From Mariniflexile sp. AS56 (lineage in GTDB: Bacteria > Bacteroidota > Bacteroidia > Flavobacteriales > Flavobacteriaceae): a stretch of DNA of 64,000 bases. Positions 1-64,000 of the stretch are shown one piece after another; position 1 is the first letter of the stretch; each line of letters opens with the position of its first letter. The position numbers and the translations under genes were made by a program. The DNA lies in contig NZ_JAUPED010000003.1 in the NCBI RefSeq assembly GCF_030552475.1, forward strand, positions 310,001 to 374,000, in the 5' to 3' direction. The notes below the pieces were generated by a model. That model was not told where the DNA came from and made no database searches. It worked only from the letters and a program-made list of their open reading frames with translations.

Positions 1-2151
1 AAAAATCGTGTTTGGAAAGATGGTATAGCGAATATAGATGAGCATTTAAATACTATTTGGAATCAAGAAAAAACGCATACACCTTATGCGTTCCCATATA
101 GCACCCACGCCGAAGCGATTAATAAAGTACAAAAATGGTTTATAGAAGAGACCAGAATGGGTATTCCTGTCGATTTTACCAACGAAGGCGTACATGGGTT
201 ATGCCATGAAAAAGCAACTCCTTTACCCGCGCCCATAGGTATTGGTAGTACTTGGAACAAAGCATTGGTTTATAAAGCAGGTACTGTTGTGGGACGTGAA
301 GCGAAAGCCTTGGGGTATACCAATGTATATGCGCCTATTTTAGATGTAGCACGAGACCAACGTTGGGGACGTGTTTTAGAATGCTATGGAGAAGAACCAT
401 TTCATATTGCAGAAATGGGTAAACAAATGGTAAATGGTATTCAATCGCAAGGAGTGGCTTCGACCATTAAACATTTTGCAGTGTACAGTATTCCAAAAGG
501 GGCCAGAGATGGAGATGCCAGAACAGATCCGCATGTGGCACCACGTGAAATGCATCAATTGCATTTGTATCCGTTTGAAAGAGTTATTAAAGAAGCATCA
601 CCCATGGGTGTTATGAGTAGCTATAACGATTATGATGGTGTGCCTGTAACTGCCAGTCCTTATTTTCTAACCGAATTATTACGTGAACAATATGGCTTCG
701 ATGGTTATGTGGTTTCAGATAGTGAAGCGGTGGAATATGTTTCAGAAAAGCACCATGTGGCTAAAGATTATAAAGAAGCGGTAAGGCAAGTTATTGAAGC
801 GGGTTTGAATGTACGTACCACGTTTAGAACTCCAGAATCGTTTATTGAGCCTTTGAGAGAATTAATAGCCGAAGGTAAGATTTCAATGAAAACGATAGAT
901 TCTCGTGTAGCAGATGTGTTACGTGTGAAGTTTAGATTGGGTTTATTCGATACACCTTATGTTGAAAACCCAAAAGCATCTGATAAATTAGTGCATACTC
1001 AGGCAGATGAAGATTTTTCTAAACAGATTAACAGAGAGTCTTTAGTATTATTAAAAAACGACAATAATTTATTGCCTCTTGATATTAACAAAGTGAAAAA
1101 TATTCTGGTAACAGGACCTTTAGCAGACGAGGTGAGCTTTACGTTTAGCCGCTACGGTCCTGCGTTTAATCCATCGGTTTCTGTGTATCAAGGCATAAAG
1201 AAATATGCGGGTAATAAGGCTCAGGTACACTTTGAAAAAGGATGTGATATTATCGATCCTGATTGGCCGAGGAGTGAAATTATTCCAACGCCACTGTCTA
1301 AAGAAGAGCAAGCAAGTATTGATGCCGCTGTGGAGAAAGCAAAACAATCTGATATAATTATTGCCGTGGTAGGCGAAGATGAAAAACGTGTTGGTGAAAC
1401 CAAATCTCGTACCAGTTTAGGGCTTCCAGGGCGTCAGTTTCAACTAGTACAAGCCTTATATGCAACCGGTAAACCCGTTGTTTTAGTGCTTATTAATGGG
1501 CAGCCATTAACCATAAACTGGGAAAATAAATTTTTACCAGCTATTTTAGAAGCATGGTTTCCGAGTACTGCAGCTGGTGAAGTGATTGCCGAAACTTTAT
1601 TTGGTGATTATAATCCAGGAGGCAAGTTGTCGGTGACCTTTCCTAAGTCGGTTGGGCAAATCCCCTTGAACTTCCCGTTTAAACCAGGGTCTCAAGCAGG
1701 ACAACCGGGTGCAGGACCAAATGGTTATGGAAACACCCGTGTTTTGGGGCCTTTATACCCTTTTGGTTATGGTTTGAGTTATACCACGTTTGAGTATAGC
1801 GATTTGGTCGTGAACCAGAAAACAAAACAATCTCAGAGTGCTATTGAGGTATCATTTAAAGTAAAAAACACAGGAAAACGCGCAGGGGACGAGGTTGTGC
1901 AACTCTATTTGAAAGATAAAGTGAGCAGCGTAACAACTTACGAGTCGCAATTACGTGGTTTTGATCGTGTGCCTTTACAGCCAGGTGAAACTAAAACCAT
2001 AAATATGACCTTGCAGCCAGACGATTTAAGAATTCTAGATATCAACATGAATTGGACGGTTGAACCAGGTACTTTTGAAGTGTTAATAGGAAGTTCTTCA
2101 GTGGATATTCATTTACAAAAAGAGTTTGAAATACTTCCTTTGAATGATTAA
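1..2151 (+). CDS. Glycoside hydrolase family 3 enzyme, 5' end cut by the window
   Basis: The reading frame is open from base 1, so the N-terminus (signal peptide, start of the TIM barrel) lies outside; the ATG at 157 is internal. Seen: the GH3 barrel with a KHF motif, then GFDGYVVSDSE, whose Asp (codon 718-720) aligns with the family nucleophile. A second alpha/beta domain follows (LVLLKNDNNLLPL, GLPGRQFQLVQAL), then a C-terminal fibronectin-III-like domain (about 1850-2130). Known: GH3 enzymes in such loci are exo-acting beta-glucosidases or beta-xylosidases and are usually periplasmic. The substrate cannot be read from the sequence. It converges on the GH78-like gene, with a strong hairpin between them. 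It probably belongs to the same glycan locus, but its promoter is not visible. Confidence 0.93.
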   Translation, partial: KNRVWKDGIANIDEHLNTIWNQEKTHTPYAFPYSTHAEAINKVQKWFIEETRMGIPVDFTNEGVHGLCHEKATPLPAPIGIGSTWNKALVYKAGTVVGREAKALGYTNVYAPILDVARDQRWGRVLECYGEEPFHIAEMGKQMVNGIQSQGVASTIKHFAVYSIPKGARDGDARTDPHVAPREMHQLHLYPFERVIKEASPMGVMSSYNDYDGVPVTASPYFLTELLREQYGFDGYVVSDSEAVEYVSEKHHVAKDYKEAVRQVIEAGLNVRTTFRTPESFIEPLRELIAEGKISMKTIDSRVADVLRVKFRLGLFDTPYVENPKASDKLVHTQADEDFSKQINRESLVLLKNDNNLLPLDINKVKNILVTGPLADEVSFTFSRYGPAFNPSVSVYQGIKKYAGNKAQVHFEKGCDIIDPDWPRSEIIPTPLSKEEQASIDAAVEKAKQSDIIIAVVGEDEKRVGETKSRTSLGLPGRQFQLVQALYATGKPVVLVLINGQPLTINWENKFLPAILEAWFPSTAAGEVIAETLFGDYNPGGKLSVTFPKSVGQIPLNFPFKPGSQAGQPGAGPNGYGNTRVLGPLYPFGYGLSYTTFEYSDLVVNQKTKQSQSAIEVSFKVKNTGKRAGDEVVQLYLKDKVSSVTTYESQLRGFDRVPLQPGETKTINMTLQPDDLRILDINMNWTVEPGTFEVLIGSSSVDIHLQKEFEILPLND

Positions 2152-2184
2152 AATTAACTGAAATTAATTTTTTTGGATAGAAAT

Positions 2185-2313
2185 GAGGCTGTCTAAAAAG
2201 TGTAATTCTGTGTCATATTGAGCTTGTCGAAATTTTTTATCTTATAGATAATCAATAGTGGTTTCGACAAGCTTAACCTGACAAAGTTTATAATACACTT
2301 TTTAGACAGCCTC
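2185..2313. repeat. Long nested inverted repeat, MITE-like or repeat-derived terminator
   Basis: Perfect 20-bp terminal inverted repeats at 2185-2204 and 2294-2313 enclose a second, imperfect pair built around GCTTGTCGAAA and TTTCGACAAGC. The whole 129 bp can fold into one long hairpin. It fills the gap between the convergent GH3 and GH78-like genes and could stop transcription from both sides. No clear target-site duplication and no transposase is visible. The nested design and perfect ends suggest a non-autonomous mobile or dispersed repeat; copy number could not be tested. Confidence 0.7.
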
Positions 2314-2334
2314 GTTTATTTAAGATCCTTGTTT

Positions 2335-4170
2335 TTAGAGAAACACTTCAATGTTATGCACCCCACTGTCAAGCGTTATAGAAGTTGCTTTCTTTTTAAC
2401 TTTCTTAGAGTTTAAAGTTGTTTTCGATGCTGTTTTTGGTAATACAAATTTAGCAGTCATACCTTCAGGGATTGTTATTTTATAGGTGGTTTCATTATTC
2501 TCTGTTTGATGCTCGGCATAAATAAATCCATGTTGTGTAGGTACTTTTATTTTAGAAAAAGCTAGATCATCCAATTGCGGATTAATTTCAGCAACCTTAA
2601 AACCAGCCGTTTTTGGTTTGATGCCCCACATATAGCGGGTAATGGCATTTATTGGAGCGGTTCCCCAAGCATGGTTCCAATCGGAGTTTGGTTTGTATTT
2701 CATATCCCAAGCTTCCATAGCCATGGTAGAACCTACTTTTATCATATTCCACCAATTACGGTCGCCTTCAGTATCTGCAATTAATGAAGTTGCATAAGCA
2801 GCTTCGTTATTTTTATACAAACCTTCTAATAGATATTGTGCTCCATAAACGCTACAAGCCATACCTCTGGATTTCACAAATTCGGTAACGGTTTTCACAT
2901 GTTCTTTAGGAACCAAATCGAAAGCCAAGGGTAACATATTGGCATGTAAAGAGGAGTGGGTAGAGTTTTCACCATCTAAATAATACCCTTTAGAATGGTT
3001 GAAAAGTTTAGAGTTTATAGTCGCTTTAACCTTATCAGCTTTATTTTTAAAGAAAATAGCATCATCCGTTTTATTAATAGCGGTAGCAATTTCAGTCATT
3101 AACTTCAAATTGTAATAGTAGAAAGCGTTCACAACGGTATTCACCGGTACAATGTCATAGCCATCACGTTCACCTTCAGCGGTTGCTAATTTCCAACCTG
3201 TATCTTTTTGGGCACCTGGCCAATCGATGATATCTCTTATGTTGGTATTCGCTTTTTTAAATCCTAGTTTTAAAATTAAAGCTTCATTTAAGTTAGAAGA
3301 TTTTGAACTTATTAAACCATCGGCACGTTCTAAATCCATCAACGTTTTTAGTTTCAGGTTGTCATAATGTTCCTTTAAAGGTGCCACATCACCGGTATAC
3401 ATATAATCTGCATGAAACATTAACACGGTGTGTAATAACCATTCGGTTGGCCACGTAGGGTTTTCAATAAAATAGGCATTGGTTCTTCTGGCCATGGTAT
3501 ATTCATTATCAACACTGTAATGGCTTAATTGGTTGATGTAAGCATCTGCTTCATAGGGAATACGTTCTCTATCACCATCTACATAATAGCCCATAAAACT
3601 GGTCGCTTTAATGGTATGTTTACACATGTCCCAAATAGAATCCATCACTGCATTTGAAGATGAAAAAGAACTCGCATCATCATTAAATTGATAATGAATG
3701 GCTTTTTGCGATATGTTAAGGTCTTCTATAGGAATTTTTAAGTTTTCTATTTCCAAATATCTAAATGGCATAATAACGCCAATTTGTTCGGGAAGCTTAA
3801 TAGCTGCTGGACCTGTATTTCGTTTGTCTGGTGATAATGGTAGCGTTGTAGGTTGGTTTGCTTGCAAGTTGTTTAGAGTAACTTGTTGGTACCTGATGGT
3901 GCCTCCCGGGTTTCTATCTATTTTGTTTGCATGCTCTATTTTTTCACCTAAACGGAATGTAAGCGTATCGGGGTGTGCGTTTTTGGAAGTGATTTCTAGG
4001 GTTCCAAAAAAGGCTTTTCCAAAATCGATTAGATAATGGCCGTTACTAATTTTTGTGATTTTTTGCGGACTTATTAAAGTCGTTTTTAAGTCTAAATCCT
4101 CGGTACTGTTTTGAGCGTTTACCTGTGTGAAAGCGAGTGTTAACGAAAGTAGAAGAATGTATTTTTTCAT
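2335..4170 (-). CDS. GH78-like alpha-L-rhamnosidase family protein
   Basis: A 611-residue protein with a type I signal peptide (MKKYILLLSLTLAFTQVNAQ), so exported to the periplasm or beyond. The centre carries DGDRERIPYEADAYINQ, matching the GH78 active-site block DGDRERxPWxGD, with the acidic residues kept but W and G replaced by Y and A. A six-hairpin (alpha/alpha)6 barrel follows, with a C-terminal beta domain. It is short for GH78 (often 700-1000 residues), lacking much of the N-terminal beta-sandwich region. Known: GH78 releases alpha-linked L-rhamnose. Inferred: last gene of the minus-strand operon behind the oxidoreductase, after a 149-bp gap with a weak hairpin. The substituted motif leaves specificity uncertain. 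Confidence 0.8.
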   Translation of the reverse strand: MKKYILLLSLTLAFTQVNAQNSTEDLDLKTTLISPQKITKISNGHYLIDFGKAFFGTLEITSKNAHPDTLTFRLGEKIEHANKIDRNPGGTIRYQQVTLNNLQANQPTTLPLSPDKRNTGPAAIKLPEQIGVIMPFRYLEIENLKIPIEDLNISQKAIHYQFNDDASSFSSSNAVMDSIWDMCKHTIKATSFMGYYVDGDRERIPYEADAYINQLSHYSVDNEYTMARRTNAYFIENPTWPTEWLLHTVLMFHADYMYTGDVAPLKEHYDNLKLKTLMDLERADGLISSKSSNLNEALILKLGFKKANTNIRDIIDWPGAQKDTGWKLATAEGERDGYDIVPVNTVVNAFYYYNLKLMTEIATAINKTDDAIFFKNKADKVKATINSKLFNHSKGYYLDGENSTHSSLHANMLPLAFDLVPKEHVKTVTEFVKSRGMACSVYGAQYLLEGLYKNNEAAYATSLIADTEGDRNWWNMIKVGSTMAMEAWDMKYKPNSDWNHAWGTAPINAITRYMWGIKPKTAGFKVAEINPQLDDLAFSKIKVPTQHGFIYAEHQTENNETTYKITIPEGMTAKFVLPKTASKTTLNSKKVKKKATSITLDSGVHNIEVFL

Positions 4171-4194
4171 TTAATAGTAGTTTCTAATTATATA

Positions 4195-4225
4195 AAAACA
4201 GCCTACTAAGGAAGCAAGCTGTTTT
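4195..4225 (-). terminator. Possible terminator or attenuator between oxidoreductase and GH78-like gene
   Basis: An 8-bp inverted repeat (AAAACAGC and GCTGTTTT) with a 15-nt loop is followed by a U-rich run on the minus strand. It lies in the gap of the minus-strand operon and could lower expression of the GH78-like gene. The stem is short, so this is tentative. Confidence 0.35.
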
Positions 4226-4319
4226 ATGTTTTTACTTTTATTATTAAACCTATGTATTGGTTGAATGTTTTTAATATTTAAAAGTTGAATAAGCCAAGAT
4301 ATAACGAATATCTAAATTT

Positions 4320-5669
4320 TTAGACTGGTTTAATTTCCCAACCTGGTTCGTAAGTTCTAGACCATAATTTCATAGCTTCTCTGTTATAAATACGTCCAGT
4401 ATTTTCATCAACTTCAAATGAATCATCAATTCTAGAAGCAATATTAGCGTAATGGGTTAGCATTTGGCTAATAGCACCTTCATCGATAGGTGAGGTCAAT
4501 TCCGCTTTTCCTCTAATGGCATCAAAAAAGTTAAGCGTATGTGCAGCCGAAAGTTGTCCGCCACCACCAAGGGCATTACCGTCTTCAATTCCAGGTACTA
4601 CGTTTTCTTTAATAAGTTTTCCTTTAAGGTCATATAGTTTATAACCATCACGATCTATCATAGTCGATCCGTTAGAACCGTAAATAAGAGTCCCTCTACC
4701 TGCACCATATTTATCATAACCATTTCTACTGCGACCATCCCATTTAATGGTTTTATCACCAGCAAATTTGAACGTAGCTTCCATGGTGTCATACATTTCC
4801 CAACCGTCATCTTTATATTGGTATTTGCCTGCATTTACATCAACGTGTTCTGGATATTTTACCCCTAAAGCCCAACGTGCAATATCTAATTCATGGGTCG
4901 CATTATTTCCCATTTCCGCAGTACCATAATCCCAACCGTACCAATGCCAGTTGTAATTCCAAGTATCATCGGTATAATCTCTTCTTGGGGCAGGCCCTTG
5001 AAAAAGTTCCCAATCTAGCCCTTCTGGTGGGGCTGTTTTTGTTTGATGCGGAACAGGACCACGTTTACTTGTGTAAAAAGCAATGGCATTGTACACATCA
5101 CCAATAACACCGTTATGAATGGCTTTTATAATTTCTTGCGATTGTAATGAGGAGCGCTGTTGATTACCCATTTGCACCACTTTATTGTATTTTTTTTGAT
5201 AAGCTACTAACAGCTCGCCCTCTTCAGGGTTGTGGCTACATGGTTTTTCAAGAAACACGTGTTTCCCTGCTTGCATGGCCATACAGGCGCCTGGTGCGTG
5301 CCAATGGTCTGGTGTAGCCATAAATACAGCATCAACCTCTTTATCGTTTAATATATTTCTAATGTCATTTTCTAACTTAGGCTTATAACTAAGTTTGTTA
5401 GCTAGTTTAGCGGCAGCATTATCGCGCTGGCTTTTCATAACATCACATAAATAACGTAATTCAATGTTGTTTTTCTTATCTGCAATTGGTGGAATGTAAG
5501 CACCATAACGTCTACCTAAACCTTGAATAGCGATATGTAACCTATCATTGGCGCCTATTATTTTTGAATAACTTTTTGCCGACATGGCATTAGCACTGTT
5601 TGAAACTATGGTAGCTCCTATCGCACCTAAAGCTGTTTTTTTTATAAAATCTCTTCTGTTTGAACTCAT
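4320..5669 (-). CDS. Tat-exported Gfo/Idh/MocA family oxidoreductase
   Basis: A 449-residue NAD(P)-dependent oxidoreductase. The N-terminus SSNRRDFIKKTALGAIGA is a twin-arginine signal, so the protein is probably folded with its cofactor and exported to the periplasm. The Rossmann half has the GxGxR-like IQGLGRRYGAYIP and the EKPCSHNP motif typical of the family (EKP Lys). The C-terminal alpha/beta half contains ATHELDIARWALGVKYPEHV. Known: exported members oxidize sugar hydroxyls, often at C3, or act as GH109-like enzymes; inositol dehydrogenases are in the same superfamily. It lies 8 bp downstream of the tandem DUF1080 gene. That pairing suggests 3-keto-glycoside chemistry (oxidation, then cleavage). 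The exact substrate is unknown. Confidence 0.88.
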   Translation of the reverse strand: MSSNRRDFIKKTALGAIGATIVSNSANAMSAKSYSKIIGANDRLHIAIQGLGRRYGAYIPPIADKKNNIELRYLCDVMKSQRDNAAAKLANKLSYKPKLENDIRNILNDKEVDAVFMATPDHWHAPGACMAMQAGKHVFLEKPCSHNPEEGELLVAYQKKYNKVVQMGNQQRSSLQSQEIIKAIHNGVIGDVYNAIAFYTSKRGPVPHQTKTAPPEGLDWELFQGPAPRRDYTDDTWNYNWHWYGWDYGTAEMGNNATHELDIARWALGVKYPEHVDVNAGKYQYKDDGWEMYDTMEATFKFAGDKTIKWDGRSRNGYDKYGAGRGTLIYGSNGSTMIDRDGYKLYDLKGKLIKENVVPGIEDGNALGGGGQLSAAHTLNFFDAIRGKAELTSPIDEGAISQMLTHYANIASRIDDSFEVDENTGRIYNREAMKLWSRTYEPGWEIKPV

Positions 5670-5677
5670 AATAGTAT

Positions 5678-7066
5678 TTAGTCTTTAGTTGTGTTAATCG
5701 GACGAATTTTTACGTTTTTGAAGGATACCAAATCACCATGATCTTGTAATAGTATTTGTCCCTTTTCTAATTCACCAAAATTCGGCCATTTCGCATATTT
5801 ACTTTCCGATACTAATTTTCTGAAGTTATCACTTTTTCTTTCGTACTCTAATACCTTAGCGCCGTTTAGCCAGTGCTCCACATGGTTGTCTTTAGAAATA
5901 ATATAAGCCGTATTCCATTCGCCAATAGGGTTTATTGGTTTATTTAGATCGGCTTGAATTAAATCGTATAGCGAACTTACGGTTCTGCTTCCTTCATGAT
6001 TCCCCAATTTAGCATCAGGATGTAAAGCATCATCTAAAATTTGATATTCTAAACCAATGGAAGAGCCTGCACCTTTATTAATATTGGTGTCTACATAATA
6101 TTTAATACCACTATTTCCGCCAGTATTAACTCTAAAATCTACGGTTAATTCAAAATCACCATATAATTCTGAAGTTACAATATCACCACCAGCAGTCGAT
6201 TCTGCACCGCCAGACGATAATACGCTAAGCACTCCATCTTCAATTTCCCAACCTGTTTCAGGAAACTTGTCAAGTTTAGCACCATGCCAACCCTTGGTTG
6301 TTTCTCCATCCCATAATAACTTCCAACCTTTTTTAGCTTCTTCAATAGTTAATTGGTTTTTAGTTATAATAGGTTTTACAGTCGATTTTTGAGTGTATTT
6401 AGAAAGATCATCAGTAAGAATTTTTACATTTTTCCAGATAATTTCTGTACCAGCTTTTTTATCGGCCTTAATGCTGTGTACTTGTAGACAAATAAAGCCA
6501 CTCGCTGTTTTTTCATCTATTAAATGTGCCGCAGCAACACCATTTACCCACGTTTTAAGGGTGTCACCAATAGCTTCAATACGGTAATGGTTCCAATCGT
6601 TTTGTTTAAACGCTTTTTGAGCGTCAGGGTTATTATCTAAAGTGTTTAACCAACCACGTCGCGATTCATCATAAATACCACCACTCCAAGCGCGCCCAGA
6701 CGGGTCAATTTCTACTTGATACCCGTGAACACGACCCTCTCTATAATGAGGAAGGCTGTTACTACGAATTTGAATACCAGAATTCATGGTAGAATCTACT
6801 TTATAATCCAATTCTAAAATAAAATCGCCATACATTTTATCGGTTGTTAAGAACGAGTTTGGAGTGTCGTGTACGGTTGTACCAACAATAGCGCCGTCTC
6901 TAACAGTGTATGCTGCTTCTCCACCTTTTTGGTGCCATCCGTTTAACGTTTCACCGTCAAATAAGGAAACCCAAGGCGTGTTGTCTTTCGGTTTTTCTGC
7001 ACAGCTAAAAAATAAAGAGATACTACATAATAGTATGGCTCTATTGAAGAAAATAGATTTTTTCAT
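5678..7066 (-). CDS. Tandem DUF1080 (3-keto-disaccharide hydrolase-like) lipoprotein
   Basis: A 462-residue lipoprotein: a hydrophobic leader ends in LFFSC, giving an acylated Cys at about residue 22. Two DUF1080 jelly-roll domains follow. The first starts at WVSLFDGETLNGWHQKGG (about 33-220) and the second at WKLLWDGETTKGWHGA (about 248-458). Both carry the family pattern F/WDGxxxxGWH and a conserved SGIxx strand. Known: DUF1080 proteins hydrolyse or eliminate 3-keto-glycosides made by Gfo/Idh/MocA dehydrogenases. First gene of the minus-strand operon, divergent from susC. Its promoter has a TCCAT direct repeat 58 nt upstream of the ATG, mirrored at susC, so it should respond to the same HTCS regulator. 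Confidence 0.88.
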   Translation of the reverse strand: MKKSIFFNRAILLCSISLFFSCAEKPKDNTPWVSLFDGETLNGWHQKGGEAAYTVRDGAIVGTTVHDTPNSFLTTDKMYGDFILELDYKVDSTMNSGIQIRSNSLPHYREGRVHGYQVEIDPSGRAWSGGIYDESRRGWLNTLDNNPDAQKAFKQNDWNHYRIEAIGDTLKTWVNGVAAAHLIDEKTASGFICLQVHSIKADKKAGTEIIWKNVKILTDDLSKYTQKSTVKPIITKNQLTIEEAKKGWKLLWDGETTKGWHGAKLDKFPETGWEIEDGVLSVLSSGGAESTAGGDIVTSELYGDFELTVDFRVNTGGNSGIKYYVDTNINKGAGSSIGLEYQILDDALHPDAKLGNHEGSRTVSSLYDLIQADLNKPINPIGEWNTAYIISKDNHVEHWLNGAKVLEYERKSDNFRKLVSESKYAKWPNFGELEKGQILLQDHGDLVSFKNVKIRPINTTKD

Positions 7067-7094
7067 TTTAATGTTTTGGTTTATTAATAGTTTA

Positions 7095-7150
7095 CTAAAA
7101 TACTTTTTTTTGATGGATTTTCACATGGATATATTGTTCTAAACCATGGA
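7095..7150 (-). promoter_or_regulatory. Predicted HTCS operator and promoter of the DUF1080 operon
   Basis: Reading the minus strand, TCCAT boxes lie at 7150-7146 and 7129-7125, exactly 21 bp apart. A -7-like element TATTTTAG follows 22 nt later (7102-7095), and the start codon 28 nt after that. CCATG and a mid-spacer GAA also match the susC-side site. The arrangement mirrors the susC promoter, with 58 nt between proximal box and ATG in both. Direct repeats two helical turns apart suit a dimeric AraC-type DNA-binding domain. Confidence 0.65.
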
Positions 7151-7267
7151 TTATTCAATTCTTGAGCATTTTCATGTTGTTTTATTTTTCTATTATTTTA
7201 GTAAGGTTTTTATGGGACTATTTTTAAAGTAGCTCGAATTGGCTGATTTTTAAAACTAATTAAAATG

Positions 7268-7322
7268 TCCATGAATGCGAATGAAATGTCCATTACTTAA
7301 GAAATATTTAACATTAATTTAG
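7268..7322 (+). promoter_or_regulatory. Predicted HTCS operator and promoter of the susC operon
   Basis: The 10-mer AAATGTCCAT occurs at 7263-7272 and again at 7284-7293, giving TCCAT boxes 21 bp apart. A -7-like TAATTTAG (7315-7322) follows 21 nt after the second box, 29 nt before the susC ATG. The rest of the 285-bp divergent region (7067-7351) holds no gene. The same layout recurs before the DUF1080 and MIOX genes. Confidence 0.68.
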
Positions 7323-7351
7323 CAAAACAATTATAACTAAATAAAATAAAC

Positions 7352-10300
7352 ATGGTAAAACTAAAACTCTTATTAATAGCCTTATTGGTAGGCTTTACAG
7401 GGGCTTCCTGGGCGCAAAGCAAGGTGTCTGGTGTGGTAGCCGATAGTCAAAACATTCCCATTCCTGGGGTGAATGTTGTTGTTAAAGGTACGTCCAATGG
7501 TGCTGCTACAGATTTTGATGGTAACTATCAAATCAGTGCAAAATCAGGAGATGTATTGGTATTCTCTTATTTAGGGTTTAAATCTCAAGAGGTTACTTAT
7601 AAAGGACAAGCAACTTTGAATGTTAAAATGCAAGAAGATACCGCACAACTTAATGAAGTAGTTGTCATTGGGTATGGTTCTGTTAAGCGTAGTGACTTAA
7701 CAGGTGCTGTTGCTTCTTTAAGTTCTGAAAATATTACAGAACAAAAGAAAACGGATATTGGGCAAGCTATTCAAGGAAAAGTAGCAGGTGTTGATGTTAG
7801 GGCTTTAAGTAATAAGCCAGGGGCGCCTCTTTCTATTAAAATTAGAGGTAACACATCTATAACAAATACCAATGCAGGTCGTGATGGTATTAGTGACGAT
7901 TTGGATGATGATCTTTCAAAACCATTGTACGTGGTTGATGGTATCTTTTTTGAAGATATAAACGCTTTAAATCCAGCAGATATTCAACAATTAGATATTT
8001 TAAAGGATGCTTCGGCTACAGCTATTTATGGGGCGAGAGGTGCAAATGGAGTTGTAATTATTACGACCAAAAGCGGTATAGAAGGTAAAACAGTTTTTAC
8101 TTATGAAGCTACTTTAGGTAGTCGTTCTGTTACTAACGAGCCTGATTATTTTAATGGTGATGAATATGTTGCTTTTGTTGGTGATGTTATTAGAAGTAGA
8201 GAGTGGAAAAACCTTTTTAGTAATGGTGTGCCAACAGTAGCAGACTATAATAATATAAATGTAGCTAGTTTAATTGATACTGAAATTAGAATAACGAATG
8301 AGGAAGCTAGTAATGCAGCAAACAGACGTTATACTAATTGGATAAAAGACTATCAAAAAACAGGTATTCAAACTAGTCATAATTTAGGGATGTCTGGAGG
8401 AAGTGATGGTTTGGTTTATAATGGATCGATTGGATACTTAAGTGATGAAGGTGTGCTAGGTATAGAAGCTTTTGAACGTTATAACATGAGTGCGTCGCTT
8501 TCTAAAAGAGTGACTGACGATTTAACAGTAGGATTAAAAACATATTTGTCATTCTCTGAACGTGAAGAGGGAAGTAGAGAGTTGTATAGAAGTACACAAC
8601 GTTTAGCCCCAACAGTAAATTCTCGTGATACCGACGGAAATATTATTTTATTTCCAGACGATCAAGATTTACGTTTCACAAACCCTTATTATGATGCCAC
8701 AGGAGCTTGGAGAAATAATACAAGAGCTTTAAACGTAATTGCGAATGTGTTTGTAAACTACAAACCAACAGACTGGGTGAATTTTAAAACTCAATTTTCA
8801 CCAAACTTGAGTACAGAAAGATTTGGTGAGTACAGAGGTTTACTTACAAAAAGTTCTCGTAATGATGCTTCTCGTATTCAATCACACTATAATAGTTTTT
8901 TTAGTACAGCTTATACGTGGGATAATATTGTAGATTTTAATTTTGATTTAGCAGAAGGTCATAATTTGAAATCAACCTTAATTTCATCCGTTTACTACAA
9001 ACAAGATGAAGGAAGTAATGTTCAAACAAGAAATTTTGATACAGACGCCTATTTATTTTATAATACGGGTGTAGGTACAGACCCAAGAAGTTATGACTCT
9101 TACTATGAAAAAGAAACAACATCGTCTTTCGCGGCAAGAGTAAATTATAGTATCCTAGATAAATATCTTTTTACATTTACAGGAAGGTATGATGGCGCTT
9201 CAAAATTAGCCGTTAATAATAAATGGGATTTCTTCCCTTCTGCAGCCATAGCTTGGAAAGTAACAGAAGAAGACTTTATGCAAAACACCGATTGGTTAGA
9301 TAATTTAAAACTAAGGTTAAGTTACGGGGAGTCTGGTAACTATAGTACAGTTAGGCCATATGAGTCATTGGCATTTTTAAATAATACAGATTATATATTT
9401 GGTAATAACCTTACTAATGGAGTTACTGTTTCTGGATTTACTAATTATGATTTGACTTGGGAACGCTCAAAAGAATTGAATGTTGGTTTAGATTTAGGGG
9501 TTTTACAGAATAAAATACGTCTAGGTTTAGAAGTGTATAGTAAGACAACAGACGGAGGTATTTTAGCAAGAACCTTATCTCCAATTACTGGGTTTGGCTC
9601 AGCAACAGGTAATTATGGTTCTGTACGTAATAGTGGTGTTGAGATTACTTTAAATACTAGAAACATACAAACTGAGAATTTTAAATGGACTACCGATTTG
9701 AATTTTGCTAGAAACAAAAATGAAATATTGGAGCTAGACGGTGAATTAGATTTAATCCCTTACGGTAACCACGGTGTTTTACAAATAGGTGAAGCTGTAG
9801 ATGCTATTTGGGCACCAGAAAAACTAGGTATTTGGCAACTAGATGAAGCTGCAGAAGCTGCTGTGTATGGTAGATTTCCTGGAGAATATAAGTTTAGAGA
9901 TGTGAATAATGATGGAAGCATTAATTCAGCGGATAATGTTATTTTAGGACAAGTATCTCCTGATTGGACTGCAGGTATGACTAATACGTTTTCATATAAA
10001 AATCTAGATTTATCTGTTCAAGTATATACGAGACAAGGTACTTTTGGACATTCAGAATTTAACCAACTTTCTGTGCCATGGCAAGGGGATGATGCTAAAT
10101 TTAATAAAGTAGATTTAGATTATTGGACACCAAATAATCAAGATTCTAAAAATCCAGCTTTAGAGTATGGAGCAGGTGCAGATTGGTATTATACAGATTT
10201 TGATTTTGTAAGAGTAGGAAATATAGGCTTAGGCTATGAGTTTTCACAGTCTATGTTGGATAAATTAAAAATGTCAAGTTTGCGTTTATCATTGGATATC

Positions 10301-10420
10301 CAAAACCCATTTACGTTCACAGACTATGAAGGATCAGATCCTGAAACAGGACTTCAGAATAACTATAATGGTGGTTATTTAGTTAAAACCATATTATTTG
10401 GACTTAAGTTATCTTACTAA
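7352..10420 (+). CDS. SusC-like TonB-dependent outer-membrane glycan transporter
   Basis: A 1022-residue outer-membrane protein with a signal peptide ending in GASWAQ. It continues with a carboxypeptidase-regulatory-like domain (about 23-100: GVVADSQNIPIPGVNVVVKGTSNG), the NEVVVIGYG linker, a plug domain (about 115-245, with DASATAIYGARGANGVVIITTK) and a 22-strand barrel. Known: SusC proteins import oligosaccharides with a SusD lid. The plug has an acidic insertion (GISDDLDDDLSKP, about 190), a family-variable spot. Usual length for the family (about 1000). First gene of a ten-gene operon ending in the HTCS. SusD follows 19 bp after the stop. Confidence 0.97.
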   Translation: MVKLKLLLIALLVGFTGASWAQSKVSGVVADSQNIPIPGVNVVVKGTSNGAATDFDGNYQISAKSGDVLVFSYLGFKSQEVTYKGQATLNVKMQEDTAQLNEVVVIGYGSVKRSDLTGAVASLSSENITEQKKTDIGQAIQGKVAGVDVRALSNKPGAPLSIKIRGNTSITNTNAGRDGISDDLDDDLSKPLYVVDGIFFEDINALNPADIQQLDILKDASATAIYGARGANGVVIITTKSGIEGKTVFTYEATLGSRSVTNEPDYFNGDEYVAFVGDVIRSREWKNLFSNGVPTVADYNNINVASLIDTEIRITNEEASNAANRRYTNWIKDYQKTGIQTSHNLGMSGGSDGLVYNGSIGYLSDEGVLGIEAFERYNMSASLSKRVTDDLTVGLKTYLSFSEREEGSRELYRSTQRLAPTVNSRDTDGNIILFPDDQDLRFTNPYYDATGAWRNNTRALNVIANVFVNYKPTDWVNFKTQFSPNLSTERFGEYRGLLTKSSRNDASRIQSHYNSFFSTAYTWDNIVDFNFDLAEGHNLKSTLISSVYYKQDEGSNVQTRNFDTDAYLFYNTGVGTDPRSYDSYYEKETTSSFAARVNYSILDKYLFTFTGRYDGASKLAVNNKWDFFPSAAIAWKVTEEDFMQNTDWLDNLKLRLSYGESGNYSTVRPYESLAFLNNTDYIFGNNLTNGVTVSGFTNYDLTWERSKELNVGLDLGVLQNKIRLGLEVYSKTTDGGILARTLSPITGFGSATGNYGSVRNSGVEITLNTRNIQTENFKWTTDLNFARNKNEILELDGELDLIPYGNHGVLQIGEAVDAIWAPEKLGIWQLDEAAEAAVYGRFPGEYKFRDVNNDGSINSADNVILGQVSPDWTAGMTNTFSYKNLDLSVQVYTRQGTFGHSEFNQLSVPWQGDDAKFNKVDLDYWTPNNQDSKNPALEYGAGADWYYTDFDFVRVGNIGLGYEFSQSMLDKLKMSSLRLSLDIQNPFTFTDYEGSDPETGLQNNYNGGYLVKTILFGLKLSY

Positions 10421-10439
10421 TTTTTTAAAATATACAAAG

Positions 10440-12092
10440 ATGAAACTATTAAAAAACATAAAATATACAGCGGGCATACTAGCTTCTATGATGCTATTGA
10501 GCGGCTGTAATGATTATATTGATGAAACAATATATTCAGATGTAACAAGCGAGAATTTTATAACAGAAGATAATGCAGACCAACTGGTTGTTGGAATTTA
10601 TACGCAAGTACGTGGGGTCTACAGAAATTACGGGTACAAATTCTTAGGAACTGATATTTTTACAACAAGAGGTGATGTGACTTCTAATAGTTCTGAAAAT
10701 GATTATTTTGGTTTACAGGCACCAAGTTCTAATGGGGTTTGGTCTGGTAATTATGATATAATAGCAAAGGCAAATACAGCCATTAATCGTTATGAAAATC
10801 AAATAAGCTGGAGTGCAGGTCGATTAAGTGATAAAGCATATGGTCTAGCACAAGCAAGAGCATTAAGAGCGTTGGCATTCTTTAATTTAGCACAGCAATA
10901 TGGTGGCGTGGTTTTAGAATTAGACGAACAACTAACAATTCGTGAAGATTATACAAGATCTTCAGAAGCAGATACCTATGCGCTTATAATATCAGAATTA
11001 GAAGCAGCAATTCCAGGTTTATTAGATGCGCCAGAAACAGGTAGGTTTTCAAAAAGAGCGGCACAACATGTATTAGCTGAGGCTTACTTAACGAGAGCTT
11101 ATAAAACATTTGGTTCTACTGCAGATTTTACAACCGCAGCAGCATTGGCAGAACAGGCGATAGGTTCATATGATATTAGAAGTCAAACCTACGCTCAAGT
11201 ATTTGATTACGACAATCAAGTGAATCCAGAGGTGCTTTTTGCAGCACAATGGGGTGCAGGTAACATAGCTTCAAATAAGAATAATAACAAGCACGCGATC
11301 TTTATGTATGCGGTACATAATTTGCCGGGTATTAATAGAACAACAACACCTTATGGGTTTAGTGATTCTAATTCGATGCCAACACCCTTCTTTTATTCTT
11401 TATTTGCTGCAAATGATTCAAGAGATGATGCTACTTTTCACCGTGCCCTTCTAGCAGATGGAAATGTGCCTATTGGTGCTCCAGACCCAATTGTTGCAAA
11501 CGATACTATAGTTTATTTCCCAAAAGTAGCTCTAGGAGCAGCAGAACTTGCAGATCGTTTAGATCGTTATTGGGTATACCAACCAGATCAATATTTATAC
11601 GGTAGACCAGCCGATGTAACGGGTGTTAATTATTTGTATTCTTTAAATTCAGAATTAACAAACTTCCCAATATTCAAGAAATTTGATGATGAAGATTTTA
11701 ACGAAACAGCTGAAGGTGCTCGTGATACATTTATATTTAGAATTTCAGAAACTCATTTAATTGCAGCTGAAGCACATTTGGGAGCAGGTAATACAACACA
11801 AGCCTTATTTCATATAAACAGAGTAAGAGAACGAGCTACAGAAGTTCCTAATGAATATCTTACAGTAAGTATTGATGATATTTTAAATGAGCGTGCATTA
11901 GAACTTGCAGGTGAAGACAATAGATGGGCCGTTTTAAAAAGAACAGGTAAGTTAGAAGAGCGTGTAAACTTATACAATCCACATAATGTAAATCACGGTG
12001 CTTTTGATGCTGCGAAGCATTTATTACGCCCTATTCCAACTAATGAATTAATATTATCTCCAGAAACAATGAAACAAAACCCTAATTATTAA
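10440..12092 (+). CDS. SusD-like surface glycan-binding lipoprotein
   Basis: A 550-residue lipoprotein. I place the start at the ATG at 10440 because it gives a clean lipoprotein leader (MKLLKNIKYTAGILASMMLLSGC, Cys at about 23); the upstream in-frame start at 10398 lies inside susC. The SusD helical fold shows in ALRALAFFNLAQQYGGVVL, the TPR-like ISELEAAIPGLL...AEAYLTRAY, and the C-terminal LNERALELAGEDNRWAVLKRTG. Known: it forms the lid of the SusC pore and selects the glycan. It is followed by a strong hairpin, which may raise SusCD levels over the downstream enzymes. Confidence 0.96.
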   Translation: MKLLKNIKYTAGILASMMLLSGCNDYIDETIYSDVTSENFITEDNADQLVVGIYTQVRGVYRNYGYKFLGTDIFTTRGDVTSNSSENDYFGLQAPSSNGVWSGNYDIIAKANTAINRYENQISWSAGRLSDKAYGLAQARALRALAFFNLAQQYGGVVLELDEQLTIREDYTRSSEADTYALIISELEAAIPGLLDAPETGRFSKRAAQHVLAEAYLTRAYKTFGSTADFTTAAALAEQAIGSYDIRSQTYAQVFDYDNQVNPEVLFAAQWGAGNIASNKNNNKHAIFMYAVHNLPGINRTTTPYGFSDSNSMPTPFFYSLFAANDSRDDATFHRALLADGNVPIGAPDPIVANDTIVYFPKVALGAAELADRLDRYWVYQPDQYLYGRPADVTGVNYLYSLNSELTNFPIFKKFDDEDFNETAEGARDTFIFRISETHLIAAEAHLGAGNTTQALFHINRVRERATEVPNEYLTVSIDDILNERALELAGEDNRWAVLKRTGKLEERVNLYNPHNVNHGAFDAAKHLLRPIPTNELILSPETMKQNPNY

Positions 12093-12135
12093 TAGCAAAT
12101 ATTAGAAGTTTTTTTTTGAGTTAGTTTAGTAGAAG

Positions 12136-12170
12136 ATATAGGCAGACACAAATTTGTCTGCCTATATTTT
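12136..12170 (+). terminator. Intra-operon terminator or attenuator after susD
   Basis: A perfect 13-bp stem (12136-12148 with 12155-12167), a 6-nt loop and a following T run form a textbook rho-independent terminator between susD and the next enzyme gene. The ten co-directional genes suggest partial read-through, a known way to express susCD above enzyme genes. The rest of the 157-bp gap shows no clear promoter. Confidence 0.75.
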
Positions 12171-12249
12171 TAATTTTTGGGTATCAGTTATTAATACATA
12201 CTCAGCATAAGTATCAATCATTAAATTTTATTTCCTTATACCATTTTAT

Positions 12250-14301
12250 ATGCTTCTTTTCTTTAAAAAACAATTGGGTTTTATTGCAGCATTTCTAGTC
12301 ATTTTTTCATGCTCTAATACGTCAGTTGAAAATTATTATTTAATTATTGGCGCATCTGCTACAGATGTAGAAGTAAGTACGGTTAACGATTTAAAAAATG
12401 ATTTATCCAAAGTAATAGATGGCAGCGTCACTATTATTCCAGAAGCAGATCAAGATAAATTAAAAGAAAAAGGTGTTTTCTTCATTTTAGGTACCCCCCA
12501 AACTAATACCTTAATAAAAGGCTTAGGTACACAAAATAACATTAAATTATCTAGCACTATACCAGGAGCTAGAGGCGGAATTTGGGCTAAATCCATACTG
12601 CCTAATGGTCAAAAAGCAATTGTAATTGGAGGTTCAGATGTTCAAGGACTTCAATACGCTATTTATGACTATTCAAAAGATATATTGGGTGTAGACCCCT
12701 TGGAATATTGGACCAATAAACAACCAAGTAAAAAAACAAGTCAAGACATCTTCAACTTTAATTCTAAAATTATAGAACCGCCTAAGGTTCCTATGTTAAC
12801 GTATTTTGAAAATGATGTCGATGAATTAGCAAACTACCGAGGTAAATTGCTAGAATACGATTGGGAAAGTTATACCGAATTGATAAACTCATTAGTACGA
12901 TTACGCTATAACTCCATTCAGTTATTTGATATGTTGGGCAGGCCAGAATTTTTTATTCGTCCGGAATACAAAGAGCTAAAACCAGACTATCAAATTGATA
13001 TTGAGTATGTGGATAAGATGATAGATTATGTACACGAAAAAGGAATGAAAGTTGCGGTCGATTTTGCTTTAGGCTATCAAATTCACCCTATGGATGCCGA
13101 TAAAGCGGATTGCTGGAAAACCTATAAAGAAGATTGGCTACAAGCATGGCGCTATTATTTTGAGAAAACACCATTAGCTAAAACTGATATTTTTATTTTA
13201 CGCCCACGCCACCAGGTTTGGGATTGGGAATATGAAAGTACTTGTGGAGAAAGCAAAATAGAAGTTTTTAATGAAGTTTATAAAGCCTTCGGGAATTTAG
13301 TAGATGAATACAAGCCCAAAGCACAAAAAGTGTTGGTTTGTTATTCTGATGGAATGGAAATGTGGAATGAAGGGTTTAGACCACCAACAGATTGGACGGT
13401 ACTTTGGTCCGATCACGGTTTTGGCGATTTTCAACATCTTCCAAATACCACCGATGGTTATAAATTTGGAACCTACATGCATGCCGGTTATTGGTTAAAC
13501 CATACCGTACACAACCCATACCCAGAAAAAGTAGAAACCGTGATGAAAGAGATGTTTCAAAGTTATGGCGCAGATAATTATTGTTTGGTGAATGGGCAAA
13601 ACTTCAGACCCTTTTTATTAAACTTAGAAGCTTATAGTGAAGTTTGTAACAATCCAGAAACCTTTAACGGCGATGCTTTTTACAAATCGTGGACAGAGCG
13701 TTATTTTACTCAAGAAGCAGCGAAACATGCGGTAGCTTCCATGAAATGGCTGCATAAAGCGCAAGAAGGTCGAAAAGGCTATGTAGAACACTTATGGGAA
13801 ATTCGCGAAGCTGTTTCCTATTTATCAAATACTCCTATTAGAAGACCAGGTAAAACCCCTATTCCTTTCGATTTTAAAAGAGTGGCGGGTGATTTAGAAA
13901 ATACAGCTCGCTGTCAAGACGACCTCCAGAAAGCTCTTGAAGAAGCTAAAAAGGGCTATGAACTAGCTGAAGGAAATAATAATTTCTATCATGCCTACAT
14001 ATTACTTCCAGTAGTTTTATATTCAGATTTAATTGCTTTTGAAACCACATTGCACAGCATGTCGGTATTGAAAAAGGAATTTGAAGACACCAAAAACCCT
14101 GAAGCCTTAGAACAAGCGAAAGCTTTAATAGCAGAAGCAAAACAGAAATTAGAAACAATTTACAAAAACAGAGCATCTGGAGATCTAGATGACAAATGGA
14201 AGAATTGGTATTCTATAAAAATTCGAAGACAAAATAATGGTTTCCCAACTACAGAAATGTTAGAGGATATTGAAGCCAATTTAAATAAAATGACACTTTA
14301 A
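12250..14301 (+). CDS. GH115-like lipoprotein, divergent, function unassigned
   Basis: A 683-residue lipoprotein (leader ending LVIFSC). The N-terminal domain (about 28-160) ends in AIVIGGSDVQGLQYAIYDYSKDILGVDPLEYW, the type seen before alpha-glucuronidase (GH67/GH115) and GH20 barrels. The barrel has MLTYFENDVDE and a stretch beginning VLWSDHGFGDFQHLPNT. By eye this parallels VWTDDNYGYMRQLSNPEE and the following tryptophan-rich region in the GH115 protein of the same operon. The GH115 C-terminal carbohydrate-binding domain is absent and replaced by helices. Inferred: a glucuronidase-like or related exo-glycosidase, probably surface- or periplasm-anchored. A new subfamily or a non-glucuronidase role is possible. 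It is 11 bp upstream of the GH92-like gene. Confidence 0.6.
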   Translation: MLLFFKKQLGFIAAFLVIFSCSNTSVENYYLIIGASATDVEVSTVNDLKNDLSKVIDGSVTIIPEADQDKLKEKGVFFILGTPQTNTLIKGLGTQNNIKLSSTIPGARGGIWAKSILPNGQKAIVIGGSDVQGLQYAIYDYSKDILGVDPLEYWTNKQPSKKTSQDIFNFNSKIIEPPKVPMLTYFENDVDELANYRGKLLEYDWESYTELINSLVRLRYNSIQLFDMLGRPEFFIRPEYKELKPDYQIDIEYVDKMIDYVHEKGMKVAVDFALGYQIHPMDADKADCWKTYKEDWLQAWRYYFEKTPLAKTDIFILRPRHQVWDWEYESTCGESKIEVFNEVYKAFGNLVDEYKPKAQKVLVCYSDGMEMWNEGFRPPTDWTVLWSDHGFGDFQHLPNTTDGYKFGTYMHAGYWLNHTVHNPYPEKVETVMKEMFQSYGADNYCLVNGQNFRPFLLNLEAYSEVCNNPETFNGDAFYKSWTERYFTQEAAKHAVASMKWLHKAQEGRKGYVEHLWEIREAVSYLSNTPIRRPGKTPIPFDFKRVAGDLENTARCQDDLQKALEEAKKGYELAEGNNNFYHAYILLPVVLYSDLIAFETTLHSMSVLKKEFEDTKNPEALEQAKALIAEAKQKLETIYKNRASGDLDDKWKNWYSIKIRRQNNGFPTTEMLEDIEANLNKMTL

Positions 14302-14311
14302 AAAGATAAGA

Positions 14312-16642
14312 ATGACGTTAAACCAAAGTATTATAAACGGAGTTGCAGGCATAGGTTTTGGTATGCTTTCTTTACTATCATGTAAAAATGAAGATAAAAG
14401 AATCTCATTAGTTGAAGAAACCGAATCGATAGATTATGCATCCAAAGTCTACACACAACTAGACACCGAAAATTCTAGATGGTTTTTCTTCTCGTCTGCC
14501 AGTCGCCCGTTTGGGATGGTTAATTTAAGTCCAGATACACAAATTGGTGGTGCCTGGGGTAGTGGTTATCGTTATAAAACGGATACTATTAAAGGGTTTA
14601 GCCATATTCATGCGTGGCAAATGTCAGGTGTTTCAGTAATGCCTGTAACAACATCAGAAGCAACTAAAAATACGGTTTATTCTGATTTTTATTCAAAATT
14701 CAGTCACGATAAAGAAAAAATCACACCAGGTTATCATTCTGTAGTATTGGATAGATATCAAATAACCTCAGAATTAACAAGCACAAAACGTGTTGGTTTT
14801 CATCAATATGCATTTCCAAAAGATCAGCAAGCAGCCATACTTTTTAATTTAAATACCTTGTTGGGGCCTTGTAAAAACTCAGAAGGTGTTTTAGAAAAGA
14901 ATGGCGTTAATGAAATTTCTGGGTCTCTTGTTATGGAGCGAACACACAGAAGGCCAAAACCTGTAACCGTTTATTTTAAAGCTATTTTAAATACCGATAT
15001 AGAATCCGTAGATCAAGATTCAAAAACGGGAAATTACCTTGTTAATTTGGCTGATACAAATGAAAAGGTTTTAATGAAATTAGGTATTTCATACACGTCC
15101 GTGGAAAATGCTGCTAATAATATAAACCAAGAATTACCACATTGGAGTTTTGATAAAGTAGCATCTCAATCGAAAACCGAGTGGAATGGCTTACTAGGAC
15201 GAATTGATGTGAAAGGTGGAACAGAAACCGACCAGAAAAGATTTTATACCGATTTGTGGCATGCGCTACAAGGGCGTCGAATTATTAATGATTTTAATGG
15301 TGCCTATCCAGATAATACAGGAGCCGAATTTAGAGTGGGTCAATTACCGGTGGATGCTAACGGTAAACCAAAATTTAATCACTTTAATTCCGATTCGTTT
15401 TGGGGCGCACAATGGACCATCAATACACTTTGGGGACTTGTGTATCCAGAGATTATGGACGATTTTGTACACTCCTTAATGCAATATTATAAAGATGGCG
15501 GTTTAATACCAAGAGGTCCTTCGGGCGGAAATTACACCTATGTGATGACGGGCGCTTCATCAACACCATTTATAGTGAGCGCTATTCAAAAGGGTATTAT
15601 AAAAGAAGATTTAGAAGGCATTTATCAAGCTTTAAAGAAAAACCACATGTTAGGTGGTATAATGGGAAAATCGGGTTATGAGCATACAACTAATTTAGGC
15701 GGGGGCTTAAAATACTACATAGAAAAGGGGTATGCTCCTTACCCCATCCCAGAAGGTAAATTTGGTGGACATCAAGATGGTGCGAGTCTTACCATGGAAT
15801 ATGCGTATCAAGATTGGACATTGGCGCAATTAGCTAAAAAACTAAACCATAACGAGGATTATGACTATTTCATGATGCGTTCAAAAAACTATAAAAACGT
15901 ATTTGATGAAAAAGTAGGTTGGATGCGACCAAAAAATGTAGCAGGTGTTTGGAAAAAAGATTTCGATCCTTACCAGCCAGAAAACGGTTTTATAGAATCG
16001 AATGGTGCGCAGTCTACTTGGTTTGTACCACATGATATTCAAGGCTTAGCGGCTTTAATGGGAGGCGAAGCTAAAGCGGTTGAAAAATTAAACAACCAGT
16101 TTATTCAAGCTGAAAAATTGGGCTTTACGGCTGGTAATTCGCATGCACAAGAGTTGCATCCAGAATATAGTAGAATTCCAATTAATTTTGGAAATCAACC
16201 TTCTATACAAACCTCTTTTGTGTTTAATCAATTAAACAGACCAGATTTAACGCAGTTTTGGACGAGAAATGTAATTAGCAAAACCTTTAGTGGTTTGTCG
16301 CCAGCTACAGGTTATAATGGTGATGAAGATCAAGGCCTTATGGGAAGCTTAAATGTACTCATGAAAATTGGTTTGTTTCAAATGAATGGAGGAACGGACG
16401 ATAACCCCGAATATCAAATTGGAAGCCCTATTTTTGATGAAATAAAAATTCAATTAAATCCAGACTATTATTCAGCCAAAACGTTTACCATAAAAACCAT
16501 AAATAATAGTCCGTCAAATGTTTATGTGTCTAAGGTGACTTTGAATAATAAATCGGTTAAAAATTATAAAGTATCACAAAGTGATGTGGTAAACGGCGGT
16601 GAGTTACTATTAGAAATGTCTAATAATCCAAATCAGAAATAA
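14312..16642 (+). CDS. GH92-like alpha-mannosidase family lipoprotein
   Basis: A 776-residue lipoprotein (leader GFGMLSLLSC). GH92 landmarks: SRPFGMVNLSPDTQ, GYRYKTDTIKGFSHIH, DSFWGAQWTINTLWGL, DGGLIPRGPSGGNYT, STWFVPHDIQGLAALMGG and GYNGDEDQG. The putative acid Glu562 (FIESNGAQ) and the Asp671-x-Asp673 pair are present, with the 109/111-residue spacing I recall for characterized GH92. Odd: the usual EGNAWQY is ESNGAQS, and the usual GNEP is GNQP (Gln629). Known: GH92 enzymes are calcium-dependent exo-alpha-mannosidases, some acting next to phosphate. The changes leave linkage, and even mannose specificity, open. GH29 follows after 4 bp. Confidence 0.82.
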   Translation: MTLNQSIINGVAGIGFGMLSLLSCKNEDKRISLVEETESIDYASKVYTQLDTENSRWFFFSSASRPFGMVNLSPDTQIGGAWGSGYRYKTDTIKGFSHIHAWQMSGVSVMPVTTSEATKNTVYSDFYSKFSHDKEKITPGYHSVVLDRYQITSELTSTKRVGFHQYAFPKDQQAAILFNLNTLLGPCKNSEGVLEKNGVNEISGSLVMERTHRRPKPVTVYFKAILNTDIESVDQDSKTGNYLVNLADTNEKVLMKLGISYTSVENAANNINQELPHWSFDKVASQSKTEWNGLLGRIDVKGGTETDQKRFYTDLWHALQGRRIINDFNGAYPDNTGAEFRVGQLPVDANGKPKFNHFNSDSFWGAQWTINTLWGLVYPEIMDDFVHSLMQYYKDGGLIPRGPSGGNYTYVMTGASSTPFIVSAIQKGIIKEDLEGIYQALKKNHMLGGIMGKSGYEHTTNLGGGLKYYIEKGYAPYPIPEGKFGGHQDGASLTMEYAYQDWTLAQLAKKLNHNEDYDYFMMRSKNYKNVFDEKVGWMRPKNVAGVWKKDFDPYQPENGFIESNGAQSTWFVPHDIQGLAALMGGEAKAVEKLNNQFIQAEKLGFTAGNSHAQELHPEYSRIPINFGNQPSIQTSFVFNQLNRPDLTQFWTRNVISKTFSGLSPATGYNGDEDQGLMGSLNVLMKIGLFQMNGGTDDNPEYQIGSPIFDEIKIQLNPDYYSAKTFTIKTINNSPSNVYVSKVTLNNKSVKNYKVSQSDVVNGGELLLEMSNNPNQK

Positions 16643-16646
16643 TAAA

Positions 16647-17948
16647 ATGAAATTAAGACTGACGTTTCTTGCCCTTTTAATAACTACTTGTTCAGCGTTT
16701 TCACAACTTAAAAACAAACCCGAACTCGATGAAAACTTCATGGATATGGGCTTCGGTATTTTTGTACATTGGAGTTTGGACTCACAATTAGGGAGTGTTA
16801 TTAGCCATTCGTTAGTAGGTGCTTCAGATACTTATGTGAATAAGTATTTCAATGAACTGCCAAAAACATTTTATCCAGATAAATTTGATGCCGATGGATG
16901 GGCACGTTTATTTAAAGTAGCAGGCGCAGAATACGTTGTATTTACAGCGAAACACCATAACGGGTTTTGTATGTGGGATACTAAAACTACCGATTTTAAT
17001 ATCATGAACACTCCTTATGGGAAGGATATTGTTGGTGAATTAGTTAAAGCATTACGCAGGCAGAATTTAAAAGTAGGCTTGTATTTTTCTCCTGAAGATT
17101 TCAGCATTTTGCGTAAACAAGGGCATTTAATTTCCCGTAAAGGACCCATGACTCAAATTACCGCAAATAAAGAACTTTTTGCGTACGATAAGGTTCAAGT
17201 TCGAGAACTTATTAAAAATTACGGACCCATAGATGTGATGTTTTTTGATGCATTCCAAGCGAAACCCATGGCTCAATTTGTTCATGAGATAGACCCAAAT
17301 ATTGTGGTAACGCGTGGTGAGATGAACACACCAGAACAGAAAATCCCAGATGCAGCCATGCCAGGACCTTGGGAAACCTGTATGACCATGGGCACACAAT
17401 GGGCATACAAACCAACAAACGAAACTTACAAAAGTGGGTCGGAACTCATTGAGAAATTAATTGAAATTAGAGCTAAAGGTGGTAATTTTCTGATGAATGT
17501 TGGTCCGAAACCCAATGGAGAAATACCCATAGAGCAAGAAGAACGTCTGCGAGAAATAGCTTTGTGGATGTATGTGAATGAAGAAGGTGTTAAAAATGTG
17601 AGAACGGTACCAACCATTATTAGAGATGGCGACATGTGGTTTACAAAAGGTAAAGCGGAAAACACAGCTTATGTGTTTATAACGGGCCAAAAAGATTGGT
17701 TTAAAGGCTTTAGAAGAAGCTTTCATTTGAAAAATATGAAAGCCACGGCTAACACAACTATTTCTGTACTTGGGCAAAATGATTTGGTGGTAGAGTACTG
17801 GCCAGAAAACACACCAACCTCTCGATTCATTCAGCATAAAGATTTGTTAGAAATATCCATAAGTAGGGCACAACGCCTATATAACGATAAAATTTGGCCA
17901 AACCCTATTGTGGTTAAATTAACCAATGTAGAGTTTATTAAGAAGTAG
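16647..17948 (+). CDS. GH29 alpha-L-fucosidase-like enzyme (first of two)
   Basis: A 433-residue exported protein (signal peptide ending CSAFSQ). GH29 motifs: MGFGIFVHWSLDS near the N-terminus, AKHHNGFCMWDTKTTDFNI, LKVGLYFSP, and YGPIDVMFFDAF, whose last Asp sits where the GH29 nucleophile lies; GGNFLMNVGPKPNGEI closes the barrel. Known: GH29 removes alpha-L-fucose with retention. The C-terminal beta domain is short. It differs much from the neighbouring GH29 paralogue, so the two probably cut different linkages. Co-transcribed; the second GH29 starts 41 bp later. Confidence 0.88.
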   Translation: MKLRLTFLALLITTCSAFSQLKNKPELDENFMDMGFGIFVHWSLDSQLGSVISHSLVGASDTYVNKYFNELPKTFYPDKFDADGWARLFKVAGAEYVVFTAKHHNGFCMWDTKTTDFNIMNTPYGKDIVGELVKALRRQNLKVGLYFSPEDFSILRKQGHLISRKGPMTQITANKELFAYDKVQVRELIKNYGPIDVMFFDAFQAKPMAQFVHEIDPNIVVTRGEMNTPEQKIPDAAMPGPWETCMTMGTQWAYKPTNETYKSGSELIEKLIEIRAKGGNFLMNVGPKPNGEIPIEQEERLREIALWMYVNEEGVKNVRTVPTIIRDGDMWFTKGKAENTAYVFITGQKDWFKGFRRSFHLKNMKATANTTISVLGQNDLVVEYWPENTPTSRFIQHKDLLEISISRAQRLYNDKIWPNPIVVKLTNVEFIKK

Positions 17949-17989
17949 AACTTTACGTTATATTTGAAAACATACCATAATAATATCAC

Positions 17990-19405
17990 ATGATAAAAAC
18001 AGTTTTTTTAAGAAATTTTTATAGCACATTAGTCTTAATCGGTATTTTAGTTTCCAATGCTGTAGCACAATCACCAGACAAAATGGAGTGGTGGAAAGAT
18101 GCCAAATTCGGGATGTTTTTGCATTGGGGTTTGTATTCGCAAACAGCTGGTTATTGGGATGGCCATATAGCAAAGGGTAATGAGCATTTTATGATTCATG
18201 AAAAAATCTCTTTGGAGGACTATGGAAAAATTGCAAACGATTTTAATCCTGTAAATTTCGATGCTGAAAAATGGGTGCTTACGGCTAAGGAAGCAGGCAT
18301 GAAATACATCATCATCACATCAAAACATCATGATGGTTTTGCAATGTTCAATTCCCCTTCAAACGATTATAATATAAAAACAAGAACGCCGTATGCTAAA
18401 GATCCCATGAAGGAATTGGTAGATGCTTGCCATAAGCACGATATGAAATTTGGGTTTTATTATTCCCTAGGACGCGATTGGGAAGACCCTGATGTAGCTA
18501 CAGATTGGCCTTTTAAAGGCGGTAGAAGTAATTTAGTAGATTATCCAGATGAAGATATAAAAGTATACAGCAGGTATTTTGAACGAAAAGTGAAGCCTCA
18601 AATAAAGGAGCTGCTTACCCAATATGGGAAAATTGATGTGATTTGGTTTGATACACCAGAATTAATTAGTCCTGAAGAAAGTAAAGAATTACGAGAACTA
18701 ATATTAAATATTCAACCGCATTGCATCATTAATAGTCGTATTAAACATGGGTTTGGCGATTATAAAGTGACAGAGCAGGAAATTGTGAAAGGGTTGGAAG
18801 TTGAACCTTGGGAAGCCTGTATTACCATGGGGAAAAACTGGGGTTATATTGAGTATGATACCATCTATAAATCATCTGAATTAATGACCCGTCAATTACT
18901 AGAAATAGTTAGTAAAGGCGGAAATTTATTGTTGAACAACGGACCTACAGGAAAAGGCGAAATCACCGATTTAGCACAAGAACGCTTAGCAGAAATTGGA
19001 GTTTGGATGAAACAAAATGCCGAAGGTATTTATGGTTCAAGTCCGTGGAAAATTCAAAGTGAATTACTTTCAAAAGCTAAAAAAACAGAAATTATTCAAA
19101 GTGAAGATGGTAAAAATACGCTTATAGATACTGCGAAAGATGCGACTTCAAAAGAGATTATACCAGAGGTACAATTCACCCTGAAAAATAATAGCATATA
19201 TGCTTATGTGTGTAGTTTTCATGAAAAACAAGTGCTTATTAAATCGTTTGCCTTAAAGAGCAATTTAAAAATTAAGGACGTAACAGCCGTAGGTACAAAT
19301 AAAACGGTGGTTTGGTCTCAAACGAAAGAAGGCTTAAAAATAGAAATGCCTGCTTATGCTGAAAATGAAATTCCTATATCGGGTTTTAAAATTGAACTCC
19401 AATAA
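17990..19405 (+). CDS. GH29 alpha-L-fucosidase-like enzyme (second of two)
   Basis: A 471-residue exported protein (signal ends about residue 27, NAVAQS). Motifs: AKFGMFLHWGLYSQTAGYWDG, SKHHDGFAMFNSPSNDYNI, FGFYYSLGRDWEDPD, and YGKIDVIWFDTPE with the likely nucleophile Asp; then GGNLLLNNGPTGKGEI. The loop after FYYSLGRDWEDPD is longer than in the first GH29. A C-terminal beta domain (about 370-470) is present. Known: retaining alpha-L-fucosidase family, with some members acting on other sugars. The 127-bp gap to the next gene has no clear promoter. Confidence 0.9.
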   Translation: MIKTVFLRNFYSTLVLIGILVSNAVAQSPDKMEWWKDAKFGMFLHWGLYSQTAGYWDGHIAKGNEHFMIHEKISLEDYGKIANDFNPVNFDAEKWVLTAKEAGMKYIIITSKHHDGFAMFNSPSNDYNIKTRTPYAKDPMKELVDACHKHDMKFGFYYSLGRDWEDPDVATDWPFKGGRSNLVDYPDEDIKVYSRYFERKVKPQIKELLTQYGKIDVIWFDTPELISPEESKELRELILNIQPHCIINSRIKHGFGDYKVTEQEIVKGLEVEPWEACITMGKNWGYIEYDTIYKSSELMTRQLLEIVSKGGNLLLNNGPTGKGEITDLAQERLAEIGVWMKQNAEGIYGSSPWKIQSELLSKAKKTEIIQSEDGKNTLIDTAKDATSKEIIPEVQFTLKNNSIYAYVCSFHEKQVLIKSFALKSNLKIKDVTAVGTNKTVVWSQTKEGLKIEMPAYAENEIPISGFKIELQ

Positions 19406-19532
19406 ATTATAATTAGATTTAAATATTTTTTTTATAGGATTGGTTGTAATTATAATAACTAGAGTTCATAGATTTTTAGACCTTTGGATTAATTTAAAAT
19501 GGATAAATGCCATTAATTTTAAATAATAAAAT

Positions 19533-21371
19533 ATGAAGTTTTTTTTTATAGCTTTTAGTCTGTTTTTTACTTGTTTTATATCTGCCCAAACAAGAGATAC
19601 GCTCATGGTTTGGAAGGATAAAGTTCCTAACGAAACAAAACCCAAACATCCAGCACAACGAACAGAGAACACCAGTGGTGATGTTATAAGATTAACAAAT
19701 GTTACCAACCCCATTTTAACGGTTTTTAAACCCAAAACTCCCAATGGTTCTAAAGCAGGTATAATAGTTTGTCCTGGTGGTGGCTATAATATATTGGCTA
19801 TAAATAAAGAAGGTACAGAGATTGCAGAGTGGTTAAACAGTTTAGGTTATACCGCTTTTGTATTAGAATACCGTGTTCCAAATAACAGAGAAGGAGCTCT
19901 ACAAGATGCACAACGAGCGATTCGATTGGTACGAAGCAAGGCGATTGATTATAATTTGAATCCTCAAAAAATTGGTATTGTAGGCTTTTCAGCAGGAGGA
20001 CATTTGTCTGTTAATGCAACTACAAATTACCAAAAAGACACTTATGAAAGTATAGATGCTGTTGATGCTTTGTCAAGCAGGCCGAATTTCACCATGCTTA
20101 TTTACCCTGCTTATTTAGATAAAGGTGAAAACAGAAGTTTAAGCCCAGAGTTTAATATCGACGAAAATACCCCACCGTTTTTTGTTTTCGGTACTATGGA
20201 TGACCCTTACGGGAATAGTCCGTTGGTAATTAGCACAGCATTGCGAGATCATAAAGTTCCTGTAGAATTGCATATGTTACCAGAAGGTGGTCACGGTTAC
20301 GGCTTACGTAAAGGAAATTTGGCGGGAGAGACTTGGCCAAAACTGGCAGAAAATTGGCTTGCTACCATGTTAATGTCGAGTAAGTTAAATGATATTCAGG
20401 TAATTGGAAGTCATAATTCATACAAAATAGGGATAGAGCCACCATTGTGGAAAATTCTAAACACAATGGATTCTAAAGTAGCTAAAAGTTTGCAATACGA
20501 GCATATCCCTCTAGAAGATCAATTAATCTTAGGGCTAAGGAATTTAGAACTCGACGTGTTTCACGATCCTAAAGGTGGTCATTTTTCAAAACCAAAGGGT
20601 CTAGGTTTAGTGAGATTGAGATTCACGTCTCCGTTACCTTATGATGAAGAAAAGAAATTAGAAGAACCAGGATTGAAGCTTTTTCATGTACAAGATTTAG
20701 ATTTTAGAAGTCACTATTTATTGTTTAAAGAAGGTTTAGCGGCTATTAAAAATTGGTCGGATAAAAACCCAAATCATCTTCCCGTTATTATTCTTATAAA
20801 TGCCAAGGATAGTAAAGTTAAAAGCACTAGAGAGCCGCTTCCTTTTACTAAAGAAGCTTTAAATGAAATTGATAATGAAATTAAATCCGTATTAGGTGAC
20901 GATAAACTTATAACTCCTGATATGGTTCGAGGTGATTCAGAAACTCTTGAAGCTGCCATTTTAACCAAAGGATGGCCAAATTTAGATGAAGTAAAAGGAC
21001 GTTTTCTGTTTGTTTTAGATGAAAAAGAGGATAAAATAAATAGGTATGTGGATGGGCATCCATCATTAAAAAACAGGGTTTTATTTGTGAATAGCAAAGA
21101 AGGAAACCCAGAAGCTGCATTTCGAATTATTAACAACCCTATTAGTGATTTCGATTATATAAAAGAATTGGTATCTAAAGGTTATATGATACGTACGCGT
21201 GCAGATGCAGATACGAAAGAGGCACGCGCCAATTCTTATGAACGATTTGAAAAAGCAAAAGCATCGGGTGCACAAGTTATTTCAACCGACTATTATGTGC
21301 CATCCACTTTATTTGAATCTCAATTTAAAGTGATTTTTGAAGATGGTACTTATGAAAAAATTAAAAAATAA
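19533..21371 (+). CDS. Carbohydrate esterase fused to PI-PLC-like phosphodiesterase
   Basis: A 612-residue exported protein (signal MKFFFIAFSLFFTCFISAQ) with two enzyme domains in one frame. Residues about 50-280 are an alpha/beta hydrolase of the acetyl-xylan-esterase/BD-FAE type: oxyanion loop CPGGGYN, nucleophile Ser153 in GFSAGGH, likely acid Asp223/224, His254 in GGHGYG. Residues about 286-612 resemble the calcium-dependent phosphoinositide phospholipase C-like family: IGSHNSYK (His294), LRNLELDVFHDPKGG (Glu339, Asp341), FHVQDLDF (His385), GYMIRTRADAD near the C-terminus. Known: the second family cleaves phosphodiesters of inositol lipids or glycerophosphodiesters. Inferred: it removes acyl groups and a phosphate-linked inositol or lipid. 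GH115 begins 4 bp later. Confidence 0.83.
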   Translation: MKFFFIAFSLFFTCFISAQTRDTLMVWKDKVPNETKPKHPAQRTENTSGDVIRLTNVTNPILTVFKPKTPNGSKAGIIVCPGGGYNILAINKEGTEIAEWLNSLGYTAFVLEYRVPNNREGALQDAQRAIRLVRSKAIDYNLNPQKIGIVGFSAGGHLSVNATTNYQKDTYESIDAVDALSSRPNFTMLIYPAYLDKGENRSLSPEFNIDENTPPFFVFGTMDDPYGNSPLVISTALRDHKVPVELHMLPEGGHGYGLRKGNLAGETWPKLAENWLATMLMSSKLNDIQVIGSHNSYKIGIEPPLWKILNTMDSKVAKSLQYEHIPLEDQLILGLRNLELDVFHDPKGGHFSKPKGLGLVRLRFTSPLPYDEEKKLEEPGLKLFHVQDLDFRSHYLLFKEGLAAIKNWSDKNPNHLPVIILINAKDSKVKSTREPLPFTKEALNEIDNEIKSVLGDDKLITPDMVRGDSETLEAAILTKGWPNLDEVKGRFLFVLDEKEDKINRYVDGHPSLKNRVLFVNSKEGNPEAAFRIINNPISDFDYIKELVSKGYMIRTRADADTKEARANSYERFEKAKASGAQVISTDYYVPSTLFESQFKVIFEDGTYEKIKK

Positions 21372-21375
21372 CATC

Positions 21376-24348
21376 ATGCTTAAACATATAATTCTACTAT
21401 TAATCTGTTTTCAGTTTACCATTTTAAATGCTCAAAAACAAGGTGTTTCAGAATTTACAATTGTAGATGAAAACATATCGACTTCTATTTTAATTGATAA
21501 AAAAGAGGCGAAAGTAGTCCAAATAGCTGCTGATATTTTTGCAAAAGATGTTTTTAATATTTCAAATAAAAACATTTCAGTCAATACGAAAAAAAGCAAT
21601 AGTTCTCAAATAATACTAGCCGGAACTATTGGCAGTAATAGTTGGGTTGATGCGCTAATTTCCAACGGAAAAATAAACGTTTCTCAGTTTAAAGGACACT
21701 GGGAACGCTATACTATACAGGTTGTAGAAAACCCAATGAAAGGTGTTGATAAAGCATTAGTTGTGGTAGGAAGTGATAGAAGAGGAACAGCGTATGGTAT
21801 TTTAGAACTTTCTAGAATGATAGGAGTATCACCATGGGAGTGGTGGGCAGATGTAACACCAGACAAACAACAAACCATTAAAATTACTGTTGAAAATAAA
21901 GTATCTAAAAGTCCGTCAGTAAAATACAGGGGCGTCTTTTTAAATGATGAAGATTGGGGCTTACAACGCTGGGCGGCTTTAAATTTTGAACCAGAAACAG
22001 GAGATATTGGCCCAAAAACCTATGCCAAAGTATTTGAATTGTTATTGCGATTACGTGCTAATACCATTTGGCCAGCGATGCATTCTAGCACAAAACCATT
22101 TTATTCGTATCCAAACAATAAATTCGTGGCCGATGATTATGCTATAGTAGTTGGTACCTCGCACGCAGAACCCATGTTAAGTAATTTTAATACGGAATGG
22201 AAACATGCCACCATGGGAGAATATCGGTACGATACCAATTCTGAAACCATAAAGAATTTCTTTAAAAAGCGTGTTAAAGAAACCGCTAAGTTTGAAGGGA
22301 TTTATACAACGGGTATGCGTGGGGAACACGATTCGCCCATGATTGTTGGTGAAGATGATACTGATTCTCAAGTAAAACTTCTCGAACAAGTTATTACAGA
22401 CCAACGCAGTATTCTAAAATCGGAAACAAAAAAGAATCCTAATACCATTCCGCAGGCATTTGTGCCTTACAAAGAAGTGTTGAAATATTACCAGAGCGGA
22501 TTAAAATTACCAGAAGATATTACACTAGTTTGGACCGATGATAACTATGGGTACATGCGCCAATTAAGCAATCCCGAAGAACAAAAGCGAACCGGTGGCG
22601 CTGGGGTGTATTACCATACCTCGTATTGGGGGAGGCCTCACGATTATTTATGGTTAAATTCTACAAATCCCGTTTTAATGTGGGAAGAGATGTCTAAAGC
22701 TTTCGAGTTTCAATCTAAAGACATTTGGATTTTAAACTGTGGTGATATCAAACCACATGAATACAACATCGAGCTGTTTTTAGATATGGCTTGGGATATG
22801 AGTGATTTCGAAAAAAGTACAGCGGTAAAAAATCATATGATGGATTGGTCTGCACGAGAATTTGGAACAGCTTCAGCCAAAGAAATCACCGAACTCATGT
22901 TCGATAATAACCGATTGGCTTATATACGAAGACCCGAGTTTATGGCTTGGAGTCAAGTAGAGCCTGTAACGAAAGAGGGCGACACAGAATTAACGCAGTT
23001 TCATTATAATGATGAGGTTTCTACTAGAATTGATAGTTATCAGAATTTGATAGAAACGACTGAAAGTTTATATGAAACGATAAGTGACAATAGGAAAGAT
23101 GCTTTCTATCAACTGGTATATTACCCTGTTATTGGTGCTTCAAAATTAAATCAAAAGTGGTTATATAGTTTTAAAAATAAATTCACGGCGAAGCAAAATC
23201 GTGAAAGTGCTAATTATTTCGGGACACTTTCAAAAGAATCGTATTTAAGAATAGAGAAAGAAACCGAGTATTACAATACAAAATTGAATAACGGAAAATG
23301 GAACCATATCATGACGATGGCTCCACGGTTTTTACCTGTTTTTGCGAAACCAGCATTGGCGCATGTTAAAACCGACACCAAAGCGCATTTAGGTTTGGCA
23401 TTGGAAGGTTATCAAATGGAAGTAAACCAGGAGGTGATTAATAGTTATGCCGATGTGTTGCCTGTTTTTAATAGCTATACCAATAGTAGCTATTTTATTG
23501 ATGTGTTTGTAAATGGAGAAGGAACGGTAACCTGGGAAGCAAAACCCAAAGCCGATTGGATCAAGTTATCTGAAAATAATGGAACGCTCAACACAAACTC
23601 AGGTAAAGCAGAAAAACGCATTTGGGTCACGATAGATTGGGCTAAAGTGCCGAAAGGCGAAAATAAAAAAGAAGCACCATTGGGGCACGATTTTCAATTA
23701 ATTCCGCCAAGTTTTAAAGTAAATAGTGCGATCGATTTTGTGTCGGAAGGTAAAGCAACAACTATAGGTGTTTCTGTATTCAATCCGAAATTAGAAGCCT
23801 TAAAAAACTACAAGGGTTTTGTTGAAGATAAAGGTTATGTGTCCATCAATGCTGAAAATTTCACTCGTAAAACCGCTGGAGAAGCAGCACATTGGGATGT
23901 TTTTGAGGGAATCGGTTATACGAATAAGGTCATCACTGCTTTACCTCGACAAGCTACTCCACTAGTCCATGTGGACGCGATTAAATCGCAAAGTCCAGTT
24001 TTAGAATATGATTTTTACACCTTCAATTTTGGTGAAGCAGCTGTAAATTTACAAGCAGTGCCAACCCACGCACCGCATGCTGGTGTTGGGGTGCGTTGTG
24101 CCGTTTCCATAGATGATGCGGAACCTGTAATCGTCGATTTTCAAACGTTTGGGCGAAGCGATGCGTGGAAGGAAAATGTGCTTAAAAATGCGGCGGTACA
24201 ATCTGTAAAACAAGTTGTAAATAAAGCAGGGAAACACACTTTAAAAATATGGATGGTCGACCCTGGTGTTATGATAGACCAAATATTAATAGATTTGGGT
24301 GGTTGGAAACAAAGTTATAGCTTTCCGAAGCAAACTTTAAAAGATTAG
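21376..24348 (+). CDS. GH115 alpha-glucuronidase
   Basis: A 990-residue exported enzyme. The start is the ATG at 21376, four bases past the previous stop, giving the signal peptide MLKHIILLLICFQFTILNAQ; the frame is open 13 codons further upstream, inside the previous gene. Family blocks: YRGVFLNDEDWGLQRWAA, RLRANTIWPAMH, VVGTSHAEPMLSN, GIYTTGMRGEHDSPM, LVWTDDNYGYMRQL and WILNCGDIKPHEYNIE. A C-terminal domain (about 840-980) starts GYVSINAENFTRKTAGE. Known: GH115 removes alpha-1,2-linked glucuronate or its 4-O-methyl form from xylan and related acidic glycans. In this operon it marks the substrate as glucuronate-bearing. Confidence 0.95.
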   Translation: MLKHIILLLICFQFTILNAQKQGVSEFTIVDENISTSILIDKKEAKVVQIAADIFAKDVFNISNKNISVNTKKSNSSQIILAGTIGSNSWVDALISNGKINVSQFKGHWERYTIQVVENPMKGVDKALVVVGSDRRGTAYGILELSRMIGVSPWEWWADVTPDKQQTIKITVENKVSKSPSVKYRGVFLNDEDWGLQRWAALNFEPETGDIGPKTYAKVFELLLRLRANTIWPAMHSSTKPFYSYPNNKFVADDYAIVVGTSHAEPMLSNFNTEWKHATMGEYRYDTNSETIKNFFKKRVKETAKFEGIYTTGMRGEHDSPMIVGEDDTDSQVKLLEQVITDQRSILKSETKKNPNTIPQAFVPYKEVLKYYQSGLKLPEDITLVWTDDNYGYMRQLSNPEEQKRTGGAGVYYHTSYWGRPHDYLWLNSTNPVLMWEEMSKAFEFQSKDIWILNCGDIKPHEYNIELFLDMAWDMSDFEKSTAVKNHMMDWSAREFGTASAKEITELMFDNNRLAYIRRPEFMAWSQVEPVTKEGDTELTQFHYNDEVSTRIDSYQNLIETTESLYETISDNRKDAFYQLVYYPVIGASKLNQKWLYSFKNKFTAKQNRESANYFGTLSKESYLRIEKETEYYNTKLNNGKWNHIMTMAPRFLPVFAKPALAHVKTDTKAHLGLALEGYQMEVNQEVINSYADVLPVFNSYTNSSYFIDVFVNGEGTVTWEAKPKADWIKLSENNGTLNTNSGKAEKRIWVTIDWAKVPKGENKKEAPLGHDFQLIPPSFKVNSAIDFVSEGKATTIGVSVFNPKLEALKNYKGFVEDKGYVSINAENFTRKTAGEAAHWDVFEGIGYTNKVITALPRQATPLVHVDAIKSQSPVLEYDFYTFNFGEAAVNLQAVPTHAPHAGVGVRCAVSIDDAEPVIVDFQTFGRSDAWKENVLKNAAVQSVKQVVNKAGKHTLKIWMVDPGVMIDQILIDLGGWKQSYSFPKQTLKD

Positions 24349-24361
24349 CAATTAACAAATT

Positions 24362-26200
24362 ATGAGATTTCAAAAGAAGGCATTATTAGTTTTATCCGTG
24401 CTTGTGCTGGTTTCGTGTGCTAAAAAATTAAAACCAGAGCTTAAAGACGTACAGATTGCTTTTATTGCCGATGCTCATTTTCAAGATATTTTCGCTGAGT
24501 TTGAAGATGCGAATTATAAAGGAATAAAAAATCCAGAAACGGGAGCGTATGTGAATATAAGAACCATGCAGGCTCAATTAACATCCACGCGGCTTTTCAA
24601 TGAGAATTACTTTGCTTTTTTTGCAGCCTTGGATGATATTGTTGCCAGAGGTATAAAATATGTGGCTTTACCGGGTGATTTTAGTGATGACGGGCAACCT
24701 GTTCACGTAAAAGGATTACGGAACATATTAGATGCCTATGCCGCGAAACACGGTATCTTATTTTTCGCAACCACAGGCAATCATGACCCTGTAAAACCGT
24801 TTACTCAAGATGCTGGTAAAACCGATTTTTTAGGTGAAGGCGGTAAAGAACAGATCATTACCAGTTCCTCTGAAAATTTAAAAGCTGAGGTAGATGGGCA
24901 ATTAAAGCCAATTATTACTTCAGAAATTAAAAAATGGGGTTATAAAGATGTTCTAAATGAAATGGCTTCATTTGGTTTTTATCCTCAAAAGGAATACCTG
25001 TATTGGGAAACGCCATTTTCAACCTATAATTATAAAAATTACAGATTTCAAAAAGCTAAAAAGGAATCTTCTATAAACCAAAGAGTTTATCCGGTTGATG
25101 CCCATAACTTTCATCCAGATGCTAGTTATATGGTGGAGCCAACTCCTGGGTTGTGGCTATTAGCAATCGACGCAAATGTGTACATGCCTAATAAAGACCT
25201 AATTGGTTTTTCTGAGAACCCAAAAGATTTTTCGGGAGCACGTATAGGGTATAATCAAGTGCTTTTACAAAAAAGTCATTTGATTGCATGGGTGAAAAAA
25301 GTATCAGACCAAGCCAAGAAGGAAGGGAAAGTTTTAATAGCCTTCAGTCATTACCCTATGGTCGATTTTAATGACGATGCTTCCCCAGAAATGACACAAT
25401 TTTTCGGAGACGAAAAAATGCAATTGCACCGTGTACCTAAGGAAGAGGTTGCTAAAACCTTTGCCGATGCGGGTATCCAAATTCATTTTGGCGGGCATAT
25501 GCATATTAATGATACGGGTGTAAGAACTAGTGATAACGGGCATACATTATTCAATATTCAAAGTCCGTCGTTGGCAGCTTATATGCCGGCGTATAAAATT
25601 TTATCTATTAAAAATAAGCAAGAATTTGAAGTAGAAACGGTGGTTATAGATTCGGTTCCAAATTTTAATAGTTTATTTCCTTTGTATGAGCAAGAATATG
25701 CACATTTAAACACCATAAAATCGGCAACCATTTGGGATAAAGATATTTTGAATTCCAAAAGCTATAAGGCATTTACGCAATGGCATTTAAAAGAATTATT
25801 GCGTTTAAGATTTCTGCCAGACGATTGGCCTGTTGCCTTATCTGAAACCTTATTGAAAGCATCAGGAACGGAATTGTTGTTAATCAATACCTCAAATAAA
25901 GCTAAAATCAATGAACAATTAGCTTTAGAAAAATTACCTTTAAACCAATTTGAAACTTGGACTGGTTTTGATATGATTTTTGATTTTTATAGATTGCGTA
26001 GTGCAGATGCCTTAGCGTTTCCAGATATTGGAGCAACGCGTTTAAAGCAATATGCCTTAGTTTGTGATCAAATGAAGCAATCAGATGATGCATTATTTCA
26101 GCTTTGGGGGACTATCTTTGAAAAATCAAGAAACGGGCAACCATCAAATCATTTTAAAATAGATTTAGGTTCAAAGACTATTGAATCAATAAACGAATAA
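24362..26200 (+). CDS. Lipoprotein calcineurin-like metallophosphoesterase
   Basis: A 612-residue lipoprotein (leader LVLVSC, Cys about 20). Metallophosphoesterase motifs: IADAHF (DxH), LPGDFSDDGQP (GDxxDxG), TTGNHDP (GNHD), IAFSHYP and FGGHMH, the complete dinuclear-metal set. A C-terminal alpha-helical region (about 440-612) is of unknown role. Known: the fold cleaves phosphomonoesters or phosphodiesters. Next to a PI-PLC-like domain and an inositol oxygenase in one regulon, an inositol-phosphate or sugar-phosphate phosphatase is a reasonable inference, not proven. It sits 13 bp after GH115 and 22 bp before the HTCS gene. Confidence 0.88.
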   Translation: MRFQKKALLVLSVLVLVSCAKKLKPELKDVQIAFIADAHFQDIFAEFEDANYKGIKNPETGAYVNIRTMQAQLTSTRLFNENYFAFFAALDDIVARGIKYVALPGDFSDDGQPVHVKGLRNILDAYAAKHGILFFATTGNHDPVKPFTQDAGKTDFLGEGGKEQIITSSSENLKAEVDGQLKPIITSEIKKWGYKDVLNEMASFGFYPQKEYLYWETPFSTYNYKNYRFQKAKKESSINQRVYPVDAHNFHPDASYMVEPTPGLWLLAIDANVYMPNKDLIGFSENPKDFSGARIGYNQVLLQKSHLIAWVKKVSDQAKKEGKVLIAFSHYPMVDFNDDASPEMTQFFGDEKMQLHRVPKEEVAKTFADAGIQIHFGGHMHINDTGVRTSDNGHTLFNIQSPSLAAYMPAYKILSIKNKQEFEVETVVIDSVPNFNSLFPLYEQEYAHLNTIKSATIWDKDILNSKSYKAFTQWHLKELLRLRFLPDDWPVALSETLLKASGTELLLINTSNKAKINEQLALEKLPLNQFETWTGFDMIFDFYRLRSADALAFPDIGATRLKQYALVCDQMKQSDDALFQLWGTIFEKSRNGQPSNHFKIDLGSKTIESINE

Positions 26201-26222
26201 TAGCAATTACAATAAATCCTTA

Positions 26223-29200
26223 ATGAGACAGCATTTTACCATAACATTTTTATGTATCATGTCTTTTTTTTGTGCGGTATCTCAGAGCATAAAATTTGAG
26301 CATTATAACGATAATGGTGGGCTCTCTCATAATTCCATTCGGCACATTGTTCAAGATAAACACGGGTTTTTATGGATTGGAACCTTTTCAGGGCTTAATC
26401 GTTTTGATGGCTATGAGTTTAAAACCTATTTAAGCACCTTTCCAAAGGATAATAAAATCCAGAATGATGATATTACGGCTTTAAAATTTGATGAAGCATC
26501 TAATAACCTATGGATTGGAACCCGAAAAGGATTAACCCTTTTTGAAACAGATATCCAGAAATTCACCACTTTTTTACCCGATCCTGATGATGGGAATAGT
26601 CTACCAGATGAGGAAGTTAGGGCGGTATACGTTGATAAATTTAAACGAGTATGGGTGGGTACCAAAAACGAAGGACTTTATATGTTTTTTGTTGAAGAAA
26701 ACCGATTTAAAAAAATAAAATTAGATGGCTTTAATTATATAAAAGAAATTTTTGAAGATAAAAATGGCAATATTTGGATAGGGAGTTATGAAACCGCTTC
26801 TGTGGCTAAAATAACTTTAAACCAGAAAGGCGATGTCGATCAGGTGGTTACGTATACCTTAGGTGTTCCCAATTCAAAAGACAAAAATCCATACCTAAAT
26901 TTTATATATGAAGATGCCAAATCCGATATTTTTGTTGGAACCCGAGAAGGCCTGTATAAATTAAAAAAAGAGACCAACCAATTTGTAAATTTATTTATAA
27001 AAGATGATGAGATTCGAGATAGTTTGGGGCCTTACTTTTTATCGGTGGTTCAAGCACCCGATGGAAAATATTGGGTGGGTACTTTGGGTGGTCTTATTGT
27101 TTGCGACCAGTTAGAAGGCATTAGAAGAGGGAATTTTAAAAGACATTATTCGGTTTTATCTGATGATACATCACTAGTTGATAATTTAGTTTCAGCCTTA
27201 TATTTTGATAATTCTGGTGTACTATGGATAGGTACCGAAGATGGTTTGGATAAGTACGACCCTTATGAGAATCAATTCAATATTAATAAAGATATTTCAC
27301 GGTCTATAGGGAATCAAGTTCCTAGAATTCGTGGGTTTGCTAAAACCTACGATAATAAAGTCATTGTTGCAACAAGACATAACGGTCTCTTTGTATCAAA
27401 AAACGAGAGTTTTAATCCGTTATACAACAACCAGAAAGATATTGCTAGTATTTATTCCATAGATGGTAAAACGTTTTATTGTGGCTTGTGGAGCGGGAAA
27501 GTGTTGGTTTATAATTATGTGAATAACACTTCTAAAGTAATTCATGTTGGTTTTGAAAAATCGCCCGTTTTCGCTTTTTCGGATATCGGAAATGATGAAA
27601 TTATGCTAGGTTCTTTTGGTGAAGGTGCCATTATTTTAAATACAAAGAGTTTAGAATTAAATACAGAATTAGGTGTACTGCTTGAAGATTATGAAATTAA
27701 TGAAATTATAAAAGACACCTATAATAACATCTGGTTCGCAACTGAAACAGGTGTTGTAAAATATGCTGTCGATTCTAAATCGATGGTGTTCTATAAAACG
27801 ACTTCCAATGCCAATAAAGGGCTTTCACATAATAACGTGAGTGATATTATGCTTGATGCTACGGGTGAAATTTGGGCAGCCACACGTAAAGGAATTAGTT
27901 TTTTTGATACTAAAATTAACGACTTCAGTCCTATAAAAGAGCCTAAAGAACTTGCCGGTAAGTGGGTTACAGATATGGTTACAGATGCCAATGGCGATTT
28001 GTGGCTAAACATGAATAATAATAGCATCTCCCGGCTTAAAAAAAACCTCAAAGACTTTAATATTTATCACGTAAATAGCGGAAATAGGTTGGATGTTTTT
28101 AGTTCTAGCGGGTTCTTCAATTTCGGAAATTCTAATATTTATTTGGGAGGGAAAAATGGCATCATTTATTTTTCACCTTATACTATTAAAGAAAACCAAA
28201 TAGCACCCAACCCCATCATTACAGAATTTAAAATTCAGAATAAAGAAGTTTTACCTGGTTTAGAAATTAACGATCAAGTTCCTTTACTTAAAGATTTAAA
28301 TGAAACTAAAAGTGTTGAGCTGAATTATAAAAATAGGAATTTTTCACTTCAGTTTTCAACACCATCTTACGCTAATGAAAAGCTGAATAAATTTGAGTAC
28401 ATGCTTGAAGGTTTTGATAAAAACTGGATTGCAGCAAGCAGTAATTCTAGAACCATTCAATACACCAATTTATTTCCGGGAGACTATGTGTTTAAAATTA
28501 AATCGAGTAATAGCGATGGGCATTGGAGTGGTGTAGTTTCATATAAAATAAAAATTACGCCGCCGTTTTGGTTAACTTATAAGGCACTTGTTTTAGTTTT
28601 ATTGCTTTTATTTTTAATCTTTTATTTTATAAAGAAAGAAGTTAAAAATCGCATTCGCTTAAAGCAAGAGTTGGTTACAGAAAAAGTTAATAGAGAGCGG
28701 GATATTAAACTGAATAACGAGAAACTACGTTTTTTCACCAACATATCACACGAACTTAGAACGCCTTTAACCCTTATTTTAGGGCCTGTAAAACAACTGC
28801 TAGAAGAGGCACAAGAAAGCAGTACAGAATACCAAAAAAGTAGGTATAACTTAATTCATCAAAACGCAAGTAGACTTTTAAATTTAGTAAACCAAGTGCT
28901 AGATTTTAGAAAGGCACAAACAGGTGAATTAAAACTAAAAGTCTCTAAAACGGATATTCTTTTATACACTAAAAACACTTTTGATTCCTTTAAAGAGCTT
29001 GCCTATAATAAGCACATTGAAATGAATTTTAATACGGAGGATGAAGCATTTTATGGTTGGATAGATCGCGATAAGTATGATAAAATTCTATACAATCTAC
29101 TCTCTAACGCTATCAAATTTACCAACAAATATGGGCATGTTGAACTGTATGTACGCTTTAAAGATGATAAAGACGATATTTTAGTTATTGAAGTAAGTGA

Positions 29201-30260
29201 TGATGGTATTGGTATTCCTGTAAAAAGCCAGGAAAAGATATTTACACGGTTTTACCAAGCTACCAATAGTAGAGAAAACAATACGGGGTCTGGTATTGGG
29301 TTATCGTTAGTAAAGTCGTTGGTAGAGTTGCATAAAGGCACTATTAAAGTACAGAGTACAGCAGGAACGGGGAGTGTGTTTACAGTTGAAATTCCTGTAA
29401 AACGAAATGCCTACACTAAAAAGGAGGTTTTTGAGTTTGTTTCTTCCAATGAAAATGAACAAGAAGTGCCTGATTATACGCCTGTTAAGAAAATAACCAA
29501 TAACGTAGAAATTAAAGAAAAAATATTAGTTGTTGAAGATAATTTAGAGCTTCGTAAATATCTAATAGATTATCTGTCTGATTATTACAAAGTGTATGAA
29601 GCAGAAAATGGTGAAGAAGGCCTTCAAATTTGCCGTCAAATAAAACCCATTTTATGTGTGGCCGACGTGATGATGCCTGTAAAAAACGGACTCGAATTTT
29701 GTAAAGAATTAAAGAATGATGAGTTTATAAGTCACATTCCTGTAATCTTACTCACCGCACTTTCAGAAAATGAAGATAAAGTAAAGGGTTATGATGTGGG
29801 GGCTGATGGGTATTTAGTGAAACCTTTCGATCCGGCCTTACTTAAAACGGTCATCGTAAACGTGATAAAAACCCGAGTAGAACTAAAAACTAAATTTTCA
29901 GGAGAGGTAGAAAGTGAAGTCGGCTTGTTAACACATTCCCCTATAGATAAAGATTTGATGGAGAAAATCACCCATCTTATAGAAGAGCACTTAAGTAATA
30001 TAGATTTAACCACTAGTTTTCTTTGTAACGAGTTGGGCATGAGTTCTTCTAAATTATATAGAAAAATTAAAGAGTTAACAGATTTAGCTCCCAATGAATT
30101 TATACGAACCATCCGATTAAAAAAATCGGCACAACTTCTAAAATCTAAAAAACACAACGTATCTGAAGTTACTACGATGGTTGGGTTCAATGATCCGTTA
30201 TACTTCAGCAGGTGTTTTAAAAAGCAATTTGGGTTTCCGCCAAGTAAATTATTAAAATAA
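26223..30260 (+). CDS. Hybrid two-component system regulator (HTCS)
   Basis: A 1345-residue one-protein signalling system. Order: signal peptide; two seven-bladed propellers of Reg_prop repeats (about 25-720, repeated LWIGT); Y_Y_Y domain (about 725-783); one membrane helix (about 784-806); histidine kinase with NISHELRTP (His843) and ATPase boxes DDGIGIP and GSGIGLSLVKSL; receiver with VADVMMP (Asp1148) and LVKPF; C-terminal AraC HTH (about 1235-1345). Known: HTCS proteins bind a glycan fragment in the periplasm and activate their locus. As the last gene of the operon it can amplify its own expression. The TCCAT direct repeats before susC, DUF1080 and MIOX are its likely sites. Confidence 0.96.
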   Translation: MRQHFTITFLCIMSFFCAVSQSIKFEHYNDNGGLSHNSIRHIVQDKHGFLWIGTFSGLNRFDGYEFKTYLSTFPKDNKIQNDDITALKFDEASNNLWIGTRKGLTLFETDIQKFTTFLPDPDDGNSLPDEEVRAVYVDKFKRVWVGTKNEGLYMFFVEENRFKKIKLDGFNYIKEIFEDKNGNIWIGSYETASVAKITLNQKGDVDQVVTYTLGVPNSKDKNPYLNFIYEDAKSDIFVGTREGLYKLKKETNQFVNLFIKDDEIRDSLGPYFLSVVQAPDGKYWVGTLGGLIVCDQLEGIRRGNFKRHYSVLSDDTSLVDNLVSALYFDNSGVLWIGTEDGLDKYDPYENQFNINKDISRSIGNQVPRIRGFAKTYDNKVIVATRHNGLFVSKNESFNPLYNNQKDIASIYSIDGKTFYCGLWSGKVLVYNYVNNTSKVIHVGFEKSPVFAFSDIGNDEIMLGSFGEGAIILNTKSLELNTELGVLLEDYEINEIIKDTYNNIWFATETGVVKYAVDSKSMVFYKTTSNANKGLSHNNVSDIMLDATGEIWAATRKGISFFDTKINDFSPIKEPKELAGKWVTDMVTDANGDLWLNMNNNSISRLKKNLKDFNIYHVNSGNRLDVFSSSGFFNFGNSNIYLGGKNGIIYFSPYTIKENQIAPNPIITEFKIQNKEVLPGLEINDQVPLLKDLNETKSVELNYKNRNFSLQFSTPSYANEKLNKFEYMLEGFDKNWIAASSNSRTIQYTNLFPGDYVFKIKSSNSDGHWSGVVSYKIKITPPFWLTYKALVLVLLLLFLIFYFIKKEVKNRIRLKQELVTEKVNRERDIKLNNEKLRFFTNISHELRTPLTLILGPVKQLLEEAQESSTEYQKSRYNLIHQNASRLLNLVNQVLDFRKAQTGELKLKVSKTDILLYTKNTFDSFKELAYNKHIEMNFNTEDEAFYGWIDRDKYDKILYNLLSNAIKFTNKYGHVELYVRFKDDKDDILVIEVSDDGIGIPVKSQEKIFTRFYQATNSRENNTGSGIGLSLVKSLVELHKGTIKVQSTAGTGSVFTVEIPVKRNAYTKKEVFEFVSSNENEQEVPDYTPVKKITNNVEIKEKILVVEDNLELRKYLIDYLSDYYKVYEAENGEEGLQICRQIKPILCVADVMMPVKNGLEFCKELKNDEFISHIPVILLTALSENEDKVKGYDVGADGYLVKPFDPALLKTVIVNVIKTRVELKTKFSGEVESEVGLLTHSPIDKDLMEKITHLIEEHLSNIDLTTSFLCNELGMSSSKLYRKIKELTDLAPNEFIRTIRLKKSAQLLKSKKHNVSEVTTMVGFNDPLYFSRCFKKQFGFPPSKLLK

Positions 30261-30291
30261 AAACAGTCACTTTATAGCCTTATTAAATTCA

Positions 30292-30346
30292 TCCATGTTT
30301 TTGATGTAATAATCCATTTCCATATTTAATACTTACTTTAACTTCG
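30292..30346 (+). promoter_or_regulatory. Predicted HTCS operator and promoter of the MIOX gene
   Basis: TCCAT boxes at 30292-30296 and 30313-30317 are 21 bp apart. The first is followed by G (CCATG), and a GAT stands where the other two sites have GAA. A -7-like TAACTTCG (30339-30346) lies 21 nt after the second box and 27 nt before the ATG. The match to the susC and DUF1080 promoters in spacing and sequence places MIOX and the symporter in the HTCS regulon. Confidence 0.65.
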
Positions 30347-30373
30347 TGTTTAAGTACAACTAAAATAGAAGCG

Positions 30374-31252
30374 ATGAAAGAGTCATTACATAAAAATCAA
30401 CAAAACCCGATGGAGAATGTTGACGATTGGGAAGAAAACTTAATAGAGAGATATCCCGATCCTTCTGAAATTAAAAAGGAAAAAGAAGAATTTAGAAACT
30501 ATGTAGATTCTGAGCGGTTGGATACCGTTAGAGAATTTTATAAAATAAATCATGAATATCAAACCTATGATTTTGTTTGTTACAAAGAAACAGAATTTTT
30601 GAAATTTGATAGAAAGGAAATGTCCATTTGGGAAGCTGTAGAGTTTCTAAACACATTGGTCGATGATAGCGATCCTGATATTGATTTAGACCAAACACAA
30701 CACCTGTTGCAAACCTCAGAAGCCATTCGTGCTGATGGACATCCCGATTGGTTTGTGCTTACAGGCTTTATTCACGATTTAGGTAAAATTTTATGTTTGT
30801 TTGGCGAACCTCAATGGGCTGTTGTAGGCGATACATTTCCCGTAGGTTGTGCCTTTTCAGATAAAATTGTGTATCCGGAATTTTTTAAAGATAATCCAGA
30901 TTATACCAATGAACGTTTCAATACAAAATATGGGGTTTATGAACCAAATTGCGGTTTAGACCAAGTGAAAATGAGTTGGGGACATGACGAGTATTTATAC
31001 CAAATAATGAAGGACCATTTGCCAGATCCCGCTTTGTATATGATTCGTTACCATTCATTTTACTCACAACACAGAGAAAATGATTATAGACATTTAATGA
31101 ATGATAAAGATGTTGAAATGTTTGAATGGGTTAAAAAATTCAATCCTTATGACTTGTATTCAAAAGCACCAGTGCCGCCAAACGTAAAAGAGCTTATGCC
31201 TTATTACAAAGAATTGGTCGCTAAATATTTACCTGAAAAGCTCAATTTCTAA
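30374..31252 (+). CDS. myo-Inositol oxygenase (MIOX)
   Basis: A 292-residue cytoplasmic protein without signal peptide that looks like MIOX over its full length. All six di-iron ligands of the animal enzyme have counterparts: His110 ([12 protein letters not shown]), His134-Asp135 (GFIHDLGK), His204 (WGHDEYLYQ), His227 (MIRYHSFYS), Asp260 (NPYDLY). GDTFPVGC is also kept. Known: MIOX uses oxygen to open myo-inositol to D-glucuronate; it is mainly eukaryotic, with scattered bacterial homologues. Here it joins inositol release to the glucuronate pathway. Its own HTCS-type operator shows it is induced with the glycan locus. The symporter gene follows after 102 bp. Confidence 0.93.
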
Positions 31253-31279
31253 ACACATTTAAAATTACAATACGATCTG

Positions 31280-31305
31280 TTGAATTGGTATACATATCAA
31301 TTCAA
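31280..31305. other. Near-palindrome before the symporter gene
   Basis: A 26-bp near-palindrome with perfect 8-bp outer arms (TTGAATTG and CAATTCAA) and a mostly symmetric centre lies between MIOX and the symporter. It has no T run, so it is not an obvious terminator. It could be a regulator site or an mRNA-processing hairpin. Function unknown. Confidence 0.4.
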
Positions 31306-31354
31306 TAGATATTTTATTGCCTATTAAAAACTAAACTAAACTAAACCACCACCT

Positions 31355-32932
31355 ATGTATACAGTGATTACCTTTTTTGCTTTCACAGCTTTTGTAGCTT
31401 TCTATTCCTGGTATAAACTTAGAAAAGAAAAATTAGACTCAAAAGATGGTTATTTTTTGGGAGGAAGAAGCTTAACGGGGGTCGTTATTGCAGGTTCCAT
31501 GCTGCTTACTAATATTTCAACCGAACATCTTATTGGTATGAATGGTTCTTCATATAAAAACGGATTCATCATCATCGCCTGGGAAGTCACATCGGCATTA
31601 GCCTTAGTAGCAGCAGCTATTTATTTCGTGCCTAAATATTTGAAAATGGGACTAACAACCATTCCGGAATATTTAGAAAAACGGTTTGATAGCACCACAA
31701 GAACCTTGGTGGCGCTATTTTTAATGATATCCTTTATTGTCACTTTATTACCTATTGTACTTTATACAGGGGCAATAAATATTGAAAGTATCTTTAATAT
31801 TTCAGAAGTTTTAGAGGTTTCTAAAGAACAAGGTTTGTGGATTACGGTAGTTGCTATTGGTGTTTTAGGATCTATTTATGCCATTTTTGGAGGCTTGAAG
31901 GCGGTTGCAGTTTCTGATACTATTAATGGTTACGGACTTTTAATTGGTGGACTTGCCATACCATTAATAGCCTTAGTGAGTATTGGTGACGGGAATCCTT
32001 TAGATGGTTTAGTAAAAGTGTATAATCACAGTCCAGAAAAATTTAACGTCGTAGGCGCGAAAGATTCGGTACTTCCTTTTGGTGTGCTTTTTACAGGGTT
32101 AATTATTAATCAACTGTATTTTTGGAGTATGAATCAAACCATCATTCAGCGCGCTTTAGGTGCTAAAAATTTGGTTGAAGCTCAAAAAGGACTCTTGTTT
32201 ACAGGTGTTTTAAAAATACTAGTTCCTATAATTATAATTTTACCAGGAGTTATTGGTTTCTATTATTTTGGTGATTCGTTATACGAAAATCAAGATATGA
32301 TTTACCCCGAGCTTATTAAAAAAGTATTACCTGTTGGCTTAGTGGGTATTTTTGCAGCCATCGTTATGGGAGCTGTGTTGAGTACGTTTAACAGTGTTTT
32401 GAATAGTGCAGCCACTATTTTTAGTATCGATGTTTACAAAAGGCATTTAGGGAAAAATTGTAGCGATAAAAAACTAGTTCGTGTAGGGAAGTTGACCTCT
32501 ACTATTTTAGCTATTTTCGCGATACTTGTAGCGCCTATGGTAGCGAATGCTCCAGATGGCTTATACCAACTTTTACAGCAACTGAATGGTATCTTTTTTA
32601 TACCAATTGCTTCTATTATGTTAGCAGGGTTTTTTCTTAAAAGAATATCAGCTTTGGGAGCAAAAGCAGCTTTATTTGTGGGGCTTGCGTTTTACATTTT
32701 AACCACTTTCATTTTAAAAGTAGATATCCACTTTGTGCATATTTGGGGTATTGAGTTTTTGTTGAATTTAGCCGTGATGTTTGGTGTGTCCTATTTCTAT
32801 CCTGCCGATAAGGATTTCAATCAAGAAGATTTACACGTGGTAGATTTAAAAGAATGGAAATACACAAAACCGATGGCAATCGCCCTTTGTGTTATCACTG
32901 TTTTAATTTACATCATGCTCGGACAAAACTAA
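31355..32932 (+). CDS. Sodium/solute symporter (SSS/SLC5 family)
   Basis: A 525-residue inner-membrane protein with about 13-14 helices. SSS landmarks: SKDGYFLGGRSLTG after helix 1, LTNISTEHLIGMNGSSYKNG, GLTTIPEYLEKRFDS, and IYAIFGGLKAVAVSDTINGYGLLIGG (the family signature region). A late helix has GAVLSTFNSVLNSAATIFSIDVYK. Known: members import sugars, sugar acids or inositol with sodium. Next to MIOX, and probably transcribed with it, inositol or glucuronate is the best guess. Ion-coupling serines occur near STFNSVLNSA. A terminator follows. Confidence 0.9.
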   Translation: MYTVITFFAFTAFVAFYSWYKLRKEKLDSKDGYFLGGRSLTGVVIAGSMLLTNISTEHLIGMNGSSYKNGFIIIAWEVTSALALVAAAIYFVPKYLKMGLTTIPEYLEKRFDSTTRTLVALFLMISFIVTLLPIVLYTGAINIESIFNISEVLEVSKEQGLWITVVAIGVLGSIYAIFGGLKAVAVSDTINGYGLLIGGLAIPLIALVSIGDGNPLDGLVKVYNHSPEKFNVVGAKDSVLPFGVLFTGLIINQLYFWSMNQTIIQRALGAKNLVEAQKGLLFTGVLKILVPIIIILPGVIGFYYFGDSLYENQDMIYPELIKKVLPVGLVGIFAAIVMGAVLSTFNSVLNSAATIFSIDVYKRHLGKNCSDKKLVRVGKLTSTILAIFAILVAPMVANAPDGLYQLLQQLNGIFFIPIASIMLAGFFLKRISALGAKAALFVGLAFYILTTFILKVDIHFVHIWGIEFLLNLAVMFGVSYFYPADKDFNQEDLHVVDLKEWKYTKPMAIALCVITVLIYIMLGQN

Positions 32933-32952
32933 ACACATTATATACTAATTAA

Positions 32953-33003
32953 GGCTACAACTGTGCGACTGCTTTACAAGCGCAAAGTTGTAGCCTCTTT
33001 TTA
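32953..33003 (+). terminator. Terminator after the symporter gene
   Basis: A 15-bp stem with one mismatch (32953-32967 with 32981-32995) is followed by a T-rich run. It closes the MIOX-symporter transcript and separates it from the convergent MBL-fold gene, which ends at 33004. Confidence 0.8.
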
Positions 33004-35049
33004 TTAGTTTCTGCGTTCTAATTCACTTTCAGTTATATAACCGTCTTTATTAGTATCTCGTTTATCAAAATTTTCTTTTAAGTTGCCTTTAGCTTCTTCT
33101 TTTGATATTTTTCCATCTTTATTGGCATCCAATCTTTGTAGCATGCTAGCAAAATTAGGTTGCCCATTTCCGCTTTGTTTCCCTCTTGGTTGTTGTTTTG
33201 TAGATTGTTGTGGCGTTGTATTTCTGTTGCCACCCACTTTAAAATCATTACTTGGTGTGCCAACGAAACATCTACTTGCTGAAGGAAAATCATCTGAAAC
33301 TACATAATAATAGGTTCCTTTTGGAAATTCAGGAGTAACACCGGTTCTACCATTGCAGGCATCTAAATCCCCATGATTTTCTTGATATTCATAATCTCTT
33401 ACAAACTTACCAGAGTAGGCGCCATTGGGAGCTGAAATACCATCACCAGGACGTTCGCCTTTTTTAAGTGTGTAACTTGATTTTAACTCAATAACATCAC
33501 TGTTTGGGTTCATTGGGTCTTTATAACCTACTTTATGATACATCGGAAATCCATCCGCTGCCCACCCCACAAGATTCATCTTTTTTTCATCAAAATGAGA
33601 AACCAAACCTGTTGGAGTACCGTGGTAATGGTATTCACCGTTGGGTTGTACATGCGCATTATTGCAGTCTTCACCCAAATTAACTTCATCACTTAATGGT
33701 TCGAGCGTCCACTCATAATTTTGTTGGTTGGTTTCTGTGTTTCGGAAAAATTCATTGGCAGATGGTTCAATTTTTACACCATTTATAGCGACTCCAAACA
33801 CGTAATTCGGCTTGCCTTTATCGATGCCTAGATCGTACACATAGGTTTTGTTTTTTGCTATTTCAGGGGTTAAATCTATTTGATATAGTTTGTTTTGTTC
33901 TGAAATGGTATTCGGGTTTCCCTGTGTTGGAAATTTACCAACAGAATGGTTCGGGATACTATTCGATTTTATAATACGAAGGTCTTTTGCTTTATCTTCA
34001 GTAATGGAAACATTACTTTTTATACTTAAGTCCACAACACATTCATTAGCAAAAAGCCTTTTAAGACTTTCGTTATGTGAATGTGTAGTACCATCATGCG
34101 TATGTGCGTCTTCTTCAATAGAAAAACGCATTAAATCTTCTGCATAATGAACATTGCCACTATAGTTTTCCCGTAATTGAGATGTGGTTGCTTTTTCATC
34201 TACCTTTGTGAAATTAAAATGTGTTAAAACCAAGTTTTTCACATTGGCTTCTTTTGCCATTCTAGAGCTTTCGTCAAGGTTTACATGCGCTCTATCTTTT
34301 TTGCCTTCATTTTTTTTATCTGAATTGCTGTTTCTAGTGTTACCAGAGGTTTTTCGTTTACTACCATTTCCTTGGCCTTTAGCTCCCAATTCGATAGCAC
34401 CACCGGAATCTATAATTAAGTAATCGGCATTTTGAGCCAATTTGGGTAAATTTTCTGAATATGATAAATCGCCCGAAATTACAATGGAATGACCGCCAGC
34501 ATCAAAACGATAGGCTACCGTTGCAATTGTATGATTTACTTGTACGCAGGTAATTTTAATGCCGCCAATGGTAAACGATTCGTTCCCGTTTAAGGTTTTA
34601 ACTGTAAAATTCTTTTTAACATCGGCCACAGTACGTTTACTTCTTGAAAGTCTGTAATTTATATCTTCGTTGTAAACATCTAAAGTGCTATTTACTAAGT
34701 CGCTGGTTGGTTTAGGACCTGCAATGGTGAAGGTGTTTTTTCCTAAAAGGGCTTTAATAAAAATAGGCACAAACTCTTCATTATGGTCTAAATGATGATG
34801 TGTAAAAAAGATGCCGTCTAGCTCGTTTATTTTAATGTTTCCTTTATCTAGGTTGGCTTGGGTGCCATTGCCCATATCTACAATAATTTTTGTGTTTTCA
34901 TATGAAATAAGAACAGAGGGTCCAGAGCGTTCTGTATTGTATCGAGGCGAACCCGAACCAATAATAGTTGCTGTTAAATCTGTTGTGTTTTTTTGTGCAA
35001 ATAATTGTAAACTAAGAAAAATAAATGCTGTAAAAATATATTTTGTCAT
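33004..35049 (-). CDS. Exported MBL-fold hydrolase / YHYH / EF-hand fusion
   Basis: A 681-residue protein with signal peptide (MTKYIFTAFIFLSLQLFAQ). Domains: a metallo-beta-lactamase fold (about 22-310) with THHHLDHNEE, ISGDLSYSE and VLTHFNF; a YHYH domain (about 370-610) with GEYHYHGTPTGLV, GWAADGFPMYH and TYYYVVSDDFPSASRC; a Gln/Asn-rich linker; and two EF-hands at the C-terminus (DANKDGKISKEEA, DTNKDGYITESEL). Known: MBL-fold members hydrolyse diverse esters, including sulfate and phosphate esters; YHYH has no firm function. Inferred: an exported, calcium-modulated hydrolase. Convergent with the symporter; no HTCS site is seen, so regulon membership is unsupported. Confidence 0.85.
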   Translation of the reverse strand: MTKYIFTAFIFLSLQLFAQKNTTDLTATIIGSGSPRYNTERSGPSVLISYENTKIIVDMGNGTQANLDKGNIKINELDGIFFTHHHLDHNEEFVPIFIKALLGKNTFTIAGPKPTSDLVNSTLDVYNEDINYRLSRSKRTVADVKKNFTVKTLNGNESFTIGGIKITCVQVNHTIATVAYRFDAGGHSIVISGDLSYSENLPKLAQNADYLIIDSGGAIELGAKGQGNGSKRKTSGNTRNSNSDKKNEGKKDRAHVNLDESSRMAKEANVKNLVLTHFNFTKVDEKATTSQLRENYSGNVHYAEDLMRFSIEEDAHTHDGTTHSHNESLKRLFANECVVDLSIKSNVSITEDKAKDLRIIKSNSIPNHSVGKFPTQGNPNTISEQNKLYQIDLTPEIAKNKTYVYDLGIDKGKPNYVFGVAINGVKIEPSANEFFRNTETNQQNYEWTLEPLSDEVNLGEDCNNAHVQPNGEYHYHGTPTGLVSHFDEKKMNLVGWAADGFPMYHKVGYKDPMNPNSDVIELKSSYTLKKGERPGDGISAPNGAYSGKFVRDYEYQENHGDLDACNGRTGVTPEFPKGTYYYVVSDDFPSASRCFVGTPSNDFKVGGNRNTTPQQSTKQQPRGKQSGNGQPNFASMLQRLDANKDGKISKEEAKGNLKENFDKRDTNKDGYITESELERRN

Positions 35050-35212
35050 TATAGAATGTTTGGAGGTTGGACGCTATTTATTCTATATGGTTTAATTGAT
35101 AAGTTTAATAAAGTTTAATTTTAAATTGTAGATAAAACAGATCCAAAAAAATACTCTGTATTAATATACAGAGTTTCTTAGGGAGTTATAATTAAATGGT
35201 TGGGATTTTGAC

Positions 35213-36391
35213 TTAAGCTAAACTTTTAGAAATACCAACTTCTAATCCACGCAATTCAGCTAAGCCACGTAAGCGACCTATGCCTGAATAACCTGGGTTG
35301 GTTTTTTTATTTAAATCGTCTAGCATTTGGTGGCCGTGATCTGGACGCATTGGTATTAATGCATCTTTCATGCCTGCCGCTTTACGACGTTTTTCCTCGG
35401 CTACCACTTCTTTAATAATGCTGAACATATCAACATCACCTTCTAAGTGGTTGGCTTCATAAAAGTTTCCTTTTTCATCACGTTGCGTACTTCTTAAGTG
35501 TAAAAAGTGAACACGGTCTGCAAAACGTTTAAAAATTTGCGCTAAATTATTATCTGCACGAACACCTAAAGAACCGGTGCAGAAAGTAATTCCGTTCGAT
35601 CTGTTTGGTACTTGTTCAAATAAATACGCATAATCTTCTTCGGTACTAACCACACGTGGCAAACCTAAAATAGGGTAAGGCGGGTCGTCTGGGTGAATGC
35701 ACATCAACACATCATTTTGTGATGCGATAGGGACGATTTCCTTTAAAAAGGCCACTAAATTGTCTCTTAATTTTGGAGCATCAATGTTTTTGTACGAATC
35801 AAGAATAGTCTGAAATTGTTCTAAAGTATAGCCTTCTTCCGCACCTGGCAAGCCAGCAATTATGTTGTTTATTAATTGTTGTTTTTTTGCATCTGGTAGG
35901 TTTTCAATATAAGTTTTTGCTTCTGCTTGTTGGGCCTCAGAATAACTTGTTTCCGCACCTGGGCGTTGTAATAAGTATAATTCAAAAGCTGCAAATGCGG
36001 TCATATCAAAACGAAGTGCTCTCGAGCCATCTTCCACTTGAAAGTCCAAATCGGTACGTGTCCAATCTAAAACAGGCATAAAATTATAGCAAACGATGCC
36101 AATACCACAAGATGCCAAATTTTCAATGCTTTTCTTGTAATTATCTATATATGTTTGAAAATTTCCAGAACGTGTTTTTATGTTTTCATGCACCGGGATG
36201 CTTTCAACAACACTCCAAGTAAGTCCTGCTTTTTCAATAGTTTCTTTTCTTAATTTTATTTCGTCAACGCTCCAAACGGTTCCGTTAGGAATGTGATGTA
36301 ATGCAGAAACAATACCTGTTGCACCTGCTTGTTTGATATCTAATAAACTTACGGGATCTTTTGGCCCGTACCAACGCCATGTTTGTTCCAT
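35213..36391 (-). CDS. uxuA: D-mannonate dehydratase
   Basis: A 392-residue cytoplasmic TIM-barrel enzyme. Recognised from [57 protein letters not shown], and [27 protein letters not shown], with the C-terminal [11 protein letters not shown]; these hold the metal and substrate residues. Known: it dehydrates D-mannonate to 2-keto-3-deoxygluconate in the Ashwell pathway from glucuronate. Length is normal. It follows the SDR gene by 20 bp; both probably share the LacI-regulated promoter. It handles glucuronate coming from GH115 and from MIOX. Confidence 0.96.
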
Positions 36392-36411
36392 TTTTTTTCT
36401 TTAGTTATAAA

Positions 36412-37239
36412 TTAAACGCCGCTATAAGCACTAAAACCTCCATCGATTGGGATTACAATACCTGTTACAAAAGAAGAAGCATCGTCGCACAAATAAAGTG
36501 TAGTACTAATTAAATCTTCTGGCACACCATACCTTCCCATAGGGGTTTGGTCTATTATTTGCTGACCTCTTTGAGTCAAGCTTCCGTCTGTATTAGTTAA
36601 TAAGGTTCTGTTTTGGTCAGTTAAGAAAAAACCAGGCGCTAATGCATTCACACGAATACCAACTTTTGAAAAATGTACAGCTAACCATTGTGTAAAGTTA
36701 GAAACAGCTGCTTTCGCGCCACTGTATGCCGGTATTTTTGTTAAAGGCGTAAAAGCATTCATAGATGAAATATTTAGAATGCTACACCCTTGTTTGCCTA
36801 CCATATCGTGAGCAAAAACTTGTGTAGGTAATAAGGTGCCAATAAAGTTCAAGTTAAATACAAACTGAATACCTTCAGAATCTAAATCAAAAAAGGTTTT
36901 AAAACCTTCTGTCGTATTTTGAAGGTCTTCTTCTAATAAATGTGGGTTAGATGTAGTTCCAAGTGGGTGATTTCCACCAGCACCATTTATTAAAATATCA
37001 CAAGGGCCTAATTTGGCATTCACTTGCTTTTTTGCGGCTTTTAAAGATTCTTTTTCTAAAACGTTAGCAACAAGTCCAATGGCCATACCACCTGCCTCGT
37101 TAATTTCGTTAGCAACTTGTTCCGCAGCTTCTAGTTTTAAATCTAATACCGCTATTTTATGACCTTTTTTGGCTAATGCCTTGGCAAGAGTGCTACAAAG
37201 CACGCCTCCTGCACCTGTTAATACGACTACTTTACTCAT
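36412..37239 (-). CDS. SDR-family D-mannonate (fructuronate) oxidoreductase
   Basis: A 275-residue short-chain dehydrogenase. I start it at the ATG at 37239 (MSKVVVLTGAGG): the open frame extends 29 codons upstream, but that part overlaps the operator region and does not look like protein of this family. Motifs: TGAGGVLCSTLAKAL for NAD(P), ILINGAGGNHP, ISSMNAF, catalytic Tyr and Lys in YSGAK, and PMGRYGVPEDL. Known: next to uxuA, SDR enzymes of this type reduce fructuronate to mannonate, replacing UxuB. Substrate assignment rests on the neighbour. First gene of the uxuA operon. Confidence 0.87.
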   Translation of the reverse strand: MSKVVVLTGAGGVLCSTLAKALAKKGHKIAVLDLKLEAAEQVANEINEAGGMAIGLVANVLEKESLKAAKKQVNAKLGPCDILINGAGGNHPLGTTSNPHLLEEDLQNTTEGFKTFFDLDSEGIQFVFNLNFIGTLLPTQVFAHDMVGKQGCSILNISSMNAFTPLTKIPAYSGAKAAVSNFTQWLAVHFSKVGIRVNALAPGFFLTDQNRTLLTNTDGSLTQRGQQIIDQTPMGRYGVPEDLISTTLYLCDDASSFVTGIVIPIDGGFSAYSGV

Positions 37240-37275
37240 TATATTTTGAAATTTAGTTGATAAATTATAATTTTT

Positions 37276-37319
37276 CGTGTGCGAACACGCAAATATAATA
37301 AAAAATAGTGTGCGCACAC
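37276..37319. promoter_or_regulatory. Double LacI-type operator around the uxuA-operon promoter
   Basis: Two related palindromes: CGTGTGCGAACACG (37276-37289) and the perfect GTGTGCGCACAC (37308-37319), centres 31 bp apart, about three helix turns. Between them on the minus strand is a -7 element TATATTTG (37297-37290). So one operator lies just downstream of the -7 box and the other over the upstream promoter region. The neighbouring divergent LacI-type gene is the obvious regulator and may control itself here. Confidence 0.75.
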
Positions 37320-37405
37320 GTTTCAAATGAATTTAATTAGTAACTTGCTTGAATTATTGATGGATTTTACAAAAAATCAATATTCAAAAAAATCATAAAT
37401 AGTTG

Positions 37406-38485
37406 ATGGTAAGAATAAAGGATATAGCAAAAGAAGCGAATGTTTCTGAAGGAACTGTGGATAGAGTGTTGCACAACAGGGGAGGCGTTTCGAAAAAAAC
37501 AGAAGAAAAAATAAAGAGCATATTAGAACGTAGAAATTTTAGTATCAACCCCGTTGCAAGTGCCTTGGCTATGAAAAACAACCATAGCATTGCTGTTTTA
37601 ATTCCGGAGTATAATGAAACCGATTCCTTTTGGAAATTACCTTATTTAGGACTTTTGAAAGCGAGTGAAGAAGTTAAGAGTATTGGTGTAAATGTCACTT
37701 ATTTTAAATTTAACCAGTACAGTCGGGAATCTTATTTAGAGACTTTTAATAGGTTGATTGAAACAAAGCCTACTGCTGTCGTGTTGGTGCCTATGTTTTT
37801 ACAAGAAACAAACTTAATTATTGATGAATTAAAGAAAATAGAAGCCACTTATGTATTTTTAAATGTGGATGTGGAAGGTGTAGATAGCAGTGCTTATGTT
37901 GGGCAAGACTCTTACATGTCTGGTTATATTGCGGGTAAACTTATGAAACTTGGTGTGCCAAATGGTTTTGATTGTTGCATTCTACAAACCAGCACGAGTA
38001 CAGGTGATAATCAAGCTATTTTAAAGCGTGTAAAAGGTTTTAAGGATTATTTTAACACGAGTCAGGATGAAAACGTTTTACATGAGCTGAAAGTAGATAG
38101 TTTTAGTGATGATGTACAGTTAGCATCAAGTGTGCATCAGTTTTTAGAAAACAATCCAAATATTAGGGGTGTTTTTGTGCCATCGAGTAGAATTTCGGCT
38201 GTTGTAGATGTGTTATCGGACGTACAAAAACAATCATTGTGTTTAATTGGTTTTGATAATACACCTCAAAATGTGGCTTGTTTAAAAAATGGTACCGTAC
38301 TTTTTCTAATTTCACAAAAGCCATTTGATCAAGGTTATGAAGCGGTTCGAATCGTGTCAGACCATCTGGTGAAAAATAAAGTCCTGAAAGAGAAGTTATA
38401 CCTGCCTATAGATATCCTAACTAAAGAAAATGTCGATTATAATGACGCCAACCAGCTCATGTTTGAAAAGGATTTAAACCAATAA
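37406..38485 (+). CDS. LacI-family transcriptional regulator
   Basis: A 359-residue regulator. The N-terminal helix-turn-helix is VRIKDIAKEANVSEGTVDRVLHNRGGVSKKTEEKI, followed by the hinge ATG-LacI pattern NPVASALAMK. The rest is a periplasmic-binding-protein-like effector domain (VLIPEYNETDSFW to DILTKEN). I use the ATG at 37406 rather than the TTG one codon earlier. Known: such proteins bind short palindromes with a central CG. Two such palindromes lie in the 166-bp divergent region. Inferred effector: an intermediate of glucuronate breakdown. Confidence 0.92.
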   Translation: MVRIKDIAKEANVSEGTVDRVLHNRGGVSKKTEEKIKSILERRNFSINPVASALAMKNNHSIAVLIPEYNETDSFWKLPYLGLLKASEEVKSIGVNVTYFKFNQYSRESYLETFNRLIETKPTAVVLVPMFLQETNLIIDELKKIEATYVFLNVDVEGVDSSAYVGQDSYMSGYIAGKLMKLGVPNGFDCCILQTSTSTGDNQAILKRVKGFKDYFNTSQDENVLHELKVDSFSDDVQLASSVHQFLENNPNIRGVFVPSSRISAVVDVLSDVQKQSLCLIGFDNTPQNVACLKNGTVLFLISQKPFDQGYEAVRIVSDHLVKNKVLKEKLYLPIDILTKENVDYNDANQLMFEKDLNQ

Positions 38486-38550
38486 AGATAGAGTCGAATA
38501 ACAAAATAGAGTAGAAACGCTGTTAAAAGTGCCGATTACTTAAAAATAAA

Positions 38551-38582
38551 AAACCTCACTAATTTTATAATTAGTGAGGTTT
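38551..38582 (-). terminator. Terminator of tRNA-Lys copy 1
   Basis: A perfect 14-bp stem with a 4-nt loop is followed on the minus strand by a T-rich run. It lies about 25 nt past the tRNA 3' end. It may also end transcripts from the LacI-type gene arriving from the other side. Confidence 0.8.
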
Positions 38583-38606
38583 TAGTTTCAGACGGTGTCC
38601 TACTTG

Positions 38607-38679
38607 TGACCGGGCTGGGGTTCGAACCCAGGACCCTTTCATTAAAAGTGAAATGCTCTACCAGCTGAGCTACCAGGTC
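38607..38679 (-). tRNA. tRNA-Lys (UUU anticodon), copy 1
   Basis: A 73-nt cloverleaf: D-stem GCTC/GAGC, anticodon stem TTTCA/TGAAA with loop CTTTTAA (anticodon UUU), T-stem CTGGG/CCCAG with TTCGAAC, discriminator A. CCA is not encoded. The acceptor stem GACCTGG/CCCGGTC pairs except for T5 against C68, a mismatch also present in copy 2. It has its own promoter and terminator. Confidence 0.95.
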
Positions 38680-38878
38680 GTTTATTTTTGTTTTGCTAAC
38701 GTATTGTTGTTAGCGGCTGCAAATATAGAAACTATTTTTAAAAAAACAATGTAAACTTGGAATCAAATTTAATCTATGCAATTAACCCCTGTTTTAAAGG
38801 GGGGGGGAGCAGTAAATTTCGGGTATATTATATGTAGAATGGGAGCTTGATTAAAAGTACCGATTACTTAAAAATAAA

Positions 38879-38910
38879 AAACCTCACTAATTTTATAATT
38901 AGTGAGGTTT
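38879..38910 (-). terminator. Terminator of tRNA-Lys copy 2
   Basis: Same perfect 14-bp stem, 4-nt loop and T run as in copy 1, shifted by 328 bp. Confidence 0.8.
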
Positions 38911-38934
38911 TAGTTTCAGACGGTGTCCTACTTG

Positions 38935-39007
38935 TGACCGGGCTGGGGTTCGAACCCAGGACCCTTTCATTAAAAGTGAAATGCTCTACCAGCTGAGCTA
39001 CCAGGTC
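38935..39007 (-). tRNA. tRNA-Lys (UUU anticodon), copy 2
   Basis: Identical in sequence to the first tRNA-Lys, including the T5-C68 acceptor mismatch and the lack of encoded CCA. The shared mismatch means either it is tolerated or edited, or both copies descend from one recent duplication before it could drift. Confidence 0.95.
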
Positions 39008-39153
39008 GTTTATTTTTGTTGTGCTAGCGTATTGTTGTTAGCGGCTGCAAATATAGAACCTATTTTTAATAAAACAATGATTTTTTGAGAAAAAAATCGT
39101 TTTTTTGCATCTCGAAAACGTATGTTTTTAATAATCAATTCGTAACGATAAAA

Positions 39154-39675
39154 ATGATTGTAATTTTAATTGGGTATATGGCCTCCGGAAAGTCCACTTT
39201 GGGTAAAAATTTAGCAAAAAAGCTAAATTATGAGTTTTTAGACTTGGACGATTACATCGAAAAAAAAGAAAATTCGGTAGTAAGTGATATTTTTAAACAA
39301 AAAGGAGAGATACATTTTAGAAAATTAGAAACACTTTACTTAAAAAAATTGTTGGCGTCACAAAATAATTTGGTGTTGTCTTTAGGTGGAGGTACACCGT
39401 GTTATAGTAATAACATGGAAACTATTTTAAATGCAGATCATGCAAAAAGTATTTATTTAAAAGCATCGATTCCTACTTTGATAGCAAGGTTGAAGAATGA
39501 AAAAAGTACACGCCCATTAATTGCCCATATTGAAACAGATGAATTATTGGCAGAGTTTATAGGGAAACATCTTTTTGAGCGTTCACTGTTTTATAGCGCC
39601 GCAAACACAACTATAAGTACAGATAATAAGTCGGCAGATGTTATTGTAGAGGAATTGGTGTTAGAACTATTCTAA
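39154..39675 (+). CDS. aroK: Shikimate kinase
   Basis: A 173-residue cytoplasmic enzyme. The start is the ATG at 39154, which puts the P-loop GYMASGKST at residues 7-15 as usual; the open frame upstream is not typical of the family. Other motifs: DLDDYIEKKE (shikimate/Mg site), FRKLE, LGGGTP, and ARLKNEKSTRPLI with the lid. Known: it phosphorylates shikimate in aromatic amino-acid synthesis. Its 3' end overlaps the convergent phosphoribosyltransferase gene by 9 bp. Confidence 0.95.
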   Translation: MIVILIGYMASGKSTLGKNLAKKLNYEFLDLDDYIEKKENSVVSDIFKQKGEIHFRKLETLYLKKLLASQNNLVLSLGGGTPCYSNNMETILNADHAKSIYLKASIPTLIARLKNEKSTRPLIAHIETDELLAEFIGKHLFERSLFYSAANTTISTDNKSADVIVEELVLELF

Positions 39676-40170
39676 AACAACTTCAAAGTTTTTCCCAACT
39701 AGTACTACATTAACATGCTCGTGTAAAGATGTTGATAATGAAATACCTTTAAAATCGGCTTTTACAGGATACTTTTTATGGTTTCTGTTTACTAAAACGG
39801 CTGTTTTAAATTGTTTTAAAGGCACGTTTAAAAAATGCTTAACACCATAAATTAAGGTAGTTCCAGAATTTAAAACATCATCAACTAATACTAACGATTT
39901 GTTTTCGTAGTCTGCAACCGGAATAGATGTTGTTATGGGTAAATGTGGGTTCTTCTTATCAATACTCACTTTACAAAGAATAGGGTTGATGTCTGATATT
40001 TTTTGAAGTACCGTTTTTAATTTTTTCGCAAAAATATAGCCGTTACTATCTATTCCTGCTAATATCACCTCTTCCTCGTTCACATTACTTTCATAAATTT
40101 GAAACGCAATACGTCTTATTTTATGGGTAATTTCGTCGTGGTTTAATATCACATTGTTTGTAACGTTCAT
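39667..40170 (-). CDS. PyrR-like phosphoribosyltransferase
   Basis: A 167-residue type I phosphoribosyltransferase-fold protein. The PRPP loop is LVLVDDVLNSGTTL (about 92-105); ILAGIDSNGYIFAKKL is the PPi-loop region. Known: proteins of this size in Bacteroidota are often called PyrR or phosphoribosyltransferase; roles include pyrimidine regulation or base salvage. RNA-binding activity cannot be judged here. Convergent with aroK. Confidence 0.85.
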   Translation of the reverse strand: MNVTNNVILNHDEITHKIRRIAFQIYESNVNEEEVILAGIDSNGYIFAKKLKTVLQKISDINPILCKVSIDKKNPHLPITTSIPVADYENKSLVLVDDVLNSGTTLIYGVKHFLNVPLKQFKTAVLVNRNHKKYPVKADFKGISLSTSLHEHVNVVLVGKNFEVVLE

Positions 40171-40254
40171 AGTAGTTGCATTATTTTAAAGTATAAAATT
40201 ACTCATTTTACCTGTTTCTATTCAATTTTTTTAAGAGGAAGTTGTGTTATAAAA

Positions 40255-40650
40255 TCATTCTTCCGAGTCATCGTCCTTAAAAGGAGATTCTTCCGTATAA
40301 TCATCAATATCTCTTCTGTCTTTTTTTGTTGGTCTCCCAACACCTTTCTTTCTATAATAGTCTTTCGAGTATTTTAAAAGTTCTTGGGCATCAAACTGTT
40401 CTTTAGGTGTGGTGTCGGTTCTGTAAAGATCTACCAATTTAGCACCAACTCGACTCTCAGGTACATCATTAACCGTAAGACGGTAGGTTATTTGGTTTTT
40501 CCTTAATTCAATAACATCTTGTGCATAAACATCACGGCTAGGTTTTACAATTTCTTTGTTTACCCGAACCTGTCCTTTTTTACATGCAGTTGTTGCAATG
40601 GTTCTTGTTTTATAATACCTAACACACCATAAATACTTGTCTATACGCAT
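40255..40650 (-). CDS. S4-domain RNA-binding protein (Hsp15-like)
   Basis: A 131-residue protein. The S4 fold is at residues 1-60: MRIDKYLWCVRYYKTRTIA, ACKKGQVRVNKEIVKPSRDV. The C-terminus is charged (KGVGRPTKKDRRDIDDYTEE). Known: Hsp15-type S4 proteins bind stalled 50S subunits carrying nascent chains. A minus-strand -7 element TAATTTTG (40693-40686) with an upstream TTG lies before it. The 169-bp gap to the FKBP gene holds nothing else clear. Confidence 0.88.
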   Translation of the reverse strand: MRIDKYLWCVRYYKTRTIATTACKKGQVRVNKEIVKPSRDVYAQDVIELRKNQITYRLTVNDVPESRVGAKLVDLYRTDTTPKEQFDAQELLKYSKDYYRKKGVGRPTKKDRRDIDDYTEESPFKDDDSEE

Positions 40651-40819
40651 ATAATTAATATTAAAACTAGGTTAATCTTGTTATGCAAAATTATATTTAA
40701 ATTGTATCTTGCGGCTCAAAAATAAGGATTATTGAGACATTCTTAAAGGGATATTAAATCTTTAATAAAGTGTGATATTAAGATTGTTTCAGTTTATCTA
40801 TTAAAAATAAAATAAACGC

Positions 40820-41776
40820 ATGAATTTTAGAAAAGTAAGCTTATATCTGTTATGTTTAACTATTGGTGTGTTATCGTGTAAAAAGGATGATGATCCCACT
40901 ATTGTAGCCGTTGAAATACGAGATAGAGCAGTGCAACAACTAGCAGATATGGATTCTATACATAAGTATTTAGATACCCATTACTACAATTCAGAAGACT
41001 TTGGAAGTTCAAATGAAAACCCAAGTTTATCTGATATTGAGATTTTTAAATTGGTTGATGGCGCATCTGTTCCAGACGGGCATACCTTATTAAGAACAGC
41101 TGTAGGTAACGCCAAAACAATTACTTATAGAGAGGTTATTTATGAGTTTTATGTGCTGAAACTTAACCAAGGTGGTGGAGCTGCTTCGCCTACGTTTGCA
41201 GATAATGTACGTGTAAACTATAGTGGATTTACTTTAGAAGATGCTGTTTTTGATGAAACGGTTAATCCCGTAATTCTTGATTTGACAACTTTAGTTCCAG
41301 GCTGGAGAAAAGTATTGCCAGATTTTAATGTAGCAGAATCTTTTGCTGATAACCCAGATGGTACGGTGAATTTTTTAAACAAAGGTTTAGGTATCATGTT
41401 TTTGCCTTCGGGTTTAGCTTATTTTTCTAGTCCCTCAGGAATTATTACAGCGTATTCTCCAATAATTTTTAAGTTTGAATTACTGCAAATGTCTGAAAAT
41501 GATCATGATGGTGATGGTATTCCTTCTTATCTTGAAGATTTGAATGGTGATGGTGAGTACACGGTAAATTATGAGGATTTAAGTGATACTTCAGATGATG
41601 ATAGCGATGGTGATGGTACACCCGATTATGCGGATACTGATGACGATAATGATGGTATTTCAACCATTAATGAAGATATTAATAATGATGGTGACCCAAG
41701 AAATGATGATTCAAATGGAAACGGGATTCCTAATTATTTAGATGCTACCGATACTATTAGAAAGGTAACTACTTAA
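40820..41776 (+). CDS. FKBP-type prolyl isomerase lipoprotein with Asp-rich calcium repeats
   Basis: A 318-residue lipoprotein (leader IGVLSC, Cys about 20, then KKDDDP). An FKBP-like domain spans about 110-225: ADNVRVNYSGFTLEDAVFDET, LVPGWRKVLPDF, GLGIMFLPSGLAYFSSPSG. The tail (about 230-318) is a series of thrombospondin type 3-like repeats (DHDGDGIPSYLEDLNGDGEY, DSDGDGTPDYADTDDDNDG), likely calcium-binding. Known: FKBP lipoproteins help fold outer-membrane or secreted proteins in this phylum, some in gliding. Monocistronic; a strong terminator follows. Confidence 0.85.
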   Translation: MNFRKVSLYLLCLTIGVLSCKKDDDPTIVAVEIRDRAVQQLADMDSIHKYLDTHYYNSEDFGSSNENPSLSDIEIFKLVDGASVPDGHTLLRTAVGNAKTITYREVIYEFYVLKLNQGGGAASPTFADNVRVNYSGFTLEDAVFDETVNPVILDLTTLVPGWRKVLPDFNVAESFADNPDGTVNFLNKGLGIMFLPSGLAYFSSPSGIITAYSPIIFKFELLQMSENDHDGDGIPSYLEDLNGDGEYTVNYEDLSDTSDDDSDGDGTPDYADTDDDNDGISTINEDINNDGDPRNDDSNGNGIPNYLDATDTIRKVTT

Positions 41777-41802
41777 TATAAGTTTATACATTGAACAAAA
41801 AA

Positions 41803-41828
41803 GCCTCGCAATTGCGAGGCTTTTTTTT
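41803..41828. terminator. Bidirectional terminator
   Basis: A perfect 18-bp palindrome (GCCTCGCAATTGCGAGGC) is flanked by A-rich sequence on the left and eight T on the right. It separates the convergent FKBP and outer-membrane genes and can act on both strands. Confidence 0.88.
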
Positions 41829-41849
41829 ATTTATAAGCTAGTTTATAAT

Positions 41850-42452
41850 TTACAGAACTAAAGATAAACTTAAAATTAATTGGTCGGGTCTAGTGTCTAC
41901 TCTGTTGTTATTGTTTAAAAAAGTAGCTTCATTTTTATTTAAACCACGCTCATATCTTAAATCAATACCCACTTTGTTTAGGTTAAGACCGATACCGAAA
42001 TTCACGCCAACTGAAAACTCATCTTCAACATTATCAATAGTAACGCCGTCAAATTCAGTGTCTAATATATATTGTAGTGATGGGCCTGCAAATACACTTA
42101 ATGGGCCTAATACTTTAACGCCTACTAATAGCGGGGCATCTAGTTTTTGCATTTCAAAGGTGTCACTGTTGTAATCACTTTTGGTGCTTGTGTAAACAAG
42201 TTCGGGTTTAAAATAAACTTTAGTACCAATTTTCCCAAATATACCTACATGGTAACCCACATTTCTATCAGGGTTTTGAGCATTATCACTAATAGATTCA
42301 AAATATTTACCATTACCATTATAATTTAAACCTCCTTTTAAACCAAAACCAGTGGCAGTTTGTGCGTAAGTGTATGATACTGTCGTTACTAAAAATAATG
42401 CAAATAAAATGGTGGTTTTACTAGCCTTCAATTTGTTTTTTAAATGTTTCAT
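41850..42452 (-). CDS. PorT-like outer-membrane beta-barrel protein
   Basis: A 200-residue protein with signal peptide (cut near SYTYAQ). The rest is amphipathic strands: GFGLKGGLNYNGNG, KVYFKPELVYTSTKSDYN, LSVFAGPSLQYIL, FSVGVNFGIGLNLNKVGIDLRYERGL, ending in LILSLSLVL, a barrel C-terminus. Known: the porin-family barrel (OMP_b-brl_2) is common in Bacteroidota and mostly of unknown function. A -7-like TATTTTTG (minus, 42510-42503) precedes it in the 310-bp divergent region. Confidence 0.85.
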   Translation of the reverse strand: MKHLKNKLKASKTTILFALFLVTTVSYTYAQTATGFGLKGGLNYNGNGKYFESISDNAQNPDRNVGYHVGIFGKIGTKVYFKPELVYTSTKSDYNSDTFEMQKLDAPLLVGVKVLGPLSVFAGPSLQYILDTEFDGVTIDNVEDEFSVGVNFGIGLNLNKVGIDLRYERGLNKNEATFLNNNNRVDTRPDQLILSLSLVL

Positions 42453-42696
42453 AATTTTTGTTTTTAATTTGATTTGAGCGATTTACTTCTTCTAATTTCT
42501 TCCAAAAATATATAATTTGTGGCCTTTGTGTGTTACATAATTCTTCTACTTTTTTATAGAATATTAATGAATACTATGTTTACAAATAGATACAAATTAT
42601 ATAATAATTGAAATTTGATATTAGCATGTAATCAAAAACGCTGCCAAAAGCAAATTATTTTCTTTTCATTACAATCAATATCATTTTTCAGTTAAT

Positions 42697-42704
42697 TATC
42701 TTTG
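42697..42704 (+). promoter_or_regulatory. -7 promoter element of tgt
   Basis: TATCTTTG matches the Bacteroidota TAnnTTTG box, 58 nt before the tgt ATG. No convincing TTG box lies upstream. The rest of 42453-42762 shows no gene or RNA that I can support. Confidence 0.5.
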
Positions 42705-42762
42705 CCAACCAAAGTGCTATTTATATTATTTAGCTAAACAATAAAAACGATAAAATCACTAG

Positions 42763-43893
42763 ATGAAATTTGAGTTAAAAGCGAAAGATCCCCAAAGTCA
42801 AGCAAGAGCAGGTGTCGTGACGACTGATCATGGTGTTATTGAAACCCCTATTTTTATGCCAGTTGGTACAGTAGGAACGGTAAAAGGGGTGCACCAACGA
42901 GAATTAAAAAACGATATTAATCCAGATATTATTCTAGGTAACACTTATCATTTATACTTGCGTCCGCAAACAAATATTATAGAAAAAGCAGGTGGCCTCC
43001 ATAAATTCATGAATTGGGATCGTAATATTTTAACCGATTCTGGTGGGTATCAAGTGTATTCACTTTCTGCAAATAGAAAAATCAAGGAAGAAGGTGTTAA
43101 GTTTAAATCGCATATAGATGGGAGTTACCATACGTTTACACCAGAAAATGTGATGGAAATTCAACGTTCTATTGGAGCTGATATTATTATGGCTTTCGAT
43201 GAATGTACACCATACCCATGCGACTATAACTATGCCAAACGCTCGATGCACATGACGCACCGTTGGTTAGATAGATGCATTAATCATTTAGATAAAACAC
43301 CTTTGAAATACGATTACAACCAAGCCTTTTTTCCTATAGTTCAAGGAAGTACCTATAAAGATTTGCGTAAACAATCTGCCGAATATATAGCGAATGCTGG
43401 TGCTGTTGGAAATGCCATTGGTGGACTTTCAGTTGGTGAGCCTGCTGAAGAAATGTATGCGATGACCGAAGTGGTTACGGCTATTTTACCAGAGGATAAA
43501 CCCCGTTATTTAATGGGTGTTGGTACTCCTATCAATATTTTAGAAAATATTGCGTTAGGTATTGATATGTTCGATTGTGTGATGCCAACCCGAAATGCAA
43601 GAAACGGAATGCTATTTACCGCTTACGGTTCTATAAATATTAAAAATAAAAAATGGGCTGATGATTTTTCTCCGGTAGATGAAATGGGCATTACTTTTGT
43701 AGATACCGAATATACCAAAGCGTATTTAAGGCATTTATTTACAGTTAACGAATTATTAGGAAAACAAATTGCTACGATTCATAATTTAGGGTTTTATTTG
43801 TGGTTGGTTCGAGAAGCTAGAAAACATATATTAGCAGGAGATTTTAGAACTTGGAAAGACCAAATGGTAAAACAAATGGATAATCGTTTGTAG
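42763..43893 (+). CDS. tgt: Queuine tRNA-ribosyltransferase
   Basis: A 376-residue cytoplasmic TIM-barrel enzyme. Motifs: TPIFMPVGTVGTVKGV, GNTYHLYLRP, LTDSGGYQVYSL (nucleophile/base region), FDECTPYP, GGLSVGEP, RYLMGVGTP and FDCVMPTRNARNG. The usual zinc cysteines near TVNELLGKQIATIHNL (CxCxxC in most bacteria) are not seen: the segment reads DFSPVDEMGITFVDTEYTKAYLRHLF. Known: it exchanges guanine 34 for preQ1 in Asp, Asn, His and Tyr tRNAs. It sits 7 bp before the YjgP/YjgQ gene, probably co-transcribed. Confidence 0.95.
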   Translation: MKFELKAKDPQSQARAGVVTTDHGVIETPIFMPVGTVGTVKGVHQRELKNDINPDIILGNTYHLYLRPQTNIIEKAGGLHKFMNWDRNILTDSGGYQVYSLSANRKIKEEGVKFKSHIDGSYHTFTPENVMEIQRSIGADIIMAFDECTPYPCDYNYAKRSMHMTHRWLDRCINHLDKTPLKYDYNQAFFPIVQGSTYKDLRKQSAEYIANAGAVGNAIGGLSVGEPAEEMYAMTEVVTAILPEDKPRYLMGVGTPINILENIALGIDMFDCVMPTRNARNGMLFTAYGSINIKNKKWADDFSPVDEMGITFVDTEYTKAYLRHLFTVNELLGKQIATIHNLGFYLWLVREARKHILAGDFRTWKDQMVKQMDNRL

Positions 43894-43900
43894 TATATAG

Positions 43901-44983
43901 ATGAAGATATTAGACTGGTACATATTAAAGCGCTATTTATTCACATTTTTAATGATGTTGTTACTGTTTGTTCCTATTGGAATAACAGTGCATCTTGCCG
44001 AAAAAATTGGAAGAATTTTAGAAAATGAAGTGCCTATAGCAGAAGTACTTATTTACTTTTACCATTTTACCATCTATTTTGCGCATTTATTATTTCCATT
44101 ATTTTTATTCTTATCTGTAATTTGGTTTACATCCAAATTAGCAAATAATACAGAAATTGTAGCCTTTTTAAGCTCGGGAGTATCGTTTTCTCGATTTCTA
44201 CGTCCGTACTTATTCGGGGCAACCATTGTCGCCTTATTATCCATAGTTTTAGGGCTTTATTTAGCGCCCAAAGCCAGTGAAGGTTTTAACGATTTTGCCT
44301 ATAAATACCTGAAAAAGGGGAAAACCGCCTTTGAAGATACAGATCAAAACGTCTTTAGGCAAATTAATGATAATGATATTATTTATGTAAGTAGCTTTGA
44401 TGTCGCTAATAAAAACGGAAGTAATTTCACTTTAGAACATTTTGAAAAAAATAAGCTAGCCTTTAAAATTACTGCAGGTAATATTAGATACATTGAAGAA
44501 GATACTACCTATAGGTTAACCAATTATACAAAACGATATATAGGAGCTAATGAAGATTTTTTAGAGGTAGAAGCAACTAAGGATACGCTGTTTTCTTTTG
44601 AAGTAGACGATTTAATACCTGTAATATACGCAGCCGAAACTAAAATGTATGGCGACCTAAAACAATTTATAGTGAAGGAAGAGGCCAGAGGCTCCTCCAA
44701 CGTGGGGCGTTTTAAACTGGTATTGTATAGAAAATGGAGTTTACCGGTTTCTGTATTTATATTAACCATTATTGCCGTAGCCGTATCGTCTATAAAGCGT
44801 CGTGGTGGTATGGGCGTAAACTTAGCTGTTGGTATATGTATCGCCATGGTTTTTGTGTTTTTCGATAAAATTTTCGGTGTTATGGCAGAGCAATCAGATT
44901 TCTCACCACTAATAGCCGTTTGGTTCCCTAATTTTATTTTTGGTATTCTTGCCATTTTCCTGCTTCGAAATGCTAAACGTTAA
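43901..44983 (+). CDS. YjgP/YjgQ-family LPS export permease (LptF/LptG-like)
   Basis: A 360-residue inner-membrane protein with three N-terminal helices, a periplasmic beta-jellyroll (about 130-260: DNDIIYVSSFDVANKNGSNF) and three C-terminal helices. Known: LptF and LptG form the membrane channel of the LptB2FG complex that extracts LPS. Which of the two it is cannot be told here; the partner gene is not in the window. The EamA gene begins 14 bp before its stop. Confidence 0.9.
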   Translation: MKILDWYILKRYLFTFLMMLLLFVPIGITVHLAEKIGRILENEVPIAEVLIYFYHFTIYFAHLLFPLFLFLSVIWFTSKLANNTEIVAFLSSGVSFSRFLRPYLFGATIVALLSIVLGLYLAPKASEGFNDFAYKYLKKGKTAFEDTDQNVFRQINDNDIIYVSSFDVANKNGSNFTLEHFEKNKLAFKITAGNIRYIEEDTTYRLTNYTKRYIGANEDFLEVEATKDTLFSFEVDDLIPVIYAAETKMYGDLKQFIVKEEARGSSNVGRFKLVLYRKWSLPVSVFILTIIAVAVSSIKRRGGMGVNLAVGICIAMVFVFFDKIFGVMAEQSDFSPLIAVWFPNFIFGILAIFLLRNAKR

Positions 44984-45866
44984 AATAAAAAACCATTTAC
45001 ACCTTCATTTTTTAGTATTTATAGCAGGCTTTACAGCTATATTAGGTGAGTTAATTACCATTACCGCTATTCCTTTAGTTTGGTTTAGGATGCTTATGGC
45101 ATCTATTTTAATATGTGTTTATGTTAAAATAGCTAAGGTTAACATAAAAATTAGCCTTAAATCTATTGGTAGATTGTCTGTAGCAGGCGTTATTATCGCG
45201 TCACATTGGATTACTTTTTTTGGAGCTATCGATGCTTCAAATGTATCTATAACATTGGCGATGTTTTCTTGCGGTGCTTTTTTTGCATCCTTAATAGAAC
45301 CTATTATTTATAAACGAGGGGTTATTTGGTACGAAATTCTATTTGGAATTATCGTAGTAATAGGCGTTTTTATTATCACAAAAAGTGAAATAAAGTACAT
45401 AACTGGTATTATTTTAGGTATTTCCTCGGCCTTTTTGTCCTCACTATTTGCAGTGCTTAATGGGCGTTTTTTAAAAGAACATTCCGCTACCGTTATTTCA
45501 TTTTATGAATTTTTAATCGGCGTTGTATTTGTATCCATTTATATTTTAATTTTTGGAAGTGGTTTTTCAACAGAATTTTTTAATTTAAGTAATTCAGACT
45601 TTGGGTATCTATTCATTTTGGCCTCTATTTGTACAGCCTATGCGTTTATTGCAGCAGTTCATGTTATGAAGGTGATTAGCCCATATACCGTAGTACTTAG
45701 CTATAATATGGAGCCTATTTATGGCGTTTTTATGGCCGTTATGCTGTTTCCTGAAAAAGAACATATGAGTTCTAATTTTTATTATGGGGCTATCGTAATA
45801 ATTATCACGGTATTACTAAATGCGATTATAAAAAACATTAAATTGCTAAGGCGAAAATGTATTTAG
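44970..45866 (+). CDS. EamA/DMT-family transporter
   Basis: A 298-residue inner-membrane protein with about ten helices in two EamA halves. Start set at the ATG at 44970 (MLNVKIKNHLHLHFL), overlapping the permease gene by 14 bp; a TTG ten codons upstream is less likely. Motifs: ITAIPLVWFRMLMAS, ASHWITFFGAIDASNVSITLAMFSCGAFFASLIEPI, and SPYTVVLSYNMEPIYGVFMAVMLFPEKE in the second half. Known: the family exports metabolites such as amino acids; substrate unknown. Confidence 0.88.
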   Translation: MLNVKIKNHLHLHFLVFIAGFTAILGELITITAIPLVWFRMLMASILICVYVKIAKVNIKISLKSIGRLSVAGVIIASHWITFFGAIDASNVSITLAMFSCGAFFASLIEPIIYKRGVIWYEILFGIIVVIGVFIITKSEIKYITGIILGISSAFLSSLFAVLNGRFLKEHSATVISFYEFLIGVVFVSIYILIFGSGFSTEFFNLSNSDFGYLFILASICTAYAFIAAVHVMKVISPYTVVLSYNMEPIYGVFMAVMLFPEKEHMSSNFYYGAIVIIITVLLNAIIKNIKLLRRKCI

Positions 45867-45910
45867 CTTCTTTAAAAGATTAAAATTTTTATATTTTCTT
45901 TAAGAATGCT

Positions 45911-45918
45911 TATTTTTG
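45911..45918 (+). promoter_or_regulatory. -7 promoter element of accA
   Basis: TATTTTTG fits TAnnTTTG and lies in the 159-bp gap before accA, leaving a leader of about 100 nt. The upstream TTG box is weak. Confidence 0.4.
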
Positions 45919-46025
45919 TACAGAAGTCAAATCGAACCAACATTTTTAGATTTTTACCCATTTAAAATGAAAAAATATGTAGGTTTGTACCTTAACTTAA
46001 GATTAATAGTTTAAACAAAATTCTT

Positions 46026-46979
46026 ATGGAATATTTAGAATTTGAACTACCTATAAAAGAACTTGAAGACCAATTACTGAAATGTAAAGTTATTGGTGAA
46101 GAAAGTGAAGTAGATGTTACTGAAACATGTTCAAATATTGAGAAAAAATTAGCAGCCACTCAAAAAGACATTTATAAAAATCTAACACCTTGGCAGCGTG
46201 TACAAATGTCGCGTCATCCAGACAGACCTTATGTGTTAGACTATATTCGTGCTATTTGCGGTGAGTCTTTCTTAGAGTTACACGGCGATAGAAGCTTTAA
46301 AGATGATAAAGCGATGATTGGTGGTTTAGGTAAAATTGGCGACCAAAGTTTTATGTTTATTGGTCAGCAAAAAGGCTATAACACGAAAACACGTCAATAC
46401 AGAAACTTCGGTATGGCGAACCCAGAAGGCTATAGAAAAGCGTTACGCTTAATGAAATCTGCCGAAAAATTCGGAATTCCTGTAGTAACACTTATAGATA
46501 CTCCAGGTGCATTTCCAGGTTTAGAAGCTGAAGAACGCGGACAAGGAGAAGCCATTGCTAGAAATATTTTAGAAATGACACGTTTAAAAGTGCCAATTAT
46601 TACCATTATTGTTGGTGAAGGTGCTTCAGGTGGTGCTCTAGGTATAGGTGTAGGAGATGTGGTTTTAATGCTGGAAAACACATGGTATTCTGTAATTTCA
46701 CCAGAATCATGTTCGTCTATTTTATGGCGTAGTTGGGAGTTTAAAGAACAAGCTGCCGATGCTTTGAAATTAACAGCTATTGATATGAAAAAACAAAAGC
46801 TTGTTGATGAAATTATAAAAGAGCCTCTAGGTGGTGCACATAGAGATCGAGAGAAAACATTTTCAGCGGTGAGCAATGCCATTGTTAAAACATTTGATGA
46901 GTTAAAAAACTTATCACCAAAAGATTTAGTATCAAATCGTATGGACAAATATTCTCAAATGGGAGTATATAAAGGCTAG
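46026..46979 (+). CDS. accA: Acetyl-CoA carboxylase carboxyltransferase subunit alpha
   Basis: A 317-residue cytoplasmic protein of normal length. Motifs: an N-terminal coiled region with [77 protein letters not shown] and [15 protein letters not shown] (oxyanion glycines), plus [14 protein letters not shown]. Known: with AccD it transfers carboxyl from biotin to acetyl-CoA, the first step of fatty-acid synthesis. A terminator follows. Confidence 0.98.
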
Positions 46980-47003
46980 TACGTTTAATTACATAACAAC
47001 AAC

Positions 47004-47036
47004 AAAATCTGAAGCATCATGCTTCAGATTTTTTTT
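47004..47036 (+). terminator. Terminator after accA
   Basis: A perfect 12-bp stem (47004-47015 with 47021-47032), 5-nt loop ATCAT and a run of T. Confidence 0.88.
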
Positions 47037-47148
47037 GGGTTGTTGACAATATTTATAAGTTATTAACAGTTAAATTGTTAACGAGTAGTTAACAATCATA
47101 AATCATATTCTAACTAGAAAGACGTTCTTTTTAGTTACTTTCGCAGTT

Positions 47149-48690
47149 ATGAAACAACCGGACCAAATTAGAGGATTTAAAGTTGATAAAAGCACACTTA
47201 TTAGTCTTGAGAAGGGTAAAATACCGCCTCAAGCGCTTGATTTAGAAGAAGTTGTGCTTGGAGCTCTGATGATTGATAAAAAAGGTGTCGATGAAGTTAT
47301 TGATATTTTAAGTCCGGACGCTTTCTATAAAGAAGCGCATCAACACATCTTTAGTGCTATTTTTCAGTTGTTTGAAAACAGTGAGCCTATTGACTTATTA
47401 ACCGTTTCAACACAATTAAAGAAGAATGCTAAGTTAGAAATGGCGGGTGGCGATTTTTATCTTATTTCTTTAACTCAAAAAGTGTCTTCTTCGGCGCATA
47501 TTGAGTTTCACGCACGTATTATTTTACAAAAGTTCATTCAACGTAGTTTAATTAAAATTTCAAGTGAAATTATTGAGGAAGCTTATGATGAAACCAAAGA
47601 TGTTTTCGATTTATTAGATACTGCTGAATCAAAATTATACGAAGTAACCCAAGGAAATATTAAAAAATCGAGTGAAACAGCTCAAGATTTAGTAATTCAA
47701 GCGAAAAAGAAAATTGAAGAGATTTCAAATCAAGAAGGGCTTAGTGGTATTCCAACAGGATTTCATAAATTAGATAAATTAACTTCGGGTTGGCAACCAT
47801 CCGATTTAATTATTATTGCTGCACGTCCTGGTATGGGTAAAACAGCATTAACACTGTCTATGGCTAGAAATATTGCTGTAGACCAAAATATACCCGTAGC
47901 ATTTTTCTCGTTAGAGATGGCTTCGGTACAATTAATTACCCGTTTAATTTCTAGTGAAACGGGATTATCATCTGAAAAATTAAGAACAGGTAAACTAGAA
48001 AAGCATGAATGGGAACAATTAAACGTAAAAGTTAAGGGGCTCGAAAAAGCACCTTTGTTTATTGATGATACCCCGTCGCTTTCTATTTTCGATTTACGTG
48101 CAAAAGCACGTCGTTTATCATCACAACATGGTGTTAAGCTTATCATGATTGATTATTTACAATTAATGACCGGTGGATCGAACCATGGTGGTAACCGTGA
48201 GCAAGAGATCTCGATGATTTCTCGAAACCTTAAAGCATTAGCAAAAGAATTAATGGTACCAGTAATTGCATTATCTCAATTATCGCGTGCGGTTGAAACA
48301 CGTGGAGGCAGTAAACGTCCATTATTATCCGATTTACGTGAATCTGGTGCGATCGAGCAAGATGCGGATATTGTAAGCTTTATTTACAGACCGGAGTATT
48401 ATAAAATTGATGAATGGGATGACGAAGAGCGTTCACCAACAGAAGGTCAAGGAGAGTTTATTGTAGCAAAACACCGTAATGGTGGTTTAGAAAACATTCG
48501 TTTGAAGTTTGTTGGACACTTAGGTAAGTTCGATAATTTAGATGATTTCGATTCACCTTTCGAGTTCCATTCTAAAATGAATGCTGCTGCAAATGATGAT
48601 ACATTAAAAACAGATAATTTTAAAGCGAGTCCAGATCAAGCCTTTGGTAGTTCGTTTAACGATGATGACGATAACGACGTTCCGTTTTAA
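47149..48690 (+). CDS. dnaB: Replicative DNA helicase
   Basis: A 513-residue cytoplasmic helicase. The N-terminal domain begins KIPPQALDLEEVVLGALMIDKKGVDEV. The RecA-like domain has Walker A ARPGMGKTAL, FSLEMASVQLITRL, Walker B LIMIDYLQLM, and SQLSRAVETR with LSDLRESGAIEQDADIV. No intein: the active-site blocks are continuous. The C-terminus is acidic (SFNDDDDNDVPF). Known: it unwinds DNA at the fork. The only promoter-like box (TACTTTCG, 47136-47143) is so close to the ATG that the leader would be nearly absent. Confidence 0.98.
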   Translation: MKQPDQIRGFKVDKSTLISLEKGKIPPQALDLEEVVLGALMIDKKGVDEVIDILSPDAFYKEAHQHIFSAIFQLFENSEPIDLLTVSTQLKKNAKLEMAGGDFYLISLTQKVSSSAHIEFHARIILQKFIQRSLIKISSEIIEEAYDETKDVFDLLDTAESKLYEVTQGNIKKSSETAQDLVIQAKKKIEEISNQEGLSGIPTGFHKLDKLTSGWQPSDLIIIAARPGMGKTALTLSMARNIAVDQNIPVAFFSLEMASVQLITRLISSETGLSSEKLRTGKLEKHEWEQLNVKVKGLEKAPLFIDDTPSLSIFDLRAKARRLSSQHGVKLIMIDYLQLMTGGSNHGGNREQEISMISRNLKALAKELMVPVIALSQLSRAVETRGGSKRPLLSDLRESGAIEQDADIVSFIYRPEYYKIDEWDDEERSPTEGQGEFIVAKHRNGGLENIRLKFVGHLGKFDNLDDFDSPFEFHSKMNAAANDDTLKTDNFKASPDQAFGSSFNDDDDNDVPF

Positions 48691-48769
48691 ATCTAATCTT
48701 CTGTTAAACTAATCTCTAAAAGAAGAAAATTTAAGTATCTTTCTTGCATAATCTGAAACCTTATTTTCA

Positions 48770-50035
48770 TTGAATACGAGAAAACTTATTATCATTTTTT
48801 CCTTTTTCTTTATTAATTATAGTGCGTTTGCGTCCTATATCCTTATTCCTATGGATGTAGAAAGTCAAAAAAATCACTTAAAAGCATACGGGTTAACCTA
48901 TTGGGTGCTAAGTAAAGAGCAAAAAGTAAAATGGTTACTTAATTTTCGTGGTGGCTCATTTTTACTACCCGATACTCAAGAAATTCAGCACGAATGTCAA
49001 ATTAGAGGCATTTCTTTTGAAATACTTTCAGATGCAAAAACCGAAAGTATTTTAGAAGATATAAGCAGTCCTAGCCAAAATATGGAGGCGATTGTTTTGG
49101 AAAAAGCACCTAAAATTGCGGTTTATACTCCAAAGGGAAAATTACCTTGGGATGATGCTGTAACCATGGTATTAGAATATGCCGAAATTCCCTATGAAAC
49201 GGTGTATGATGAAGAAGTGCTTAACGATGCACTTTTAGCATTCGATTGGTTGCATTTACACCATGAAGATTTTACAGGTCAATACGGTAAGTTTTATGGT
49301 GCTTATAAAGCAGCGTCCTGGTATATTGAAGAGAAAAAGGAGGCTGAAAATTTGGCTGCCAAATTAGGATACAATAAAGTATCAGAAGAAAAGCGAGCTG
49401 TAGCTTTAAAAATTAGAGACTACGTTATAGGTGGTGGTTTTATGTTTGCGATGTGCAGCGCTGCTGATAGTTTTGATATTGCTTTATCAGCAGAAGGTGT
49501 TGATATTTGTGAACCTATGTTTGATGGTGATGGAGGTGAATCTGGCTATCAAAACAAAATTGACTACAATAAAACCTTTGCCTTTACAAATTATATTTTG
49601 GAGCGCAATCCTAATGTTTATGAGTTTTCGTCTATCGATATGACTCAAAATCGTATGGTTTCTCAAACTTCAGATTATTTTTCATTAATGGAATTTTCGG
49701 CAAAATGGGATCCTATACCAACGATGTTATGCCAAAACCACACAGCCCTTGTAAAAGGTTTTATGGGGCAAACCACAGCATTTACTAGAGATGAGATAAA
49801 ATCGAATGTGTTAGTGATGGGGGAAACCAAATCTAATGGAGAGGCAAAATACATTCACGGCATAAAAGGCAAAGGGTTTTTTACTTTTTATGGTGGTCAT
49901 GATCCTGAAGATTATAAACATAGGGTAGGGGATGCTAAAACAGAACTCGATTTACACCCAACATCTCCAGGTTATCGTTTGATTTTAAACAACGTATTAT
50001 TTCCTGCGGCTAGGAAAAAGAAACAGAAAACCTAA
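48770..50035 (+). CDS. Conserved exported flavobacterial protein, often misnamed asparagine synthetase B
   Basis: A 421-residue protein. It must start at TTG (48770): this gives a signal peptide (MNTRKLIIIFSFFFINYSAFA) before ASYILIPMDVESQKNHLKAYG, and the next ATG falls after it. No Cys2 amidotransferase residue or synthetase PP-loop is visible, so the asparagine synthetase label does not fit. Seen: WLHLHHEDFTGQYGKFYGAYKAASWY, GGFMFAMCSAADSFDIALSAEGVDICEP, and GKGFFTFYGGHDPEDYKHRVGD, in a Rossmann-like or amidotransferase-like fold. Function unknown. It is 79 bp after dnaB. Confidence 0.75.
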   Translation: MNTRKLIIIFSFFFINYSAFASYILIPMDVESQKNHLKAYGLTYWVLSKEQKVKWLLNFRGGSFLLPDTQEIQHECQIRGISFEILSDAKTESILEDISSPSQNMEAIVLEKAPKIAVYTPKGKLPWDDAVTMVLEYAEIPYETVYDEEVLNDALLAFDWLHLHHEDFTGQYGKFYGAYKAASWYIEEKKEAENLAAKLGYNKVSEEKRAVALKIRDYVIGGGFMFAMCSAADSFDIALSAEGVDICEPMFDGDGGESGYQNKIDYNKTFAFTNYILERNPNVYEFSSIDMTQNRMVSQTSDYFSLMEFSAKWDPIPTMLCQNHTALVKGFMGQTTAFTRDEIKSNVLVMGETKSNGEAKYIHGIKGKGFFTFYGGHDPEDYKHRVGDAKTELDLHPTSPGYRLILNNVLFPAARKKKQKT

Positions 50036-50041
50036 TAGTTT

Positions 50042-50485
50042 TTATTCCACCTCTTCTAAAACAAGAACTCTTTTAAAAGTATACATAAAACCATCTGCTC
50101 CAGAACCATTTGTTGTCATGTTTTGGTTGATTATCAATTCAGTTTCTGAAATAGTCATGTGTCCAAATTCATTGGATTCGATGGTAAGAAATTGTTCTTT
50201 ATTAGCATCTTCAGTAACGGAATAAGTGTATTCTCCGGTGTCAAAGCCATCCTCAACATCAGTAGTATTGGTGTTGCTAACGGTTAATGTATGGGTTTCG
50301 TCATCAAATGTCCAAACAATTTTATTTAAATCAAAATTATTATCAACACCTGCAATACCGCCACTTACATTAATTAAATGCCAATAAGTTCTATATACTT
50401 GTTCTTTGTAATAATCGTCATTATCTGTTGAACAGTTGGTGAGGGTTAAAAAGCTTAAAAATATAATTAAAATAGAATGTTTCAT
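50042..50485 (-). CDS. Small lipoprotein, lipocalin-like
   Basis: A 147-residue lipoprotein. Start set at the ATG at 50485 (MKHSILIIFLSFLTLTNCSTDND, Cys 18) rather than the GTG five codons upstream. The rest is short beta strands (YWHLINVSGG, KIVWTFDDETHTLTVSNT, GFMYTFKRVLVLEE), resembling the lipocalin-like proteins common in Flavobacteriia. Function unknown. Convergent with the preceding gene, stops 6 bp apart; no terminator seen. Confidence 0.75.
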   Translation of the reverse strand: MKHSILIIFLSFLTLTNCSTDNDDYYKEQVYRTYWHLINVSGGIAGVDNNFDLNKIVWTFDDETHTLTVSNTNTTDVEDGFDTGEYTYSVTEDANKEQFLTIESNEFGHMTISETELIINQNMTTNGSGADGFMYTFKRVLVLEEVE

Positions 50486-50619
50486 AGGAATTAAATTCAC
50501 GTTATGGTTTATTCTTTAGATGATATGGGAAGGAAAAGGTTGCGTTATTTTAGTTGAAAATATGAGGTATTATATTTTAAAGTTTAATTTTAACTATAAT
50601 ATCAATTATAAAAAAAGCT

Positions 50620-51042
50620 ATGAAATTCTGTCAAAAAGAAATAAAGTTAAAACCGTACACGAGGGGTTTTCATTTAATAACCGATCTGGTTTTGGATGCG
50701 ATGCCAGAAATAAGTCAAATAGATACGGGACAGCTACAAGTATTTATAAAGCATACATCGGCTAGTTTAACCATAAACGAAAATGCCGATTTTACTGTGC
50801 GAACCGATTTTGAAAGCCATTTTAATAAAATGGTTCCTGAGAATGCACCTTATTATGAACACACCTACGAAGGATCTGACGATATGCCGGCTCACATTAA
50901 AGCCTCTTTATTGGGAGCTTCTGTTCAGATACCTATCACAGGTGGTCGATTGAATATGGGGGTGTGGCAGGGTATTTATCTTTGTGAACATAGAAATCAG
51001 GGTGGAGCTAGATTTATTGTTGCCACTGCTTTTGGGAATTAA
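50620..51042 (+). CDS. YjbQ/UPF0047 family protein
   Basis: A 140-residue cytoplasmic protein covering the whole family: KPYTRGFHLITDLV, GQLQVFIKHTSASLTINENAD, APYYEHTYEGSDDMPAHIKASLLGASVQIPI, GRLNMGVWQGIYLCEHRNQGG. The His and Glu residues in HTSASLTINEN and CEHR form a likely active site. Known: YjbQ has weak thiamine phosphate synthase activity in vitro; its true role is unsettled. The following 355 bp (51043-51397) is AT-rich with no gene, RNA or terminator that I can support. Confidence 0.92.
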   Translation: MKFCQKEIKLKPYTRGFHLITDLVLDAMPEISQIDTGQLQVFIKHTSASLTINENADFTVRTDFESHFNKMVPENAPYYEHTYEGSDDMPAHIKASLLGASVQIPITGGRLNMGVWQGIYLCEHRNQGGARFIVATAFGN

Positions 51043-51397
51043 ATTTAGTTTGCATGTCTATGATCATTATTGTTTATTTACATGAATAAAGAATATTTGT
51101 AGTCGTTTCTTCAATGGATAGGTATATTAATATTTATGAAGTATATTTTTATGGTTTTTTTTTGATATCTCGTTTATAAAAGGAAATTATATTGTCACAT
51201 AATTATAAGGTGTTTATTAGATTAACAATTCTATATAATTAATGTTAAGGCGTTTTAATCCATTAGTATTATATATCCTTGGTTATAATTGAAACTCAAT
51301 TCAAGTTTGAACGATTAACAGGATAAATAAGGTGAAAATTTATTGACAATTTTAATATTATAGTATATTTACTGCGTGTAAATTATTAACAATTCCA

Positions 51398-52549
51398 ATG
51401 GCAATTTCTGTTTTAATTCCGGATGGTGAAAGCCATTTATTGATATATGTTATAAATACTTTATCTCAAGCTAAGGAGGTTAATATTTATGTTATGTCCA
51501 ATATAAGGCATATTCCTGTTAGGTACTCTAGACGGATTCAGAATTTTTCTTATTTCCCAAAAACAAACGATGAGTTAGTTTGGATTAATAATGTTAAAGA
51601 GGAATCCGAAAGGCATAATATCGATTTAATATTGCCGATTTTTGAAGACGCTATTGAAACCCTTAGTAAATACAAAAATGAGATTATATTTAAAGATAAA
51701 TTATGTTTATTACCAAATAATGTAGATTATAACAAGGCTAATAATAAATGGTCTTTAGCAGAACATTTATTAGTTAATAATATGTCATTTCCTAGGAGTG
51801 CGTTGTATTCAAAGCTTAATCCAGATGCTTTTAAACATTTTAGATTTCCGGTTATAATAAAGCCCATACTTAAGTCAGGAGGTGGGGTGGGGGTTTGCTT
51901 GTTTAATAATAATGAGGAATTGCAGATTTATTTATTAGATAACAACTTCGATAAGGAACGAATTATTCAAGAATATGTTAATGGGTATGATATTGGGTGT
52001 AGTGTTTTGTGCCAATCTGGATCTATTTTGGCGTTTACCATTCAAAAAGCGACAATGGTTAATTCTAATCCATTTGAACCATTATTAGGCGTAGAATTTG
52101 TGTATGATGATGCTCTGTTCGAACTGGTTAATAAATTAATGATGTCTCTTAATTGGTCTGGTGTTGCACATATAGACTTGAGATTTGATGTAGATAATAA
52201 TATTTATAAAGTGATCGAGGTAAATACTCGATTTTGGGGTTCCTTGGAAGCTTCTATGATTGCAGGAGTTAATTTTCCGTATTTACATTGTTTAGCGAGT
52301 TTAAATAAAAATTTTGAAAGACCTGAATATAATCTTGTTAAATATTTGAATTTAAAAGGGTTGGTTAAGAGTATGTTGAAAAATATAGCTTTATTTTTAA
52401 ATTTTAAATTTATAATGAATAATACTCCCGTTAGATTTGCTTTAAAAGACCCTTTACCTACAATACTAAAGTATATGTTTTTTGCAAAGAATATTTTTAT
52501 GTCCAAACTGAAAAATAAGCTTAAACTTCGTGTAAATAGTATGAGGTAA
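51398..52549 (+). CDS. Orphan ATP-grasp enzyme
   Basis: A 383-residue cytoplasmic protein. N-terminal pre-ATP-grasp domain (1-115, ISVLIPDGESHLLIYVINTLSQ). ATP-grasp core (about 120-310): FPVIIKPILKSGGGVGVCLF (nucleotide loop), RIIQEYVNGYDIGCSVL, and WSGVAHIDLRFDVDNNIYKVIEVNTRFWGS (Mg-binding E and N). The C-terminal 70 residues are basic and hydrophobic. Known: such enzymes ligate a carboxylate to an amine. The closest style is carbamoyl-phosphate-synthase-like proteins found in surface-sugar clusters, but no such genes are near. It is very AT-rich and isolated, which hints at transfer. Substrate unknown. Confidence 0.82.
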   Translation: MAISVLIPDGESHLLIYVINTLSQAKEVNIYVMSNIRHIPVRYSRRIQNFSYFPKTNDELVWINNVKEESERHNIDLILPIFEDAIETLSKYKNEIIFKDKLCLLPNNVDYNKANNKWSLAEHLLVNNMSFPRSALYSKLNPDAFKHFRFPVIIKPILKSGGGVGVCLFNNNEELQIYLLDNNFDKERIIQEYVNGYDIGCSVLCQSGSILAFTIQKATMVNSNPFEPLLGVEFVYDDALFELVNKLMMSLNWSGVAHIDLRFDVDNNIYKVIEVNTRFWGSLEASMIAGVNFPYLHCLASLNKNFERPEYNLVKYLNLKGLVKSMLKNIALFLNFKFIMNNTPVRFALKDPLPTILKYMFFAKNIFMSKLKNKLKLRVNSMR

Positions 52550-52591
52550 TAAAATTATTTATAAATTCTTTAGGAAAGATAATTACGAAAA

Positions 52592-52622
52592 AAAAATCCG
52601 ATTCTTTCGAATCGGATTTTTA
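52592..52622. terminator. Bidirectional terminator between ATP-grasp gene and rplT
   Basis: A perfect 13-bp stem (52592-52604 with 52609-52621) with loop TTTC, flanked by A-rich and T-rich runs. It ends the ATP-grasp transcript and the thrS-infC-rpmI-rplT transcript coming from the other side. Confidence 0.85.
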
Positions 52623-52667
52623 ATATATTAAGCGAATATAATATGTTTAACAATGGGCGAAAACGCC

Positions 52668-53012
52668 TTATTTTACTTTCTCGATTACGGCTTTAAAAGC
52701 CTCTGGTGAATTCATAGCTAAATCGGCTAAAACCTTACGGTTTAATTCGATATCATTAGCTTTTAATTTCCCCATAAATTGAGAATAAGATAAACCATGT
52801 TCTCTGGCTCCAGCGTTAATACGCGTGATCCATAAGGCACGGAATGTTCTCTTTTTGTTTCTACGGTCTCTATACGAATATTGCATCGCTTTATCAACCG
52901 CGTTTTTTGCTACTGTCCAAACGTTTTTACGACGTCCGAAGTAACCTTTTGCTTGTTTTAGAACCTTTTTTCTACGGGCTCTTTTTGCTACAGAGTTTAC
53001 TGATCTTGGCAT
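52668..53012 (-). CDS. rplT: Ribosomal protein L20
   Basis: A 114-residue protein of normal length, recognised from [30 protein letters not shown] and [20 protein letters not shown]. Known: binds 23S rRNA early in 50S assembly and in many bacteria represses its own operon. Last gene of thrS-infC-rpmI-rplT; the 126-bp gap to rpmI contains no clear promoter. Confidence 0.99.
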
Positions 53013-53138
53013 AATTTTTAAATGTGTTTTGTAGTAGGCGGTTATGTAGTTTTTAGTTTCTCAACTTTCAACTTTTAACTCTTTTTATTAGTGCCTAACT
53101 CCAGGGTTTATAATTTGTTTTAACCGGTTAAAAAGATA

Positions 53139-53336
53139 TTACTTTAAACGTAACATCAATTTAACATTACTCTCATCCGCTTTATGTACTAATGTATCAT
53201 GCGTTAGAGCTAGCTTACGTTTTTTAGACTTCTTTGTTAAGATGTGACTTTTAAAAGCGTGCTTTCTTTTAATCTTACCAGTACCAGTTAGCTTAAAGCG
53301 TTTTTTGGCACTAGATTTTGTTTTCATTTTAGGCAT
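53139..53336 (-). CDS. rpmI: Ribosomal protein L35
   Basis: A 65-residue basic protein with the family pattern [21 protein letters not shown] and [18 protein letters not shown]. Known: late-binding 50S protein. Between infC and rplT, the standard order. Confidence 0.99.
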
Positions 53337-53404
53337 TTTCTTTTCCTAGGTTTTAATTAATTCGCTTAATTATCTTTAAACTGAATTTGTTTCAGTTTCT
53401 GTCT

Positions 53405-53953
53405 TTATTTTTTTGGAGCAATAAACATAGTCATACGTTTACCTTCCAATTGTGGCATTTGTTCCACTTTACCATATTCTTCAAGATCTTGGGCTAATCT
53501 TAATAATAAAATTTGTCCCTGTTCTTTAAATACGATAGAACGTCCTTTAAAGAAAACAAAAGCTTTTAGCTTAGCGCCTTCTTTTAAGAATTTTTCAGCA
53601 TGCTTCTTTTTAAAATCATAATCATGATCATCGGTTTGTGGACCAAATCGAATTTCTTTTATTACAACCTTAGTAGCTTTGGCTTTAATAACTTTATCAC
53701 GTTTCTTTTGTTCATAAAGAAACTTCTTATAATCCATAACTTTACAAACAGGAGGATCTGCGTTTGGAGAGATCTCCACTAGATCGAATCCTTGCTCTTC
53801 TGCTATTTTTAAAGCATCTCTGGTAGAGTATACACCTATTTCAACGTTGTCGCCTACAAGACGCACGTTGGGTGCATTGATCTTAGAGTTAATTCTGTGT
53901 TTATCCTCTTGTGAAACCCTTTTGGCGGGCTGAGATTTTCTTCTAATTGCTAT
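53405..53953 (-). CDS. infC: Translation initiation factor IF-3, predicted AUA start
   Basis: The N- and C-domains are clear: [41 protein letters not shown], then [27 protein letters not shown]. From the first standard start (GTG, 53866) only 153 residues result and the N-terminus is missing. The frame continues upstream through codons reading [23 protein letters not shown], matching the usual IF-3 beginning AIRR...INxxINAP. The codon before AIRR is ATA (53953-53951), giving 182 residues, the normal size. Known: infC often starts with a rare codon (AUU in E. coli) so that IF-3 limits its own synthesis. It starts 30 bp after thrS. Confidence 0.9.
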
Positions 53954-53983
53954 GGCCTTATATTTTTAAGTTAAACTTATTGT

Positions 53984-55918
53984 TTAAAACGGTTTTAACG
54001 TTTTGCTTATTTCTGTTTTTATAATTTTTGAGAAGTCTTCAATAGAAATCATTCCCAAATCTTCTCCACCGTGCATACGCACAGATATTTTGTTTTCTTT
54101 TTCTTCTTGTTCACCAATAATAATCATAAAAGGGTGTTTTTGCATTTCTGCTTCCCTAATCTTTTTACCTATGGTTTCATTTCTATGATCTACAAGGGCG
54201 CGAATTTCGTCATTTTCCAGCAAATTTAAAACTTTTTCGGCGTATTTTTCATATTTCTCACTAATTGACAGTATAATAGCCTGTGTAGGCATTAACCAAA
54301 GCGGGAAATTACCAGCTGTATGCTCTAATAAAATGGCGATGAAACGTTCCATGCTTCCAAAAGGGGCACGGTGAATCATCACAGGTCTATGTAGTTCGTT
54401 ATCGCTACCTTTATAGGTTAAATTGAAGCGTTCAGGTAGATTGTAATCTACTTGAATGGTACCTAATTGCCATTGGCGACCAAGCGCATCCTTCACCATG
54501 AAATCTAATTTAGGCCCGTAAAAAGCGGCTTCGCCTGTTTTTACTGTATAATTTAAACCTTTATCTATTGTAGCACTCATGATGGCTTTTTCTGCCTTTT
54601 CCCAATTTTCCAGACTACCAATGTATTTTTCTGGATTTTCAGGATCTCTTAAAGATACTTGCGCTGTAAAGTTTTCAAAACCTAAAGATCCAAATACATA
54701 AAGTACTAAATCGATCACATTTTTAAATTCAGCATCTAACTGATCTGGAGTACAAAATAAATGGGCATCATCTTGCGTAAAACCTCTAACTCGGGTTAAA
54801 CCATGTAATTCACCACTTTGTTCGTATCTATAAACGGTTCCAAATTCAGCATAACGTTTTGGTAAATCTTTATAACTCCATTGGCTGTTGTTGTAAATTT
54901 CGCAGTGATGCGGACAGTTCATGGGTTTTAATAAAAATTCTTCACCGTCTTTTGGCGTATGTATGGGTTGAAAACTATCAGCACCATATTTAGCATAATG
55001 TCCAGAAGTAACATATAATTCCTTTTGGCCTATGTGCGGTGTAATAACCATTTCATAACCAGCTTTCTTTTGGGCTGCTTTTAAAAAGTTTTCTAAACGT
55101 TCCCTTAAAGCGGCACCTTTTGGTAACCATAAAGGTAATCCTGCACCCACTTTTTGAGAAAAGGTAAATAATTCCAATTCTTTACCAAGTTTTCTATGGT
55201 CACGTTTTTTTGCTTCTTCAAGTAAGGCTAAATATTCTGTTAGCTCTTTTTGCTTTGGAAATGAAGTTCCATAAATACGAGTAAGTTGCGGGTTGTTTTC
55301 ATTACCTCTCCAATACGCACCTGCAACGCTTAATATTTTAACAGCTTTTATAATACCTGTGTTGGGAATGTGTCCTCCACGGCATAAATCTGTAAAAGTA
55401 GCATGATCACAAAAAGTGATGGTGCCATCTTCTAGATTGGTAATTAACTCTGTTTTAAATTCATTACCACTATATAGTTCTAGTGCTTCAGCTTTTGTAG
55501 CAGATCGCATTTTAAAATCGTGCTTTCCTCTAGCAATCTCAAGCATCTTATCTTCAATCGCTTTAAAATCCTTTTCAGATACAACGTGGTCGCCAAAATC
55601 TACATCATAATAAAACCCGTTATCAATTGCAGGACCAATGGTTAGTTTTGAGCCTTTATAAAGTTCTTCAAGGGCTTGGGCTAATACGTGTGCCGATGAA
55701 TGCCAAAATGCTGTTTTTCCTTCATTATCATTCCAAGTGTATAAAACTAAGGAGCCATTTGTGGTTAATGGTGTTACAGTTTCTACAGTTGTACCATTAA
55801 AACTTGCGGAAATAACATTTCTAGCAAATCCTTCACTTATGCTTTTAGCAACATCCATTGGAGTAACGTTTTCTTCAAACGTTTTCACACTGCCATCAGG
55901 TAATGTAATATGTATCAT
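53984..55918 (-). CDS. thrS: Threonyl-tRNA synthetase
   Basis: A 644-residue class II synthetase of full length. TGS domain at 1-60 ([27 protein letters not shown]), editing domain with [14 protein letters not shown] and [10 protein letters not shown], catalytic core with [24 protein letters not shown] and [20 protein letters not shown], and the C-terminal anticodon domain ([19 protein letters not shown]). Known: charges tRNA-Thr and removes mis-charged serine. First gene of its operon, with a good promoter upstream. Confidence 0.99.
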
Positions 55919-55940
55919 ATAATAATTTGAAATTCGATTG

Positions 55941-55971
55941 CAAAGATAATAGTATAAATATACACATACAA
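55941..55971 (-). promoter_or_regulatory. Promoter of the thrS operon
   Basis: On the minus strand TTG (55971-55969) is followed after 20 nt by TATCTTTG (55948-55941), a full match to the Bacteroidota consensus, 22 nt before the thrS ATG. Confidence 0.7.
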
Positions 55972-56154
55972 TATTATAGTAAGGTATAATTTACTTATTT
56001 CCTGTAATGATATTTTAGTTTTTGTTATTTTTTGTTAAGTGAAAATCAGTTTGTATGGTTTTTCTTAATGGTTATTTGTTGTAATTCAATCGATTAATGT
56101 ATATTGTTAGAAGATTAAGTGCGTTTTAGTATCGTTGAGTAGTCTAAAAGCTAT

Positions 56155-56189
56155 AATTTATTAAACGTATTATTAACGTTTAATAAATT
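56155..56189. promoter_or_regulatory. Upstream operator-like palindrome, polyol operon
   Basis: Perfect 14-bp arms (56155-56168, 56176-56189) around a 7-nt spacer, with core TAAACGT-N7-ACGTTTA. The same core recurs at 56316-56336. The centres are 154 bp apart, so DNA looping by one regulator is possible. The remainder of 55919-56364 is AT-rich with no gene seen. Confidence 0.6.
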
Positions 56190-56274
56190 TTGTTGTGTTT
56201 TTTTTAACGATTATGTGAAAAATGTGACAATTATGTAAAAATTCAATAGGATATTGTAATTTATCTTATAAATG

Positions 56275-56336
56275 TTGTGTGAATGTTTATTTGTGTTCTA
56301 TCTTTGAAAAAACAATAAACGTAAAAAGAACGTTTA
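56275..56336 (+). promoter_or_regulatory. Promoter and proximal operator of the polyol operon
   Basis: TTG (56275-56277), 21 nt, then TATCTTTG (56299-56306), a full consensus promoter. Ten bases later lies TAAACGT-N7-ACGTTTA (56316-56336), covering the expected transcription start region, 28 nt before the ATG. That position suits a repressor. Confidence 0.68.
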
Positions 56337-56364
56337 AAAACAACAACTACTAAATAATTATATT

Positions 56365-57288
56365 ATGAAACAGAATCAATCTGAGTTACTGACTAAAACT
56401 CAATCGTTTTCAAGCTCTACAAAAAATGGAGTGACAAGATCTTTTAATCAAGGTGCTTTTAAAATTACCTTGATTTGTATGTGCTTATTGTTTAACTTAA
56501 ACAATGTTTGGGCGCAAGATGAAAAAACAGAATTATCTGAAGTTGAGAGAGCAACGGATGATGATTATAAAGCATTTACGGCTGGTGCGCATTTAAAGAA
56601 CATGCATACGTGGCACGGGTTTGTTGTGCATCCAGGTGCAGTGTTTGCTACCAATTTAGAATTTAACTCGAGAGATAAGAAATTTACTTTTGGTGTTTGG
56701 GGAGGTGCTAGTTTAACTAGTGTTGATGTTGTAAATAAAAATACGGGTGATTATGTAGGTGCTAACTATAAGGAGTTCTCTATTTATACAGTATATCGTT
56801 TCTCTGATAAGTTTTTTGCAGAAGCAGTTTCGCATAATAACTACACAGGTGTTGAAGAAAGAGGCGATAAATTACATTACTGGAGTTATGATAAAACACA
56901 AGGGTATAACTTTGTAGATTTAAACTTTGGCTATATGGTTACAGATAATACTTTGTTGTATTTGGCAACTATTTTAGCGGGTGGTTCTGGTGACTACGAA
57001 GTACAGAATGATGGATCTTTTAAAGATTCTTGGACACACTATTTAGAGATTAAAAGTAAAGTATGGGAGAAGGATGATTATAAATTATCACTTTTTGCAG
57101 GTGGTGCATGGTCATTTACTACCGATAAAACTTTTTATACAGAAGGTGCTGGGAATTTAATAAATGTTGGTGCATCTTTAAGTAAAAATGTTCATATAGG
57201 AAATTATAAAATGCCAGTAGAGGTAACCGCTATGTGGAATCCAGAAAAAGAAAAAACAGTATTACAACTAGACCTAACTATATTTTAA
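56365..57288 (+). CDS. Outer-membrane beta-barrel protein of the polyol operon
   Basis: A 307-residue protein. The leader is unusually long: about 37 polar residues before the hydrophobic stretch ITLICMCLLFNLNNVWAQ, with cleavage near residue 51. An ATG closer to that stretch is not in frame until later, so 56365 is kept. The mature part shows alternating barrel strands (FTFGVWGGASLTSVDVV, FSIYTVYRFSDKFFAEAV, VEVTAMWNPEKEKTVLQLDLTIF, ending in F). Inferred: an outer-membrane channel or sensor letting a small polyol reach the ABC importer. No family name recognised. The binding-protein gene follows after 37 bp. Confidence 0.7.
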   Translation: MKQNQSELLTKTQSFSSSTKNGVTRSFNQGAFKITLICMCLLFNLNNVWAQDEKTELSEVERATDDDYKAFTAGAHLKNMHTWHGFVVHPGAVFATNLEFNSRDKKFTFGVWGGASLTSVDVVNKNTGDYVGANYKEFSIYTVYRFSDKFFAEAVSHNNYTGVEERGDKLHYWSYDKTQGYNFVDLNFGYMVTDNTLLYLATILAGGSGDYEVQNDGSFKDSWTHYLEIKSKVWEKDDYKLSLFAGGAWSFTTDKTFYTEGAGNLINVGASLSKNVHIGNYKMPVEVTAMWNPEKEKTVLQLDLTIF

Positions 57289-57325
57289 ACAAAACTTAAT
57301 TTATTAATTTAAAATTAAACTAATT

Positions 57326-58390
57326 ATGAAGACTAAAACAACAAAATCAGTTTTAAAGCAATTTGTAAAACCTTTCATGGTGCTTGCTTTAATAATGGGC
57401 TTAACAAGCTGTGTAGATCAATCAAAATCAACACAAGCGAATGTTAACAGTTCTGAAGACACAAGTGAAAAAGTAGAAAGTGCCATGGATTTAACGGGCA
57501 TGAAAATAGGGTATTGTACACCTTCATTAAACGCTCCTTATTACCAAGCATTATTACAAAGTATTGAAGCATCTGTAGAAAAAAATGGTATGATTTTTAT
57601 GTCTGCTGATGGTCAAGATGATATCAACAAACAAATTGCAGCTGTTGAAGATTTAATTACTAAAGGTGTAGATGCTTTATTATTAAACCCTAAAGATCCA
57701 GACGCTTTAGTAGGTGTAACTAAAATGGCAGCGAAAGCGGGGATTCCTGTTTTTATTATCGATAGTTCTATTAATCCTTCTGCAGATTATGTAACAACGA
57801 TTCAATCAAACAATTTGGCAAATGGAGAGCTTGCAGGTGAGTGGTTAGCTAAAAAGTTTGGTTCTAAAAAAATGAACATCGCCTTATTAAGTGGTAATGC
57901 TGGAAACCCAGTAGGAAAAACACGTAAACAAGGGTTGTTACAAGGTATTACCGAAGAGCAATTAAGAACTTTAGGTTATATCGATTTAAATATTAAAACA
58001 CAAGCTTATACTGATTGGTCTTATGCAGGTGGTTTAAAAGCGATGGAAGATGCTTTGGTAGCACATCCAGATATTAATGTGGTAATTACAGAGTCTGATG
58101 TTTGTGTTTTAGGTGCTATTAAAGCTATTGCTCAAGCAGGGAAAACAGATGATATTTTAATAGTAGCTGGTGCAGATGGACAAAAAGAAGCTATTAAATA
58201 CATTATGGATACCGATTTTTATGGTTGTACAGCTATGAATAGTCCAGTGCAAATTGGAAAAAATGCAGTGGAATATGCCATTCAGTATTTTAACGGTAAA
58301 CGAGATTTTCCTAAAACAGCATTTACTGCGCCTTTATTAATTACTAAGGAAAATGCAGCGAAATACTACGATCCTAAAGCTTTATTTTAA
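57326..58390 (+). CDS. Ribose-type ABC importer substrate-binding lipoprotein
   Basis: A 354-residue lipoprotein (leader VLALIMGLTSC, Cys about 29), then a low-complexity linker and a periplasmic-binding-protein fold (KIGYCTPSLNAPYYQALLQSIEASV, GVDALLLNPKDPDALV, IPVFIIDSSIN, VAGADGQKEAIKYI). Known: RbsB-like proteins deliver sugars or polyols to the ATPase/permease. Given the mannitol-dehydrogenase-type gene and kinase downstream, mannitol or a related polyol is the likely cargo. Confidence 0.9.
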   Translation: MKTKTTKSVLKQFVKPFMVLALIMGLTSCVDQSKSTQANVNSSEDTSEKVESAMDLTGMKIGYCTPSLNAPYYQALLQSIEASVEKNGMIFMSADGQDDINKQIAAVEDLITKGVDALLLNPKDPDALVGVTKMAAKAGIPVFIIDSSINPSADYVTTIQSNNLANGELAGEWLAKKFGSKKMNIALLSGNAGNPVGKTRKQGLLQGITEEQLRTLGYIDLNIKTQAYTDWSYAGGLKAMEDALVAHPDINVVITESDVCVLGAIKAIAQAGKTDDILIVAGADGQKEAIKYIMDTDFYGCTAMNSPVQIGKNAVEYAIQYFNGKRDFPKTAFTAPLLITKENAAKYYDPKALF

Positions 58391-58409
58391 CCTCTAAAAC
58401 GATATTGAT

Positions 58410-59939
58410 ATGAATAATTCAGAAAGTGAATACCGGCTTGAAATGAATGGAATATCAAAAAGTTTTGGTATTGTATCAGTACTTCAAGATGTTAATTTAA
58501 AAGTAAAACATGGTGAAATACACGCTTTAATAGGCGAGAATGGCGCAGGGAAATCAACACTTATGAAAATTTTAAGTGGTGTGCATCAAAAAGATAATGG
58601 ACAAGTGTTTTTAAATGGGGAAGAAATTGCTCCAAAAAACACCCATGAAGGCCAATTATTAGGTATTAGTGTTGTGTACCAGGAATTATCATTAGTAAAT
58701 GATTTGTCTGTAGCTGAAAATATTTATTTGCACAAATTAGGTGCTAATAAATTTTGGATGAACTGGAAAAAAATAACAAAAGATGCGGGCGATTTAATTA
58801 AGTCCTTAGGTTTTGATATTAATCCAGCAGCTAGAGTTAGAGATTTAAGTATTGTTCAAAAGCAAGTGGTAGAAATTGCCAAAGCATTATCTGAAGATAC
58901 TAAAATTCTAGTTTTAGATGAGCCAACAACCGTTTTTGATCCTACAGATACTCAAAAGTTATTTGACAATTTATTAAGACTTAAAAAAGAAGGTGTCTCT
59001 ATAATTTATATTTCTCATCATTTAGAAGAAATATTTAAAATAGCCGATACGGTTACTGTTCTTAAAGATGGTGTTGACACTGGAAGTAAAGCTGTTTCTG
59101 AAACGGATACCGATGAAGTTATTAGGATGATGATTGGTAGAGAGTTGAAAGACTTGTACCCAGTAAGAAATGTAGAAATAAGTAAAGAGCCTATTTTCTC
59201 TGTTGAAAATTTAACGGCGAAAGATACATTAGTTAACAATGTATCCTTCTCAGTAAGGGCAGGAGAAGTGTTAGGTATTGCCGGATTAGGTGGTAGTGGA
59301 AGAACTGAAACTGCTAAATTAATTTTCGGGGCAGATAAAAAGAAATCGGGTACTGTAACCTTGGGTGGTGAAGAATTAAATATTACATGCCCAGCCAAAG
59401 CAGTAAAGCATTCTATTGGTTTTGTTTCAGAAGACAGAAAAGAGGAAGGTGTGTTTTTGCCACTGTCTATTGGTAGAAATATCAGTATTACCAATTTTAA
59501 GCCTATTTCAAACAAATTCGGATTTATTTTTTCGGAAAAAGAAAAAGCAAATGTTATTGGTTTAATTGATAAACTAAGCATTAAAACCCCGAGTGGTAAA
59601 GTGGTTGTAAAAAACTTAAGTGGTGGTAATCAACAAAAAGTGGCCTTGGCTAAATGGTTAAGTATTGATAGTAAGGTAATTATTATCGATGAGCCAACAC
59701 GAGGTGTTGATGTAGGAGCTAAAGTTGAAATTTATAACCTTATTAATGAAGTCGCTAAAAAGGGCGTTGGTGTTATTGTTATTTCATCGGACATGCCTGA
59801 GATTATGGGAATATCAGATCGTATTCTCGTGATGCATAAAGGAACCATTTTTGGGGAATTACCTAAAGAGGAGTTCTCTGAAGAAAATATCTTGAGATAT
59901 TCAATCGGAAAAAGTTTAAAATCATTAATGTTTCACTAA
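58410..59939 (+). CDS. Ribose-type ABC importer double ATPase
   Basis: A 509-residue RbsA/MglA-type protein with two ATPase domains. First: Walker A GENGAGKSTLMKIL, LSIVQKQVVEIAKAL, Walker B LVLDEPTT. Second: degenerate P-loop GLGGSGRTETAKL (usual in the family) but intact LSGGNQQKVALAKWL and IIIDEPTRGVDVGAK. The first domain has VFDPTD where a strict signature D-loop is expected. Known: powers import. 19 bp after the binding protein, 15 bp before the permease. Confidence 0.95.
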   Translation: MNNSESEYRLEMNGISKSFGIVSVLQDVNLKVKHGEIHALIGENGAGKSTLMKILSGVHQKDNGQVFLNGEEIAPKNTHEGQLLGISVVYQELSLVNDLSVAENIYLHKLGANKFWMNWKKITKDAGDLIKSLGFDINPAARVRDLSIVQKQVVEIAKALSEDTKILVLDEPTTVFDPTDTQKLFDNLLRLKKEGVSIIYISHHLEEIFKIADTVTVLKDGVDTGSKAVSETDTDEVIRMMIGRELKDLYPVRNVEISKEPIFSVENLTAKDTLVNNVSFSVRAGEVLGIAGLGGSGRTETAKLIFGADKKKSGTVTLGGEELNITCPAKAVKHSIGFVSEDRKEEGVFLPLSIGRNISITNFKPISNKFGFIFSEKEKANVIGLIDKLSIKTPSGKVVVKNLSGGNQQKVALAKWLSIDSKVIIIDEPTRGVDVGAKVEIYNLINEVAKKGVGVIVISSDMPEIMGISDRILVMHKGTIFGELPKEEFSEENILRYSIGKSLKSLMFH

Positions 59940-59954
59940 CTAAATTAAAAAATA

Positions 59955-60923
59955 ATGGCATTAACTATAAAAAGTCAATTAAGCAGTCCTGGGGGGATTC
60001 TTAAATTTTTAATAAAATACAATACAATTTTCATTTTTGTATTACTTGTAGTTTTTTCTGCAATGATCTCAGATGTGTTTTTCACATCCATAAATCTGTC
60101 TAACTTATTAAAGCAAGTTTCAGGTATTGGTATTATTAGTATTGGTATGCTAATAGTTATTTTAACGGGTGGTATCGATTTATCGGTCGGTTCTCTAGTC
60201 GCTTTATTAGCAGTTATATTCGCAATACTTATAAATATAGTGGTCTTGCCCGTGGCTATTTCACTTACCATTGTTATTGGTTTCCTATTAGGGAGTGTTT
60301 CAGGGTATTTGGTTGCTTATCAAAAAATGGCACCGTTTATTGCAACATTGGCGCTTATGACCATTGCAAGAGGATTAGGTTTCATTTATTCTAAAGGATC
60401 TCCAATTACATTTAAAACACCAGGAGGTGAATTTATGGCAGATTTTGCAAATAATTCATTTTTAGGTATTCCTAACATCGCAATCATATTCATCCTTATC
60501 GTAGTAATTGCTCAAGTATTACTTCATTATAATGTGTTTGGTAGGTTAATTATTGCGATCGGTAGTAATGAAGAAGCATCTCGCTTATCAGGTATTAAAG
60601 TTAATAAATATAAGTTTTTGGTATACGCTATATCTGGAGCCTTAGCTGCAACAGCGGCTATTATTGTAGCATCTAGAACAAATTTAGGGTCTCCTAATAT
60701 GGGAATGGCTTGGGAATTAGATGCTATTGCTGCAGTAGTTATTGGTGGAGCAAGTTTAAATGGCGGAAAAGGGTCTGCAATTAACACCCTAATGGGGGTT
60801 CTTATTCTAGGATTAATAGGAAATATATTAAACCTATTAAATGTGCCTTCTTACCCACAACAAGTAGTTAAGGGTGCTATTATTGTGTTTGCAGTTTTAT
60901 TACAACGATTTGAAGATAAATAA
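59955..60923 (+). CDS. Ribose-type ABC importer permease
   Basis: A 322-residue inner-membrane protein with about eight to ten helices. Family signatures: ILTGGIDLSVGSLVALLAV, GYLVAYQKMAPFIATLALMTIARGLGFIYSKGSPI, IAIGSNEEASRLSGIKVNKYK (ATPase contact), AAVVIGGASLNGGKGSAINTLMGVLILG. Known: RbsC-like. Its TAA overlaps the next ATG by one base (TAATG), so coupled translation is likely. Confidence 0.95.
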   Translation: MALTIKSQLSSPGGILKFLIKYNTIFIFVLLVVFSAMISDVFFTSINLSNLLKQVSGIGIISIGMLIVILTGGIDLSVGSLVALLAVIFAILINIVVLPVAISLTIVIGFLLGSVSGYLVAYQKMAPFIATLALMTIARGLGFIYSKGSPITFKTPGGEFMADFANNSFLGIPNIAIIFILIVVIAQVLLHYNVFGRLIIAIGSNEEASRLSGIKVNKYKFLVYAISGALAATAAIIVASRTNLGSPNMGMAWELDAIAAVVIGGASLNGGKGSAINTLMGVLILGLIGNILNLLNVPSYPQQVVKGAIIVFAVLLQRFEDK

Positions 60924-62419
60924 TGAAAATGATAATGGATTATTATAAATTAAATAGTGAAAACCTGTCGCAGTTAAACGGGGAGGTTTCAGTACCAAGG
61001 TACGATAGAACTAAAGTGAAAGCAGGTATTCTTCATATAGGAATAGGTGGTTTTCACAGAGCTCACGAAGCTTTTTATACAGATGAGTTGCTTAATAAAA
61101 ACTCAGATACTAATTGGGGAATTTGTGGAGTAGCGTTATTGAATTTCGACCAGAAAATTTTTCAGACTCTTAAAGATCAACATGGTTTGTATACTTTAAT
61201 AGTGAAAGAATTGGATGGAAGCTTAACAAAAACAGTAATTGGGTCGATAGTCGATTATTTATTTGCACCAGAAAACCCAACGGCAGTTATTGAAAGAATA
61301 GCAAATCCAGACATCAAAATAATTACTTTAACCATTACAGAAGGTGGCTATAATTATAATGAAGCAACCGGAGAGTTTGAAATAGATAATCCGGCAATTC
61401 AACAAGATTTAAAAAATCCAAATAGTCCTAAAACCGTATTTGGATATTTAACTCAAGGTTTGAAGTTGAGAAAAGAGAATAATGTTTCAGGATGTACTAT
61501 TCAATCGTGTGATAATATTCAGGGTAATGGACATGTTACAAAGAAAATGTTGCTTAGTTATGTGAAACATGCCGAGCCAGAATTGGTTTCTTGGATAGAG
61601 TCTCATGTATCCTTCCCAAATAGTATGGTTGATAGAATCACACCTGCTACGGTACCTGCGGATATAGAAGCATTAAAAGAAACATCTGGAATTGAAGATG
61701 CGTGGCCAGTTGTTTGCGAGCCGTTTAAACAATGGGTTATTGAAGATGACTTTATAGCGGGCAGACCAGCTTGGGAAGAAGTGGGTGCTCAATTTGTTGA
61801 AGATGTGGTGCCTTACGAAAAAATGAAACTAAGTTTACTAAATGCAGGTCACTCTGTATTAGGTATATTAGGAACATTAATTGGGTATTCAACCATAGAT
61901 GAAGTTGTAAATGATGAAGCTGTAAACCACTTTTTAGGTGCTTACATGGAGCATGAAGTCATCCCAACATTAGGAGAACTTAAGGGTGTAGACCTTAATG
62001 AATATAAGCAGTCGTTACTTGAAAGATTTGGAAACATTTATATAAAAGATCAAGTAGATCGTATCTGTTCAGAAAGTTCGGCTAAAATCCCGAAATTTAT
62101 TTTACCAACAGTTCAAGGTCAATTACAAGGTAATGGAGTTATAGAATTGGCCGCTTTTGTAATGGCAGCTTGGGCAATATATAGTTTAGGGGTTGATGAA
62201 AACGGAGCTAAAATTCAAGTAAGAGATGCTATGGAAGATGTGTTGCATGAAAAAGCAGTAGCCGCTAAAGCAAATCCGAAATTGTTTTTAGAAATAGAAT
62301 CTATATTCGGGAATTTATCGGAATCGGAACCGTTTGTAGCAGCGTACACAAAAGCTTATCAAGACATTAAGCAATTTGGAGTTAAAAAGTGTATTATTGA
62401 TTTGAATAGTAAATTTTAA
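60923..62419 (+). CDS. Mannitol dehydrogenase family enzyme (probable mannitol 2-dehydrogenase)
   Basis: A 498-residue cytoplasmic polyol dehydrogenase. Motifs: the NAD-binding GILHIGIGGFHRAHEAFY, FPNSMVDRITPATV, VVCEPFKQWVIEDDFIAGRPAWEEVGAQFVEDV, and MKLSLLNAGHS with the catalytic Lys-x4-Asn-x2-His. Known: this family includes mannitol 2-dehydrogenase (mannitol to fructose), fructuronate reductase and tagaturonate reductase. The ABC importer and fructokinase-like neighbour favour mannitol 2-dehydrogenase; arabitol and fructuronate are alternatives. Mannitol is abundant in brown algae, which suits a marine host. Confidence 0.88.
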   Translation: MKMIMDYYKLNSENLSQLNGEVSVPRYDRTKVKAGILHIGIGGFHRAHEAFYTDELLNKNSDTNWGICGVALLNFDQKIFQTLKDQHGLYTLIVKELDGSLTKTVIGSIVDYLFAPENPTAVIERIANPDIKIITLTITEGGYNYNEATGEFEIDNPAIQQDLKNPNSPKTVFGYLTQGLKLRKENNVSGCTIQSCDNIQGNGHVTKKMLLSYVKHAEPELVSWIESHVSFPNSMVDRITPATVPADIEALKETSGIEDAWPVVCEPFKQWVIEDDFIAGRPAWEEVGAQFVEDVVPYEKMKLSLLNAGHSVLGILGTLIGYSTIDEVVNDEAVNHFLGAYMEHEVIPTLGELKGVDLNEYKQSLLERFGNIYIKDQVDRICSESSAKIPKFILPTVQGQLQGNGVIELAAFVMAAWAIYSLGVDENGAKIQVRDAMEDVLHEKAVAAKANPKLFLEIESIFGNLSESEPFVAAYTKAYQDIKQFGVKKCIIDLNSKF

Positions 62420-62430
62420 AATAATTTATC

Positions 62431-63315
62431 ATGATAAAAATAACTTGTTTTGGAGAGGTTTTGTGGGATATGTTTCCTACGCATGAAAAAATTGGAGGCG
62501 CTCCTTTAAATGTAGCAACAAGATTGAAATCGTTTGGTAATGATGTTTCAATGATTAGCCGAATTGGTAAAGATGAAAAGGGCGATAAGATTATTGATTT
62601 TTTCAAAGCTAATAATGTCAATGTTGAAGGTATTCAAACCGATTCAAGCTATGAAACCGGACATGTTACGGTGATGCTTAATGATAAAGGTTCTGCTTCT
62701 TATGATATAAAATACCCAAGTGCTTGGGATAAGATTGAGTTATCAGAGACTGCAAAATCACTTGTAAAATCTTCAGATGCATTTATTTTCGGAAGTTTAG
62801 TAACTCGAGATGATGAATCTAGAAGTACATTATATGAGCTTTTACCTTTAGCGAAGTCTAGAATTTTCGATGTAAACTTAAGAGAACCCTATTACACCAA
62901 AGATATTCTAGTGTATTTAATGAATCAGGCCGATTTTATAAAGTTTAATGATGAAGAGATTTTTGAAATAGCTAAATATTTAGATTCAGATTCACAGTCT
63001 TTAGAGCAGAATATTCGTTTTATTTCTGAAGTAACAAATACCAAAACCATTTGTGTGACTAAAGGTAGGCATGGAGCCATTCTGTATTATAACGATACCT
63101 TTTATTATAACAGTGGTTACCAAATAGTAGTTAAAGATACGGTTGGTGCGGGCGATTCATTTTTAGCATCCTTAATTAATAAACTTTTAAAGGAAGATTC
63201 ACCTCAAGAAGCCATCGATTTTGCTTGTGCTGTTGGTGCTTTGGTAGCGAGTAAAGAAGGCGCAAACCCAGAAATAACGGAAGAAACTATCGCTTCCATG
63301 ATGGGGGAAAATTAA
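62431..63315 (+). CDS. PfkB-family sugar kinase (probable fructokinase)
   Basis: A 294-residue cytoplasmic kinase. Signatures: CFGEVLWDMFPTHEKIGGAPLNVATRL near the N-terminus (the GGAPxNVA pattern of fructokinases), IFDVNLREPYY, TICVTKGRHGAILYY and the catalytic DTVGAGDSFLASLINKL with the base Asp. Known: phosphorylates fructose or a related ketose. After the dehydrogenase it would give fructose 6-phosphate for glycolysis. Last gene of the operon; 11 bp after the dehydrogenase. Confidence 0.9.
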   Translation: MIKITCFGEVLWDMFPTHEKIGGAPLNVATRLKSFGNDVSMISRIGKDEKGDKIIDFFKANNVNVEGIQTDSSYETGHVTVMLNDKGSASYDIKYPSAWDKIELSETAKSLVKSSDAFIFGSLVTRDDESRSTLYELLPLAKSRIFDVNLREPYYTKDILVYLMNQADFIKFNDEEIFEIAKYLDSDSQSLEQNIRFISEVTNTKTICVTKGRHGAILYYNDTFYYNSGYQIVVKDTVGAGDSFLASLINKLLKEDSPQEAIDFACAVGALVASKEGANPEITEETIASMMGEN

Positions 63316-63370
63316 TAGATACTATATAAGTATAGAAAGTCTTATTTTTAGTTTAGTGACTATTATGTTA

Positions 63371-63407
63371 AAAGGTTTCACAATTTAATTGTGGAGCCTT
63401 TTTTTTA
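63371..63407 (+). terminator. Terminator after the sugar kinase gene
   Basis: A 15-bp stem with G-U pairs (AAAGGTTTCACAATT against AATTGTGGAGCCTTT) followed by a long T run. It ends the polyol operon and separates it from the convergent dehydrogenase gene. Confidence 0.78.
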
Positions 63408-63433
63408 TAATAAAATCTAAATAGTGTAAATGC

Positions 63434-64000
63434 TTATGCTAAACGCGTGTTCATTTCTTTAACACAATCTTTAATACTATGGCTTCTTAATAAGGTAAGA
63501 GACGCTTCATAACTATCCGTGAAAAGTTTGTTGGTGTTTAAATCTCCAAAAACAGATTCAATTTCTAAAAATTTAATAGGGTTTTGGTGCGATAGCGTAG
63601 CATTTCTAATAAGTGTACCACTTATGGTATCTGTAATTTTATAAGGTATTTTAAAATCGTCAATACCATCATTATATTTACACCACGCAGCAATTATAAA
63701 GGCCGATTTCGTTATTTGTTTGTGACTCTGTAATTGATCCTTTATAGTTGGTAGTATAAAAAGAGGGATTTTTGCTGAGCTTTCTTGACAAATACGCGAC
63801 AGTCTATCATTTATGTGTGGGTTTTGAAAACGAGATACAAGCATTTTTTTATAGTCATTTACGTTTGTAGGGCTCGATTCCTGAAGCGTTGGGAAAACTT
63901 CTTCATCCATAAATGATTTTAAGAACACTATAAAATCATCATCAATGGCTGCTTCATAAACCGTTTTATAACCACACATGGTTCCTAAAATGCCTAAAAT
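63434..64000 (-). CDS. Second mannitol dehydrogenase family gene, N-terminal part outside the window
   Basis: The frame is open to the right edge; only the C-terminal 188 residues are present, reading ILGILGTMCGYK at the edge, so the Met at 63979 is internal. It aligns by eye with residues about 312-498 of the enzyme at 60923-62419: both have RICxESSAKIPxFILPT and FLEIESxFGDL, but overall identity looks low. Known family: mannitol, fructuronate or tagaturonate dehydrogenases. A different substrate from its neighbour is likely. Confidence 0.88.
   Translation of the reverse strand: MLGILGTMCGYKTVYEAAIDDDFIVFLKSFMDEEVFPTLQESSPTNVNDYKKMLVSRFQNPHINDRLSRICQESSAKIPLFILPTIKDQLQSHKQITKSAFIIAAWCKYNDGIDDFKIPYKITDTISGTLIRNATLSHQNPIKFLEIESVFGDLNTNKLFTDSYEASLTLLRSHSIKDCVKEMNTRLA

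Follow-up and report, generated by a model that had tools for sequence, protein, structure and literature searches.

The question raised by this locus is what a SusC/SusD pair and a set of exo-glycosidases could act upon when they are encoded together with a phospholipase C (PLC), a phosphoesterase, a myo-inositol oxygenase (MIOX) and a sodium symporter. The window analysed is a stretch of 64,000 nucleotides from Mariniflexile sp. AS56, in which the genes from SusC through the symporter form a single run on the plus strand (7352–32932; Table 1). Adjacent susC and susD homologues are present, with linked carbohydrate-active enzymes and a regulator, and in this clustering of SusC, SusD, exo-glycosidases and a hybrid two-component regulator the locus is the same as Bacteroidota PULs; it differs from them in the last four genes listed above and in its proposed target, a lipid-linked inositol glycan and not a polysaccharide. 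Judging from sequence, we consider it likely that the locus serves to utilise a member of the glycosyl inositol phosphoceramide (GIPC) class, a glycosylated inositol phospholipid.

Profile matches placed every gene named in the initial annotation where it had been reported; a dehydrogenase and a 3-keto-disaccharide hydrolase (4320–7066, minus strand) were absent from its list. The genes share one direction and a conserved regulator and are separated by no more than 157 bp, which would fit a single regulon. A terminator scan of positions 14000–33500 gave 11 sites versus 13.4 in shuffles, no excess over chance, and an AT-rich hairpin (31275–31310) was located between MIOX and the symporter. The probable start of GH115 lies 4 bases past the PLC stop.

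Table 1. Genes of the locus and its surroundings, with the profile matches that identify them.
Feature	Coordinates	Strand	Profile evidence
GH78-like alpha-L-rhamnosidase-type 6-hairpin hydrolase, signal-peptide-like N-terminus	2335..4170	-	PF17389 (Bac_rhamnosid6H) 7.1e-40
Gfo/Idh/MocA oxidoreductase, Tat-like N-terminus	4320..5669	-	NCBIfam glycoside 3-dehydrogenase nearest, 155 bits, far below cut-off 750
Lipoprotein-like protein, two 3-keto-disaccharide hydrolase domains	5678..7066	-	PF06439 3.6e-90, 2 stretches
SusC/RagA TonB-dependent outer-membrane importer	7352..10420	+	TIGR04056 795 bits
SusD-type surface binding lipoprotein	10398..12092, probable start ATG 10440	+	PF07980, PF14322
GH115-like lipoprotein (G115L)	12250..14301	+	PF15979 8.7e-19, 68.6 bits
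GH92 alpha-mannosidase-type lipoprotein	14312..16642	+	PF07971 443 bits
GH29 alpha-L-fucosidase-type enzyme a	16647..17948	+	PF01120 249 bits
GH29 alpha-L-fucosidase-type enzyme b	17990..19405	+	PF01120 287 bits
Esterase + PI-PLC-C1 fusion	19533..21371	+	PF20434, PF16670
GH115 alpha-glucuronidase	21337..24348, probable start ATG 21376	+	PF15979 438 bits, GH115_C
Calcineurin-like phosphoesterase (MPE), lipobox-like N-terminus	24362..26200	+	PF00149 1.1e-7
Hybrid two-component regulator	26223..30260	+	Reg_prop, Y_Y_Y, HisKA, HATPase, receiver, HTH_18
MIOX (myo-inositol oxygenase)	30374..31252	+	PF05153 374 bits
SSF sodium symporter	31355..32932	+	NF007790 726 bits
UxuA mannonate dehydratase	35213..36391	-	TIGR00695 600 bits
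D-mannonate oxidoreductase, SDR type	36412..37326	-	NF006132 429 bits, cut-off 281

The phospholipase is the C-terminal PI-PLC-C1 phosphodiesterase domain (residues 284–609) of a fusion protein with an N-terminal alpha/beta-hydrolase esterase (approximately residues 50–280). The domain scored 421.7 bits with PF16670 (curated cut-off 29.9), and its model (pLDDT 91.8) has the fold of Ca-dependent PI-PLC (Foldseek matches 5fyr, 1.3e-14, and 3h4w, 5.4e-13). Residues H14, N15, E59, D61 and H105, candidates for the catalytic His pair and Ca ligands, are invariant in 15/15 aligned rows. Fold and invariant candidate catalytic residues are common to the window PLC and the Ca-dependent bacterial enzymes of Pseudomonas sp. 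(5fyo) and Streptomyces antibioticus (3h4w), whereas the identity of 14–18% in the Foldseek rows, the fused esterase and the location in a glycan locus set it apart. The phosphoesterase (MPE) is nearest to Lmo2642 among solved structures (1.8e-4), with a match to Rv0805 that is not significant, and we propose it as a putative inositol-(cyclic)phosphate hydrolase.

The active-site residues of BoAgu115A (N205, D206, H275, R328, D332, Y373-K374-E375, D396, N398, Y420, H422, Y425 and N462; PMC3879575) were mapped onto the window GH115 by motif, not superposition, and with W249, which had no confident placement, left out; they are kept in the window enzyme and in 39/39 aligned GH115 rows. In the GH115-like protein, the equivalents of R328 and D332 fall in gaps in 16/16 rows, and E375 is replaced by Asp, K374 by Ser or Ala and N398 by Gly in the same 16/16. 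The top Foldseek matches to its model (pLDDT 71) are GH115 (6e-13), and we regard this lipoprotein as a putative relative of alpha-glucuronidases with an altered active site, not classed as GH115.

From this gene content we infer a substrate, a set of activities and a sequence of reactions as follows. SusC and SusD would bind either the lipid or its head group and take it up, and the exo-glycosidases GH29, GH78-like and GH92 would trim the outer sugars. Glucuronate would then be taken off inositol O-2 by GH115 and the GH115-like lipoprotein; since a PI-PLC of this class needs a free inositol 2-hydroxyl for its attack on the phosphodiester, the alpha-glucuronidase would gate the PI-PLC. The PI-PLC-C1 domain would yield ceramide and inositol (cyclic) phosphate, from which the lipoprotein phosphoesterase would free myo-inositol, to be imported by the SSF symporter (proposed as a candidate inositol importer) and oxidised to glucuronate by MIOX. 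Both the released and the MIOX-made glucuronate would pass through UxaC, mannonate reductase and UxuA. MIOX matches the solved MIOX 2huo (300 bits) with its conserved His/Asp motifs aligned, which we take to be the iron ligands. The route from inositol through glucuronate to UxuA would end in a separately oriented cluster and require UxaC, which is encoded elsewhere in the genome. The bacterial iol pathway likewise uses inositol as a carbon source, whereas the window would use the MIOX route; IolD, the sole iol gene searched for, was below its cut-off in the genome (best 254 bits versus 715). A search for ceramide-degrading genes gave no match, and its control was silent too.

Eighty named loci were chosen by similarity to ten module PLCs, so the presence of a PLC in them reflects selection. 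A glycosidase module was found in 48, among which MPE, the regulator and a GH92-type enzyme each occur in 47, GH115 in 38 and the GH115-like protein in 20 (either in 44; neither in L186, L192, L210 and L212). In the PLC tree the window PLC falls within a 56-row group (98/94), of which 55 rows are glycosidase-type, with six glycosidase-type rows outside it (L185, L190, G229, L196, L210 and G006); by a crude rule, the PLC is a non-lipoprotein in 27 of the 48 glycosidase-type loci. The 32 loci that by rule have no glycosidase labels still hold a PLC (32/32), with a SusC-labelled gene in 23 and MPE in 20, as might be expected if phosphate were scavenged from inositol phospholipids and the sugar genes were incidental. 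However, the regulator of the glycosidase-type loci (47/48) is a hybrid of the carbohydrate type, and MIOX, the symporter and, in some loci, UxuA are linked, and we hold phosphate scavenging to be extremely improbable.

GH89 and an HGSNAT homologue, labelled by BLAST to the G061 proteins, occur together in eight of the 48 loci. The G061 GH89 scored 412 Pfam bits, and the HGSNAT homologue matched the human enzyme (PDB 8vkj chain) with an E-value of 4.2e-22, its Pfam DUF5009 match being below the cut-off. In lysosomes, GH89 and HGSNAT act as a pair on GlcN(Ac)α1,4GlcA. Relatives of both partners of this HGSNAT-NAGLU step, by which lysosomes break down heparan sulfate, are found together in these loci, which differ in being bacterial and in having the pair near PI-PLC and GH115; the pair is absent from the window.

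The initial annotation had named GIPC or GPI-type anchors as substrates that would fit. PI-PLC acts on GPI, and if GPI anchors or GPI-anchored arabinogalactan proteins were the target, GH92 would cut mannoses, GH89 and the HGSNAT homologue would cut GlcN from inositol, PI-PLC and MPE would free inositol, and GH115 would cut GlcA from arabinogalactan. GlcN-inositol suits HGSNAT plus GH89; GH89 is present without a labelled GH115 in G127, G144 and G297 (paired with the HGSNAT homologue in the latter two), GH43, identified at family level, occurs in some relatives, and the closest solved GH115 is BtGH115A, an enzyme acting on arabinogalactan. Against this, GH115 or its relative is present in 44/48 loci, and the Pfam tables of the window hold no GH89 and no typical arabinogalactan-backbone family. 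GPI anchors are a poorer fit than GIPC, since every named locus with GH89 (8/8) also has GH115, and we regard a GPI target as very unlikely.

The initial annotation had also proposed searching genomes for SusCD loci that combine PI-PLC-C1 with MIOX and GH115, and the outcome was positive. Among 299 family genomes, full-length PI-PLC-C1 was found in 21, full-length MIOX in 44 and both in 17 (Fisher 1.3e-12, relatedness not corrected), the two being no more than 25 kb apart in 11 of the 17. In one of these 11 (G006), MIOX has two in-frame stops. Of the 20 other genomes with a full-length PLC, nine have a glycosidase locus and one (G006) a partial one; in the stretches fetched from the remaining ten, PLC lies with SusC-type genes and in some with MPE, and no GH92, GH115 or GH29 was labelled. 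In a draw of the phylum, PF16670 was detected in 29/395 genomes, and only 1/20 loci fetched was glycosidase-type.

The MIOX clade of the window comprises 20 genomes, with MIOX near a PLC in the module in ten, in a module without PLC in seven and in other contexts in three. Counted from MIOX, the 17 module loci hold MPE in 12 and GH115 or the GH115-like protein in 14. These 17/20 weaken the plainer alternative of the initial annotation, namely that a locus for fucosylated glucuronomannan or a similar polysaccharide lies beside an unrelated free-inositol module. Such a glycan would fit GH29, GH92 and GH115, and MIOX-SSF pairs without glycosidase-module genes are seen in the second MIOX clade (10/10 fetched loci) and, within the window's clade, in G249 and G135. 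However, MPE and MIOX repeatedly turn up with the glycosidases in loci of different genera, no lyase, sulfatase or family that we would class as endo-acting is present in the Pfam tables of the window, and a sulfatase signature had no match among 491 ORFs of 49 loci; we judge this explanation highly improbable.

Another possible explanation, which we consider unlikely, is that delipidated inositol phosphate glycans, with heads released by other organisms, are taken up, with the PI-PLC acting alongside on free phosphatidylinositol or IPC. SusCD systems normally import soluble glycans, and seven of eight extended MIOX loci hold module parts (GH89/HGSNAT homologue, GH115, GH115-like or GH92) with no PLC nearby; a PLC is encoded elsewhere in G127 and G153 and in none of the other five PLC-less module genomes (E <= 0.001). 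Along with this, a fungal enzyme is reported to free such glycans from GIPC (PMC11496612). Against it stand the placement of the PLC within the run, both in the window and in 10/17 MIOX-counted module loci, and the MPE in 47/48 glycosidase-type named loci. In G164, neither PLC nor MPE was found in approximately 60 kb, and a PAP2-type gene lies upstream.

The GIPC reading of the initial annotation gains support from the conserved co-occurrence and from the fit between enzymes of related loci and known GIPC head groups. The best-described plant GIPC is given as GlcNAc(a1-4)GlcA(a1-2)inositol-P-ceramide, along with Man-GlcA-IPC, Ara and Gal (PMC8099651), fucose is listed among GIPC sugars (PMC12201980), and a Bacteroides GH89 is described as cutting terminal a1-4-linked GlcNAc off heparosan (PMC8225759). 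We lean, if only slightly, towards a widespread Bacteroidota family of GIPC loci in which the glycosidase cargo mirrors plant and algal head groups and an alpha-1,2-glucuronidase precedes a classical PI-PLC. GH92 would match mannosyl, the HGSNAT homologue with GH89 glucosaminyl and GH29 fucosylated forms, and the GH2, GH43 (in some) and arabinofuranosidase-like enzymes of related loci, which also hold GH92/GH125/GH38 enzymes, would match the head groups of longer-series GIPC. The sugars handled by the window enzymes (fucose and perhaps rhamnose) probably reflect a variant decoration from algae or seagrasses; a marine-algal GIPC bearing GlcA or fucose was not among the literature matches listed, and glucuronosylation of IPC is called plant-specific (PMC9113257), which speaks against the GIPC reading. 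So do components to which no bond is assigned, namely the esterase, the GH78-like enzyme, the 3-keto genes and, in 19/48 relatives, GH28. Also counted against it are the module loci with no PLC nearby, the four glycosidase-type loci with neither GH115 nor its relative, the six rows outside the PLC group, the single glycosidase-type locus of the phylum draw, the R328/D332 gaps of the GH115-like protein and the PLCs that are not lipoproteins.

The reaction proposed here, from GIPC to inositol phosphate (glycan) and ceramide, is also that of the Botrytis cinerea GIPC phospholipase C BCIN07g04350, described as a putative sphingomyelinase releasing glycosylated head groups (PMC11496612), whereas the window enzyme is a PI-PLC-C1 and would require a free inositol O-2. 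No bacterial route feeding on GIPC or its inositol was described among the literature matches listed. If our reading is true, this would be the first complete bacterial route, with its enzymes named, for the sphingolipid said to predominate in the biomass of Earth; gene content would predict head-group specificity, SusCD systems would extend from polysaccharides to lipid-linked glycans, and the related loci would encode a bacterial equivalent of the HGSNAT-NAGLU step known from humans. The enzymes would also be reagents for dismantling GIPC head groups, whose structures are called largely unknown (PMC8099651).

Several smaller observations concern the genes around the module. Relatives of the GH78-like enzyme are present in G002 and L188, and the Gfo/Idh/MocA gene adjoins a PF06439 gene in G207, G229, G002 and G137. 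In the G115 genome, GH10 and GH5 genes adjoin the module, which may point to a xylan context there.

Open reading frame listing together with Pfam and NCBIfam scans bore out the gene inventory of the initial annotation, which had placed in the window a candidate system for breakdown of an inositol- and glucuronate-bearing glycoconjugate. Twelve forward-strand genes, never more than 157 bp apart, follow one another in the order SusC, SusD, GH115-like lipoprotein, GH92, two GH29, a fusion of an esterase with a PI-PLC-C1 domain (PF16670, here PLC), GH115, lipoprotein calcineurin-like metallophosphoesterase (MPE), hybrid two-component regulator, myo-inositol oxygenase (MIOX) and a sodium symporter family (SSF) protein; downstream, on the opposite strand, are a metallo-beta-lactamase–YHYH protein, UxuA and mannonate reductase. 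The genome (G000, a 4.65 Mb draft assembly) has one PI-PLC-C1 gene, and encodes UxaC outside the window. A canonical iol pathway, searched for through IolD and the KduI/IolB superfamily, was rejected, as no IolD scored above the cut-off and the single superfamily match was of KduI type. Promoter and terminator sites were not in excess of those in shuffled sequence, a plasmid search with one flank gave no match, and a ceramidase search was silent, as was its control. The reading that we rate best is a utilisation locus for glycosyl inositol phosphoceramides (GIPCs), in which a SusCD system would be retargeted to a lipid-linked inositol glycan.

Coordinates of features in the window and in related loci (G, drawn genomes; L, fetched loci)
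Sequence	Position	Strand	Feature
Window	2335-7066	divergent from SusC	3-keto-disaccharide hydrolase, Gfo/Idh/MocA dehydrogenase, GH78-like enzyme
Window	4320-7066	-	Gfo/Idh/MocA dehydrogenase and double 3-keto-disaccharide hydrolase
Window	7352-32932	+	Run of twelve genes
Window	12250-14301	+	GH115-like
Window	19533-21371	+	Esterase–PI-PLC-C1 fusion (PLC, C-terminal half)
Window	21337-24348	+	GH115
Window	33004-35049	-	Metallo-beta-lactamase (RNase Z-like), YHYH and EF-hands in one protein, between symporter and UxuA
Window	38606-38679	-	tRNA-Lys(ttt)
Window	38934-39007	-	tRNA-Lys(ttt)
Window	58410-62419	+	ATPase of an ABC transporter, two ABC domains; mannitol dehydrogenase-type gene
G006 (L048)	C3:86117-86866		MIOX with two in-frame TGA
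L254	14110-16035	-	Glucosamine-6-phosphate isomerase-type and PIG-L de-N-acetylase fusion
L155	6639-8432	+	Protein of ~598 aa, no Pfam match

PI-PLCs attack with the inositol 2-hydroxyl. Excerpts of one account (PMC8099651) give the best-described plant GIPC as GlcNAc(α1→4)GlcA(α1→2)inositol-1-O-phosphorylceramide, and GlcA as the first sugar in all plant GIPCs characterised to date. Because the 2-oxygen of inositol bears GlcA in this structure, PLC would be expected to need the prior action of an α-1,2-glucuronidase; the frequent pairing of PLC with GH115 or GH115-like genes would thus become intelligible, since the GH115 enzyme BoAgu115A takes GlcA off O-2 of xylose (PMC3879575). MPE would next free the inositol, which the symporter and MIOX would bring to glucuronate, an order of steps that we infer from the sequences. 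Gating by the O-2 GlcA would also explain why loci that lack glycosidases have the same PLC family; an unglycosylated inositol lipid would be its substrate there.

The nearest named relative of the window PLC, within the 80 best-scoring of 564, is in Mariniflexile gromovii (82% identity), and the significant solved relatives of the domain are two Ca-dependent bacterial PI-PLCs. Its AlphaFold model (pLDDT 91.8) matched 5fyr (1.3e-14) and 3h4w (5.4e-13) best in Foldseek, followed after the bacterial PI-PLCs by PLC-delta (1qat, 6.7e-8). Residues H14, N15, E59, D61 and H105 (domain numbering), putatively catalytic, are invariant in 15/15 aligned sequences; the esterase is fused to PLC in some relatives and a separate adjoining gene in others. 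Window MIOX scored 299.5 bits against solved inositol oxygenases over most of its length, and solved relatives of MPE were weak (Lmo2642, 1.8e-4). Active-site residues taken from the excerpted description of BoAgu115A (PMC3879575) were placed in the window proteins by motif: GH115 keeps all those that could be placed, as do 39/39 rows. In the GH115-like protein, the pocket residues retained are the N-D pair, Y, D, H and N; all 16 of its rows are without R328 and D332 and have YSD or YAD for YKE, and its model (pLDDT 71, poor near the pocket) still found GH115 enzymes as best fold matches. Because of these losses in a GH115-like fold, the protein is named GH115-like here and kept out of the family proper.

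Conservation was counted from PLC and, separately, from MIOX. PF16670 was found in 24 of 299 family genomes (full-length in 21) and full-length MIOX in 44, the full-length lists being picked by eye at scores above 380 and 310 bits, respectively. Seventeen genomes hold both (Fisher 1.3e-12, genome kinship ignored), at most 25 kb apart in 11. With flanks fetched up to ~20 kb per side, the other 20 full-length PLC genomes showed a glycosidase-type locus (with GH115, GH115-like or GH92 genes) in nine and a partial one in G006; the remaining ten had SusC-type genes, MPE in some, and no GH92, GH115 or GH29 label in the fetched stretch. The G006 locus has PLC, GH29, GH92 and a homologue of heparan-alpha-glucosaminide N-acetyltransferase (HGSNAT), and its MIOX is a decayed or misassembled copy. 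At phylum level, PF16670 occurred in 29 of 395 genomes, and one of 20 loci fetched was of glycosidase type; this type is thus a minority of PI-PLC-C1 loci.

Loci from named genomes were collected with ten module PLCs as queries, and 48 of the 80 best among 564 relatives were of glycosidase type, a proportion that is no measure of prevalence. The type was defined by a BLAST match to GH115, GH115-like or GH92, which are absent from the other 32 by definition, and gene labels are best BLAST matches, uncurated. L196, whose short contig carries MIOX, SSF, GH29, MPE and the regulator, is one of the 32 in this count and of glycosidase type in the tree and the reading-frame scan below; L225, another of the 32, matched MIOX. 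In seven named loci the PLC row is the same as that of a drawn genome, so that the two sets are not independent. Within the 48 (again from the best 80 of 564), GH92-type, MPE and regulator genes are each found in 47, GH115 in 38, GH115-like in 20, either of these in 44, and GH28 and GH29a in 19 each; MIOX, in 20, is undercounted, as many 10 kb flanks stop near the regulator. A crude rule gave 21 of the 48 PLCs a lipoprotein-like signal, 26 another signal and one none. Hosts include Maribacter, Flavivirga, Cellulophaga, Algibacter, Wenyingzhuangia and Flavobacterium and, more distantly, Ancylomarina and a Prolixibacteraceae MAG. In a PLC tree of 116 rows (109 different), the window falls in a group of 56 (98/94), of which 55 are of glycosidase type and the last comes from an 8.6 kb contig; another six of this type (L185, L190, G229, L196, L210 and G006) branch outside the group. 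The simpler locus type, in 32/80 named loci (e.g. L213, L215, L230, L236, L239) and also in G143, G014, G236 and G172, has PI-PLC-C1 with SusC-labelled genes (23/32) and MPE (20/32), without these glycosidases, in Algoriphagus, Zobellia and others.

The count from MIOX is free of the bias from selection on PLC. MIOX of the window class (362–379 bits) occurs in 20 genomes, near PLC in the window-type module in ten, in that module without PLC in seven (G115, G127, G144, G153, G164, G211, G297) and elsewhere in three (G135, G137, G249). The 17 module loci so counted include GH115 or GH115-like in 14, MPE in 12, PLC in ten and GH89 in seven. In a second MIOX clade (~320 bits, 26 genes found), the ten loci fetched (L134–L143) all have an SSF symporter beside MIOX, which supports the window symporter as a putative inositol importer, and carry no PLC, GH92 or GH115 labels.

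Seven module loci have the glycan-inositol part with no PLC close by, which shows that the two can be separate: in G127 and G153 PLC lies elsewhere in the genome, none was found at E <= 0.001 in G115, G144, G164, G211 and G297, and in G164 neither PLC nor MPE is labelled within ~60 kb. Both glucuronidase candidates are missing from 4/48 glycosidase-type named loci and 3/17 MIOX-counted loci. The GIPC reading gives no role to the esterase, to GH28, to the 3-keto pair or to the GH78-like gene, and rhamnose is not among the GIPC sugars in the literature cited here. Also counted against it are GH10 and GH5 genes beyond the symporter in G115, and the description of inositol phosphoceramide glucuronosylation as plant-specific in PMC9113257. 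A xylan or arabinogalactan locus was rejected for the window, where GH115 is the sole matching family in the Pfam tables.

The variable cargo of the loci points to the substrate. A GH89-labelled gene lies near an HGSNAT-family membrane protein in 8/48 named loci (seven Flavobacterium, one Wenyingzhuangia), all eight with GH115, and the G061 member of that family matched 8vkj at 4e-22. Elsewhere the cargo includes GH2, an arabinofuranosidase-like protein, GH38 or extra GH92, as well as GH43, a GH27-like enzyme and GH125. Excerpted sources report mannose in Arabidopsis GIPCs, GlcN(Ac) in those of rice and tobacco, and also galactose and arabinose (PMC8099651), and cleavage of terminal α1-4-linked GlcNAc of heparosan oligosaccharides by a Bacteroides GH89 (PMC8225759); taken with the head-group structure, these would give the loci a candidate family for each bond. 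A heparan or heparosan locus is considered unlikely for the GH89 relatives because 450 of 491 reading frames (>=200 aa, 49 loci) match the query set, itself without lyase or sulfatase, none of the 491 matches a sulfatase signature, and PLC adjoins. Nine of the 41 unlabelled frames, run against Pfam, were GH125 (two), GH43 (three), GH27-like, GH16, a multicopper oxidase and one without match. An HGSNAT profile scored above 660 bits in ten of the 299 genomes, in seven within ~20 kb of MIOX and in three away from it (G189, G219, G289); because some of these loci went into the profile itself, the counts carry no weight.

MIOX, GH89 and an HGSNAT homologue also occur together in G164, G115, G144, G297 and G127 (L131, L250, L132, L129, L126, L254), with no PI-PLC-C1 nearby; PAP2-type and FG-GAP/ASPIC genes lie upstream in G164, and the isomerase–de-N-acetylase fusion of L254 is near such a locus. 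The ~598 aa protein of L155 recurs in Flavobacterium loci (also L176, L181, L189, L192, L193), in most with an adjoining DUF4861 protein.

In the open-access literature, which leaves preprints and most subscription journals outside, no paper on bacterial GIPC utilisation was among the matches listed, and none paired GIPC with polysaccharide utilization loci. A published analysis of how gut Bacteroidetes metabolise inositol lipids (PMC9246714) does not mention MIOX in its main text and has GIPC only in the title of a cited work. For marine sources, red seaweed inositol sphingolipids figure in titles cited by PMC4820303. The nearest case listed is a putative sphingomyelinase of Botrytis, for which GIPC phospholipase C activity was demonstrated (PMC11496612), whereas the window enzyme is a PI-PLC-C1 with GIPC activity proposed from sequence.

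Elsewhere in the window, the metallo-beta-lactamase–YHYH–EF-hand protein has no BLAST-labelled counterpart in related loci. The Gfo/Idh/MocA and 3-keto-disaccharide hydrolase pair recurs beside related loci in G207, G229, G002 and G137, and is possibly a second, oxidative means of breaking glycosidic bonds. The two tRNA-Lys genes are 254 bp apart with equal Rfam scores, and the ABC transporter and mannitol dehydrogenase-type genes are perhaps a separate polyol locus.
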